NCBI GenBank assembly: GCA_963969365.1
Contig: OZ017754.1
Coordinates: forward strand, 1,612,001 to 1,676,000
Source: Asterochloris sp. CNOR1
Lineage: Eukaryota > Chlorophyta > Trebouxiophyceae > Trebouxiales > Trebouxiaceae
DNA length: 64,000 bases
Direction: 5' to 3'
Shown: positions 1 to 64,000 of the stretch, one piece after another
How the letters are laid out: every line of letters begins with the position of its first letter
Position numbering within the stretch: position 1 is the first letter of the stretch
Translations under genes and position numbers: made by a program
The notes under the pieces: model-generated
Told to the model about the DNA's origin: nothing
Databases searched by the model: none
The model's input: only the letters and a program-made list of their open reading frames with translations

Positions 1-1004
1 GTCAGCACCTGTGTGCTGGTGCGGCAAATTTCAGAAAGCTCAGCATGTGTAAGGTGAGCACCCCAGCTGAGCTCAGCACATAGGGGGTGCACCAGATGCA
101 GCCAACTTGGTGCCGTGAGGGGGGGTCCATCCTGGGGCAGGCCAACCTACTTCTGCTGCGTGGGCTCACCGGAAGGACAGCGAAGCCAATGTCATGCAGA
201 GGATATCTCATCGGCTGGTGGACTCTGTGTGCCAATTGCGTGGCCATGCCATGCACATACTGGAAGCACGCGCCAAATAGTATGAGCTTCCATCGATCCC
301 GCAGCAGCGGGAGCTGCAGGCAACTGAGTGCATCAGAGAGGACACAGCAGACCAAGTAGGGAGCTAGGCCTGGCAGCAAGCTTGCAGGGGGCAGGGAGGT
401 CTGAGAGGACTCTTCATGATTGCTGTCAGTGTAAGGCTTGAGCCTTGCAACGTGGACGGAAGAGCTTGTGTTGCTCCCCAATGCAAGTCAACAGCAGGCA
501 GCCCACAAGGCAGACACGTCAGCAAGCCACCTCCATGCACCCCAAGCTGCCACTCAGTATGGCCAGTATGGCAATGCTGACCGCAGAGCGTCAAACACCG
601 CAACTTGCCTCGATGGTGAACTCTAATCTTATTCTGCGCCAGATCTCCTGACACCATCCCAGCATTGACCTTCTCAGTGAAGCTGCACCGCTCCTCCTTC
701 TCCAGTAGTGTAGAGTGGCTGCTGTCACAGATTGCATTCAGCCAGGCTGGAGAGCCCTGGCATGGTGGGAAGGCGCCGTCTAAGCTACAGCTGGGTAGAC
801 ACTCTGGCACTTGGCCTGCTAGCTGCGAGCAGTTGCTTCAGGACCGCCAAGGTAGCCAAAGTAGGAACTTGCAGACTGCCGCCTGTGGGCTACGGGGACC
901 ACCTATATTGGCGCTGAAGCAGCAGGGTGTTTACAAGCCAGGCAGATGCCCCCACAACGCCTGTTACGTAAGGGAAACTTCATGGACTTCTGAGAACAGC
1001 GGGT
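1..1004. other. Left flank, no supported gene
   Basis: No exon with a recognisable domain was found on either strand. The longest open frame runs leftward from 481 and codes for about 159 residues, but its composition (rich in Ser, Leu, Cys, Pro) is what non-coding DNA of this base composition gives, and no family motif is visible. A second leftward frame (364-810) is similar. The right part may hold the 3' untranslated region of the transporter that ends at 1005. Confidence 0.5.
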
Positions 1005-3360
1005 TTATGCTGTCTTCGGATTGCTGTTCTTCTTGTTCATCAGCTGCTGTAGTTGTGGAGCATTGTATGTCGCCAAGCCGGCAATCAGGACAGCCACTCC
1101 AATGAAAAAGTTGGTGCTGAGTGGTGGAGCAGGCGGCATGTAAGGCCAGTTAAGAGTGAAAGCTCCTATAGCAAGTGGTGTGATGCTGCTCATCACCAGG
1201 GACTGCACCACATTGCCTGAGGTGCGCAAAAGGTTGAGAGCAGCGATGTTGAATGCCAAGTTTGATGCAATGTACAGCAGGGGCAGAAGAGGTGCACCCT
1301 GGACATCTGGGTTGGCACCAGAAATGGTCTGAACAGCTGCAGGCAGAAAGCACGCACTCAGCACAATTGTGGGAGCCTGTTGCACATGTGATGCAGCAGA
1401 GCGCCATAGCAGGTTGCTGCATTGCAGGGATCCACTTACTCTGTGAGAGGTAGGCGGGCAGCTGGCTGAAGGGAACGCCCCTCAGCTTGGTTATGAGCGG
1501 CAATAGCAGAAAGACAAAAGCAGCCTGGGCTCCAGATCCAAAGCTGTTCACCTGGACAGGGCACAGGCTAGGTGTCAGCAGAGCAGAAGGCCACCGGAGG
1601 CCTGCTTCGTGTGAGCAGCAACCAGCGCAGCGGTGCCACGCCTTGCATGATAGACATACTGCTTACCACAAAAATGTCCAGATCTTTGCCATTGAGGCGC
1701 TCCTTCTGCAGTCAAGGTCAGGGCATTCAAGTCATTGGTGCACGGTAGGACTCCAAGCGAATCACAGACAATTTTTGACACAAAGCCCACCTCTTTGGCA
1801 AAGATGCGCTCCTTAAAGATGGAGGAGAGTGCAGGAAATAGCATGGACACAACGAATAGCACTGCATATGCAGGATTTGCCTGCAGCATGCGGACAGTCT
1901 CGAGCGTTTACATCATGCTACGCTTAACCTGCATATGCTACGCAGGCAGGGTAGTGTAGCAGCAGCAGCAGCCAGACCAGCCACCCGGCATTGAGGGCTG
2001 CATTGAGGACTGCTCTGAGGGATGCTGAGCACAGCCTTGCACGCCGCACTGTAGGCCACCTCACCTCTTGCAGCAAGCCGCTGCCCCCTTGTTGGGGCCA
2101 TGCTGCAAAGCACACCCCTGCCACCACGGTGGCTGCTCCCAGCAGCTGCACCTTGGCAAAGCGTTTGCCAAGGAAAATGGTGCTCAGACTGAGCTGCCAA
2201 AACATGATGGACTGCTGCAGCAGTGGCAGAGCAACGCCTGCAGCAGCCAAAGGTTCAGTCTCAGTTGAAGACGGCAGAAACATTGAGTGAGGAGGTTTGC
2301 AGGTCTGGCGTAAAGAAGCATGCTGATGTCAGTGTGAATGTGGTTGTCTCAGCCCATGAATTGCAAATGCCCTACAAGCTGGGCAGCCCTGTGGCTGCAT
2401 GTTCCATACTGCAGTGCCCGGTGAAAGGACTTTACCAGAGGCTTCCCACTACCTGGTGTCAGAAACAGAGGCGTGGTGCAGGAAGCTCGCAAAGCCAGCA
2501 CGAGCAGTACATGCACAAGGGGTCCTGCAGACTGGAAACAGCTCCGCTTACCTGGCAGCTTTGCAGCGCTGATGAAGCCTGTGACTGAAGAGAGGGCTTC
2601 AATGGCGCCAATGCCCAAAAACTGTTTCTTAGGCACTGCCAACATCTCCTTTGTCACAATGCCCTTCTGTTTGCGAAAATGGAGCAGCGTAAAGTACACT
2701 GCGACATACCTGCAGCTCAGCCAGATCAGTGTCTTTAACTGCATGGTGCACTTCAGCGGCAACGACTTTTGCAGTGCCTCAGCAGGTAGTCCAACTCACC
2801 CAAATGTCTGCATTTGGGCCAAGCCAAACACGAAGTTGCCCATTGGTACAAGCGCCATCTCTGCAGCATGGGAGCCCTGTGAGCTGTCTGATACTCAGAA
2901 AAAGGCTGCCTGTCCTGTCAACAGCATGCTGCACAGCTTACTGTAAAGAATTCTGTTGAGGACCCCAAACACAATCACAACACCTATGGATGCCTGCAGT
3001 CAAGTCAAGCGCTTAGAGAGGACTCTCAGGCTGGCGGCTGTGCTCCAGGAGGAGCGTCCAAAAAGCAGGAGGACTCACAAAGGCTTGGAGCTTGCCAGCC
3101 TTTTTGCTGTCAGCATCTTGATCTGGCTGCTCAGAGGCATGTTGACGGTCACTTGAGGTTGCATGAGGAGTCGTGACTTGATGTCTTGCACGAGGGCCAG
3201 ACACCACTGGCTGACTCATAAGAGAGCGCTTCCGGGCAGCATATGCTGGGAACCACATTGGGGCAAGTGCATGGCCATCTTTGGTGCCAGAGATGCCGCC
3301 ACGATGTCTAGGCCCCACGAGAGACTGAGGGCATCTTGTCAGCCGTCCACAAGCTGACAT
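1005..3360 (-). CDS. CLT: CRT-like (chloroquine-resistance-transporter-like) plastid transporter, multi-exon
   Basis: Multi-spanning carrier of the drug/metabolite transporter superfamily, closest by eye to plant CLT proteins, which move glutathione and gamma-glutamylcysteine across the plastid envelope. Starting from ATG at 3360, the first exon is Arg/Ser-rich and looks like a plastid transit peptide (ends near 3081). Later exons, leftward: GVVIVFGVLNRILY (about 2945-3000, first membrane span); MALVPMGNFVFGLAQMQTFG (about 2800-2860); about 2552-2720 (IGAIEALSSVTGFISAAK); about 2066-2270 (PLLQQSIMFWQLSLSTIFLG); about 1795-1886 (NPAYAVLFVVSMLFPALSSI, FKERIFAKE); about 1450-1690 (KDLDIFVVNSFGSGAQAAFV); and a final exon ending at 1005 with GAPLLPLLYIASNLAFNIA. 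The order and motifs match the family over its whole length. The substrate is inferred from family knowledge. It is divergent from the hydrolase at about 3590. Confidence 0.9.
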
Positions 3361-3589
3361 GCTCAGACAGACGCTGACGGTAGCAGCTCCACAGTCAACC
3401 TGGGGACTTGCTTTCTGTGCAAGTCAAGGGGCTGTCTGTATTGGCATATCCTGAGCACTCGAGCAATGTTAAGTTTATGTCACCAAGGATTGAATCGTCG
3501 GAATAAGGTGATTGTTTGGCTGCACTCCTGTGCCATCTTGCCACTGCAGCACGATCACATCAACATCTCCGTGAGTCTGGCAGGTCTTG
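3361..3589. promoter_or_regulatory. Divergent intergenic region between CRT-like transporter and hydrolase
   Basis: The transporter start codon at 3360 reads left and the first hydrolase exon I can recognise reads right from about 3590, so this stretch should contain both promoters and probably the first exon of the hydrolase, which I could not identify. No TATA-like element stood out. A short CAG run lies at about 3620, inside the hydrolase exon. Confidence 0.35.
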
Positions 3590-5867
3590 TACACTACTGC
3601 CAGGGGCATCTGCTGCTCAGCAGCAGCAGCAGCAGATGGCCAGCAGTCAAAGCTGGCATACGAAGTGATCAATGTTGCAGCAGAAGCAGGCAGCAAGGGT
3701 AGTGAGCCAGCAACAACTATCTTTTTGCACGGCCTCCTGGTGCGGATAACGCATCACTTCTGCTAAAGATCCATGTTCTGGGCTATCATGCTGGTCTGCT
3801 TGCATGATTCTTGGCTGCAGATCAGCAGCTACTGGTTCTGTGCCTGCAGGGCATAGGCAGAAACTGGCGAACAGTGGCACGGAAGTTGGCCAAGGATGCA
3901 GCTGCTGAGACAGGCAGGTGTGGGAAGGGCCTGCTAACTTGAGTTTCCCCTTCTCTTGAAGTCCTGCTAATGGCTTGAGCCTATGAGCAGGGCCCGTCAC
4001 GAGGGCATTTCCTGCCTGCTGATGGCTTCAAAGCTGGGCAGGGCAAAGGGAAGCACTTGCTAGCACATGGCTGCAGGCAATGGCCCTGGTGACATATGAC
4101 TTTCTCTGCTGTTGTCATCAATGCAAGTGTGTGCAGAGAACCCACTCAACTTAGTGTCTGCAGCTGTCAAACCAGGGGGCCCCAGCCTGCTGGTGGATGG
4201 CAGCCACCACACACCACTTGCTGCCTGAAGGGACTGGCGCATGCTGCTGGTGGACCAGCGCAACCATGGCAGCAGCACAAAGCTGCCAGGCCTGGAGCCA
4301 CCTCACAGTCTGCAGGCTGCTGCTCAGGACCTGACCCACTTCATTCAGGTACACCCCCCTTACGATTGCTGGTAATGGCAGGCCAGGACCTAATCAGCTG
4401 ATCCTGGACCCCATTGTCTGGCAGCGCAGCCGAGGCGTGCACTCTCAGTGCACATCACATGGAGCAACTGCCTACAGCTCTGCTGATGTTGTTCTGGGGC
4501 ATAGATGCTCCAACCCGCCAGCCGATGTGGAAAGAGGTGTTGTGCAGGGAACACTGGGCGGCAGGGTGCCAGAGGCCATCATTGGACACTCCCTGGGAGG
4601 CAAGACCACTCTAGAGCTGCTTCAACAGATAAACTCTGGCACAGCTGCCATTGGGCCGCCAGACCAGGTGATTGCATGCTATTCTCCGTGCTAGAGAAAT
4701 GACCCTCAAATGCAACTGCTGCCCACTTCAGAAACATGTTTGCCCTGCACGGCATCCTGGCGCTCACTGCAAGCTACAGCATCACCCCAGGGCACGGCTT
4801 GAGGGGATGATACTGTGCAGGCCTGGGTCCTGGACTCCAACATTGGCAGGGCCAGGACAGATGCAGGCTCAGATGTCAGCAAAGTGCTCGAGGAGGTAGA
4901 GGGCATTCCGCTACCAGTTCCCACACGAGACTGGCTCTACAAGTGAGCTGCCCGCCTGCAGCAGGCTTGCTCGTCGCACTTGCTCTGCGCTGCTGGCCTC
5001 AACTACCTCTGCACGGGGACCTGCCTGCAAACAGTGTGTCTGGCGCATGTGTCTGGTCACGACGTGTGTCAAGGCAAGTTCTCTCCTCACAGCAAGTCTG
5101 CTATGTCTTAGGCGAGCTCAGGTGTACACCCACAGTGCCTCCTCTTGCTGCGCCTGTGTAGATATCTAGAGAGCGAGCCTTCATAGCAGCGCTCAGCCTG
5201 CAGGAACGTCTTGGGACTGGCCCCCCAGAGGTTGACTTCCCTGTATACGCAGGTACCTGGGTCAGCGAGGATACAGCGAAGCGCTCAGCCTGTGGCTGGG
5301 CTCCAATCTGGTGCCTGATGGCCAGGGGAAACTCACCTGGAGCTTTAATGTGCATGGAGCCAAGGACATGTTTGAGTCCTATAATTCCCTGGACTACTGG
5401 GGCCTGCTGCGAGACCCACCAGCAAGCTGCACTCTCAACGTGGTGCGTGCTGAGCGCTCAGACAGGTAAGTCCAGCCAAAGCAGACCTGCTCGGGGCAGC
5501 ATTGTCTTTAGTAGCCTCAATAACAAATCAAAGCTGCCTTCATGGTGGACTTGTGTAACAATCTAGCTAACCGCTGCAAGCGTCTACAAGCCCAACCGAA
5601 ATCTGCAGGTGGCCCCAGAAAGAAATCAACAAATTGGAGGAGTGTGTACAGGCAGCACCGTCTGGGCTCAAAGTGCATGTCCTGCCGGATGCTGGCCATT
5701 GGGTACATGTAAGTCTGTGACAGGCAGACTGCATTGACTTGATCACCGAGCTTTTTTTGCAGTGCTTGCCCTGCTTGAATGTTCTCCTCCTGCACTTGCA
5801 GACAGATAACCCCAGTGGCCTGCACGACTTAATACTTCCTTCTCTGGTGGCAGCCGCTGAAGCTTGA
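3590..5867 (+). CDS. Alpha/beta hydrolase, ABHD11-like, multi-exon
   Basis: Serine hydrolase of the alpha/beta fold. The first recognisable exon (to about 3732) reads KLAYEVINVAAEAGSKG then TTIFLHGLL, the family's first strand and oxyanion-hole HG. Next exons: GIGRNWRTVARKLAKDAAAE (about 3850-3917); MLLVDQRNHGSST to THFIQ (about 4240-4349); AIIGHSLGGKTTLELLQQIN (ending about 4667; GHSLGG is the nucleophile elbow with the catalytic Ser); WVLDSNIGRARTDAGSDVSK (about 4824-4940); RYLGQRGYSEALSLWLGSNL onward (about 5251-5466); VHVLPDAGHWVH (about 5609-5709; His is the likely catalytic base); and NPSGLHDLILPSLVAAAEA, stop at 5865-5867. LAYEV, FLHGLL and DQRNHG are typical of ABHD11-type proteins, mitochondrial in animals. 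The start codon is not identified: there is no in-frame ATG in the first recognised exon. The product's location is unknown. Confidence 0.85.
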
Positions 5868-6113
5868 GATTGTGAGCAATGCTACCCTGCTTTCGCTTGG
5901 CTGCCAAACAGACGAGCGCCATCTTCACTTCTTGTCTTACAGACAACAACTCAATGGGTGCCAGCAGAACTGAATTCTCTGAAGAATTTGATCTCAAATT
6001 CAGTGGGCCTACCTAAACATGCAGCAGAACCAGCCCTGAGCAAGCGCAAGGGGCGGTCCGCGATGAGACCAATGTCAAACCTGAATCAGACAGTTCCCCT
6101 CCTGTGAGCTGCT
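5868..6113. other. Convergent intergenic region, hydrolase and ATPC 3' ends
   Basis: A 246-bp gap between two stop codons facing each other. It should hold both 3' untranslated regions and poly(A) sites. No canonical AATAAA or algal TGTAA was looked for exhaustively; nothing else is visible. Confidence 0.4.
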
Positions 6114-9100
6114 CTATGCACTGGCACCAGACACAATTTCAATGATCTGATTGGTGATGGCTGCTTGCCGCTGCCTGTTGTACTTGACGTTCAGCTTCCT
6201 CTTCAGGTCCTTGGCATTGTCAGAGGCTGCGTTCATGGCATTCATGCGGGCAGCCAGCTCGCAGGCCAGCGCCTCCTGCAGCGCCCTCAGCAGCGTGCTG
6301 TTCAGGTACAGGGGCAGCAGGGCGTCAATGATCTGGTTGGGCTCCTGCTCGAAGATGAGGCCGGAGTCAAAGTCCATGGTGTCGGTCCTAACCTGTAGCA
6401 GGGGCGGGTGGAGGTTTTCAGCAAGGGGATGAGGGTGACTGAGTCTAGGCGGCCACGGTGGGGGCCTCCTGACTGGTGGAGCAGTGTCACTCACAGCCAA
6501 AACACTGGCTTGTGACACCTCCTGCCTCAATGCCTGTAGGCCCGCCGCCGGGCCAGGCCCCACCAAGATGTGCCTGTGGGGCTGCTAACAGATCTGGCCC
6601 CACCAGAGACCCAAAGGTTTCTCTCCAAGTTGCTGCTCACCTTCTCACGCTCCACTGACAGGCTGCCGCCCTTGGTGGTCAATTTGAAGATCTCATCATC
6701 AGCTGCGTCCACACAGGTGCCGTCAATGTCGCAAATCTCACCCTGCAGCACCAAAGAGACAAAACAGTGGCAGACGTACAGCAACAGGGCTCTGAAAGAA
6801 GGGTCAACAATGACAAATCAAAGCATCAACGAGCAAGCATTGATTGCAAAGCGGGCAGTGCTGCCTGGACCTGGCGTTTGGTCATGGAGCTGTGCCCACG
6901 CATGCCTTCAGCCAACACTGGCAACAGCCTTCCAAGAGTGCAGCAGCAATACAGGTGCGCTGAGCCTCAATGCTTGCCAACAGGTAGCTGTGTCCACCAA
7001 GCGGTATGAGGACCGCCGCAGCATCTGAATGGCAAAATTGGTGCTACTGCCTGTCTCCTGCACTTGGTGCAAGAGTGGCGGTGCCAAAAGACATGGCCCA
7101 CCTTGGTTGATAGTTGCAGCAGCGACTGGATGATGGCTGCAGACCTGCTACACCTTTGAGGCAAGCTGTTGCTGCTGCCCACACAACTAAAGCTGTTCAT
7201 TAGTTGTTCTCTTTTTGGCTGCAACACCTGCGACAGGTCGCCTACCTGGGGTGTGAGAGGCAGCAGGGTCTGGATAATGGGGTCGGAGCTGATGAGGGAC
7301 ACAAACTTGGTGTAGACCAGCTCCACCTTGTCCACCTCCTCGCCAACAAATTCACTATACAGAGCGTCAGCGATGGCACCAGCCTCCTTGGTGGTGGGGG
7401 CCTGGCCCAGGTCAAACTGCCCTGCAGCAGGCAGATGGCAGTGGATGAGACACCTGTACAACTCGGTGTAGACCACCTCCACCTTGTCCACCTTTATGCC
7501 ATCACATTCACCAGACAAAGCGTCAGCGATGGGCCCAGCCTCCTGGGGCTAGGAGTTTGGACCAGGTCGGGCAGGCCTGCAGCAAGCAGACAGCCTGAAG
7601 AGGGCACCAGGGGCCCACGGCAGGCTGTTGGCATGGCGCCAGCCTCCTTAGTGGGAAGAGCTGGTCCAGGCAGTTTCCATGGAGGGATTGGAGTGGTAAC
7701 TTTTGAAGCAGTGCAGTGTCTCATAGGTTGAGAGCCTAGTCAAGTTGCTCTGTTTACCTGCTGTTTATCTGCTGTCAGGCTGCAGCAGGTAAGCCTCTAG
7801 CACCAATGCACATGTGCTATGCTGAGCGTGCAGGAAAGTGCTCTGCTGTGTGCTACAGGTGTTTCCCAGCATTTCGTGGAGTGTGCATGCATGCTAGCCT
7901 CCATGCACTTCCTGCTGTCAGGTTGCAATGGGTCAGCTGCCAGCAGCAGTGCGCATGTGCTGCACGAAGCAGGCAGGATAGGGCAAAGCTGCTGTGTGCT
8001 GCAGGTGTATCGCGGCACTTCATAGAGTTCGCATGCATGCCACAATTCCTGAGCACCAGCGCTGCCTATGCTGAGGAAACATTGCCCCCGACAGTGGGCA
8101 GCCTGCCACTGCGGCTTTCCCCCATCGGCTCTGCAGCCCTCTCTGCGGCCAGGGAGTCTTCAGCGGCCCTAGGCAGGCTTCCTACCCCCAGTTGCCCCAC
8201 AGCTGTTCCCTGCAGGGACTGGAGCACACCTGCAATGTTGAAGATTTCGCTGCGCCTCTTGAAGTAGGTGGCGCCCTTCTTCCCGATCAGCATGATCTTG
8301 ACATTGAGGCCCATCTTCATCAGTTCACGGGCACGCAGCTCCGTCTGCACCAGTCAACGCACAGTCGTCAGTGGCACAGTGGCAGCAGTCTCTGCCAGCT
8401 GGCTGCACTCCTCTGACCGTGGGCACAGGGGCATGTGACATATGCTGAATCCTGGCAGGCATCTACCTGCTGGTGAAGTAGCACAAGCTGCTGCCTCCAG
8501 CTGACATCTCTATCAACTGCTGAGGCATGCAGGCAAGTCACCAGACTGGCAATGGCAGGACCCTGCATGTGGTGGTGCATCGCCCTGTCGGTGACTGGGT
8601 CATCACCTGCCTGCCCTACTGCGTTCAAACAGTGGGGGGCTGAGATCTGTGCTGCTTGCCGCAGACAACCTCACCTTCTTGATGACATTGTTGTTGTAGC
8701 CACCACAGAGGCCGCGATCGCCAGTCACGCAGGCCAGCAGGATGGATTTGACCGGGCGCACAGTGACCAGGGGGGAGTCCACATCCTCCACGCGCAGCCG
8801 CTGGTTTACGCCAAACAGAACCTGCAGCGCAGGAGGTGTTGGCATGCACGACTGTCAGAGTTCACGGCCGCGATGCACCCTCTATTTTGCAGCCACAGTG
8901 CAGCCGCTGACTCATGCCAAACCGCACCTGCAGTGGAATAGGTGGAATCAGCATGATGATGTCTGGTGCCCCTGGCAGGAATGTATCCTTCATCAAGCAG
9001 CCACAAGACAGCCGCTGGTTGACGCCAGACAGCGCCTTCAGCAGCGCCGATGTGAGCACGAACAGCCACTGTGCGCAGCCAGCGTATCTGCCACGCAGAT

Positions 9101-9978
9101 TGCACATGCAGCCTGACATGCCTCTCGAGACAAGGGCTGCAGCCTCTGCAAGCTACAGGGGGACACATGCGCCCTGTGCAGAAGCAAGCTCCTGCTAGCT
9201 CCTGCTCAGCGCCTACACTCCCTTCCTCACGCAGTGCTCTGCAGGCAGTTGCAGCCCTCTGTCCCAGGCTGGTGGCTGTTTCAGTCTGATCATCTCTGCT
9301 GACCTTGACCAGGTTCTCTGAGAACGGCCGCCCATTGATGACAGCATCCTGAGCCCTCCGAACTTTGGCGGCAGCCACCAGCTTCATGGCGTCTGTAATT
9401 TTCTGGGTGTTCTTGACTGAGTTGATCCGATCACGCACAGCCTTGAGGCTGTTGGACACCTGCAGCATTGCACACAAGTTTGAGGTGTGCACTTCAGCAG
9501 GGTGCTGCGGCGACGCAATCTCGTAAAGCTTTTGAGGCTTTGGAGACCTGGAGTGCAATGCAAGGCCATGCACAACCACGAGGCCTACAGTACATTGCTG
9601 AGAGGGTGCAGAAGGGTGCATCCCCTCAAGCTCGGTGCCAGGGGCTTTCCCTTCATGTTGGCCAGTGGCCTGCGTGCTCTGACAGCGCCAGTGCTGCATG
9701 TGTGCGCCTTACGCAGCAGCGCCCCATGTCGCCATGCTAGACATGCGACACATTGCTGCTGAAAGGCACGTTTGCTGAGTGGCCAGAGAGAGGCTGCTGC
9801 CTCTCCAACCATCAGAGGCAAGATCTAGCCCTCGAATCACCTGCAGGGTCCCCCTCTCGCAAGTCTGCCCTCTCCGAGCTATGAATAGACTCGCGTCTCC
9901 AGCGAAGCTGGTCTTTCGCTGGAAGCTTATCTTACCTCCGAGCGGGCTAGAGGTATTGCCAAGCAGTGCGGTCTGCAT
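6114..9978 (-). CDS. ATPC: Chloroplast F1F0-ATP synthase gamma subunit, nuclear-encoded
   Basis: Central rotating shaft of chloroplast ATP synthase. Seven exons read leftward from ATG 9978. They are: a transit peptide with Ser/Thr/Arg and few acidic residues (to about 9840, ending ERGTLQ); [20 protein letters not shown] to SENLVK (about 9302-9462); [18 protein letters not shown], then [17 protein letters not shown] (about 8677-8831); [20 protein letters not shown] (about 8222-8349); [20 protein letters not shown] to TLLPLTPQ (about 7240-7411); [20 protein letters not shown] (about 6638-6744); and the C-terminal exon from about 6393 ([37 protein letters not shown]) to the stop. The pair of cysteines in CDIDGTC is the thioredoxin-controlled redox switch specific to chloroplast gamma, so light regulation is retained. 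Collinear with plant and Chlamydomonas AtpC. Two of its introns contain degenerate copies of exons (listed separately). It faces the DUF185 gene head to head. Confidence 0.97.
7311..7673 (-). repeat. ATPC: Exon-copy array upstream of ATPC exon 5
   Basis: The exon 5 segment at 7311-7411 (leftward [20 protein letters not shown] to [10 protein letters not shown]) is repeated, degenerate, at 7469-7568 (offset about 158 bp, roughly 80 percent alike by eye, still readable as [10 protein letters not shown]). A shorter copy at 7638-7673 reads LPTKEAGAM. All lie in the intron upstream of the true exon in transcript order. The first copy has lost the exon frame. Confidence 0.8.
7767..8055. repeat. Two-unit tandem repeat, about 144-bp period, in an ATPC intron
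   Basis: Units begin with CTGCTGTCAGG at about 7767 and 7911. Each runs through a block with GCTGTGTGCTRCAGGTGT and ends in a GCATGCATGC block (about 7885 and 8030). They are diverged by point changes and small gaps. No coding frame of the gene is seen in the unit. Confidence 0.75.
8790..9040 (-). repeat. ATPC: Exon-copy array upstream of ATPC exon 3
   Basis: True exon 3 begins leftward at 8831 after a CTGCAG acceptor with [10 protein letters not shown]. Degenerate copies of acceptor plus exon start lie in the upstream intron at about 8892-8933 (reads [16 protein letters not shown] acceptor kept) and about 9003-9040 (reads [10 protein letters not shown], acceptor reduced to CTGAAG). Spacing is about 102 and 108 bp. 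Confidence 0.85.
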
Positions 9979-10103
9979 GGCGACTGAGTGCTAGTGCTGT
10001 GACTCAGTCAGAGAAAACAAGCGGCTGGGGAAACAAAATCTGGGATGTGACCTAAGATGGTACAGCAAGCCCAGCAGGCACACCAGATGCCATCTGTGCC
10101 TGC
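9979..10103. promoter_or_regulatory. Short head-to-head promoter region, ATPC and DUF185 gene
   Basis: ATG 9978 reads left. The proposed ATG 10104 (or the first secure exon at 10237) reads right. Only about 125-258 bp therefore separate the two reading frames, which suggests a shared bidirectional promoter. No specific factor site is claimed. Confidence 0.35.
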
Positions 10104-12187
10104 ATGAGGGTGCCGAAACAACTGATCCACTCATGTGCATCTGCTGGCCAAAGATGCTTGTTGGCAAGTGACATGCAAGCTCCTGCGCAGCCTTTGATGC
10201 AGCTTGTGAAAGAGCAACAACCTTAATTGACTGCAGCTCCGAGACTGGGTGCAGCACACCCTGTATCATGACGAATTCGGGTATTTTGCCCAGCAGGCGG
10301 CACCAGTTGGCCTGCTGCCAGAGCCAATTGCATTCAACAAGCTGCGCAACGAGGCAGACTATCGCAGCAAGATTCGCAGCCTTTATGATCACCTTCAGGT
10401 CTGCAAGCAATGGGCTTGGTTGTCTGCTCTGAGTCTCAGTTTTGCTTCTGGCCTCTCCGTATGGCACAGGGGTCTAGATGAGGTTCTAATGCCCTGCTTG
10501 GGTACAGGTGGCATGGCTCACACCGGCGGAGATCTTTCAGCCGCACTGGGGCAGGGCACTCGCTAACTGCATCTTGAAGCAGCATGATGCACGGAATGGC
10601 TCATGCCCAATAGATATAGTAGAAATTGGTGCTGGCCAGGGCACCTGTGCCCTCAACATTCTGGTGAGGGATCTCTGGCGTGCTGTGTGGGACTGACTTG
10701 GCAGACGACTCACAGTCTCAACTTGCCGGCTATGGCTGGTCATGTGCATCCAGGGAGTGTGCCAACAAAGGCAGGCGCACCTTCAGCCCCAGTGCAATGC
10801 CATATGTGCAGCACAGGGGCTCTAGCGGGCCTGCGCCTCTCCAGCCTTGCCATGTGCGCTGCACAGCAGCGCTAGCTGGCAGATGCTTCATGCGGAAGGC
10901 CCATCTGCTGCAGGACTGGGTCGAAGTGCAGAGGCCTGACCTTTATCAGAAGCTGAGCTACACCAGTATCGAGATCAGTCCCAGGCTTGCACAGCTGCAG
11001 CGGGAGCGGCTGGCAGGCCATGAGGCTAGATTCTTTGTGCAGCAGCGTGATGCACGTGCCAGCTGGGGAAAGCCAACCAGTGGGTCCTGTGCCATCATCA
11101 TGAATGAGGTGTTAGACAACCTGCCGCATGACAGGTTAGTGCTTCCGTGCACTACGGTTCAGAATGCTGGCCACCCTTAGAGAGGCCTGTGCAGCCTCTA
11201 GGCTGTGGTGCCAGGCAGTGCTGCAGCCAATTATCATATTGATGCTGCTGCAGGGTTTGGCGACAGTCTACCTCTGCACCTTGGCAGCAGACAGAAGTCC
11301 TTGTAGACAGCAACTTCTGCCCCATTGCGCTTCAACATGTGCCGCTGTCAGACCCACTCATTACAGAATGTCTTGCTGCCTATGAGAGCATGGGACCTCC
11401 AGCTTCGCAGGGGCCCACTTTGTCCCTCACAGACAAAGTGTTGGCATGGACTCAGAAAGGTCAGATAGCATCACGGACAGTGTGACATGTTGATGGCAGC
11501 TTGCCCTGTTCCTTGTGAATCTGGCTCCTGCACCCCTGACTTTGCGTTTCCCTGCGGACAGATGCACGCAACTTCACACAGTGTCAAAGATGGCTGCAGG
11601 CTTGCGTGCTGCAAACCAGAACATCGTGTTCCTCCCCACGGCCTGCCTGCAGCTGCTGCAAACGATCGCTGTCAGCCGTCCTCACCACGTCATTATTGCA
11701 TCAGACTTTGATGCGCTTCCAGATGTCACCATCGCTGGGGTCTCTGCGCCTCTGGTGGCGTCCCAGGTGGGCACCTTTGCCAGTAGCATGCCTGCAGCTT
11801 TCTCTGATGCCACATCTGGCGGAGTCCTTAAGGCCAAGATGTGGGCTCGGGCTTCTGCTGCAGAAAGCTGGCCAGACAGAAGACCACACCAGTCTGCTGG
11901 TGCCAAGCGCAGACATCTTCCACCCCACCAGCTTCCCTCTGCTCTCGAGCCTGTACGAATGGGCTGCAGGTGGGTTGCGGGCCTCATCAGTGTTTATGAT
12001 TGCCATCATGACCAGAATGAGCAGAGCCTGCTGCCCTGCAGGACCAGGAGGGCAAACATCATGGCAAAGCAGTGCCAGTTTTATGCAGCAGCATGCAAAC
12101 ACGAGGGCCACCCAGACCAGAAATGCCTATAACCCTCTGCTGCATGACTTCTCGAACACCTCAATCTTTGTTGGGCAGTCTGCATGA
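10104..12187 (+). CDS. DUF185 / NDUFAF7-type SAM-dependent methyltransferase, plant-type
   Basis: Related to MidA/NDUFAF7, the mitochondrial arginine methyltransferase needed for complex I assembly; this version follows the plant paralogue. Exons: LRDWVQHTLYHDEFGYFAQQ to YDHLQ (10237-10398); VAWLTPAEIFQPHWGRALA and the SAM-binding motif IVEIGAGQGTCALNIL (10508 to about 10661); LSYTSIEISPRLAQLQRERL to IIMNEVLDNLPHD (about 10905-11133); VWRQSTSAPWQQTEVLVDSN (about 11257-11459); AANQNIVFLPTACLQLLQT to IIASDFDALPDV (about 11540-11767); HTSLLVPSADIFHPTSF (about 11862-11968); and RNAYNPLLHDFSNTSIFVG, stop about 12185-12187. The start is uncertain: ATG 10104 opens MRVPKQLIHSCASAGQRCLL, basic and free of acidic residues like a mitochondrial presequence, but joining it to 10237 needs a slightly shifted acceptor. 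Substrate and location are inferred. Confidence 0.88.
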
Positions 12188-13139
12188 CCAGTGGCACTTT
12201 CCCTGTGACTAACTGAAAACGGAAACGTGGGCATTTTCAAAGTTTGAAGCAGAGCTGCGTTGACACAACTCATCGTGGTGGATCTGCACATACCCTATTC
12301 AGCTTTGGAAGCAGTGACAAAGCACTAAGCCCAGTGCGCAGGACGATCTGCCCACAACATTTGGCATACCACCAAAGCAGTGAGCTGCAGCAACATCACA
12401 GCGCTTTGGTGCCCTCCAAGGTGGGTCTGTTGAGGCTTGCATGAGAGGGAAGCAGAATGACGCTAATCTGAATCCCTGCGGTGTATTGTGCTTGCAAAGG
12501 AGACCTCAGAGACTTGCTTGCGCTGCCTGGAGCCTGGCGCTATGTATCATTCCTGCAGTGCTGCACTGCAGAAGGCCGCACTGACTCAGTAAGTTGCTGT
12601 CGTCACAATCCTCCTCTGAGAGGCCCTCTGTGAGGCCTCGTCAGAATGAACGGCATGCCCATGGACCTCCAGGAGAATGTGAGCCATGTGAAGGATTGTG
12701 TGCCCACAAGTTTGACAGCAAATGTTCATCTGTGGCTACTTGCTTCTCTATCTCCACCAGCCAATGTGATAGGCCTCCAGCAGCTGATGATCATGCTCTG
12801 TGTGTCTATGAGCTACATGAACTCAAGGCAGCTTAAGTCCCATTCCTTTTGCAGGGCCACGAGGAATCCGATGAGCCCGGGACCCCCAGAGGCCAGGTGC
12901 AGAAAAGCGGTCCCTGCTGCAGAACGGCTGGGCTGCTGAGCACCTGCTGCTGTGAACCACTCCATACGAGGGAGTGCAATTGTGGTCTCGCTAGCCTATT
13001 GCCTTCCTAGAATGAAGGAGCAGAGACAGGTCAGGCTGAAGGGGCCAGAGCAACCCTCAAGCTGCATACATGTAAGAAGCTGTCTGATGCTGTGTGCCTG
13101 CAGCAGCAGCAGCATGTTCATCTGAGTGGGGGCCAGACC
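12188..13139. other. Intergenic and upstream region of KCBP
   Basis: Between the DUF185 stop and the proposed kinesin start. Rightward frames here (for example 12646-12939, about 97 residues) show no known motif. The end (about 13070-13100) has a CAG run after a CTGCAG, so a 5' untranslated exon of KCBP may begin near 13102. Nothing else is visible. Confidence 0.4.
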
Positions 13140-16100
13140 ATGGAGGACGAGCTGGGGACACCCTTCACGCCTAAGCTGGAGGCACTGGCTGGCCATTCCG
13201 GGAGTTTTCAGGTGACGCTGTGTTCGCAGCAGTTGGCTGCAAGGTGCAGGCACAGGCAACGTTTTGGCTGCTTAGCGCACCGCATGCAGGGCAGCGGGCT
13301 GGGCCCTCTGGCAGCTCCCAAACAGGCCCCATATCGATCAACAGCAGCAACTGGCCCCGTGGCACCATGCCACTGCGACAGATTGCAGGTGCTGCCCTGC
13401 ACACGCACCGCTCTGCTCAAGAGACGGGCGGGCATGTCCACCTTGCATGGCATTGCTGTGTCAAAGGCAGATGGGAGGTGGGTGAGGCAGACTGGCAGCA
13501 TGCAGCAAGGCTGCCCCGCACAGCCACAACTGAGCTGTTGACCCTGGGGACAGGCCTAGCTGTGGTCATTGTTTGAGTTGATGCATGGGAGACCCACAGT
13601 GATGCAAATACGCAGCCGCCCTCCACAAAAGACATGTGTGGTCCTTTGCCAGACGCTGATGCTGCACACCTGCCGCCTGGCAGCACCCACAAAGAGGGAG
13701 TCTACTATCTTTAGCAGCGTTGGCAAAGCTTGAGGGCATTATGCTACTGCTCTGCAGGTTGACAGCTTCAACAGGCATGCCTCCGGCAAGGGTGGAGGCA
13801 AGCTGTCGCGCCTCTTCAGCACCAAGAAGAGCCCCCGCGGCAGCCCCTCGCCAAATGGCCCGGCCACGCCGCAGCCGTCTGGCGGGAGCATCAGCCTCGA
13901 TGACATGTTGCTATACCAGCCTGTGAGTTGCTGCTGCCCTGAGCTTTGGGGAGAGACCTGCTGCTGCTTGTCACATGCCAGGCTCTGGGTTTGCCTGGTT
14001 GCCGCCATTGTTGCACGCTGGTGGTACGCCCTGAACCCTGTGGGCCATGCTGTGGAGCTTCCCACATTAGAATGTTGTTCAGCTGCCATCGCACAGTCTA
14101 CCTCCCACAATGATGGCAACCCGGGTTCTCAACCCTTACTCATGGCATGCCCAGTTCTGCAGGACGCCTGCACCCAACATGCCCTTGCTCGTGAGATGCT
14201 CACGCATGCAGCACGCCTGCACCTCACACACATGCAAACCTTCCTGCAGGAGGGCATCCCCACCTCCCTGCTGAAGCTGAGCACTGACAACTCCAGCAGG
14301 GCTGTCAAGATGTTCTCAGGCATTCAGAAGTACATGGACTCAGGGGATGACCTGCCCATGGCAGTCAGGACAGACATCGCCCAGAAGCTGCTGCACCAGG
14401 GGTTGAAGCGGCCTGAGCTGAAGGACGAGCTTTATATGCAGCTGCTCAAGCAGAGCAGGGGAAACCCCAATCCTGCAACGGCAGGTGAGCAGCTGCTTTA
14501 TGGTAGCTGTATCTGCCTGCTTCCAGCACTCATCAAGGCATGCACCTGTCAGGTCTGCAGGTCTTCCCAATGTCAAGAGCAGCCAGTGATGGGAGCTGGG
14601 CACCTGGCTGGGCCCCTGCCTCAGTGCACTCAGAGCAGGCGCTCCTGGGGCGCTGCCTTTTCAGGCTTGCTGCAAGAACCTGAATCATGCGCCTGCTGGT
14701 GACCCTGTGACATTCTGCGACCCCTGTCCTGTGCTGTTGTGCAGCCAAAGCCTGGGAGCTGTTCTACCTGGTGTCCTCCACCATGCCTCCCTCCAAGGAG
14801 TATGTGGGCCTGGTGTCAGAATATGTGCACACAGTATCACATAATGACTCAGAGGACCCAGAGGTCAAAGCACAGGCCATGCGCACATGGAATAGCCTCA
14901 AGAGGTCGGCCAAGGCAGGACCACGGCGAACAGTGAGCTCATAGGCTGCAGTATGAGGGTGGGCGGTTGAGGAGGGAATGCCGTTGGAACTGGCAGACAA
15001 AACAGCTGTGGGTCCGACCAGATCTCAGGGCAGGTTTGGGGAACAGCCACGCGCACATGATTCCACTCAAGCCATTTGCTAAGTCAGGCCCAGATGCACG
15101 TTGAGGATGTGAGCTGCAGTGTGGTGAAACACAGTGCAGTGCAGGTCCAGCCTGACATCAGCCACTGCATTCTCGCGCTGGGGTGGGTGGTGCTGTTAGT
15201 GGGCCTTGGCTTAAGAAGTGTTCTGCATACGATCTGGGGCATTGCAGAGAGGTAAGTCCTTGGTCCCAAGGCCCAGCTCCCAGACCAACTGTGTGGAATT
15301 TGGGTGCCTTGGATGCACCTTTCTCAGCAGCAAGGACAGCAAGACCACCACCTCTGCATCTTGCTGTTTGCTCTGTGCTGGGCCCAGCTTTCTCAGCAGC
15401 AGGAAGAGCTCCTGCGCCAGGGGCAGCAGCTGACCAGTGAGCTAGCTGCACAGACACTACGTCTCTTGCTTGTGCCCACAATATCTGGTCTAGCCTGTCT
15501 GCTGTGCCCTGCACTCTGCACAAGCAATGAGTGCAAGGCTCTGCCTTGTTGATCTCCTTCCATTCTCCACTGCAGCGATTGTGAGGTCCTGCTCCTGGAG
15601 GAGCTGCACAAACATCTGTGTTGATGTATGTATGTTCTGTCCAGCACCCCGACACGACTCACATGCCTCCTGCCTGCAGCTGCCCAGCAGCGAGGAGTGC
15701 GAGGCTTTGCTACTGGACAGACAGCTGACCAGCATTGTCTTCTTTCTGGATGGCACCTTTGAGGAGCTGACCTATGACGTGACCACCACAGTGCTGGAGG
15801 CCGTGGAGCAGCTGGCAGGCATCATCAAGCTGCAGAACTACACGACCTTCACGCTGTACGAGTGCAAAAAGGTAAGCAATGATGTACAAGAAAGGAAAGT
15901 CTGGCCATGGCCTGGGTCCATGCACCATGCCAAGCTGTAGAACAATGTCACAGGCTGTGCAAGTGCAAATTCATTGGCACCCCAAGGCAGTGTTTGCGTG
16001 CGGCGCATCATCAAGCTGCAGCAGTGGGCTGCCTTCAGAACAGCGGGAGACCATCAGTCCAGCTAGGGCTGCATTGCCTCCAGCAGACTGTGTAGGCCTG

Positions 16101-19100
16101 AGTGCCAGCTTCTAGCAAGGGATGGCCAAAGCTGTGCTCCTGTGGGCATGAGCTGAGGCTGATGGGTCCAGATTGCCTGCAGCTACTGTGCAAGAAGATA
16201 GGCCTGGATTGCTCATTCTCATACTCCACTGAGGCATTGTCCTGTGCTAATGGCAGCCGCTCAGCAGAGAGACGGAGGTTGGGCAGCCACATCTGACTTT
16301 GCAGGGGCCAGCCGTTTAGCTGGCTACTTACCCCACTGACTGCTGCCTGCAGCCATTCAGCAACCAGGTGGAGCTGGGCCAGCCCATCTGACTTCCCCAC
16401 TGCCACTGCTGCAGCCGCTGTGGCCCTACTTGTTGCTGCCGAGACCCCATTGTGTGCTGCCTGCAGCCACTCAGCGGCAAGACGGAGCTGGGGCAGCCCA
16501 CCTCAGACGAACATATCTTGCTGGATGACAACAAGTATATTGCCGATGTGCTGTACGAGTTCCGCAACGGCAAGCAGCGGGACTACCAGCAGAGCAAGCT
16601 TCTGTTCAAGAAACGTATGTTCCGTGAAACAGATGAGACCATCACAGAGCCCCAATTTGTCAACCTTTCCTACGTCCAGGCAAGTGGGCACTCACCACAA
16701 GGACACTGCTGACCACGGCCTGCCTAACTCTGGGCAGCATGCGTGCGTCAGATGCCTTCTTGATGCCACTCCCTGTCCTTCAGCAGCACAGTGCGGCTTG
16801 TTGCAAACAACGTGGGAAGCGCAGCCGCCCGACTGTAGTTGTCAGGTACACAACAGCAGGCTGGCTGCTCAATCTGTGGTACTCATGCAAGGTAGTGCCA
16901 AGCATTTGCTAAACGCGTTTGCTTGACAGCATGCCGTGCCTCGGCGGTCACTGCGCAATACCTTCATCGAAAGCTGTGCTGCGCAACAAGGCAGCATCAG
17001 GCAGGTCTCGTGACTCTGTTGCTGCTAATGCAGGCCCAGCATGACTGCCTTCAGGCAACCACTCTGTTGTCCGCATGATGCAGTCTTGGGCAGCCCCCAT
17101 CTGTGGCTGCTGCTGCAGGCCCAGCACGACTACCTTCAGGGCAACTACCCCGTCGTCCGCGAGGACGCGGCGCAGATGTGTGCACTGCAGATTCAGGCAG
17201 AGGCGGGCCCCACCCTGGCAGATGACCTGGATGCACTGGATACCTTGGTGGAGAAGTTTGTTGTCAAGCAGGCAAGCTGACTTTCGGCTGCTGGGGGGCG
17301 CCATGGCATGCCTGCTGCTGTCTGCAGCAGGACCTTCTGAAGGTCGTGTCTGCTGTTTCTTGCCAAGCAGGTGATGGGTCGCGGGGCCGGCTTGAGGGGA
17401 CATTCAGGTATTTCCCCTGCTGCGGGCAAACAAGCTGTAAAAAAGCAGCCTTTGGTTTGTTCAGGGGTGCAAGCTACTTCTCTGCAGCAGATTGTCAGGG
17501 GCAGCATGGTTTGTTGTGATCCAAGCAAGCCGATCAGCTGCTTACTGAATCAGACTGGAGGCACTTACAGAATCTGATCTTGATCAAAGCCAGCCTTCAG
17601 CCTCCCCAGCTGCTGTTCCTGCAGGTGCTGATGACCAGGCCAAGAGATGAGTGGCGGCACGATGTTGCCTCGCGGTATCGGGCGCTTGAGCAATTCTCGA
17701 AAGAGGATGCTAGGCTGCAGTTCCTGAGAATACTGCGGTCGCTGCCCTATGGTGGGGCGCCGCTTGCTGTTCAAGCAGGGGCTGGACACCTGCTGCTGGC
17801 ATTTGTTATATGTGTGCTGCAAAGCATAGCACTTCGCAGTTGCCATGTGATGATGCAAGCTGCTATGAAGGCAGCACACCAAGCCTGCACCTGCTGCTAG
17901 CAACTGCTGTACAGCATGCCATCAGTGCGCTGCAATTGCCTTAGAACGTGGTCAGTCCTGCATCTCCCCCAGCAACGGAGTTCATTCCGTGCCTTCTCCA
18001 CTACTGGCAGTGGGTGTATGCATGCTGCATTACAGTGCAATCTCAGCTGCCCCAGGCAATCCTTTGGCGTGCTGCTGCGGAAGCAGCCACCACGTCCCAC
18101 CTTATGTAGGTGCTCTCAGTACGCAGGACACCTAGTCGTCCTGTTTGGACACCTGCAGGCAACTCCATCTTCTTCTCTGTGAAGAGAATCGAGGATCCCA
18201 TTGGGCTGCTGCCAGGCAAGTTGATACTTGGCATCAACAAGCGGGGCGTCCACTTCTTCAGGTGCGCTGTTGTGATGGCCCTCGGCAAGGATGCTGGGGT
18301 GTATCTTCATGGGCTGCTGCAAAAGCAGCACAGGAGTGACAGGGCTCATTGCTGCACAGCTCACAGTTACAAACCCTTTTGCTCCAGGACACTGCCAAGA
18401 CCTCCTGCACTCTACCAAGCTGCCCACATTCGACTAGCCTGCTTCAATCATGCACCCTTTCCCCTGCCCTCCAGGCCCATGCCTCACGCGCCGCACTCAG
18501 GAACTGTGTCCACCATCATGCTGTTCAGCAGCAGCAGCCAGGCCACAGAGCTTGTTTGATGCCTGTGCAAATCCTTACTCAGCAGGTCCTTGCCCAGCAA
18601 GTACCTGCACTGTGCAGAGCTGCACAAAATTGTGCACTTGGGCGGCAGCTTGTGCTTCCCCTAAGCTGGTCCCCCTTCCCTGCTGGCCTCTGCAATCGTA
18701 CTGAAATACTGTTGATGTGCACAGCCGGCCTGTGCAACGTGTGGCATATGCTAGCTACAACAACATAGACCTCTTGTTCCTGCAGGCCGGTGCCTAAGGA
18801 GTACCTGCACTCAGCCGAGCTGCGTGACATCATGCAGTTTGGCAGCAGCAGCCAAGCCGTTTTCTTCAAGATGCGTGTGGCGGGGGTGCTTCATATCTTC
18901 CAGTTCGATACCAAGCAGGGGGAGGACATCTGCATGGCTTTGCAAACCCACATCAATGACATCATGATGAAGCGCTACTCCAAGGTGGGTGCCGACAAGG
19001 TTAATGCTCCCTTCTGAGGGTCTCAATGCTGTAGTGGGCTGTGGGGCAGGGCAGGTCCTTTGCGTAGGCTGCAGTGCACCAGCCTCATGCACAATGGCGG

Positions 19101-22100
19101 CGCCTGTCATGCAGAGCTTCCCTTGAAGCCCAGTGCAGGCTGTGCATGTGTGCAGGCTGTCAGCCGTGTCTCACAGCAATACTTCTGTGTGCCTTCCTTC
19201 ATCTGGATGCAGTGGCCAGTGTGCAGCAGCCTCCTGGTCTGGCCTCGAGGCAGCAGCAGATGTGCAGAATCGCCCTGAGACATCGTGCACAGGCTGCAGC
19301 AGAGCTGCCTCTTGTCGCGGTGACACCACATCACCATGGCAAACAGGTACATGCATGCTCTTAGCCATACTTTCTGGTTGTGTAGGCCAAGGCCATGCAG
19401 CAGGGAGGCGCCGAGGGCAAGCAGGCTGTGGGCAAAGAGGGGCAGCTCTCAGGCGCCAACTTCGGGCCCAAGTATGAGGCTCACGTGCAGGAGATGCAGA
19501 AGCAGCTGGATGAATCTCGCAGCAGGTGGGCTTGTCTGACGTCCTGTTTGCTGTGGCATGCACGCCTGCACCCAAAGTAAGGAAGAAACACCACAGCACA
19601 ATGGCACCTTTGACGCTGACTGTCGTGGCTACATGTTCAGACCTGGTTTTGGAGCAACTGGTGGCGGACTGCAATGCCATGCGCGTGGCCAAGAGGGCTG
19701 GCTCGCCTTCCTGCCCTGCTTTAAGCCATGTCAATAGAAACCACCCACAATGGCTGCTACCCTCAGACAGAGACTGCGCGATGCTTTGATTGCTCTCATG
19801 AAGCCTCTGGTGCCAACAACCGTACTCAATTGCTGCCTGTGGGGGCAACACAAGCCTGCCAAGCTGGCTAACCCCTGCTGTATGCTGCTGCAGAATCGAG
19901 CAGCTTGAGAAGGAGCATAATGGCCTGCTCATTGAGAAGCAGCGCCTGCAGGAGGACTTAGAAGAAGTGCAGGAGCGCCTAACTGCAGGTGGGAGTGACT
20001 CTGTTCCAGTTGGGCTACTTGTGGCCAGGAGCTAAGCGTACAGTGTGCTGCGAGACCCAGTCGCAGGCTCTGTGTTCCAAGCCTTGGATGCCAGCTTGGC
20101 TGACTTGCACCCAGCTCACAACACTTTTTGAATAGTGCTGAGTCATATGTCCTGCAGAGGCTGCACACCAGCGGGAGGGCACGGATCGCGTGGACGCATT
20201 GCAGACAGAGCTCGACAGCGCGCGCACAGAGCTGGCCATCCTGCAGCAGAATTTGGACAAGGCCAACACTGACAAGCACAATGTGGGTGGCATTGCATGC
20301 CCGGCTTCAAATGATGCACCCAGGCTGCCTGCATAAGCTGTGGGCCTGGCCGCCACTTCAGCAGGCTGAACCCTGCATGAGCTGTGTGCCTGTGATAGAT
20401 CCGGGAGTGACTGCACTGAGATTGTGCATTGCTACCCACCACCGCATTCAATTGAGCAACTTCTAAGCTCCTGCAGGCCATTGAGGCGGCGGTCTCCACA
20501 GCTGTGGCGGAGGCTTGCATGAAGACCAAGGAGGAGGTGGAGGCTGCCAGCATGGCCAAGAAGGCAGCTGCTGACCAGCAGCTGCTCCGAGAGCTGGAAG
20601 ACAAGGTGGAAGCGCTGACGGGGCAGCTTAACGCCTCCACAGAGCAGCTCCGGAGTACTGAGAATGCTCTCAAGTGAGCAGTGGGTCTTGCTGTCTGGTA
20701 GGGTGTGGTGGGGCAGCCAGGCAGCAATGCCTCCACTGAGGTGTAGGCAATGGTGTGGCAGCCAGTCTTTGACAAGGTTGCAGCTCCATGCACACAAAGT
20801 AACTCTGGAGCATATGCCCTCAAGCGGGAGCTGGGTATTCGCAGAAGAGGGTACATGGCGGATGCATGAGCCCCTGTGCGCTGGGAAGGATGGCTTCACT
20901 GAGCAGCTCTCGGGCAGAGATTGCGCCCTCCAGTGGCTTCAGGGGTGGAGGCCCGGCACTTCAGTGGCTTAACCACCCCAACCCTTGCGCAGCAGCATGT
21001 CTGCATGTAAGTTGGCAACTTCAGGATTCTGTGCCAACCAGGCCTGCCACCTGCTACTTGCTGTTGCAGGCAGTCATGTACAGCAAGCCAGCCACACATG
21101 CACAGCTGCCAGCAGAACATGTTGTATGAGCAGCTGTCCCGTGCTGCAGGGAGGCCCAGAAAGAGGTGGAGATCCTGGACAGCAAGCTGCAGCGGGTCGA
21201 CAAGGCCAGAGCTAGCGAGGCAAGCCTGCCTGTTTGGCTTCTTGTGTTGCTTGCCCTGAGCAGCAATCTCAGCAACTGGAGCCAGCCAGAGCCAATGAGG
21301 TGAGTCTGCCTGTTCCTGCATGCCTGCACCGCAGCAGCCTTTTGGAATGCAGCTTTACTCACGACAACACAGCGCAGGAGAGCTTGGCAGCATACTGGGT
21401 GCTCAATGCTGTGAGATGGGCGGCGAAGGCTATCACTTGCCTGGCCTGGCAAGCTGACTGGGGCTGCTGTGAGAGGTGCAGCTGTGCGCAACACAGGCTT
21501 GGGAGCCTGGACTCCCTGATCACGCGACTGAGGCGAGCTGCCCATGCAGCTGTGCACAGCCTGGCCCATGGCATAGGCCCACACCATCTCAGTATGCGCT
21601 GTACTGCCTACCTGCAGGTGGCATGCTTGACGTCTATCTGGCCAGGCAGGCACAGGCAGCCAACCCTGGGGAAGTGTGCTGTGCTGGCTGCAGGCGTCAG
21701 CCCTGCGGACAGAGCTAGTCTCCTGCACACACCATGCACACGCCTGCCTCTCACTGCAACAGTGCTTTGCAGGTGGCGGCCCTGCAGACTGAGCTGGATG
21801 CGTCCCGCGGCGGTGTGAGGGACCAGCTGGCCGAGAAGGATCTGAAAATCAATGCGCTGGTTGAGGAGCTGGGCAACAGCCAGGCCATGCTGAACGATAA
21901 GATCAGCGAGCTCGCCCAGGTGAATGAGGGTTGAGGGCGGAAAGACTGTATCACTGGCCTTACTTGAGCAGGTATACAAGCAGGTCATACTGCTTGATTA
22001 AATTGCCGGGCTGGCCCAAGGTGCACAGGGTGACGGTTGTACATCAGTCATGCTGTGGGCATTCAAGCAGGGTACAGCCAGGCCATATTGACGGACAGCC

Positions 22101-25100
22101 GAGGATTGGTGCATCAGCCAGGGTCTGCAATGTCATTGCTGGGGCAAAGTGCTGCAGATGTTGACCAGCCTGTAAAGGTGGATCACAGGCTGCCACGGCC
22201 AGTGGAGGAATACGGTGACAGCCATGCCATACTGAAAGACGATATTGCCGAGCTGTCCCAGGTGGATGGGTGGGGCAATGGGTCGTTGGCTGCTCTGGCA
22301 GGCACTTGAGCTGCTCCCAAGCGTTCAGCGCTGGCACTTGTGGGTTTGTGGTGGCCATGAAAGGCGTTGCTTGAGCTACTGAACAGGCCAGACTAGGGCC
22401 CGATGGCCAGCATTTTGCCGGCATGTAAGCCCATCTGCGCTTGTGCATGCCTGCCTTGCTGGCTTGCTTAGTGTGCCCCTCTGCTAGGCAGAGCATGTGC
22501 AGGAGCACCCAGCTGCTTGTCATGTCAAACCCTGTGCACTGTAATTGCTTGATGAAGCCCAACCTGTTTGTGGGGCATGGGACGCAACTGTGCAATCCAG
22601 AGCACTTCACCTTCAGGCATCTGGCCAGCTCATCTGCCGCATAAGGTGGCAAATAGATGAGGGAGCACTGCAAGCTTGGTCAATCTGATAATTCTCCATG
22701 CTGCAGATTGCTAATGGAGCTAGAGGGGCAGCCAATGAATGGCCATGAATGTGCGCGACATGCACATGCAGCAGACCATGGCTAGACAAGCTGCTGTGCT
22801 GCAGATTGGCAGTGACAATGTGGAGCTGGAAGAGCTGCGGGAGATGAAGGCTGATGTGGAGCGGCGGGAAAGGGCTCAGGCAGCTGTGCTGGAGCGACAA
22901 GCCAAGCGCCTGGAGGAGCTCGACAGCCTTTACAAGGTGGACCGCCTTGACTTCCATTTGCATCAAGGAAGGGGCTTTGGATTCCTCTATGCAGGGTGGG
23001 GGGGTGTCAGGTCTGTAATGTCAGACAAAGGTGGTTTCTCACGTTGAACTTCAACCTGGGGAAGACTGATAGCCTGTACATGGTAGGCGGCTGTCTATGA
23101 TGCGGGGCTGGCAGGCACAGGTAGAGTGCAGGTGTGCAGCATTGTGTGAGTGCAGCGCGATACCTTATGCCTTCTGCTGGGGGTCTGGGATACAGCTGTG
23201 CCACAGTAACATGCTGCGTCCAACTATATGCGTCTGTATAGCAGCACAATTTTGGTCATTGCTGTCCCCAAACGACACGTCCATAGCATAGCTCACACTC
23301 TGCAAGGAGGCTCTGCGTCAGCTGTGCTGTGCAGTACCTCTGAGAGCCAGCATGCAACACGCGCTTACATCAGGATTTGCTGTGTCTCTCAATCCAATGC
23401 TTGCCCATGCTGCAGGAGGAGAACATTCTGCGCAAGAAGTTCTTCAACCAGATGGAGGACATGAAGGGCAAGATCAGGGTGTATGCGCGGGTACGCCCCA
23501 TGCTGACCTTCGAGCAGCAGAAGGGCCAAAGCGACGTGCTCAAGATCCCTGACGAGCTCACGCTGGAGCACATGTGGAAGGATAAGAAGCGGGAGTACAG
23601 CTTTGACGCCGTGTTTTCGCCCGAGACGTCTCAGGACAAGGTATGAGAATTTTGGACCACCACAAGGGCGTCAGAAGTTAGGGGCGTCAGCTTGTCAATG
23701 CCGTGTGTCTGTCTGAGACCTTGCAGGGCAACTGAAAGACTCTGGGCTGGAGGACCCCAGGCTGTATTTGGCAGTGGAGCTGGTCAGCAGGGTTTTGAGA
23801 AAAGGCAGCACTGTCTAATGCTGTCAGTAGCTCCCTGGACCACAGCCATGCAAGACATCCCATGACAATGAGGTAGACTTGCAGTTCTGTGACAAAAGAT
23901 GGCATCAGAAGTCAGGGGTGTTGGCTCTGCCATGTGGTTGTCAGTGCGTACGCACCCGAGCTGTAGACATGTCTTTGATCCAGAAATGCCTCCGAACAAG
24001 GTGAGAGGCCCGTGGGAGCTGCGTGGTGATGAATGCAGCACGACTTTGCACATATGCCCTGGCCTGCAGCTGTCAGTGCGTGTGCCCAAGACGTCTCAGC
24101 ACAATGTGAGAAGCTTGACAGCGGCAGAAAGGAGACTTCTTCTTGTGCCTGGCTTGGCTGCTACCGGGGTGCTAAACATGCACAAGCCCAGTGCAGGAGG
24201 CAGCCTGTCTTTGTTGTGGCACACCTCGTCATCAAAATCTGTGTGGTTCTGTCACTTTGGTACTCACTCATGCAGCAGCCTCCCCTTCATCTTTCAGCAC
24301 AGATGTGCTGTCTGCCGTAGAGCTGCAGGCCATGCGCCAATCCTCATAAGGTGTACTCAAGTATCTCCCATCGCATGCAGGTGTTTGAGGACACCAAGCA
24401 CCTGGTCCAGTCTGCTGTGGATGGGTACAATGTTTGCATCTTCGCGTATGGCCAAACTGGGTCAGGCAAGACTTTTACCATCTACGGCGGGGACCAGCAG
24501 CCAGGCAAGCTCTCATTCAAAGCATTTCATTGCAATTGAGCAGCTGGCTGGTTTGGAGTGTGTGATGCTCCTGAGAATGGGTCGTCTGTTTTGCGGCCTG
24601 TGGCTACAGGGTGGGCAACACCGTCAGCTTCCACGGGACTACCCCGAACTGCTGGGCCAGCCGCTGTCTTGAACTGGGTGCTGCCATTCATCCTTCATGA
24701 AGCATCACACCATGTCCAGGCAGCAGGCAATGGGTGGCTTGGGAAGGCATGGGCACCTGCATGCAGCACATGCTGCGCCTGCCTGCTCAGATCTGCTTCC
24801 TCAGAGCCCATCCAGAGTGCCAGACCCCCTCACCATGCGGTAGGCACGTCATTCATGTTGCCATGTAGTGGTGCCAGGCTGATCCCTCGCGGCATCACTG
24901 CTGGGTATTCCTATACAATGGGACCACCTTGCTCAGGGCAGTACAGTCTGTCCCTCATCATCAAGCAGGCTCGCCCCTGACATGTGACCTCGTGCTGCAG
25001 GGCTGACCCCCCGCGGCATCACTGAGCTCTTCAACATCCTCGACCGCGACAGTGGCAAGTACACCTTCTCAGTCAGCTGCTACATGCTGGAGCTGTACCA

Positions 25101-28023
25101 GGACGACCTGCAGGATCTGCTGCTGCTAGTCCCCAAGGGCACCCAGAAGGTGGGCTGCCAGTGCAGGGTCTGGCTGCCAGGATCGGAGAGGGGTGCTGTG
25201 CTGTGCCGGCACCTGCTGCAGGCTGTGTCCAAATGCAAGCAGAGGTGGGCCTTTCTGGTGCTGTGCCAGAACACCCGGCAGGATCTGCTGCAGCCAGTCT
25301 TCAAGAAGACCCAGAAGGTACTGTGTCTCCCCTGCTCTGTTCCCCACACTTTCATGGCACGTTCCTCTTTTGCAAGGCCTGTGCTCACTGCCTGCCTCGA
25401 ATACATGTTTGCTGCCTACAGGTCAAGCAGCCACGATTGGAGATCAAGCGGGACATCAAGGGCATGGTCATCGTGCCTGGTGCTACTGTGGTGGAGGTGA
25501 CATCAGCCAAGGAGTTGATGGCCACTTTTGAGAAGGTGGGCGGCTTCCCACTAGACAACCCGGCCACCTGCAGCACTCCTTGCAGCCAAACACGAAGGCA
25601 GCATGTGCGCAGCTGAATAGCAGCAGTTACATACTGCAACTTTGCCAGATGTCAGGGGTCTTGTGCAGCTCCTTTGTTTGTGCGCAAGCATCGCGTCTTG
25701 TGCCAGTCAGGTGGACGTGCCAGCTGCTGCGGCATGTCCCCCTGCCCAGAAGCGTAGTCAGTCCCAAGTGTCTGATTCCTCTGAGGCACCCTGCACCCCA
25801 AAGCCCTGCCGTTTGCTTGTTGGGCTGCAGCTGTCACGATGCGTGTTGTGGCACTGCTCTGTGTGCACCGTTGCAGGCTCCTGGTGCCACCCCCTGCGAT
25901 TCTGTCTGCAGGGCCAGCTGTCGCGGCACGTTTCCTCCACCCAGATGAACAAGGAGTCCTCGCGAAGCCACCTCATCATGAGCGTGGTGATCGAGTCCAC
26001 CAACCTGCAGACACAGCATGTGACCCGCGGCAAGCTCAGCTTTGTGGACCTTGCTGGCTCTGAGAGGTGGGCCATGCTGCACTTGCACTAAAGTTGTTGT
26101 GCCTGCCAAAACTGCTGCAATTAAGCTCACCTAATCCTTAAGTCAATGTTGTGAAGATGGGGCCCAGCGCTGCAGAGATATACGTTCAGCATAAGGTGCA
26201 GACTTGACAGACTATGGTGAATGTAATGGCAGGCAGTCTTCTAGGGTGACTTGTTCAGCAACACTAACACAGCAGTGGCCTGCAGGGTGAAGAAGTCTGG
26301 GAGCACTGGTGAACAGCTGAAGGAGGCGCAGGCCATCAACAAATCACTGTCAGCCCTTGGAGATGTGATCAGTGCCCTGGCCAGTGAGCAGGGGCACATC
26401 CCGTACAGGTAAGCTGACACCCTGCGTCAGCTGGCTGTCTGCGGTCCCTCTGAGTTTCATGGGTCTGCTTGTGCCGCAGTGGTCACAGTGTCTGCTGTTT
26501 TTGTGCTGCTCAGTGCTCCACAGCTCCCCTCCTTGCTGGGCTTCGCAATCAAGCACCTCAAAGCATTGCTGCATGCAGTTTATGAATGCTAGGCCGCAGG
26601 CTTCAACTTTAAGGCAACATCTCACAAACAGACTGTGCCTCCTTTTCTTTCAGGGAGCGCAAGCTGCCAGGCAACATGCTGGTGCTCTCACAGGAATATG
26701 CTGCCGAGCTCCACAGGCTGCCTAAGCTTGTAATTCTCCTGCAGGAACCTGTGGCTGACCATGTTGCAAGCAACATACTGACCGCTCCACGGGGTCACGG
26801 TGCAGAGCTGACACAGGGTGCCCGAGCTCTTGGGAGACCTTCCTGTCCCCTGCAGCCATCACAAGCTGATGATGCTGACGAGCAACACGCTGGGCAGCCC
26901 ACGACATGATGCTGCAGAACTGTCACAGGCTGCCTGTGCTGATGCTTTACCTGTGTGTCCCTACAGGATCCACAAGCTGACCCTGCTGATGCATCATGTT
27001 TGCTGCCTGCTGCAGGGCTGTGTGGAGACCTGATCAGCACAGTCTTGCTGCCCAAGCTGGTCCCTGCACGTCATAGTATGTGCGTACCTGCTGCCTGCAT
27101 GATTTGACCATGCTTACAAGGCCTCTGGGTGCAGGAACCACAAGCTGACAATGCTGATGAGTGACTCCCTGGGCGGCAGCGCCAAGACGCTCATGTTTGT
27201 CAATGTGTCCCCCACAGATGCCAACTTGGACGAGAGCTCCAACTCGCTGCAGGTGCAGCCCTGAGTGACCTGCTAGGGCTTGATGTGGGCTTGCCTGCCA
27301 TGCTGGGATTAACATCCACCCCCCTTGTGCTGTTGGTGGATGGGAGCTGTCCTGGAGACCCGCCTGCCAGAGCTTGTTCTCTTCACAAGGGTATTGTGGC
27401 TGGCACCGGGGTGCCTGCGCAGTGCTGATGGGAATTTGCTGAACGTCTGCTGGAGACCAAGAAGGCAGAGGGGCTTGGGGGCTGCAGCGGCCCTGGCAAG
27501 GCCAGGGTTACCAGATTCAAACATCTGTTTGGTCTTTGTTGAGGGTGTTGTGGTTGTCCTCTGTGCTGTCAGCCTGCTCTAGAGATTGCTGGAAGATTTT
27601 ACTTTGCACTGCAGTATGCCACCCGCGTGCGGACCATAAAAAATGATGTCAGCAAGAATGAGGCCAGCAAAGAGGTGGTGCGCCTCAAGAAACAGGTGTG
27701 GACTTGTCTGGGCCATGCTTCCCCCAGCAGCCCTGTTTGGCAGCCTGCAGCGTAGCCATAGCTGATCCTTAGATAGCACCCGTCTTTGCCCAACTGTTGC
27801 TGCTTTAAAACAAAATAGTGCTGTGGTCAACATGATGGTGGTATCCAAACGAAGACCTCTCATGTGGTGACATGCCTTTGGATGTTCAGCTGCCGATGGC
27901 TCTGCTCTGCACCTGCAGGTGGAGCACTGGAAGGAGCAGGCAGGGCTCTCCCCAGAGCAACGGACATTTGTTGACTTGCAAGACGTCAAGGATGAGCGAT
28001 GGAAGGCTCCAGACGATGAGTGA
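13140..28023 (+). CDS. KCBP: Kinesin-like calmodulin-binding protein (MyTH4-FERM kinesin-14), about 30 exons
   Basis: Minus-end-directed, calcium/calmodulin-regulated kinesin of plants and green algae, acting in spindle, phragmoplast and microtubule-actin links. ATG 13140 sits in ACCATGG and opens [21 protein letters not shown] Ser/Pro/Lys-rich stretch follows (13759-13919), then MyTH4 (about 14250-14484 with [18 protein letters not shown]; about 14744-14940 with [19 protein letters not shown]). The FERM region runs from about 15680 ([20 protein letters not shown]) to about 18985 ([20 protein letters not shown]), and coiled coil from about 19384 to 22936. The C-terminal motor has neck [14 protein letters not shown] (about 23461), P-loop [10 protein letters not shown] (about 24448), switch I NKESSRSH (about 25950), switch II DLAGSER (about 26046) and [14 protein letters not shown] (about 27135). 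The tail VVRLKKQ then [20 protein letters not shown] is the neck/calmodulin-binding segment. It ends at TGA 28021-28023. Every diagnostic motor residue is present, so it should be active. One coiled-coil exon ends at a GC donor (21220). Introns carry many exon-edge copies. Confidence 0.96.
15319..15441 (+). repeat. KCBP: Exon-copy array upstream of KCBP FERM exon at 15680
   Basis: The true exon start reads [19 protein letters not shown] after CTGCAG. Degenerate copies starting CTTTCTCAGCAGCA occur at about 15319 and 15388. The second still reads [20 protein letters not shown] and keeps a CCAG acceptor. A weaker match lies near 15573-15610. Confidence 0.7.
16242..16392 (+). repeat. KCBP: Exon-copy array upstream of KCBP FERM exon at 16467
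   Basis: The true exon begins [18 protein letters not shown] after GCCTGCAG. Copies in the preceding intron lie at about 16341-16392 (reads [12 protein letters not shown], with TGCTGCCTGCAG kept) and about 16242-16298 (reads PLSREMEV-like, AATGGCAG acceptor). Spacing is about 98 and 113 bp. Confidence 0.8.
17021..17084 (+). repeat. KCBP: Single exon copy upstream of KCBP exon at 17119
   Basis: CAGGCCCAGCATGACTGCCT at 17031 parallels the true exon start CAGGCCCAGCACGACTACCT at 17116 ([11 protein letters not shown]). The likeness continues to the GTTGTCCGC / GTCGTCCGC block, then ends. Offset is 85 bp. Confidence 0.75.
18475..18662 (+). repeat. KCBP: Two exon copies upstream of KCBP exon at 18785
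   Basis: The true exon start is [20 protein letters not shown]. Copy A (18475-18550) follows a CCTCCAG acceptor and retains CATCATGCTGTTCAGCAGCA, matching the [10 protein letters not shown] codons. Copy B (18586-18662) follows CAGCAG and retains AAGTACCTGCACTG and GCAGAGCTGCAC. Offsets are about 111 and 199 bp. This is one of the clearest arrays in the window. Confidence 0.88.
21265..21325 (+). repeat. KCBP: Downstream copy of a KCBP exon end with a GT donor
   Basis: The true exon ends at 21219 with GCTAGCGAG followed by a GC donor, gcaagcctgcctgtt. At about 21265-21299 a degenerate copy ends GAGCCAATGAG followed by gtgagtctgcctgttcctgc, so exon edge, donor and intron start are all duplicated 81 bp downstream, and the copy has the canonical GT. 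Confidence 0.75.
21965..22275 (+). repeat. KCBP: Three downstream copies of a KCBP coiled-coil exon end
   Basis: The true exon ends [16 protein letters not shown] followed by gtgaatgagg (near 21920). Copies follow at about 21965-22035, 22060-22125 and 22200-22275. The last reads [17 protein letters not shown] followed by gtggatggg. Offsets are about 98, 101 and 144 bp. The exon-donor junction is included in each. Confidence 0.82.
23691..24110 (+). repeat. KCBP: Downstream copies of KCBP motor exon end
   Basis: The true exon ends [12 protein letters not shown] then gtatgag (23640). Degenerate copies: about 23691-23728; about 23968-24010, reading [10 protein letters not shown] then gtgagag; and about 24073-24115, reading VPKTSQHN then gtgagaa. 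Exon end and donor are kept in the last two. Confidence 0.7.
25193..25320 (+). repeat. KCBP: Two downstream copies of KCBP motor exon end
   Basis: The true exon ends [18 protein letters not shown] then gtgggctgcc (25149). Copy 1, about 25193-25249, is strongly diverged and ends GCAGAG then gtgggcct. Copy 2, about 25257-25318, reads [17 protein letters not shown] then gtactg. Copy 2 keeps an open frame and a usable donor. Confidence 0.82.
26654..27005 (+). repeat. KCBP: Exon-copy array upstream of the [12 protein letters not shown] exon
   Basis: The true exon begins near 27135 (acceptor [21 protein letters not shown]). Upstream copies, each with an AG acceptor: about 26654 (weak, [10 protein letters not shown]), 26744 (GAACCTGTGGCTGACCATG), 26855-26900 ([14 protein letters not shown]) and 26966-27000 ([10 protein letters not shown]). 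Copies share a trailing block with CAGAGCTGACACAGG-like sequence. Units are about 87-112 bp apart, with a final gap of about 169 bp. Confidence 0.88.
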
Positions 28024-29213
28024 GTGCACCACTAGGCTGGCAGTGTGCCACACTGCCCTCTCAGGGTCTGATCTGTGACACTACTGACAGTATGCTTGGC
28101 TGCCAGCAGAACTCCCACTGAAAGGCCTTTGCTAGGCTTTGCCGCAGATGCATCAAGATTGATATGCATGCCAATCTTAAAAGGCCATGATTTGTCCACC
28201 AGTAACCAAGACAGCTTGTCTGCTATCCGAGCTTGCAGCTTGGAACGACGACTTTGAAGTTCAGTGATTGTGCTCCATAAGTCAAGCATGGAAGCAAGCC
28301 AGCTCCCAGTATGAGCTCCACAGGCTGCAACTCCATTGTCACGGCTGCATGACAAGCGATGTGACAACGAAAACAAAAGGAGGCACAAAGCCGTGACACT
28401 GCCAGGTTTTGGGGTTGCAATCACTCTTTTAGTTGAGAGGGCGAGGAGTCTGCTATCAGAGGCCGGGCACAGCATGAGTTGCACTCAATGGCCCTTCTGA
28501 TTGCTGCCCCCTGCCTGGCTGCTGCTCTCTGCAATGCTGTGCAGACTGGGGACACTGCCAGGTCTCTGAGTATCAAGACATGCCGATGATGTCCGCCGAG
28601 GCATCAGTGGACATCAGCAGAAGGAGGCCCACCCTTAGGCAGCTCATGTCCGCTGGGGTGAAGGGTGACCACCAGGCAGTGCATCTAACCTGATCTGCAG
28701 GGTAAGTAGCCTGACATCTTTGGACCAGCTTTACCTGATTTGTGGCTCTGCTGCATCATTGTGGCTCCTCTAAGACTCACCTGAATCAGGGCATGTCGGG
28801 GCACTGAACCATCCCACCTGCCTACATAGCTGCTGCGGGCCAGTGGTGCAGCAACCACCTCAGCTAAGCTTACCCCCCCGGTGACCATACACAGAAGCTG
28901 TCAGGAGTTCAGGCTGGAACAGGCCTACAGAGCCGACCTTTGCCACGGCACTGATGTGCAATGGCTGCACGCCTGCAGCCAAGGTGCATTTGAGACCCAG
29001 AGCACAGCAGAGAGACCATCGCCTTATTGTTATGCCGAGAGAGGGCAAGCTATGAGGCAGTGACACGTGCATTCAGACAACAAGGGGGCCTTGTCCATTC
29101 AAATGCAGATGGTTCAGTCGACAAACTTCAGCAATCAATGAATGAAATGATGGTGGGCAAGCAGTATGCAAACTGCAGGGCAGACAGCAGCAAAGGGAAG
29201 CACATATTGCCGA
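28024..29213. other. 1.2-kb convergent gap after KCBP
   Basis: It lies between the KCBP stop and the GT31 stop. A leftward 150-codon frame (28032-28484, ATG 28484) is unusually long for this non-coding background but shows no motif I recognise. A rightward exon-like frame ends at TGA 28691-28693 and reads YQDMPMMSAEASVDISRRRP near 28575-28630. It resembles a terminal exon, but its phase does not fit the KCBP donor-like GATGAGTGAGT at 28016. The rest (28700-29213) shows nothing clear. Confidence 0.4.
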
Positions 29214-32200
29214 TTAACGGTGTTCAGAGTCTGCAACCTCACTGACAGTGCTCCCATCCACAACTCTCTCCGCAAGCAGCTGAGCTGCAGACTTTTCTTC
29301 CTGCTGCTTTATTGCATCGAGGTCTGTAGGCAGCTGCCGCTGCTCATTTTGTTCTTGCTGATGAACGACACCCAGGTCAGGCAGCTGCCTGGGCAGCACT
29401 GCCAGATCATCCAGAGCGGTCCCTGCCCCACCTGTAGCCCCTGTTGACTGAGCCACCAACACTCCGGTAGCATCAGCCGCCAAGTCAGCCTGCCCCGGCT
29501 GGGCAGATTGCTGCAGCTGGTCCCCAGATGCCCCAACAGGGTCCACTGCTGCACCAGCAGTGCCTTCTGTCCCCGCAGCCCGCCCCAGCTGGGCAGCCTG
29601 CTCCTGCTGCAGCGCCTCAGCAGCAGCTGCCGCACTGGCCGCAGCTAGTGCTGTCTCCCGCTGCCCACGAGTCTCTGCCTCATTTCTTTTCACCATGTCC
29701 TGCATAACCAACAGAGGCAGTCGTATCAAAGCACTGGCTGGGGGATGCCTCGCATTCTGAGCTGGACAGACATGAGTCTCTGCCTCCTGCTATCCACTAG
29801 GTGCTGCGTAGCCCACCAAGAGGGGCTGTGTCTGAGCCTTGACCTGCGCAGGCAACACCAGACTCCTTTTTGCGGTGTCCTGCACAGCCACCAGAGGCAG
29901 TAGTGCCAGAGACTTCGCTGGTCGAAGGAAGCAGCTTGTGGCGCAGACCCCCAAAGTCAGGCCAACTGTCTGAGCCCATCTGCTCTGCATCTGCATGCAG
30001 AGGAATACACCCAGTGCAAGGACTCGGAAGGTGTGGCATGCTGACAAGACATGCAGGGTCTGCCCCTGTCGGGCAACCCTGGGTCTTGGCAGTGGAGAGA
30101 CCCAGAGAGCATACCTGGAAGTGCATGATGTTCTGCCGACTGCGCTCCTCACGGATTGCCTTCTCGATGCTGCTGCCCTGCATGGCCTGCTGCTGCTGCA
30201 CATCCTGCTGCGCCATCTCACTGACTGCCTTGTTGACGTCCACTGCCAGGGCAGCCTCAGCCTCCTGGTGCAGGATCTCATCTGTGCTCAGCTTGTCGTC
30301 ATCTGCAGGTCAGACCGGCAGCAGTCAAAACCAGCGGCACAAAGCTGCTGCAATTTCACAGCAGGGCGGCCTCAGCCTCCTGTTAGAGGTCCTCGTCCAT
30401 GCTGAGCTTGGCCTCATCTGCAGAGAAACAGGGCATGTGTCTGCCTGCATGTGAGACGGCATCAAAGCAGCCTTCCCTGCCTGGGATGCAGCCTGCTGGG
30501 TGGAGCTCACCCAGACAAGATTTGGAAGGCAGCACTCAGCATGGTGGGGAGCTCACCTTGCCAGAGACAAGGCTGCCAATGGGCACTCTGGACGGCAGCT
30601 GCACAGGGGCAAGAACGTCTGCAAACGTCACAACAACAAGCACGCAGGTGGACATGAATATAAGGCGCAGGTAGCCACTGAGACACCATTAAGTCATCGA
30701 CGAGCTTGGCTGGCGCAGGTAACGCAAGGCAACAAGAACTGCCTGGGTGCTACTCACGGGGTACAGGCTGGGAGGCACCGCCACCCAGAAGCCTAACTGG
30801 ATGCTTCATGTAGGGTGCCAGGCTGGCAAGGGACAACCAGGGAGCTCACACAGGTGCCATGTGTGAGGCACCATTGCAGGCGACCACCAGCCCACCTGGG
30901 TGCTGCATGTAGGGCGCCAGGCTGGGGACAGAGGCGTCAGAGCTGAAGAGCTCATCTGGGCAGGAGTTGGCCTTGTTCCCCACAAAGCGCATCTTGGTGG
31001 GGCTCTCGATCTTGTGCAGAATGAGCCAGGGGTCATTGGTGCACATGGCCTCCTCAATGCTGTCCTCCAGCTGGAACCTGTACATCAGCAAGTCAAACGT
31101 GATCAAGGTCAAAGCAGGGCCAGGGCGAGAGGCTGGGCACAGACTGTGCAGTCCCTCAGCAAGAGTCTGGAGAACAGCCTTCTATGAGATATGAGTTGCA
31201 GCAGGGGATTGCAGCAGTGGTACAGATGCAGCACCAGGCAAATTGGCAGACACTCTGATGGCCGGCAGGAAGGTCCATGGGCCACACGGGTGCTGGGTGT
31301 GTCCTGCAGCTAGAGGTCGGTGATAGCGACTTTCACGCATTACGGTGGGGCAGGCTCGACTAGAGAAGGGGAACATGGCGGCAGTGCCAACACCTCAAGA
31401 ACCTGCCCAGCAGTAGTCACTGCAGCCCATTGTCCCTACATGCTTCGGCTCTCACAAGTAACTGCCCCACACAAAGTGCGACCTTGAAGGGTCATGTGCC
31501 TCAGTTGGCTTTTGCACCAGTCACCCTGCTTCACCAGCCTGGTAACGCGTTATTCTCCACGCGGCCAACAGGCAGGTTACAGCAGCAGAAGGCTCAACAT
31601 CTGGCAATGGCCGAGGGCACCACCACAAGCACAAGCAAACCCACCTGGTCACAATGCGCTGCCCCTCCCGCCTGACAGGCAGCTTGAAGCAGCAGGGTGC
31701 GGCGTAGCCCAGGATCTTGGGGTGGTGGATGAAGCGGAGGTCCATGCTCATGAGCCAGAAGCCGACAGTGGCATCTTCTATGGGTGTGAACTTGAGCTTC
31801 ATCGTCTGGTTCACGTGCAACAGGGTGTGCACGACATCTGCTGACAGGACATAGCCCCCGCCCATTGCATAGGTGGGGTACGTGTTGAGGCCTGCAGGGC
31901 ACGAGTGGGTGCTGCTCAGCAGGAGGGGTGCAGGCAGCTGCTACAGGTCCCCTCAACTGCCAATTCCTGGGTGTTTGCGGCCAGCAGGGCATAAGTTTTG
32001 CTTGTCAGAAATGGCAGCTCCTCCTGACAGTACCCAGAGCAGCGAACATGGCTCGGCAGGCACAGCAATCACCCACTCTGCAGTCGTTTGTTGTGGGGCC
32101 AACCACAACAGCCAGCAGCTGATCCCTTGTGCAAGGCACATAACACCACAAGCAATACGACATGTGTTGCAAGGCAGCCAGCCTGGAGCAGATCCCACCT

Positions 32201-35000
32201 CCAACGCAACCCATGCTGCATGCCTTGCTCTGTGGAATGGGCATAACTGCACCTTCTTCAAGCATGTCATCTCAAAGTTCGAGTCGCAGCTGTCAGTACA
32301 AGAGTGCACAGATTGCTGCAAGCCAGGTGTGATCTTTGTCCAACATATGTGAAGCCTCCAAGACTTGTGAAGCCAGCCAACCTCCTCTGTGCAGGACATA
32401 AGGTGCGTGAGCCGGAGCTTAGCTCTTGCCATGCACATCCCGCCACTCATCCTGGTGCCAGAGTGGGCCACCCCTGGGCAATGCTACCCAAAAGCGCGCC
32501 TGCCCACCTGTGTGATTGTGAAACACCACGTTATTCCACTTGTGGTTGGCGGCCGTTTCCACCTTGGCCTGCACCACCAGGTGCCCCATGTATATCCTCT
32601 CGTGGCGGCAGTCCTCGCTGCGGCACAATAGGCGCAGCTGCTGCAGCATCGGGCGCACCTGCAGGCAAGGGTAGGCCAGGTGTGTCAGCTTGCTGCACAC
32701 TAAGGTTCGAGACGGCAGTTGGTAGGCGAGTCATGGGTGTAGTCTGCAGGGAGGCGGAAAGGCGCAGGCAACCAAGTCCCTGCATGCCCAGCACAAGCAG
32801 CTGAGTGACGTGAGTGCTGCAGCGTGAGGAACTCCTGCAGGCTGGATGGGACCTGGCGGGCTGGTTGCTGCACACTAGAGTCTGCCAAAGCAGTGGGATG
32901 CGGCAGCTGCTGCAGCATGGGGTGCAACTGGAGACGCAAATGCAGGCACAAGTGGGGTCAGGGTGTCAATATGCTGCATGCTTCAGACTGCCAGAGCATT
33001 TAAGGGAATAGCAAATCAGCAGGATGTGCACCTACAAGCACCCAGGACAGGTTGGGCGTCACTTTGCGCCCACACTTGGGAGGCCATCAGTGGGCACAAG
33101 AACTGCTGTCTCTGCACCTGGAATGTGGCTTGATGGCAGTAGGCACTCATGTGCACATATAAACCAAGCAGCAGTTGCCTTGGCAGAATAGATCAGTGCA
33201 GCTGTGACCAGGACATCAAATCTGTAACTGCAACCTCAGCCACTTAGAGGGGCTCAGCTTGCGTACAGCAAATCTGGGATGTCAGGGCCTCTCGTTAAGT
33301 CACAAATCACTCAGCCATGCCAACCCTACTTCCCAGCACAGCCTATTATCCATACAATAGTGTATGGTGCAGGTGCACAGCATGGGTGCAGGCCAGCTTC
33401 CTGCTCAGCAAGGCCAAATGCAGCACTGCCTGCTGAAGCCTCACACTGCCATTTGACCATTTGAATGCAAATCACCTCCACAGCAGCACAGCTGGAGGTC
33501 AGATCCCCTTCAGAATGTCCAGTCAGCGTGGCTGTGCATACTACCTGCCAGAGCCCGGCATGTGACTGGCAAAGGCAACCACCGTTTTGGACATCTCACA
33601 GACTTACGTTGACAAAGGTATCATCGTCTGTTTTCAGGACGTATCTGAAGTCGAAGTGCTCCGCAGCGTACTGGAAGATGAAGAATGTCTTGAACAGGAT
33701 GGACTTGTAGTTGGTCTTCTCAGGCAGGAAGGCCAGGTCGCCATACTGCTCCTCTTCTTTTAGCACCTGCACAGCCCAGCAAACATGCTCAATGCTGTGC
33801 CTGATGCCTGGCAGAGGGACACAGCACTGGTCCTGAGGGCAAATAGGGCAGCTCGCTGCGCTTTCTGCACCTGCACAGACTTGCAGCAGGAGTCAGGCAG
33901 CTTGCTGTTTTGTTGTGCACTGCCCCAACAAACAGCTCCACGTGTCTGCACCTGCAGGGCCCAGCTTGCTTATGAGTGCAGTGCGGAAATGCTGGCGAAC
34001 AGCTTTTTCCATGCTGCCTAAACGCCTGGGGGTGTCCAGCACAGCCCAGCTCACACGCAGTAGCACACCTACTGCCACCCGTCGTGCACCTGCACAGCCT
34101 ATGTCCACAGTGAACTGCTCAACTTGTGTTTTGTCCATGCAAACTCAATGTTTGGTTGAATGAGATCTGCGCTTCCTCAGGGCCTGAGACAGCATGGGTT
34201 CAGCCGCAGGGCTCAAACTATATACAGGGTAGCACACCTTCTCCGCCACAAGTTGCATGCCTTGTCAAGCACACAAAAGCAGCCTGCCCTGCACTGCCAC
34301 CGTCTGCAGACAGAGGGTGCTGCTAGGAACGTTTCAGGAGCAACAGCATGAGCAGAGCAGGTCTCAAGTATGTAATTGCCAAAAATCAGTATGTCGAGGC
34401 GCAAGCTGGAATGCAGATCTGCCTGGGCCAGGTGGCAGGCCTGGGAGGGCAGCACTGATGCTGCCAGCAGGCAGGGTTGCAGCCCACCTGAGGAGTGCGC
34501 TCATCCTCACTCAATATGAATTTGATCGCCGTGGTGCCCTTGGCGACATGCTGAGCTTGATTGGCCCAGCCCTCACGCACTGCCAGGCGCCTGTGCCTGT
34601 AGCCTCGCCCTGAGAGAACGCCAATGAAGAGAAACAGCTGAGGCTTGGGCTGAGTGAGCAGGGCAGCTGCGTCGCTCTGCTGGGTGCCTGCCTGCTGCTG
34701 GCCCTCAAAGCCAGGGAAGGCCTGCTTGCTCTGCAGTGATGCTGCCTTCTGGGCACTCCGCTCCAATGCCCAGCCAGTCTGACTTCCCAGAGCCTCTGCA
34801 ACAGTCGCTTGACTGAGACTGGAAGTGGTTGGAGGATCCTGGTCCAGACCTGGGCTGTGTTCTGAGAGGCCGTCTGGCAGATGGTGGCTCCGGCTTAGAG
34901 TAACGACCACAAGGATGCCCAGCACAAATGGAACAAGAATCGCTGCAACCACGTTGCGATTGCTATGTCGGCTGGTTACGTGCGGAGCCCTCCTGCCCAT
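29214..35000 (-). CDS. Beta-1,3-galactosyltransferase-like glycosyltransferase (GT31), type II membrane protein
   Basis: Golgi-type enzyme adding a hexose to glycans. From ATG 35000: a short basic cytosolic tail, membrane anchor AAILVPFVLGILVVVTLS, a Ser/Gln-rich stem, then QLFLFIGVLSGRGYRHRRLA and GTTAIKFILSED (to about 34490). Next: GDLAFLPEKTNYKSILFKTF and the metal-binding LKTDDDTFVNV (about 33605-33770); ERIYMGHLVVQAKVETAANH (about 32510-32660); and YAMGGGYVLSADVVHTLL plus catalytic-type EDATVGFW (about 31645-31892). These are the GT31 landmarks in order. A non-catalytic C-terminal part follows: a Cys/Pro/Asp exon (about 30897-31105), an acidic/Gln exon (about 30110-30308, QQDVQQQQAMQG) and an Ala/Gln/Gly-rich exon (from about 29710) ending at 29214. 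This tail, about 300 residues, goes beyond the usual family length. Acceptor and linkage are unknown. Confidence 0.88.
29768..29904 (-). repeat. Copies of the last GT31 exon's start in its upstream intron
   Basis: The true leftward exon start, GACATGGTGAAAAG after ATGCAG (about 29700), has matches at about 29861-29904 (GACACCGCAAAAAGGAGTC after GTGCAG). A partial match at 29768-29800 covers the GAGTCTCTGCCTC block. Offset of the clearer copy is about 180 bp. Confidence 0.65.
30364..30422 (-). repeat. Copy of a GT31 tail exon in its upstream intron
   Basis: The true exon edge (about 30250-30308) reads leftward, after CTGCAG, as DDKLSTDEILHQEAEAAL. The copy at 30364-30422 also follows CTGCAG and reads AKLSMDEDL, then EAEAALL after a stop. 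Offset is about 114 bp. The copy keeps the acceptor but not an open frame. Confidence 0.8.
30797..30840 (-). repeat. Copy of a GT31 exon end in its downstream intron
   Basis: The true exon end near 30897-30925 reads leftward SLAPYMQHP with a donor. About 92 bp further on in transcript order, 30797-30840 contains GCCAGGCTGG and CTTCATGTAGGGTGCCAG, matching the same codons (SLAPYMKHP). Confidence 0.7.
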
Positions 35001-35181
35001 AGACCCCAGAGAAGGGGTACTAGCTGCTTCACTTCGAGTCAGTGAAACATACAGGTCAATGGGTCAACTGGCCTCAAGGCCCTTGAATCACTGCATCGAT
35101 GAGGAGGATCTGATGGTGTGGCCCTAGAGCACCACAACTTCTCTCACTGGGACTAGTGCAGTGGGTCAAAACACGGAAAGC

Positions 35182-37530
35182 TTATCCTATTGCTGAGTTC
35201 ATTGCTGAGTAGACCTCCACACCAATCTGTGCTGCTGCAATCTCGAAGTCATCGCTCTTGCCCTGTACACGCAGAGAAACAGGATTCAACATGCTGCATA
35301 TGCAGCTGCAGGACCCCAGACACAGCCAAGAGACCAGCACATCATTCTTCCCCCCCGGGATCAGCCCTGCATATCTCAGCCTATCCTCAGCAAGCCAGCA
35401 CGGCTTTTCTGGGACAGCTGCTCCCTCAGCACACAGATACACATCGTCAGCCCCACCTGGAGGGAGGCCAGTTTGGCAGTATATTCCTGCAGCCCCGCCC
35501 GCACCGCGTCTGGATCCAGCTCGTCCAGCTTGAAGGCCTCCACAGCCACAAGGTCAGCTGAGGAGTCAGCGTGGATGAAGGCGTACCTGCATGAGACAAG
35601 AGGGAAGGCTCAAGGCAGCCTGCCTAAGCTGCTTCAGACAGCCAGCATGGCTGCTTGGCTGGCCCTCATAATGTAACTGATGATGCCGCACTGGGTGGTG
35701 CTGATCGGCTTAGCAGAACCAGCTCAGTCTCGTATTCCCATTGGCTGATGCAGCTGAGAGGTTTCAGGCAGACAGGCCAGGTGTTCAGGCAGCCAATGGC
35801 AGTGAAAGATCATTGCAACGCTGCCTGCAGGCTCTGTCATTGTGCAGTGGTGCATGCTCCATACTGTTTCAATGGGGCTGCACAAGTTGACCAAACAAGG
35901 CAGCAAGACGCTCCATGCCAGGAACACAACTAGGCGCCTCCATCACTGCGACGTCCAGCTCTCCCAGGTGTGTGAACTTGCACAAGCAGTCTGCGGGCTG
36001 CACTTTGTGCATGGTACCTATGGGGCACCCCACCCATTGCTGGTGCTCAGCAGTTTGAGCCTGTTACACATGACAGAACAAAGGCGATGCCATGGCAGAA
36101 GCAAGGCAAAGCTCTCACCCACTGCTGACAGAGTACTTGTCCAGCACCACATGCACAGCAGCCACTTTGAGTGCAGCAGCACCACCACAAAAGCAAGAAC
36201 AGGCTCTCACCCGCTGCTGACAAAGTACTTGTCCACAGTCTTGTCCAGCTCCTTATGCACGGTGACCACCCCTGGGCGCAGCTGGGCCACTGTGGGGACG
36301 TGCCCTGGCATTGCGCCGAAGTCACCCGTCACAGCTGGAAGCAGCACCAGGTCGACCTGGCGGGAGAGACAGAGGACAATGTGATACATGCTGGCTGAAG
36401 GATCAAGCTGCGCTGGGCTCAAACATCCACATGAAGCTGAGACAGATGAGTCTGGGGTGGGCTCTGAATGGAGACTTGTGGCCGCTGAGAGGTCTGCCCA
36501 ACCCTGAGTCAGTTGCACAATCAGGTGCTCGAATGAGTCAGCATCATAGCGGGCTGCACGCCTTTGCTGCACGCCTTGTGCTGCTGTGGGAAGTGCTGAA
36601 AGGGAATCATCACAGTCTCTGGCAGGCTCTGCAATGCGCCACACTCACAGCAAAAGCCACTTAAGCAAACCTGGATCACCTGTTGCAGTGCCAGTCCTAG
36701 TGCACGGTGATTTCTGGGCAACTGTCTCGAGAGGAAAGCATGTGCTCTGCACCTCTCTGGACCAGCATGTAATATACTAACACCTGCACCCCATACCCTG
36801 GCTGAGCCTGCCCCCAGTGAGACCTGGGTGCCGTCTCAAACAGGAAGCACAGCTGCTCTTGCATTGGGCCTGGGAGTGACATTGGCCCTCTGGATGAGCT
36901 GCTTGTGCAAGAGACAGCAGTAAGGTCAGCGGGTCAGGCTATGAACTCCCGCCCCTTAGGCGCCTCACCCAGACATACCAGTTTAAAGTGTCGCACAGGC
37001 ACCCTGTGTTAGCTCCAACTTACCTGCCGAACATGCCTCACTCAAACCCCATACACACCTTGGCAATTTGCTCATGCAGGAGGTGGCATTGAGAGCTTAG
37101 CTTGTATGCCCCGCACACTGCATTGGGTTGACACATTACTTGTCACCAGCTGCCCCCATCAAGCTGCTACCTCCCAACCCCCATCCCCAAAAAGCGCAGG
37201 TGGCTCTAAATGCGGCCAGGGCCTCGCCTTGGCCTTCTGGGCAATCTGCTCATGCGGGAGGTAGAAGCTGAAGGTCAGCTTGTCGGGCACTGCCTGCTGC
37301 TCCTTGTCCCCCGCCTTGTCCTCCTTGGGCAGGAAGTCGCTGGGAAACTGCGGGGGTGCCATCGTGCTGGACGCAAACTTCGCAAACTCTTTCTTGAAGG
37401 ATTCTGGGTCGGCGCCCTCGGCAGAGAAGGTGCTGGTGCTGGCCGGGGCATCCCCCTCGGCCAGGGCCAGGCGGCTGGTGGTCAGGCCACGCACGCCCTC
37501 ATGCAGGCGGCAGCTGCAGGCAGGCCGGCA
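35182..37530 (-). CDS. ATP16: Mitochondrial F1-ATP synthase delta subunit (bacterial epsilon homologue)
   Basis: Stalk subunit of mitochondrial ATP synthase that binds gamma and the c-ring. Exons leftward: about 37520-37228 (GLTTSRLALAEGDAPAST, ESFKKEFAKFASSTMAPPQF, PDKLTFSFYLPHEQIAQKAK), then VDLVLLPAVTGDFGAMPGHV and TVAQLRPGVVTVHKELDKTV to YFVSSG (about 36214-36358), then YAFIHADSSADLVAVEAFKL to TAKLASLQ (about 35458-35587), and SDDFEIAAAQIGVEVYSAMN to the stop at 35182. This is the beta-sandwich domain plus the helical tail of plant mitochondrial delta, collinear throughout. The start codon and presequence exon lie upstream of about 37530 and were not found. The 37228 exon appears to end at a GC donor (AAG, then gcgagg), while a downstream copy has GT. 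Confidence 0.93.
36115..36144 (-). repeat. Copy of a delta-subunit exon end in its downstream intron
   Basis: The true exon end with donor (36209-36238, plus-strand CTCACCCGCTGCTGACAAAG) recurs at 36115-36144 (CTCACCCACTGCTGACAGAG), about 27 of 30 bases alike and 94 bp away. It encodes the end of DKYFVSSG and includes the GTGAG donor. A fainter third match lies near 36027-36055. Confidence 0.85.
37055..37085 (-). repeat. Copy of delta-subunit exon end carrying a GT donor
   Basis: Leftward it reads LLHEQIAK then gtgtgtatgg. The true exon end reads LPHEQIAQKAK then a GC donor at 37227. The copy lies about 165 bp downstream in the same intron and is shorter by two codons. Confidence 0.72.
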
Positions 37531-37870
37531 CGCATGCTTCAGCAGAGAGGGTAGTGGGTCGAATCATGCCAAAGCTGCTCCGACAGGCGTCCCCCTCATG
37601 CAGGGCCAGGCGGGGTCATGGGCAGGCTGTGCACGCCTCCTGCAGGCTGCAGCTGCTGTGTGAAACAATTACTGCCAGGCGGGGGCCGTTTTGGTGTCCA
37701 CGCTGCAGGTCAGGAAGCGGGCAGCGAGGTCTGCCAGTCCTCACTTAAAGGCAGCTGCAGCAATGGGCTTGGGGAGAAGGAAGCTGGGTTGTGCGTGTCC
37801 GTCTACCAGCATTAACCAGCTGGTGGCTCCGCCAAGCACGCCCTCATGCTGGCAGCAGCTGCAGGCAGGC
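37491..37870 (-). repeat. Copies of delta-subunit exon start in the upstream intron
   Basis: Plus-strand blocks CACGCCCTCATGCAGGCGGC (37491), CACGCCTCCTGCAGGCTGC (37629) and CACGCCCTCATGCTGGCAGC (37839) mark three units. The unit ending near 37590 also reads GLALHEGDA against the exon's RLALAEGDA. Only the 37491 unit continues into the coding exon. Confidence 0.72.
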
Positions 37871-39964
37871 ACTCATGAAGGCGTCAGCAAGGTGGCTGGG
37901 CAGTTGTGTGGTCTGTGGGGGCTTGGTGTCACAAGCATTTGTATATGCTTTGCGGCGCCACCCTTCCGCCATCCTGCTGCAACAAGCTGCCTGGCAGCAA
38001 CTTCTGTCATACCCATTGCTGTGTCTCTGGCAAACAGTCAAAGTCGTCTGGCAAGCACGTCCTGGTACACGCATGCCTTGGTCCATCCAGCTTTGCTGCC
38101 AGCTAGCAGGCAAACAAATGCACATGTGTGCACTGCATCGCACATAGCAAGCAACCTGGCTGTGCTTGTGGCAGGCATCCAACAGCCGACTATCGGCGGC
38201 AGAGCGGCTGTCCTGCTCCAAATCAAAGGCAGATGCACTACTGGCATTGACACATTGCAGGCACTCGTAAGTGGTCAGACATGGCAACAGATGCTAGACC
38301 AGATTTCGTCACATGTATTCTTCTGCTGATCATGCTGAGCAGGCCTCAATGCATCATGCAGCAGGCTGCCAGCTTGCTGAACAACAAGAGGGCTGCTGCA
38401 CAGCCAAGAGCCATGATGCAGCAGCACTGGAGTGAAGGGCAAAAGCATGGCAAGCCATCAAAGGGCAGCTGCATCCTCGGGCATGCATTTAAGGTATTTG
38501 AATGGCATGCAGCAGGCTCACCCTTTCTGGCGCAGCAGGCATTTTGCTGCGTGCCGCAGCATCCTGCCTTGGTGTTCCGCAGTGCTCCCTGTCTCTCTTC
38601 AATCCAGGCCGGGCCTGACCTGTGTGGCAGTGTGCAATCAGGCACCTTGAATAAACCCTTGCTGGATGTTAGGGTCATTGCACCTGCCAATTTGCAAGCA
38701 AAGCTTTCTGCCCAGCTTCTATGAAAATCAGCTCGATCTACTCACCCAGTCTACTGACTTGTTTGATCTGTCGTCATTTGATCTGTAGTCCTGTGCCCGT
38801 CCATCGAGGCAGCCTCAGTGAGGCTGAATGTTTCAGAGCACAGTCGACAAGACCTTGCGGAGAGATGACAACAGCAGTGGAGCCATTGATTGTGCCTGCC
38901 ATACTCACCTTGTGGGGCATGTGGAGTATGTGCCTGATCTGCAGTGTGCTGGTGTGAGTGGGAAGCCTCCTTGTGTGGCAGCAGGGGGGGCCATCCTGCA
39001 TGTCTGTGTCCCCATCAAGGATAGGATGGAACAGGTATGCACATTGTAGCAGCAGCAAAGGCGCAGCAGCCCTGAGAAGGTCAGCAGATGGCCTTCATTC
39101 TCACTGTGCTGTCAGCCGTGCAGGGTGTCTGCACCTTTGCAATAAGATGAGAAGCGTGCTTGAGATGAGAAGTGTGCCAAGCATCAAGGATTCCATTGTC
39201 CACATTGGCCAAAGGCTCATAGTAGCAGCTGGAGCTGAGGTATACGTATGTGCTTGACTGGGTTTGATGGAGTTTCGGAGATGGAAGCCAGCTGCGCCCG
39301 TATATTGACAGGGCAGTGGGCAATGGCACAGCCTCTGAAGGCTGATGCTGTGCACGGGAGTGCACTCACATTTCCTGTCATTGCGTGCAACACCTGCTGT
39401 TCTTCTTCCAATCACTCAAGCTTGGCAATCTGCTGACCATTGCTGTCAGGGAAGACCGCACAGGGAGTGCTCTGTAAAGAATCTGGCAGGCCTCCCGCAA
39501 ACACCATGATGATGCACAATGCAGTCTAGGATGGCTGAAACCATCGCTGCACCTGAACTCCTTCCCGTGCCAATGAATCATGGGGGCTTGCTGATCAGTG
39601 TGCCTGGTGGGCACAGCACAGGGTCCCAGAGAGCAGGGGGCAATGTATGATTCTGCCAATCCTCAGTGGTTTAGGTCATCTCTTCTCCTTCTACCCTGAA
39701 AACGACATATGGGGAGAATTGCACCGATCTGAATCTTCAGGTAAACTGAGAGGGGCCCCAAACAACATGCCTGATCTGAAGATGAGCTAAGCCTTATCAG
39801 TTTCACTTTCGAGTCCTTGCATGTGTTTAGTCTTGATCTGGTCCATATGTTGATGCTCTGATTCATCTGCTGACCTGGTACAGTACCGCAGCCATGATAC
39901 ATCTTATGATTCATGCAGCTCACATGTTGATGGGCAGGCCCTCACAGCAAGCTGCCGACTGCAG
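37871..39964. other. Gap between delta-subunit 5' part and SMPD4-like gene
   Basis: This should hold the missing first exon of the delta subunit (leftward) and the missing first exon or exons of the SMPD4-like gene (rightward). Leftward frames at 38774-39058 and 37844-38287 are the longest but show no recognisable signal. No repeat array or RNA gene was recognised. Confidence 0.4.
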
Positions 39965-42900
39965 CTTGGGAAGCTAAGACTGAGACAGGGCCTTGAGGGT
40001 CACCAGCAACTGCTGCAACAAAAGTGCAAGCCTGCCTACCGCCATCCCATATCAATCATGGACAACAGGCAGGAGAAGGAGCTGGTAGGGATGATCATGC
40101 GCAAAGAGGAGCCCCTCCTGCGCAAGCTGCGCGAGGTGGAGCGCTTCCTGGATGACCACAGGGACGGTGCCACATTCATCAGCAACCTGCTGGCAGGGCT
40201 GGTGTCTCGCCTGTTTGGCATGGACCAGGAGGGTCCTAGCTGGCTGTCAGCCGTGGTGAGCCATGATGCGCATTGCAACACACCAGGGACCGACCCCAAT
40301 GCACACCTTGCATACCTAGCATACATGAGAATGGTACTATTGACGAGGCTGCTTTGCTGCTGACGGTGTGATGGCCCTGCCACCATGATCCCTGGAGCCT
40401 TCCAGCCGGCGGGGGCTCTAAGTGGCAGTCAGGTGCAGTGAGCGTCCTGCGCAACCTTTGTCAGTGTGCCTCAGTGGGCATGTCCAGCGATATAAGGGGC
40501 AAGCATTTCCAAAAGAGCAAGTGCCATGTTTGTGCTGACAGGCGGGTGAGTGGCAACTGGCGCTCCCGAGCATGCTGCCAGGCAGATTTTTCGCCTGCTT
40601 GCATGCTTAGCACCCAGACACAATGCCCAGACTGCTGAGCAATTGACTGTCCTGTCATGCAGGTCAGGGCGCCAGAGGACTTCGACAAGCTCATGCAGAT
40701 GTTTGGGCCACAAGGTGCGCGCCTGCAGCCATTCTTGCTGCCAGACTCGCTGCCAATGATACTGCCTCAGCTATCCCTCATGTAGCAGTCCCGGACGAAG
40801 CCACTGTAGCATCGTCACCATTGATGTCTGCACCGCGTGAGGGCCGTCATGTCTGAGCACCTGCAGGCAAGGTGCAGAAAGCAATGCGTGGGGATGGCAG
40901 CGCAAACCTAAGGTTTACCTTGACCACAGCAGTGCTGCCTGCCCTGACAAAGGTGAGGGACTGGCAGGCTCAGGCCCCAAGTCAATGGCATTTTGCTCAA
41001 ACTTCTTCCTTTGGTGCAGAAGGCAAAGCAGTCAGTCGTGACAAAGACAAAACCTGTGCGAAGCATTGGCCCCAGATGCTGCCGTACAATGCTGTAGCGC
41101 CATGCTGAGTCCCCCTTGAAGTGCAGCTGCATGCATCAAGACTGGGCATTCCTGCACTTGCTGGTGCATCGCTGGGGTGCATCCCCATGTCCTGCCACAT
41201 CCTGCTGGTCCATGCATGTCCCGGCATCAAGGTCAGACCTGGACTGGGACCTGCTGCATTTCCCAGTCATGTTTGGCACTCTTCAATGCTAGCGCTGAAC
41301 ACAGGCAACTACTCCAAGCACACACTGTGCCCGCAGATGCTGCTGGCGCATGAGCTAGGGGTGCAGCAGCTCAACACATGGCCTCAGTATAGAGGCAGCA
41401 TCAGCGCTGAGGATGGCCAGGCTCGTGTGGTGGTCCAGCCGCAGATGTGGTTCCTGGCGCTGCTTGCCTTCTCTGCAACGAAGGAGGCGCCTGCAGCGGC
41501 GGGCAGGACCCTGGAGCGCACCCAGACGACCACCATGCTGCGCACCATGTCCTCTGTCAAGCAGTCAGTGGTGGGTCAGCCCGATGTGCTCTTGCTGGGT
41601 TTGTCATGCGTGTAGCCAAGCCTGCTGCTTTGCTGCTGCGGCAGAAGGCCGGCCCTCAACCAAGCAGGCGGTGGGAAGCCACCCTGAGAGGCACTTTGTT
41701 CCTTGCAAGAGCTATGTGTGTTGTCCTTTGATGGTAAAGTTTCTTTACAAGCCTGCTCCAGCAGTTGATCAGGAGCCATTAAAGTCTTGTGGAGAAGCTG
41801 CAAAAGTGATATGGGCTGCAGACCAGCCCATGCTGGCTCACAGGGAACTGACCTGAGCAATGGCACCAATCTGACCATAGCACCTGGAGCCCTGGCCTGG
41901 CAGCTGCCACGCAGACACTCAGGCCCGGCCGATGTGGTACAGGGGACTGTGGTCGGAGGCGCAAAGCCCAAAGGCGTGGGGCAGGCGGCAGCTAACCCCT
42001 ACCTGCACCTATTGCAGCAGTACATGGAGGCACTCTTGCCACGCGGCTCAGGTAGGCAGCTGAGTTTGCCTGCACAGATGTCCAAAAGGCCTGGTCTCCA
42101 TGAACTTGTTTGGCAGTGCGCAGCCGTGCAGCTAACGTTTCTGGGGCTGCTTGGGATGTGCCTTGCGGCCGTGGTGCCAAGGCGTCTGCGCCTGAGGCTG
42201 CACGGGCTGTCTTCCCTGTGGGGTGCTTCATGGTCTGGAGGGTCCCGGTCAACAAGGCCACAACTGACCCTGCCAACTGCTTGTCAGTCTCAGCAGCAAG
42301 TGTTGATCTGCAGCAGCCCCAGCCGTGATTCTGTGACCTGCAGGGCCTGCTCAGTATGAGGCGGCTGTCATGCTGAACATCCTGGTGGAGTACTGGCTGA
42401 CTGATGGAGATGAGCCAGTGCCCCGTGCCACCTCAGACTTACGCCCAGCCTCGGCTGCTGTGTACCGCCTGCCGTCTGCTGGCACCCTGGCCGCGCTCCA
42501 GGTGGGCTGCTGCTGTATCAGCAAGTGGTTTGACAGCGACAGGAAGGCTTTGAGCCCCTGCCAAACACTTCATCTGCTTCTGGCGTCCATGCTGTGCACA
42601 TGGTTGACCAGACAGCATGCACTGGTCAGCACCACGTCACAGCTGTCGACGTGTTGTGGCAACACATGCCCTGACAGCTGCCTCATCTTCTTGCCATTCT
42701 CAGAGTTGTTCACACCCAGTGCCAAATGGTTCTCCCACTGACTGTGCTTTCTCATGCCCTCGCCCACTGGGCTCTGAGGTTGTGCCAATAGCCTTGGCAT
42801 CAAGCCCATCAGTAGCCTGGCTGGGACCACCCTAGGGACCATGGCAGCTGCCGCAAGCCATGTTTCAGAGATCACCACCGGCCTTGCTGTGACCTAGCCT

Positions 42901-45900
42901 GATGCAGTGGGGCATGCCTTACAGTGGGTCACAGGCAGCCTGGCTGTGACCAGGCCTGCCGCAGTGGGCCTGCCAACCTGCAGCAAGCCCTGCAGGCCTT
43001 GACCAGGCACCTCAGTGTGGTGGAGAAGCGGGACCAGCATGGGCGCAAGCAGCCTCAGTGGGCACTGGACACCAAGGCGCGGTCTGGATGGCTGCCTCTG
43101 GTTGCGGTGCAGGTGTGTGCCAGCAGTTCCCGCAGGCGGCCCACCCTGAGGCGGCCCCCCCGACATGCATCTTGGGCTGTGTATGATGCTGCGCAAGCTG
43201 ATGACGATGCATGCACGAGGTCAAGTGATACATTTGCAGAAAGGCCAGTGTGCCGCAGTGCCCATACTGCTATGTTCAAGACAGCAGAATGGTGCTACAA
43301 CTGTGGCAGCTGAGGGCTGTCTGCAGAGGGCCTTGCGGGCTGCCATCGGCCAGAGGACCCCTGTGCACTGTCACCCAGCAGTGCAAGCAGCACGCCCTTC
43401 CCCTGGTCCCTTGCAGGCCCTCTGCCATCTCACCTGCAGCCTGGCCCCCGCGGAAGCGCTGTGCAAGCTTGCAGCTTCTGTCTGTGCACGTGCTGAACAA
43501 CAACTCGCGCAGCCTGCGAGCAGGGCCAGTGACTGCGTCACGCCTGCATGCAGCATCGCACAGGCACTGCAACATACATGCACGCTGTCTTCACCCCAAG
43601 TGGGGCTGACCTCAGTGTCGTGACTGGCCAGGTGAGGGTGGGTGGTGCAGGTGCCGGAGGTGGGACCAAAGGCGTACAGGGGCCTGGGCAGCCATGCCCC
43701 ACTGCCGCCACAGCGACTCGCTCAGGGGGCAACTCCTCCCTGGCAGGTGTGCCCACATGGGGACCTGGTCCCTCACGAATTCTCGTTGCGTCATCTGCAT
43801 TGCTGCAGCACTGCCTGTGGACAGAGTGAAAAGTTGATGTGCACCACGGCGCAGTGCCTGCAGCAACAGGCAAGGCACTCAAGGCTGGCCTCTGCGCAGT
43901 GTGTTGTCCCAGCTGATTGTGCACAAAGTGGGCTGCTGGTTGCGTGCACCACTGCAGTGCCTGCAGCAGCAGGGCAGCAGGGCATGCCCCTGATACACGC
44001 TCCTGGAGCGCAGGAGCAGTGCACTGTCATGGTGCATTGTGTGCACTGCATCCATGGCTGGGGCCCTCCAGAGATGGAGAGCTTTACTTGGGTGTCTGCA
44101 GGCTGTCTCCAAGCGCTTCTATCGCTACATGAAGCGGGGCTTCCAGGGCTGGCCAGAGAGCACTAATATTGGCGCCTTTGTCAATCTGTACCTGATGTAT
44201 GCAGCTCCCTGGTGAGTTGCTGTTGTGGCAGACTGATTGCAGCCAGTGAAGGTCATGATGCTGGGGGTGGCAGCATGGTCATCCCTGCAGTGTGAGGGGT
44301 ATCACCCTGCACCAGTTGATCAGCCTTGCACGCCAGACAACTGACGGCGTGGAACTGGCAGAGAAATGCATGCAAGCCTGCAGGCGTTTCCGGCTCATGC
44401 CTGCACTGCAGCAGTGACGAAGCTTTGGCCAAGTCCCCCACTCCAGCAATGCCTCAAGCGTCCATTCCCTGCATGTGCAGGTGGGCTCCCCCTCTGGGGC
44501 CCACAGAGCCAGCGACGGCTTCGCCCCTGCAGCGCCAGGGGATGATGAGTTCAAAGGCCTCACAGCTGCTGCACACTGTCGTGCCCGGAGACAGGCAGGG
44601 CACCAGGTCAGCCATGGTGCTGCCAACTGTCTCCAGCGCCACATTCATGACCCAGGCTTGCCCGTGCTCAAGTGTCCCATCGTGCCAGCAGGGAGAAACA
44701 CTTGGCAGATGCTGCATTTGGTCTCCTCACAGGCTGTGGCCTTGTGTCTGTACTTGCAGCAGCCTGTAAAGCATGCCTTGAGGGGTTGCTAGTTGATGGC
44801 AAGCAGGACTCGGCAGGAAGGCAAAGCTCCTCCAAGTCCAGCTCACACACTGCAGGCTGACAACCGCAGCTAAAGAGGGTCTGGGTCTGTGGCCCAACCA
44901 TGTGCTGTGCTGCTGAGTATGTCCAAAAAGATGGCACATGAGTTGCTGCCACTTACAGAGAGGCTGCCCCAGGCAAGGACAGCCCACTAACCGAAGCCCG
45001 TGCTGTGCTGCACAGCAGTCAAGATGGTTGCTGCTGCCTGCTGCAGGGCAGGTGCGGCAGTCAAGGACAGGCCAGCCGAATACGACCCGGGGGTGTGGCT
45101 AAACTATGTGCTGTGCAACCTGCCCTTCTACTCCCTGCTGCTGCCCGCGCTGCTCAACATGCTGCTGGCCCGGGCCAAGTTCAGCGCCAAGGAGGCGCTG
45201 ACTGAGCTGATCAAGGTGAGAGTGAGTGTGCTATGTGCGGGAGGTGAGTCTGAGCATGAGTGGAGAAGTCGCAGAGGACACCTGGGCTCACTGTGCTGAT
45301 TTGGTGTCTGTGGCCATGCCAGACATGCTGGCTGACTTGGGTTGGCCTCTGTCTGGGAGGCTGCCTGCTGCCCAGGTCCCACAGGTGTGGTGTCTGCCGC
45401 AGTGGCAAAGCACAGACGTGCCCAGCCAGTGCTGTCAGAAGTCTGCCACTGACGCTGCAGGCACCAAGCCTTAGGGCGTGGCAATCTGCTAAAATTGCTC
45501 AGCAAGAACAAGGCCTCTGAAAACCAAGCCTGCCTGGTCTGCCTTTCTGGGTCCACAATGCACTGAGCCATCACAGAGTCTGACAACAGCTGCAGGCATG
45601 CAAAGCTGTTGTCAGACTCTGTGATGGCTCAGTGCGCAGGGGGAGATGCTGACAATTTGAAGGGCCTGACCGCGGAAGTATCTGCGGATCTTGAGGGAAG
45701 GCCTGAGGGCTGTGCCCATCCCGTTGCTGCAGGTGCTGACAATGCTGAAGGCTGCCCCCCAGTTGAACAATGTGCTGAGGGCAGTGGAGAGTGACCTGAT
45801 GGAGCTGCGCGAGGGGCAGCAGCCCACCAGCAGCGGCTACATGGATGTGCTGCCCTGGCTGCTCAACCAGGCGCAGGAGTTTGAGGCAGCCGCCAATGCC

Positions 45901-48581
45901 TCTGCCGCAAAGCGGGCCATGCAGGCGTCGCCGGTGAGGCCCATCACTGCGCAAGGGTCTGATTGCAGGGGCAGTATGCATGGCTTGAATGTTGATTGGC
46001 AGCAGCGTGTTCAGCTACCATGCGGGCCAGGCAGTGGCTGTTTTGCTGACTAAGTGAGTAGGATGGCTCAGCACTCACAGCAGACACATCTTGAAGGCTG
46101 CACTCAGCAAGCAATGGATTCTGCTTTCAGTTGGTCCCTGCAAGCTGTACCGTGCTGCCTGGAGGCATGGCTGCCTCTTACCCATCCAGATCCAGCGCTT
46201 TGCATTTCACAGCCCTTCAAATCGGCTCACTCCCTTTGCATTTTTGAAGCCCCAAAGCCTGCAGTTGCAGGCCTCCCCCTCTGTCGTTATGGCCAAATAA
46301 AAAATAAAAAAAATGCTCACCACCTGACAGCAATTTCTGCAGCAGGAGTTTGTACTTCTGGCGCTTTCAGCTGACCATGGCAGTGCAGCAGCTGTTTGGG
46401 GTCAGCTAGATGTGGAGGATCTTATGCTGCTGCCTCACAGCAGGACGACGCTGTCCCCTGCTGCAGGAGCTGCCCCGTTTTGTGGCCTTCTCAGCAGACC
46501 CTGGCAGTGCAGCAGCCACCATCCAGGCCATCCTGAAGTGGACGGCTGGTGCCAATCGAGACCTCCACCAGCAGGTGAACAGCCGTTGTGGCAGTCATGC
46601 ATGCTGCTGCTGTAGCCTGTAGTTTAGTGTCCTCACTGTGCGTGGTCTGGCTGGACTCTAAGAGGAGCTGTCCTGTGCTTGGGGCAGCACGGCTACATGA
46701 GGTGCACCTGACAGGCAATATGGCAGCAGCCTGCTGTCAATTCTGATGGCACGGGGCGTTTTCAGTTCGTTTCATCACCCAAACTTGAGGCATTAATGCT
46801 ACCATGCCATTGGAGATGAGTCGCACCTGCCTCACCAGTGGCTTTCTGGAAACCTCTGCAGGCCCACTGCCTGACGCGTCCTTCAAGTGCAGGCACAGGA
46901 GCTGGCGCTTGATGTGTTCCCCATGTCCCAGCTGACATCGGCAGCGCCTGCCCAACAAGCCAGCGATGCAGGCCCAGCACCAGTGAGTCACTTTCGCACT
47001 GATGCACTGGGGGTGTCCCTGTGGTCGCAAATGCTTCTCGATGCACGTCGGAGGACAGAGAGTGACTGCACGTCCTGCCTGGTAGCCTCACGCCTGTGGC
47101 CCTGCTTGGCCTGTAGGTATGTCAACATCTGGACGCTGACCCCTGCAGAGCCTTGCTGGGCGCACGGCATCAGCACGCCCTGTGCTCACCCTGATCACTG
47201 CACGCCTGCCACTTGTGCATGCCACCATTCTGTCAAGTCAAAGACCCCTGCTGCCACCCTGCAGAACCTCAACAGGGGCATCAGCAAGCATGCGCAGCTC
47301 AAAGGGGACCGCATGTTTGCCCCCGTGCAGCCCAATGAGTCCCGCCTCCTGGCTGTCAGCCTGGTGAAGCTGTCGATGTGGCTGAACAGCCTGCTGGGGC
47401 TTGACAGACCAGTCGGGGCCAAGGAGACATCTGGCCAAGGGATGGTGAAGGTGGGGACAGCTTGCCCGGCGATGCAAGACTCGGATGCTGCCTGTGCACA
47501 CGTTTCTGCAACATACCGAGGTAGGTCAAGACTGGCTGAGGGAGGTCCAGGATGTGCTAGATGTCCTGATGCTGCAGATGGTCAACGGTCCTCTTGCAGG
47601 GAGTGGTTGCTGCACTTCATCGCCTGGTGGGAGGCTATGAGGGTCCTGCAATGCAGATACTGCTTGCCTGCTGTGAAATAAGGGCCTCCCACTGCCGCAG
47701 GACATCATGCTGTGGCTGCGCAAGAAGGGATTCCGGATCAACCTGCGACACCTGGCAGGTGGGCACCTTGTCCAACTTGCGTCTGCTGCAGCCCTATCTG
47801 CAAAACTGTCGAATTCCAGTGCCAGCGCAGTTATGCTAATTTGCTATGGCTGCTATGCAAGCGAAGAGGCAGCGCCTTTCACCTGCCAGCATCTGCTTAG
47901 GTCCATCTGCCATACTGAGGGACAGGGTTGCTGCACTGCCCGCCATTGTTCCTCAATTCTAGCTCCTTAAATGTGACCTTGACACAGCTTCCTGTACTGG
48001 CTGCAGAGTACCAGACGCTGGTCTTCCTGGCCATAACCCTGTTCCTGCTGCTCTATGTGGTGCCCTTCTTGTTCATGATCATTGGAGGCCTGTGGCGTTT
48101 CCTTGCTGAGCCTCTAGATGAGCCTGGGTATGGCTCGTCAAGCGGGCACCAGCAGAACCAGGATGACTGGCACCCGCACCATGGACAGCATCGCTACAGT
48201 CAGCAGCAAAGGGCGCAGCATCACCGGGCCCAGCAGCAGAAGGAGCAGGCGTTTCTGAAGGCTCAGCAGTCCCATCAAGTGCCAGCGCCCACAGGCAGCC
48301 AGCAGGGTTCTGCAGGGAGCCAGACGTCTGAGCAGACTTACCAGGACGCTCTGGAGGGTCCAGCGTCTGAGCAGGCTCACCAAGGCTCTGCAGGGAGCCA
48401 GACATCTGAGCAAACTACTGCTGAGACTGGAGTTGATGCAGATTCTGAGGCTACAAAGCCCAGGCGTCGCCCATCACATCAGCAGTCTTGGGACCAGGCC
48501 ATAGCTAGCGCTGCCGCAAGCCTTGACCGCGCTTCTCGTCAGCAGCAGGAGCAGTCTGCCACTTCTCAAGGCAGGCCTTGA
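39965..48581 (+). CDS. SMPD4: SMPD4-like membrane protein (neutral sphingomyelinase 3 family), multi-exon
   Basis: Animal SMPD4 is a tail-anchored ER/nuclear-envelope protein linked to neutral sphingomyelinase activity and nuclear pores. The first secure exon opens after CTGCAG at 39965 (KLRLRQGLEGHQQLLQQK) and contains ATG 40058 (MDNRQEKELVGMIMRKEEPL). Later segments: VVVQPQMWFLALLAFSATK (about 41339-41572); NPYLHLLQQYMEALLPRGS; AQYEAAVMLNILVEYWLTDG (about 42343); FYRYMKRGFQGWPESTNIGA then FVNLYLMYAAPW (about 44100-44212); LNYVLCNLPFYSLLLPALLN (about 45050-45213); LTMLKAAPQLNNVLRAVESD (about 45734); RMFAPVQPNESRLLAVSLVK (about 47264-47450); FRINLRHLA, then EYQTLVFLAITLFLLLYVVP, a C-terminal membrane span. 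The order and the pairs LPFYSLLLPALLN and MFAPVQP..LLAVSLVKL resemble what I recall of human SMPD4. A hydrophilic Gln/Ser tail with a repeated SAGSQTSEQT unit ends at 48581. Catalysis is unproven; upstream exons may be missing. Confidence 0.7.
43839..43985 (+). repeat. Two-unit tandem repeat in an SMPD4-like intron
   Basis: GTGCACCACGGCGCAGTGCC at 43839 and GTGCACCACTGCAGTGCCTG at 43945 start two diverged units (offset about 106 bp). Each continues with a CTGCAGCAACAGG / CTGCAGCAGCAGGG block. Confidence 0.7.
45560..45635. repeat. Perfect 32-bp inverted repeat with 12-nt loop
   Basis: The arms are 45560-45591 and 45604-45635. Arm 1 begins GCACTGAGCCATCACAGAGT and arm 2 ends ACTCTGTGATGGCTCAGTGC, complementary at all 32 positions. 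The loop at 45592-45603 is GCAGGCATGCAA. It lies in the intron between the exons ending near 45213 and starting near 45734 of the SMPD4-like gene. It can form a long hairpin in the pre-mRNA. Confidence 0.93.
48302..48425 (+). repeat. Internal coding repeat in SMPD4-like C-terminal tail
   Basis: Two units reading GSAGSQTSEQT (near 48303 and 48390) flank a related stretch, EGPASEQAHQ. It is a low-complexity, probably disordered tail after the membrane segment. Confidence 0.75.
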
Positions 48582-48677
48582 TGTTTCTTGGGATGTCGCT
48601 AATGTTGCGCAGTTTTTGAATAGGGGTCTCATTGATTTTATTCATTTCTTTCCAATTGATCGAGAACGCCTTGCATG
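48582..48677. other. 96-bp tail-to-tail gap, SMPD4-like and NEK
   Basis: The stop at 48579-48581 (+) and the NEK stop at 48678-48680 (-) are this close, so the two 3' untranslated regions must overlap as antisense RNA unless they are extremely short. The stretch is T-rich compared with its surroundings. Confidence 0.6.
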
Positions 48678-51600
48678 TCAAAAAACAGCATCTTCTAGAA
48701 GCAAGAGCTTGTTTATTTGTGTGCAGAGGTGGAGCCGCTGCCCAAGAATCTGCTTGAGTGCTGGCTCTGTTGTTACCTCCTCTGAGGTAGTCTGAGCATG
48801 TCTTAGATACCTGCAGCGCAGAAGCTTACATGGGCCCGGCCATGCAACATGTCCCCAGCCCAGGTTGCACAGCAAATGAGAGCCACACCTGTAAGCTGCA
48901 ATAAGGGTCTCACTCCCCAGCTCGGCTTCAAGTGCAACACGCAGCTGCTCAGCCTTGGCTGCAGAGAGCCTGCTGGTCTCTGCACAGCAACAAACACTGC
49001 TTGGATAAAGGTTCCCTGCTCCAAGACATGAAGCAGCCAGAGGGTGCTGGGCATGTCTCACCAGCTGTATGGAGGGGTAAACTATTAGGCTGAGTAGGAA
49101 GCTGGAGTAGCAGCGGGGACGCAGATGTGGACGTTTCCCGAGAGGCACAGCCCTGATATTCCAGAGCATCCTGCGGGCACCAAACTCCTGTTGACAGCCA
49201 TGCATTGCATGCAACAAGGCTGAAGGCCAGGCACTGACAGGCCAGCACCTTGATGGGAGCAAGAAAGCAGCTTCACAGCACATGTGTTCACCTGGATATC
49301 AGTAAGAACCTGCAGCACAGGCTTCCTGTCTTCCCATCCAAGCTGGGGACCACCAGTGGCTCCGCTTGCAGCAGATGGCTCTTCTGATGCTCTGCAGAGG
49401 CAGCGTCACACCTTGCCATTCACAAATTTGGGCATGGGGCTTTGATGTGGCAGCATGAAGCTCACGCAGCCCAGGGCAGTGGGCTACAGCTCCTCAGGCA
49501 GTGGTTAAGTGACATTTGGCCTCACCTGGGAATGGCCGCCTGTGCATGCACTACTATGCCGGCCGGGAGTTCGGCTGGCTTGGAGCCGCAGGGGCAGAAC
49601 ACCTCTACGGAGGGGGCGGCTGGCTGGACCTGCGCCCGCTGCTGTTGCATCCAATTTCTGAAGTTCTGGGCAGCCTCTGCCTTGCTGACGGGCGTCAGGG
49701 CTAGCGCTGCCGGCTGCTCAGCCTGCAGACAGTCTGCTGCTGCACCGCTTGCAAGCTCAGGGGCTGTTGAGGTACAAGGCGGGTCTTTGACAGCTGGCAG
49801 AAGGCCCGACCGCTGAGCTGTCAACCTCTGGGGCTGTGGGCCGCGACCTGCTGCCTGGGAGCACTGTGTGGCAGCATCCAGTGCAAGCAGCGGTGAATGG
49901 GCAGCTCTGCAAGTCGTAGGCTTGCTGGTAGCCTGACCTGGAAGTCCAGGCCTGGAAGTACTCTGTACCGCTGCACTGCCATCAAGCGCAACAGCAGCAG
50001 GCTGCTGCTGCTCAGGTCCTGTTGCTGCTGCTGGCCCTGGCTGGGAGTGGTCCCGCCAGCAGGGTGCCTGTGGAGAGGCAGGCACAGCGAGTCTGGAGGC
50101 GGCAGGTGAAGGCGGCTGTGCATCATCCGGCAGGCGTGAGGAAGCAGAGCGCTGGGCGAGGGAGGTCTGCCAAGCCGACTTTGCAGGCTCTGGGTGATCC
50201 CCCACCAAAGGCGCTGAGGCAGTGCTGAGCAGCGGCAAGCCCCCATCCTCGCAGTCCGCCGAGGCTGCAGCCCCAGAAGGGCCAGGAGCGTCTGGCACAT
50301 TGCCCTGCGAGCAGGAGATGGAGGCTGGATAGCAAGCTGTACTGCTGCTGCCCTGCATGTCATGGAGCAGCTTCAGGGCGCAATGGAGGCTTGGCCTGAT
50401 GTGCACAGCAGGACTCAGCTCCAACTGGGACCTGCTTGCACTTGAAGCAGCCCGGGTTGCCATGGCCTCTGCCAACTGTCCACTGCTGCTCAGCATGGTG
50501 GCAGTGGGGTCAGCCCACCTGCAGCCTGGCAGCAAAGGCCTGCCCTAGGTCCTGCAGCGCGGCCCGGTCCAGCGTGGGCTTGACTGCCTTCAGCCCCTGC
50601 CGGTGGGCCTGCAGCTGCTGCAGCTCACGGCGCTGCTGCTCAGTTCGGAGCGCCTCCCGGTCCCGCAGCACCTGCTCTGCCGCAGCTGCCTTGCTGGCAC
50701 GGGCTGCTGCCAGATCAGCCAACTCCTTGCGTCTGTGCTCCTGTCAGAGGCATATGGTGTCCTTGAAACCAGGCTCAAGGGCCATGTGGTCAGAGCGAGG
50801 CGGGATCAAGGAGGTGGGGTCGAGAGTCGATGGATGGCTCACAGGCTATCATGATGTGCAAGGATCCAATCTTGAGAGAGGAATGGGAACATGTCCTGCA
50901 GAAAGCCTTCCGCACTCACCAATGCCAGTTTGCCTGCCTGGGCGCATTCTGCAGCTGCCTGCGTTGCGCAAGTGCCTCTGTTGGGAACAGACAGGAGTGG
51001 AACACAGCCAGAGCTGTTCACGCTTGCAAAGCCTGCATGTCAGTAAGGCCTGCTCGCTGCACCCCACACGTCTGCAGCAGCTCTGCAGCAGACTCTTCAC
51101 ACCCATCCTGAAGTTGTCCCCACCTGCTTCCCTGCTCACCTGGGACGCCTGCCGCGCCTGAGCCCGCGCCTCTGCAGCAGCCGCGTCCTCCTGCGCCCGC
51201 TGCTCAGCACGCTCCTTGCGGAGCGCGCGCTCTGCCAGGATCTTGGCACGTGCGGCCCCTGCCTCCCGGCTGCGGTGGAAGGCTGCCGCCAGCGTCACGC
51301 GAGAGATGGGGCTGTTCCCAACCCTGCACGAGAATGCGCAGCTGGAAGCTGATTGGTGAAGTGCCGCAGCTGGGTCTGCATGCAGATTCTGATGCTTGAC
51401 GCCCTGCAGGCCGGTAATCACTGCTGAGAGCCATCCTTGAGGTGGTGCTCACCTCAGGCCACGTGGATTGGTACCCAAAGATCACGCGCCGTGGCCCACC
51501 ACAAGCATGTAGGCAGCAGAATGCTGCATGGGCCTCAGAAAACATATAGGAAAAAGGGCGCGGCCCCTGTGGAACAGCTACTCAACAGCAGTGACAGGAT

Positions 51601-54600
51601 GAGAGGAGGGTCCTGACCTGGCGCACCTTGACAAGAAGGAATGCAGCACTGCCTAAGCTTGCAGCAGACTCTGTGTGGCTACTCACTGTGGCCCTGCCAC
51701 CGTTTTCTGCTCCTGCTCTGCTGCCCCCTCATCAGAGCTGCCTGCCTCCAAAGCTGGGGACTCGCCTGGTGCCCCCTTCAAGTGAGCTGTAGCTGCAGCT
51801 TCAGCAGGTGCTTCAGCTGGCTTGAAAGCCAAATTGCAGCCCTTGACCATCATGGCTGCACGTGGCCTACACAAGAGAGATCCAGCGTGCACTTGTCACT
51901 CAGATCATTGCTTGAGCGGCTGCGTTTAACATCGAGCAAGACATCTGGCATCAAGTCCTCAGTGTCGTACTGCACATGAGGGGCATGCCGGCAGCAGAGT
52001 ACGCTGAGTGGCGTGCTGCGAGTCAAGCTCGGCCTCCACATGTCACGCAGCAGTATTCAAGATGGCATTTCAAAGGCCCCCACCTGGCCGCTGATTGGGA
52101 TGGCAGCAGCCCACCCAGCAGCCCTGCCTGCCCTTGTGCATCTGCGAGCTGCACCATCTGCTGCGCATAGCACTCCACATAGCGAGCTACATACGGCAGC
52201 TGCAGCAGCTGCTGCACCGACGGCCGCTCCTGCACCAATGCACCCCTTCTCTGATCCAGACTCAGCAAGGGGCATGTAGCATGCAGCACTTGTCTTTGCT
52301 GAGCACATCCCTCCATTGCCATCCAGCACCAGGTGTTGCAGCACAGGATAGGCAGACCATGATGTGTCATCGATGGCTGCCCCTGAAGCGGACAGCAGGC
52401 TGTGCAGGGTCCAGCAGGGAGCACCTGGGGCTTCTGCTTGAGCAATCTGTCTACCAGCCCCCGCAAACTGCTGCTGTACTGAGTCGGCACAGGTGGGTAG
52501 CGGCCCCTGAGGATTTTGACGACCAGTGCAGGCAGGCTCTGGCCATCGAAGGCACGCCTCAGGGTGACCTGCATGGTCATATGAGCAGCCCCTGACAGAT
52601 TTGCTGTCGCAGGCAACTAGGCACTAGGTTGCCCGTCCTCAGGCCTCTGTTGCTTGCAGTCTGGGAGGCAGGTTTTAGCATAGGCAGCCAGTTCCCTCCT
52701 GGCTAAGTTGGCCTGCACATTTTGGGAGGGATGCTGAGCGGTGCACTTTATAAATTTGCAGAGGAGCGCTGTAGTACTGGAAGACCCTCTTCCCCAGTGT
52801 CCAGGCAGTGATCTGTGCACAGCGCAATGCTTGAGAGGGCAAGCACTACGAGGCAACCCCTGCACACTTGGGGAGGCAGGATCGGGTCAAGGGCAAGGGT
52901 ACTGGACTTAGGCCAGGCCACAGTCGGCAATGTGAGTGCAGCAAACTGCTGGTCTGGTTGCATGGCGGGCAGATGAGATGCAGCACTCACCAGCTCATAC
53001 AACACACATCCTGCTGCCCACACATCTGACTTGGTGTCGTATGGCTTGTCCTCACAGACCTCTGGAGACAAGTAGTAAGGCGTGCCAACCTGCAGAGCTC
53101 GCAAAGAGTCAGCTGCTGCAAACTGCATGCACTGTGGAGCGACAGCGGCCTGAGAGTTGTGACGCTTCGGAAGCAGGAGAGGACTAAGTGGGGCTGTAGC
53201 GACAGCACTTGACACCAGTCTGAAGGCTCTCCCAGCCATGTGCCGGCATCCTCTAGGCTCACAATAGTGTGGGCCAGCTGGGACCCTGTGGAGAGCACCC
53301 TGGCAATGCCAAAATCCCCCAGCTTGAGCACCCCGCCTGCAGAGAGGGTCACCGCAGTTGCCCCAGAGCACCGTACGCTGCAGCGCTTATTGCGCAAGAA
53401 GCACAACAGGGCAGACAAATGACCTGTCTGTGGCGCTCTTAGCTTCGCTTACCATGAGCTGCTGGACCAGAAGACATGAAAATGTTGGAGAGCTTCAGGT
53501 CGCGATGCAACACATTCTTTCCATGCACATGCCAGAGCGCGAGCAGGATCTGGACAAACCTGCAGGCCAGCAGTAGAGGATGCAACTCCCACAAGGCAGT
53601 GGTTGATGTGCAGATTGAGCGTCCATCAGGCCAGCAGCCAGCGCAGGAGGCCGTAGCTCGCACTGCTGCCCTACTACGCGAGCTGATACACAGAAGCCAA
53701 AATGCAACAATGCCAGGATTTTGCACAAGAGCGCACCACAGCATGATCTGGTCCTCGTGAAAGGGGACCTTTTCAGCAGCAGCCCGCTGGACTGCATGGC
53801 TCAGCTCCCCCTGATCAGCATACTCCATCACTATGTGGAGCGTCCCCGCCTGGAGCATGCTACACAACAGTGCTGCAACTCCAGCCCAGGCAAAGGAGTG
53901 AGGTGGGCCAGCTGGCATGGCTGCTGGAATGCTGGGATGGTGCATATGCACAGGACAAATTGTGCTCGGCATCACACCCCACGCCTGGCGCAAGCAGACA
54001 GAGGCTGGGGCATGCTACACAACAGTGCTGCAACTCCAGCCCAGGCAAAGGAGTGAGGTGGGCCAGCTGGCATGGCTGCTGGAATGCTGGGATGGTGCAT
54101 ATGCACAGGACAAATTGTGCTCGGCATCACATCCCACGCCTGGCGCACTCAGACAGAGGCTGGGGCTGCGTCATTGGCACATGCCCACCTCAGTGAAGCA
54201 GCCATGGTATCTCACAATGTTGACGTGATCAAATTGTGCCAGCAAGGTCACCTGCAGACAGCGTGCGGGGTGCTGCTGTCTTTACCGGCAGCAGGCCGGC
54301 GCAAGACCAGGCATTGCTTTTCTTTTTTCCAAACCAGGCCAGTTGTCACATACATTTGCTTTGGGGAATGAATAGGGACTTTTTGACTGGGAGAGTTGAC
54401 CCCAGTGTTGCTTCCCACTCACAGGACACTTTGGGGCATATGTTCTCAGAATGCACATATTTTAGGGGGCTTCCCTCCTGGTGGTTCAGAGGGAGCTGTG
54501 TCTCATAAGCCTCCTTGCCAATGCAGCCGCCTAGCTGACAGTTACATACAGAGAATGGCAACATCAAGTCAGCTTGACTCATCATGCATTGTAGCACCTA

Positions 54601-54879
54601 GGCAGCTGCTGCCATGTAGGACCTGTACGTGCTGCAGCGTGTGGAGCTACCTGCTACCAGCACCCAGGAAATCACCTCATTCATGGCTTCCAGCCTGTCC
54701 TTCGTCCCAAGCTCCTGGAGGCGGATCTGTTTGATCACGACCAGCTTTCCTGTGCTGCGTGTCCTGACAAGGAGCGCAGTGCCAAAGGAGCCTGTTCCTA
54801 TGGTCCTCAGCACCTCATAGCTGCCTGCAGTGGTGTTGATTGCATGAGATCCACAAGCAGTGCATGTTGGCAGATGCAT
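48678..54879 (-). CDS. NEK: NIMA-related protein kinase (NEK), multi-exon
   Basis: Ser/Thr kinase of the family tied to cilia, cell cycle and microtubules. ATG 54879 gives [12 protein letters not shown], then kinase start [20 protein letters not shown] with [11 protein letters not shown] (to 54676). A short exon, 54251-54189, reads [20 protein letters not shown]. Then [20 protein letters not shown] (from 53850), [12 protein letters not shown] (about 53470-53560), [20 protein letters not shown] (about 53265-53340), [20 protein letters not shown] then [12 protein letters not shown] (about 52990-53090), [20 protein letters not shown] (about 52430-52565) and [20 protein letters not shown]. Lys, HRD and DFG are all present. 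The basic helical region [20 protein letters not shown] (about 51150-51310) and a similar exon at about 50515-50735 suggest coiled coil. A long Ala/Pro/Ser-rich exon follows (about 49525-50515), then [20 protein letters not shown] and [20 protein letters not shown], the NEK C-terminal motif. The stop is at 48678. Confidence 0.93.
53856..54165. repeat. Nearly identical 155-bp tandem duplication filling a NEK intron
   Basis: CATGCTACACAACAGTGCTG starts at 53856 and again at 54011. The two 155-bp units differ at only about three positions near their right end. Together they occupy almost all of the 338-bp intron between NEK exons 54251-54189 and 53850 onward. One unit edge lies 6 bp from the 3' splice site (leftward GTAGCATGCTCCAG before the exon; the inner copy reads GTAGCATGCCCCAG). 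Confidence 0.95.
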
Positions 54880-55400
54880 ATGTAGGCCTGCCTGCCAGGG
54901 TCTCTCCGCCTTGCTCGTCTGAGGACTCCATCATCGCCACACCTCAGATGACAGCTTGCTTCATGCAGCCACCCCCGAGACTCCAGGATCACGACATCGG
55001 CATGGCTGGTCTTTTCCCCGGGCGAGCATCATGTCAGCTGCAGCTGTGAAGTCCCAGTAATTCTTGCTTGGATGGCCCATTGCCAGCAGAAGGAAAGTTT
55101 CATCTGGTGAGCCCCTTACAGACTTTGGCAAAAGCCAAACTTGAGCATTTAACTGCAAGGCAGCAGCTCTCTTCTCCAGGACAGCTGCAGTCTGTTGTAG
55201 AATCTACACTCCCAGCACAGCAACAATTCATATAGCAAGAGAGGCTTCAGTGGCAGGGCTTCAGCTGAAGCAAGCAATGAGCTTCGTCCTGCCACAGTCA
55301 TGGTGTTGACGGGCTCCAATCTTTTGCAAGTGCTGCCAGTGCACATCTGCAGCAGCAGGCACTGCTCTGTCCCTCACCATCAAAGTGCCCTGTCCGCTAC
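54880..55400. other. Gap between NEK start and FkbM-type gene 3' end
   Basis: Contains the NEK upstream region. A leftward frame at 54961-55158 reads GHPSKNYWDFTAAADMMLAR, which looks coding but could not be joined to either neighbour. It may be a 3' exon of the methyltransferase gene or a 5' exon of NEK. Confidence 0.35.
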
Positions 55401-57605
55401 TCATTGGTCAGCCTGTGTAGCAGCTATGCTATGTGTGAGGAAGACATTTTCAGGGAAGTGGGGGTGGCTCCGCTGCGCCAGAGTCTCATAAGAGTCTGGC
55501 CTTAGCTTACACCAGGTGGGGGGCTTCTGCAAGGCAGCTTGGTGTTCAAGCGAGATGGCTCCCCGCAGGCTCAAGCTGCCGGTGGCATTGTGCCACTGCT
55601 CATCGCACACAGCCCTACAAGCAACACTGGCTTGCCTGTCACTTGAGCATGGCACGCTGTGGGGCCGAGATGTTGAGTTGCAGGCTAACAGCATCTGGAC
55701 AGCTCCAGCTGAGGTAGAATAACATGGCAGGCCGTCACGGCTGCAGGTTCCTCACCCTGAGTGTGACATGACTGTGTAGCCCATGTTGTACAGCTGCCTG
55801 AGCAGCAGAGTGGCTTCTGCAGGGCCCCCAGGCGTGGAGTGGGGGTACAGCTCCAGCATGATGACCTTTGGTGGGGCGGCCTCAAGGAGTTCCTGCATGC
55901 CAAGGGCAGCTGCACAAGTGCCAGCAGCTTGAAGGCCCTGGATGGGAGCCCTCTGGGCCAGCAGACACAGTGCTTCAACCGCTTGAGAGGATGCACCTTC
56001 AGCTGTGGACAACAGGGCAGGTGCTGGGCTATCTCACCTTGAGCCCTTCGACAACAGACCGCTCTCTACCAGATGCACTAATCCGCACAGCTCCAACCTC
56101 AACACCTGCTGGCACAGCTGCTGCTGCAACTGCTCTGTGAGCCATGCGGGTGCAGCTGGACATAGCCCAGGAGGCATTCGGGGGCCTGGGCTGCCATGGC
56201 ATGGCGGCAAGGGTGGGTCTCATGGTGGGCCTCATGCACGGACTGAGGGCGTGCAGGGCAGGGTGCCCGTAGCCGCGAGCCAGGTCCAGCTGCAGGCACC
56301 AGCAGAGGTTGTACATTTGATGCAGTTGAGGGCTGGTGCTATCAGGTAGTCAGAGCTCATGTTCCTGTGAGGCAGGTGGTGCCTGTCGCAAAACAATGCA
56401 AGCAGGGCACCAGGACTGACGCAGATCTTGACTATACTTCTGCTGCCTGGCTGAGCTGACCTCAGGTGTGGGTCCAGGGGCTAGCCACTCAGGGTTGCGT
56501 CTGCCAAATTGTGGCGCAGTAGGGCTGCCGCCCCTTTCCACACAGATGTCCTCCTCAGCATCGCCCAAAGCAACCTGCAGCGTCAATGAAAGCATGTCTC
56601 ACCTGCAGTTTGCAGTGCCTGCCTGGCCTGCACCATGCCAGGAACCCTGCTTTGTATCGTCATTGATGCTGCTCTGAAGGGCTGCTTGCCTTTGGTACAG
56701 GAACACATAGACAGTGCTGAGAGTCATGCCTGGCCTTGGGCACAGTGTTTGCTTTGCAGCTGGGCTGCTGCTCTTCAGATCATCTTACTTTCTGCACAGA
56801 GACAAGGTCCTGGAAGCCGCTGGCATTGATGCTAGCTTCCAGGGATGCCAGGCTTTTGGGAGACAGCTCAAAAGCGTAGGCCTTGTGGCCCCGGGCAGCT
56901 GCTGCCAGAGAAAACATGCCCATGCCTGCTCCAATGTCGATAAGCACCTGCAGCAACAAAGGTCATGATGCACAAAAAGCAGTAGCCAGCGGGCAACAAG
57001 CAGAGGAGGCAACATCTGCACCTGTGGATGTGGAGGCAGGGGTCCATGACCCGCCGGCGCTTACTGGCAAACCCACCCCTCACTAGCACATGTCTGCTGG
57101 GCAATGTGGACAACACAGCCTGAGCACCAAGTGGAAGGCTAGCCACTAACAGAAGCTGACCTGGCGCCCTGAGTCAGCATTCTCCAGAGAGCCTAACAGT
57201 ACCTCAGCCACAGTGGGCCTCCTGGCTGGGTCCAGTGCTGGCTGCCAGGAGCCCCAGGCAGACAGCAGTGCACTGACATCTGCCCCAGCCTGGAACAGGC
57301 ATAACACCTCAGTAAAGAAGGATTAAGATGCCTGAGAGGCAGCCCTGGTATGCTGGTCATCCTAGCTGCTTGCAGGTTTGCCGGCGAGAGCTGTGCAGAA
57401 GCGGCCAGCAGGGCACATTGCATCGCAGCCACCCATGAGTCCCAGACAGTTGAGCTTACAGCTGCTACAAATTGAGGAATACGCCTAGACGAGCAGAGCC
57501 TGCCTGCAGGTCGCCATGCCCAATGAGATCCACCATCATAGTGAAAGGGGGTTGCCACTCAACGCTGACAGGTACCAGCCCCAGACTGCCTGCTGAGCTA
57601 CCCAT
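55401..57605 (-). CDS. FkbM-type SAM-dependent methyltransferase, multi-exon
   Basis: Class I methyltransferase. Leftward exons: SLGLVPVSVEWQPPFTMMVD then LIGHGDLQAGSARLG (57605 to about 57484; ATG 57605 is the first in-frame one, but an upstream exon is possible); DVSALLSAWGSWQPALDPAR to RRPTVAE (about 57207-57292); the SAM-binding exon VLIDIGAGMGMFSLAAAARG then HKAYAFELSPKSLASLEASI (56948 to about 56795); GDAEEDICVERGGSPTAPQF (about 56450-56575); VGAVRISASGRERSVVEGLK (about 56036-56100); PPKVIMLELYPHSTPGGPAE (about 55752-56000); and LQKPPTWCKLRPDSYETLAQ to FPENVFLTHS, stop at 55401. The hydrophobic IDIGAG strand with an acidic end (AFE), and the late VIMLELY strand, follow the FkbM fold, whose members O-methylate sugars or other small substrates. 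The target is unknown. It shares a strand with the GT32 gene 313 bp upstream, which hints at glycan modification but proves nothing. Confidence 0.65.
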
Positions 57606-57917
57606 CCCATTGGCTCTCAGGTCAGCAGCCTCTGCACTGCAGTCAGTCAAGGGTGCCCTCAACTAAAACTGCTGAGCCAATGTTGCCTGGTATGCAGGAT
57701 GCGCGCATGAACTGCACTGTACAGGCAGGGTGGGAGAGAGTGAGCACGAGGTGAGGCTCAGCGTGACAAGGCAGACACCATTTGGGCGAGGCAGCGACCT
57801 GCTGGGCCTTGGCTCGACTTCTTGGCAGCCCTTGAGGGAGCTCAAGCCTCAGTCACTGAGGCGCAGTGTTTGCGTCCTGTGCCGCAGGAGTTCGGTAGCA
57901 GGGCTATGCCTCCTGCT

Positions 57918-60916
57918 TCAGCACGTCGACACAATCACCAGCTCTGACCTAGCAGGCGATGAGGCCATGTCCTGCTGCGCCAGAACACTAGACAGCAGCC
58001 GCCAGACCCGCCGCAGGGCAAACTTGACTGCTGCCTTGGCCGCCCAGCCCCCCCGCGACTTCCAGGAGCCAAAGTAGTGGTGCAGGACAGATATCTCAGG
58101 GGAGTCTGCTGGAATGTGGTCCAGCCCGCCAGGGTTTGCGCCCCAGTGCACGCGCGGCAGCATGCGCACATTGCCGAGGTCGGAAACCTGCAGCAGGAGG
58201 CAGGTCAGACCAATAGGCGTGCACGAACAGCTATGAAATTCAGAAGATACTGCCCTGCACGCAGCAGAGATCCACACTAGAGGGCAGGAGCGGCAGCATG
58301 CGCCAAAGGAAAGGGGAGGCCAGCAGAATTGCATGTGAAGTAGCAGCTTCCAAAGAAAACTGCCGTGCAAGCATGAGGGAGTTGTGCCCTTGCTGCGGTA
58401 TGTGCATGCTGCAGAGGTCAGTGCCCCTGCAGCAGAGGGGTGGAGCATGGGGTGAGCAAGAGTGTACGAAAAGCCACAACCTTCAGAGACTGTTGCCCCA
58501 CAGCAAGAAGCTCAGGGAAGGTGTCAAGCACAGAGGAGAGCTGGTGGCACTGCCAAGGGCACCCACAAGCACAAATGGACGCAGGCAGCGTGATTTGCCA
58601 GCTTAACAGAGGGCCATACACCGCCTGACATGCAGGGACAGCTTTCAAAGGCTGACTCATGCCCTGGAGCTCATGCCTGTCCTTAGCCAGGCAGACAACC
58701 CAGAGGGGCCTGACCCTTCTCCTTGCCGAAGCAGGTGTGATAATCTGAATTTAGCTTGTGCTATCCTGGCAAACTGCCTTCACACAATCCAGCAAACCCC
58801 ACCTTGCCGAGCAAGTGCAGGTGGACATGCTTCAAGATGACGTCGGTCCACAATCCTGGGCCCGTGCGTTCCAGCGTGGCCCTGTTTGGGTTCTCACTGA
58901 ACTCGTCAAAGGCGTGCGCAGCAATATGATCGCAAAGGTCCCTCAGGGCTGGGTGGCCAGGGGCAGCCGCAAAGACCCACTGCAACACCTGCCGGGTGCG
59001 TGCATAGGTCCTGTACAGCAGCAGAGCGTGTGCTGCTGGAGCAGTGTGGCAAAGGGCACGTATTTACAGCCCTGGCCAGGCCCAGCAGCTGCAGCAGAAG
59101 GCTTTGGACTGCATTGTGGAGACTTGCTGCACCTCAAGACAGGATCGCCACACAGATCATCACCTCTGCTGACGCTGATTGGCCGCATGAAGCAATCGTG
59201 AGGCAAAACAAAGCACGACTTGGCAAAAAGATCAGCTCTGCCACTGAGAATCTTGCCTCGCAGTGCACTGGTTCACTGCAACAAGGCGGCAGAGCAAGCC
59301 ATCCCGCACCCTTGGCTCCCCAAAAATGGCTGTTGCCTGCACACATCCTGTGCAAGCGACTTCCGCAGTGTCAACCCACCACATTACATCTTGAGGTGAC
59401 TGAGGGCACCCAGCAACCGCCAGCTCAGCACAAGCAGCATTTGCACAGCACATGTGAAGCACAGCAGCGCGAGCCCAACGCACCTGCCCCTGGCAATTTC
59501 AAGCGTGGCGAACTCGTTCTCCCAGCCCACCACCATTTCGTCCTGGGGCTGTATGACGTCATGCAGCGGCCTCCGGCACTCTGTATCAATGTCAGCATAG
59601 ACACCCCCATGCTTGAGGATGACCATGTAGCGAAAGAAGTCTGCCCGTTCCACATTCTTGGGCAGGCTCCTGCACAGGGTAACCTGAGGCAGGGTTGGCA
59701 TGACAGTGGCCTGGTCCAGTCCACTGCCTGTTTACTGTGGCCCCAGGCCTTTAGTGCATTGCTGGACAGGCTGCTGTACAGGACATCACTTGACCCGATG
59801 CACAAGGCCACTGCACAGGTTGGCACTGCCGCCAGGGCTGAAGCCTGTGCACAACGGCAGATGCCTGGTGCCATTGATGACCTCTACTTAAAGCCTTGCA
59901 AAGGACCGCGCTCCTGCACGATTTGGGCTGCCAAGGAAGCCCAACGAGGACACAGGCCGCAGCATATGCGCTGTGTCAGAGGGTACAGGAGAAGTTGCAG
60001 AGCTGAGGGGTTGCGCAGCTGAGGGTGTGTCAGCACATGCACCAGGCCCTTTGCAACATCTCTGGAAAGTCAGAGGGCACTCTGCAATTTGAAGTGGTGA
60101 ACAGCGCGGCCGAACAGCCTCACCGGTAAGCATGGAGGTACTCTGGGAATTGATGCTGCACAAAGTCACTGCAGGCAGCATCATCATAGAAGCGGATCTC
60201 ATGGCTGGGGTTGAACCTACGCCAGGATTGCATCATGGGGGACACTGCTGACGGTAGGTTACTGTCTTTGTAGGTCTGGTGAATGATGTCTGGGATCCTG
60301 CTATGCTGCTGCTCAGCTGCTGAGGTGTTGCTTTGTGGTCGCAGCACCCTGCACAGAGCAATGAGGGAGCAACTTGATTCCCTGAGGGGCGATGGTGATC
60401 GCCAATTTGTGCTGCTGCCCGGTTGCTGCTGCAGGTGCTGGATGTTATTTGAGGGGCCGGTCATGTGCAGGAGGGCCATGCCCATCTGGCAAAGCAACTT
60501 TCAAGTAAGTGAGCAAGCAAAGAATTTCCAGAAGCAACCTGAGGGCGTACCTTCCTGCCCAGCAGATGACAAGCAGTCTGAGGGTGCAGTCTGAGGGTGC
60601 AGTCTGCGGCCAAGCAAGCAGGGCAACAGTACTCTGAGGACTTCTTTGGCTGCGTTCAGTTGCGGGCGTGTGCCTGCTCCAGCCTGACATCTGCTGCAGA
60701 AAGCCTCTGGAGTTATGGGTGAGCAGCTCACCAGGGCCCGCCAGGCAGGCTGTCCATGTCTGCAATGTCGTTGTATACGCTGGCAGGGAAGTCGAGCTCC
60801 AGATGAGGCCGAATGCATACATAGAGCCCGCAGAAGGCGGCATTGCAGGCCACCATGAGCCCCACTAGAAGTGTCAGCATCCAGCACAGAGCATCTGCAG
60901 CAGCATGCAGCGCCAC
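57918..60916 (-). CDS. GT32 (OCH1-type) glycosyltransferase, type II membrane protein
   Basis: Golgi-type transferase with a DXD motif. ATG 60916 opens MALHAAADALCWMLTLLVGL then MVACNAAFCGLYVCIRP, a signal-anchor, followed by FPASVYNDIADMDSLPGGP (to about 60735). Next exon, about 60480-60120: IPDIIHQTYKDSNLPSAVSP, SWRRFNPSHEIRFYDDAACS to FPEYLHAYR. Then SLPKNVERADFFRYMVILKH, GGVYADIDTECRRPLHDVIQ and MVVGWENEFATLEIARGR (about 59490-59675), in which DID is the metal-binding motif. Then VLQWVFAAAPGHPALRDLCD to GPGLWTDVILKHV (about 58800-58990), and a last exon from about 58190, VSDLGNVRMLPRVHWGANPG to VLHHYFGSWKSRGG, stop at 57918. The IIHQTYK, FYDD and ADIDTEC order is diagnostic of GT32. Donor sugar and acceptor are unknown; it may initiate mannan-like outer chains or act on glycolipids. 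Confidence 0.93.
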
Positions 60917-63900
60917 CTTGTGGGCAGAACAGCCAGAAGTACTGGAGACTGTGGACAGCAGCAGCAGGGCTTCTGTACTGCCTTGACCCGCTGCATGTCA
61001 TGCCATTTTGGGTACATTGTGCATTTAATGGCAGCCATCAGCTTGCTGGAATGCATGCCTGCGCAGCCCAGCCCAGCTGGCACCCAGGCAGACTTCCAGC
61101 TTAGGAAAGCAGGTTGAGCACAGCTGTTCTGTAGGCCTGACTCAGATTACTTTAGACTGCAGCTGACATAGCATCGAAGGCTGCACCTAACCAGCAGGCT
61201 CACCTGTAGAGAGGGCGTGCGCCCTAGTCAACAGTATCTGGTGCCTGGCAGGCATTGCTGCGGCCATTGCCCCACAAGCATGCTTAGGTCATCCAGCATG
61301 GATGCTACAGAAGGCGACTTATCAGCACGCAGGTATCAAACATCAGACTTATCAGCACGCAGGCATCAAATCTCAGCTGACCGAGTCAGACAATGTATCT
61401 ACCTGCGCAGGCTGCACATGTGGTATGCTAGAAAGTGCAATGCATGATCTTCAGAGTACCTGATTTGGGTGAAGTTGCTTATGTGGTCCTGACTTGAGCG
61501 CATGGGAGTGTGCATTCAACAAGCAAATTGAGGGCTTGGAAACACCAATGAAAGGGCTCCAATCGATGGCAGAGCAAACATTACAACTGCTTTTGTCACC
61601 ACCCCGCACCACAAGCAAAGCTGCTCAAGCAGCACCCACCTGTGCTGTTGACTCTGAACGCACTGATACGGCATCCAAGGGCCCGCTCCACCATCCAAGC
61701 TGCCCGAGCCCCAGCTGGGAGCCGCAACAGATTTCTGATGAATGTTATAGGAGGCAGTCCCCAACTCGCTGTCTGCCAAGGACCCCTCTCTCTGGGACAG
61801 CCTGCTGCCGCCCCACTAAGTAACGATGCTGGTGCTCTCGATGCTTGAGCTCAGCATTAGTCCCTTTGCAGCTGGCAAGGCATGATGAGGCAGGCAGCTA
61901 GCTGGGGCCTTTCCAGTGGCAGCTGCATGGCTTATGTTGTCAGTGGCCTGCAGAGCTGTGCTGGACTGCCCTTGCAGCTGCTGCCCCAGAAGGGTCTGCT
62001 GAAGCTGACATAACCAGCTTGCAGCCTCTGAAGCCATACTAATCGCCTAATGCGCCAGAATGCAGGGAGGGCAGCCAGGCTCAGGTCCACCCAGAACCTG
62101 CTCAGGCAGCGAGGGTGTTCAGCGCCTGCACACCAGCATTTGGGTGTGATTGTGCGCGGTCCGACATGACAGCACTCAGCGCAGCTGAGCGTCTGGCAGC
62201 TGAGACATCAGCGCTGTGCTGAGTGATGAGAATGAAGCCTCTGCAGGTGTTCCAAGGTGACATGGGTACCCAGTGAGGGACGCAAGCTGGGCACTGCAAT
62301 GTACTCACTTGCCTTTTTCACTTGTCTGCCCACTGTCAGAGCAATGTTGTTTTCTCACCTTGGCTTCAGAAACAAGGCCCTCTGTTGCTCCATCAATTAG
62401 GGCCCCAGATCTGCTCAATTTGGCTGTTCTGGAAGAGAGAGAAGAGTGAGGTTGTCTGACTGCATGGCTGGCCCTCCTGGCAGGCTCTGCTTGCCTCGGT
62501 TAGGCTGCAGGGTACCTGAGCACCCCTGCCCATACTGTGCATGAGCAGTTGGTCTTGGCCCCACTCTAAACTCTGTAGTGGTTGCCCCATGGCTGCAGGC
62601 TCCTGTGACTGTGATGCAACATTGGATATCGTGGGAAAAGGAACTCCAGGCCTTGTCAGCTGCTGGCCAGGCCTCTTCACCGTAGCAGATCGAACACTTG
62701 ATGCTTGTTGATATGAGGCATGGGCCTGACCTACATCCAGCAGGGGGTTTCCTACAGCGCGACCAGCAAAGCCCGATCAGCAGCTCCAATGCCAGGCAGC
62801 ATCTACCTGGACTGTTGCTCCGAAAAATGTGCCACAAGACCCACCATGTGGTGCAAACCTCAGAGTGAAGCAAGGAGGGCAAGGGCAGTTCCAATATATA
62901 GCTGTCAGCAAACAATGCAGTCATCCCCCAGACAGCTGCATGCTGGTCCTTTATGCATGTGACAGAATCACAGGACGGATGGAGGCAGCAACGGCAGTCT
63001 GCCAGCCGCTCATTTCTCAGGTCTGCCTCACTACTAGGGTCCCAGTAACTTTGTGGGTTGGCAAGAGACATAGCCACGCCAGCAGCTCAGAGATGTGGTA
63101 CACTGTATTCAAAGTTGTGTGCTTGTGTCTGGCTTGCTCCGTGGCATCACCGTGGCAGTGGCAATGCTGGAGGAAGCCACGGTGATGTGATGGTTGCATG
63201 CCCTGCCCTCTTCAGTGGCCACAAAGCTCAGCTCTTTGGTGGACACATGCTGCGCTGTGGTAAGGGGCATCTGCAGCTCTTCAGCATCTGCACACTGCTT
63301 CCACAGGGGGTGCCAGTGGCACTCTGAAAAGTTCTTGGCATACCAAGGTCAACACGATGGCTGTCAGCTAAGAGAAGGGCGTAGACTCAACCTTGAGCCC
63401 AACCATGTGGACTGTCCCATGTGCTGAAGGTCAATTGGACAGTACCATGTGCTGACTGCAATGCACCTCTGGGGACATGTGTGGAAGGGAACCACTGAAC
63501 AGGGTCCCACTGCACTTGAAACGTCAGCAGGAAAGCTGGCAGTGATTTCTACGCCACACCACTCATGGTACATCCGGTTCACCTACGCAGGATCTATTGT
63601 CGCTTGCTGCGCACATGAAAGTGGGTGGACCTATAGGGCTTAGCTAAGTTCTTTGACCTAAGTCTTTGGCCCCAAGTCTTTCCTAAGTCAGCTCGGCCCA
63701 CCACACCAGCAATGCCTGGCTTGGTCCACAAAGGACCAGGCATAGATGAAGGCCAATACAAGCTAGACAAAGCTGAGGCCTCATCACTTCTGAGCCACAG
63801 CACAGGCTACTCCCCTACTCCTGAAGGTGAATGCTGTGCCTTGGCAAGGATCCATGTCTGATAACACACAGCAGTGTGGCTTGAGATGTGCTGCATGATC

Positions 63901-64000
63901 TGGTGACCTGTCCATAAGAGTGTCACAGTCTCCCTGCTGCAGCTTCCCTGCTGCTGCCAGCCCCAGCTTCCTCACTGGGAACAGTTGCACTGCCCAGCCG
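60917..64000. other. Right flank, 3 kb without a supported gene
   Basis: No known domain was seen on either strand. Weak leftward coding-like pieces occur at 61816-62037 (MASEAASWLCQLQQTLLGQQ, then stop at 61816), about 62100-62215 (SAARRSAALSAVMSDRAQSH) and about 62365-62430 (RSGALIDGATEGLVSEAK followed by gtgag). Together they could be the end of a Gln/Ala/Ser-rich unknown gene. A rightward 109-codon frame (61494-61823) overlaps nothing recognisable. Beyond 62700 only short frames are seen. Confidence 0.45.
61316..61375. repeat. 30-bp tandem repeat, two units
   Basis: GACTTATCAGCACGCAGGTA begins at 61316 and GACTTATCAGCACGCAGGCA at 61346. The units differ at a few positions. It is isolated and outside any gene I can support. 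Confidence 0.9.

Follow-up and report, generated by a model that had tools for sequence, protein, structure and literature searches.

Local direct repeats and faded exon-edge copies in the introns of Asterochloris sp. CNOR1

Genes and exon-edge copies in the window

The window, the whole stretch of 64,000 nucleotides of Asterochloris sp. CNOR1 DNA under analysis, holds genes whose introns carry shadows, the term used here for faded copies of the edge of a coding segment inside the adjoining intron. Upstream shadows repeat an acceptor with the exon start, and downstream shadows an exon end with its donor. Genes were modelled with a home-made gene finder (83 genes, 97.4% of seed bases recovered), and both exon calls and splice edges are predictions from sequence. 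Self-comparison of the window (E<0.01) yielded 21 repeat pairs, 100% of them direct, at offsets of 92-345 bp. These comparisons located the arrays that the initial annotation had described in introns of ATPC, KCBP, GT31 and F1 delta, as well as the related repeats in a kinase gene (a putative NEK) and a gene labelled SMPD4-like.

The ATPC gene (chloroplast-type ATP synthase gamma; 6114..9468, minus strand; gene finder and reading by eye) has exons at 6114-6392, 6641-6742, 7246-7421, 8230-8344, 8675-8821 and 9304-9468. An upstream shadow of 7304-7435 lies at 7460..7590 (80% identity, offset 156), and a downstream shadow of 7240-7291 at 7096..7147 (71%). Two upstream shadows of exon 8675-8821 occupy 8893..9063 (offsets 105 and 214), with the pair 8788-8933/8893-9041 recovered in the self-comparison. 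The gene span also contains an intron-only duplication at 7769..8040 (7769-7894/7912-8040, 74%). In KCBP (MyTH4-FERM-kinesin; 12646..28023, plus strand; several gene-finder models), upstream shadows were found at 16243..16297 (of 16453-16508, 77%), 24827..24900 (of 24952-25024, 71%) and 26851..26913 (of 27130-27191, 73%), and a downstream shadow at 25255..25319 (of 25087-25151, 80%). Two further upstream shadows, of the exon start near 18786, lie at 18468..18649 (73% and 72%; pairs 18468/18779 and 18582/18782 in the self-comparison), a stretch that matched only its own place in a whole-genome DNA search. The gene finder called exons that by eye were judged to be shadows at 8928-9152 in ATPC and, in KCBP, at 25222-25317 (a false call partly covering the downstream shadow) and 26856-26909 (within the last upstream one), which calls for caution in annotation.

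On the minus strand, the GT31-type gene carries a downstream shadow of 30837-30925 at 30742..30826 (70%) and two upstream shadows of 32634-32722 at 32815..32961 (69% and 78%; self-comparison starts 32815 and 32903). F1 delta, also on the minus strand, has a downstream shadow of 36188-36235 at 36096..36143 (85%) and two upstream copies of 37438-37544 at 37586..37889 (79% and 71%), starting at 37586 and 37783 in the self-comparison; the farther copy overlaps a gene-finder exon (37745-37858) and may itself be a genuine exon. The gene labelled SMPD4-like (plus strand) has an upstream shadow of 46458-46516 at 46337..46392 (75%). A young array in the protein kinase gene (53850..54166, minus strand) consists of two 155-bp copies, 97.5% identical in the self-comparison, and covers 317 bp of a 339-bp predicted intron. 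One of its ends falls exactly on the 3' splice site, a 7-nt repeat (gccccag) stands at both breakpoints, and a whole-genome DNA search matched its own place only. Most of the gene names first proposed hold: KCBP through the Pfam families MyTH4, FERM_M and Kinesin, GT31-type through PF01762, F1 delta through PF02823, the kinase through PF00069 (profile 1-263), and ATPC through a PDB match (22vl_D, E 4.9e-33) of its last exon only. The SMPD4-like label gained no Pfam match in the first 419 aa.

Local direct repeats and own-exon adjacency across the genome

The survey covered 264 kb, comprising the window and 20 spot samples drawn from 18 large contigs, and a later 40 kb was held out for a repeat of the exon-edge test. 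Counts exclude genes with <200 coding bases, and blocks or regions of <40 nt were left out of the exon-edge and held-out block tests. The 264 kb contained 90 direct pairs separated by <600 bp (offsets of 100-149 bp in 31 and of <=200 bp in 48) and no inverted pair within 1 kb; three shuffles gave no pairs, direct or inverted, within 600 bp. At fixed search space the totals were 106 direct and 8 inverted pairs, leaving 16 direct and 8 inverted at greater distance. Short-offset direct copies with no inverted counterpart, as seen here, are an expected mark of local tandem duplication. Intergenic DNA (36 kb) held four of the 90 pairs, three of them from one L013 region. The local direct repeats and the exon-edge shadows described in the initial annotation are confirmed as real and genome-wide.

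Introner elements are a known source of mass-produced intron sequence in algae. The repeats described here likewise mass-produce intron sequence in an alga, but similar copies dispersed over many loci were not found: 82 of the 90 pairs had no match elsewhere in the 304 kb compared, and three stretches searched against the whole genome matched only their own locus, the ATPC stretch also matching its own exon.

Exon edges were compared with their own adjacent introns at S>=18, the expectation being taken from introns of other genes. Exon starts matched their own upstream intron in 26 of 431 cases (0.10 expected) and exon ends their own downstream intron in 25 of 423 (0.20 expected), or 51/854 against 0.30 combined, so that about 6% of exon edges have a recognisable shadow. 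Four controls were empty (0/971 pooled): exon-edge blocks against introns of the same gene that do not adjoin them (0/314), exon ends against the upstream intron (0/263), exon starts against the downstream intron (0/255) and mid-exon blocks (0/139). The held-out 40 kb agreed, with 5/145 exon edges (0.08 expected), 0/84 in the crossed control and 4/106 intron blocks. In this check, which had been proposed at the outset, the excess is confined to introns adjoining the exon itself. Chance or low-complexity likeness among CAG/CTGCAG-rich introns draws some plausibility from CTGCAG being splice acceptor sequence. However, introns of other genes predict 0.10 and 0.20 matches where 26 and 25 were found, non-adjacent introns of the same gene give none and the shuffles none within 600 bp, so this explanation, named beforehand as one that could overturn the claim, fails on nearly matchless controls and has a negligible probability.

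Decay of the copies

Shadow alignments were listed for exon-touching pairs of <=160 columns. Identity between exon and shadow is nearly flat across codon positions 1/2/3 (0.73/0.75/0.69 and 0.75/0.76/0.70), and gaps occur at 4-9% of exon positions. The shadows therefore show little or no coding constraint, and the constraint that would mark a duplicated or alternative exon was not found in this comparison. Exon duplication, with mutually exclusive exons, is a known kind of extra exon copy. The shadows resemble it as additional exon-sequence copies beside an exon, but are mostly edges only, gapped and decaying near-neutrally. On the intron side, identity is 0.56-0.60 where the control has 0.50-0.52, and such a merely partial rise is what decay of both intron copies would produce. 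Changes from exon to shadow (A>G 14.0, T>C 11.0, C>T 9.6 and G>A 6.6 per cent) lack C-to-T dominance, and RIP-like mutation of the copies was rejected.

AG is kept in 22 of 32 shadows and GT in 12 of 28, neither differing from neutral decay (p 0.21 and 0.18). The statement that most copies keep AG or GT is overstated. Splice scores reach the range of real sites in 9/28 acceptor and 10/26 donor shadows, compared with fractions of 0.087 and 0.108 for randomly chosen intron positions, and three acceptors in the L013 array score nearly alike. These scores might suggest that shadows are maintained as decoy or alternative splice sites or as alternative exons. However, codon positions have decayed nearly equally, gaps are present, the AG and GT counts do not differ from neutral decay, and residual site strength is explained by descent alone; judged from sequence, maintained function is very unlikely. 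The proposed supply of decoy sites is accordingly unsupported, as splice sites are retained no better than under neutral decay. With about a third of shadows scoring like real sites, accidental splicing at them is possible.

Placement, origin and the record kept in introns

Duplication is not confined to exon edges. Blocks inside introns share the excess, with 11/307 for the last 60 nt, 7/307 for the first 60 nt (18/614 pooled) and 5/192 for the middle, against 0.17-0.27 expected. A neutral model that places duplications of 51-155 bp uniformly and constrains exons gave exon:intron block-hit ratios of 1.76-2.75 over four settings, against 2.83 observed; in one of three tested block-test settings, an added preference for exons reached p 0.049. 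In the simulated blocks, recognition favoured exon-edge relics 1.7-4.9-fold over equally old intron-intron duplications. Matches with exon >=30 and intron <=10 made up 0.31-0.41 in simulation and 0.41 in the data (n=22). Cluster counts depart further from the model: 48 exon-edge and 8 intron-only clusters were observed, where simulation gives an exon-edge share of 53-69% (p 2e-7 to 0.003), from 38-42% of duplications at birth. Exon calls within arrays may inflate this bias, and the surplus leaves room for a modest true preference for exon edges. The initial annotation's view of exon edges as a special target is therefore not supported: intron blocks share the excess and uniform placement predicts most of the bias. 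The cluster count stands above simulation.

A stronger form of that view holds that exon edges are true hot spots, at which splice motifs (CTGCAG|G, CAG|GTGAG) act as microhomology, so that each intron expands outward from its splice sites. The cluster surplus, the splice-site end and gccccag breakpoints of the youngest array (that of the kinase gene), an L013 array end 6 nt from a splice site and an identity of 0.94 at acceptor position -3 of the shadows all speak for it. However, of the 32 ends of 16 tandem-like pairs, a single one comes within 6 nt of a predicted splice site (the background being 0.044), which leaves splice sites unsupported as preferred breakpoints. The block test is compatible with uniform placement in most settings, intron-only and intergenic duplications exist, and the held-out exon edges and intron blocks were hit at 5/145 and 4/106. 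Hot spots of this kind are unlikely. It is likewise distinctly unlikely that most intron growth comes from repeated rounds of tandem duplication starting at an intron's own splice sites through CAG-type acceptor/donor microhomology, with the conserved exon dating each step and one to two fifths of intron DNA so produced.

Tandem duplication over an AG|GT junction has another known consequence. In work of Rogers (1989), Zhuo and colleagues (2007), Gao and Lynch (2009) and Hellsten and colleagues (2011), introns were reportedly gained by tandem duplication of an AG|GT segment. The cases here share a tandem duplication over a splice-site-like junction that splicing absorbs, but existing introns lengthen. 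Intron birth from an exonic AG|GT segment appeared applicable to L013, where 545-748 at first resembled an intron built from exon-end copies. However, splicing at 527 yields a collinear product with a PF01637 match across the join (28.5 bits, below the Pfam cut-off of 33.2), which favours the donor at 527 and places the 68-bp triplicate inside an intron; 545-748 was therefore rejected as a newborn intron. Such gain would align the donor of one exon with the acceptor of the next and leave an offset as long as the intron. None of the 56 listed shadows has an offset matching its intron's length to within 3 bp, and intron birth is highly improbable here.

The pattern is probably best explained by tandem duplication that is roughly uniform over the genome, filtered by selection, followed by neutral decay and recognised better at exon edges. 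Segments of about 50-155 bp would be duplicated in direct tandem genome-wide, without strong position dependence. Selection would remove duplications falling inside coding sequence and tolerate those in introns or across one splice junction, the latter because splicing at the outer site would still yield the normal message. The inner copy would turn into intron and decay neutrally. Exon-edge relics would be recognised more often than intron-intron ones because the exon copy stays constrained, and so come to look like a special class. Lengthening of introns by local duplication across junctions, as first suggested, is supported genome-wide. The claim that introns are built from such arrays suits single young introns (those of the kinase gene and L013) and fails for most.

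Several features fit clean tandem copies less well. Exon-edge matches span a median of 0.57 of the offset (n=27; 0.79-0.90 simulated), intron-only pairs a median of 1.0 (n=9); only 14 of the 90 pairs have copies that abut to within 10 bp. Spacers resemble their flanks only weakly, with a mean score of 9.64 compared with 8.49 (n=42). The short spans, few abutting pairs and weak spacer likeness mean that some cases are unlike clean tandem copies. Edge pairs at >=85% identity number 4/48, where a steady process predicts 32% (p 1e-4), which implies either a varying rate or a loss of young copies. This shortage hints at an old wave of duplication. Read by eye, older copies lie farther out in L008, L019 and F1 delta; GT31, L004 and L016 do not fit a simple ladder of this kind. 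Breakpoint microhomology in the few cases available is 7 nt in the kinase array, 7 nt in L008 (by eye) and about 1 nt in L013. From so few young cases, staggered-break fill-in or microhomology-assisted slippage is our guess at the molecular step. Short tandem duplications from the repair of staggered breaks or paired nicks are reportedly known from plant genomes through Vaughn and Bennetzen in 2014 and Schiml and colleagues in 2016. Those duplications are similarly direct and local, measure from tens of bp up to about 150 bp and occur in non-coding DNA, whereas the repeats of this intron-rich genome form a dense, mostly old, genome-wide layer in introns.

The lengthening of introns is a long-standing problem on which direct evidence is scarce, because intron sequence decays without a reference. 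An exon edge keeps the original of the decaying copy next to it, making the age, size and position of growth steps legible from one genome. By model-dependent arithmetic, duplication may account for about 19-39% of intron DNA. As edge-containing copies are absorbed into the neighbouring intron and fade slowly, the introns of this alga would hold a partly readable record of their own growth.

Local direct repeats in and beyond the window

The window lies within a 56.4-Mb assembly of 21 contigs, 18 of which are 2.0–4.5 Mb in length, and was analyzed together with 20 further 10-kb stretches from these 18 large contigs (264 kb in total). Genes were predicted with a small, self-trained gene finder of our own, seeded with 1,387 codons from 28 recognizable exon pieces, which yielded 83 genes. 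It was trained on 427 introns; predicted introns and exons have median lengths of 256 and 137 nt, and the predicted consensus sequences are CAG/GTGAG for donors and CTGCAG/G for acceptors. The acceptor consensus is long: of the 332 predicted sites across the whole sample, 309 have T at -5 and 307 have G at -4. The window encodes a chloroplast-type ATP synthase gamma, as a chlorophyte source would predict. Joined gene products have Pfam matches for KCBP (MyTH4, FERM, kinesin), an amino acid transporter, a protein kinase, F1 delta and a GT31-type galactosyltransferase; the gene initially labeled SMPD4-like has no Pfam match. At 48678–61694 of the window, a single gene model fuses the kinase with what look, by eye, like an FkbM-type methyltransferase and an OCH1-type glycosyltransferase.

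Compared with itself, the window yields 21 pairs of repeats at E<0.01, every one of them in direct orientation, at offsets of 92–345 bp. Across the 264 kb, 90 direct pairs lie less than 600 bp apart (48 at offsets of 200 bp or less, 31 at 100–149 bp), with no inverted pairs within 1 kb and, in three sets of dinucleotide shuffles in 1-kb units, no pairs within 600 bp; more distant pairs number 16 direct and 8 inverted. The window is ordinary for this genome in pair density (3.9 per 10 kb; 0–9 across blocks). One copy overlaps a predicted exon in 49 of the 90 pairs and both do in 23, with 14 pairs solely intronic and 4 intergenic.

The arrays are not a dispersed element: there is no match elsewhere in 304 kb for 82 of the 90 pairs, and three stretches searched genome-wide matched their own locus alone; among the exceptions listed (eight in all), several come from one region of L013, a spot sample from elsewhere in the genome. 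Mutually similar degenerate repeats occupy a larger region of intron and intergenic DNA at L013:2100-3720, unlike the private arrays elsewhere, and a long open frame at L013:8386-10000 (-) resembles, by eye, a non-LTR retrotransposon reverse transcriptase. In another sample, a duplication of ~400 bp (81%; L012:6184-6995) includes an exon and its intron, with both copies called coding and its ends 10 and 17–21 nt from predicted splice sites.

Exon-edge copies in flanking introns

Sixty exonic bases per edge, with the splice consensus removed, were aligned to their own flanking intron and, as a control, to length-matched introns of other genes. At an alignment score (S) of at least 18, exon starts matched their own upstream intron in 26/431 cases (0.10 expected) and exon ends their own downstream intron in 25/423 (0.20 expected). 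No matches were found for exon ends against upstream introns (0/263), exon starts against downstream introns (0/255), mid-exon blocks (0/139), or exon starts against introns two places off in the same gene (0/314). In 40 kb obtained later, outside training, 3/73 starts and 2/72 ends matched, with 0/84 crossed pairings. The central claim of the initial annotation, that flanking introns carry copies of their own exon's edge, therefore holds beyond the window, at ~6% of exon edges, on the strength of the excess in own introns, the empty crossed controls and the held-out repeat. These decayed copies of an exon edge and its splice site (shadows) lie close by: at S of at least 17, 43 of 56 are within 155 bp of their own exon edge, the nearest at 51.

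Duplicated sequence is not confined to exon edges. Intron blocks of 60 bases matched elsewhere in the same intron for 11/307 last, 7/307 first and 5/192 middle blocks (expected 0.17, 0.27 and 0.17), and for 4/106 held-out first and last blocks. An exon–shadow pair diverges more slowly than an intron–intron pair because selection holds the exon copy. Tandem duplications of 51–155 bp were simulated at uniform positions in real introns, with ages chosen so that identities resemble those observed, and subjected to the same block test. Simulated exon:intron match ratios were 1.76–2.75 in four settings, and the observed ratio was 51:18, or 2.83 (p 0.05–0.52 in three tested settings; 56:22 and p 0.09–0.67 with held-out data added). 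Exon-side and intron-side match lengths agree with simulation, and tandem-like array ends show no excess near predicted splice sites (1/32 within 6 nt; background 0.044). Merged into 64 independent clusters, the 90 pairs fall at exon edges in 48 cases, in introns alone in 8, between genes in 2 and entirely within exons in 6, an edge share above the simulated 53–69% (p 0.003 or less). Exon calls inside arrays, for example at 8928–9152 and 25222–25317, raise this count and may account for some or all of the excess; a modest true preference for exon edges is possible.

Decay, age and scale of the copies

At codon positions 1, 2 and 3, acceptor shadows (upstream copies; n=32) match their exon at identities of 0.73, 0.75 and 0.69, and donor shadows (downstream copies; n=28) at 0.75, 0.76 and 0.70, so shadows change nearly freely. 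The suggestion that most copies keep AG or GT was overstated: AG persists in 22/32 and GT in 12/28, no different from the ~0.56 expected with each base retained at 0.75. About a third score like real splice sites (9/28 and 10/26; 3–4 times background), as descent alone would leave. RIP-like mutation of the copies was ruled out by the spectrum. Exon-edge matches span a median of 0.57 of the offset (n=27 pairs; simulated 0.79–0.90), and the spacers between copies resemble their flanks only slightly more than chance. This would follow if introns decay faster than the simulation allowed or if a gap was left when the copies arose.

Introns built from tandem copies, as initially described, are a nearly literal reality in two young arrays, but such cases are rare. 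One is a predicted intron of the kinase gene (53850–54188), where 317 of 339 bp are taken up by two 155-bp copies (97.5%); one end coincides exactly with the 3' splice site, and the breakpoints are marked by a 7-nt gccccag repeat. The other, in L013, has three copies of 68 bp (204 bp in all) that end 6 nt inside the next exon and form most of a ~216-bp intron, presenting three acceptors of nearly equal score. Only 4 of 48 exon-edge clusters reach at least 85% identity, against 32% predicted for a steady process; either past activity was higher or young copies are lost.

Simulated duplications yield 0.10–0.20 exon-edge matches per event, and on this model the 51 matches would represent roughly 250–520 events in 443 introns; the same model-dependent arithmetic would make about 27–55 kb of 143 kb of intron (19–39%) tandem-duplicated. 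The pattern is real, strong and genome-wide. The best explanation is that local tandem duplication has recurred and would have generated the copies, with selection filtering the duplications and conserved exons making surviving copies visible. Local duplication is a process of a known kind; in our judgement, its density and exon-anchored record make this a notable variant.
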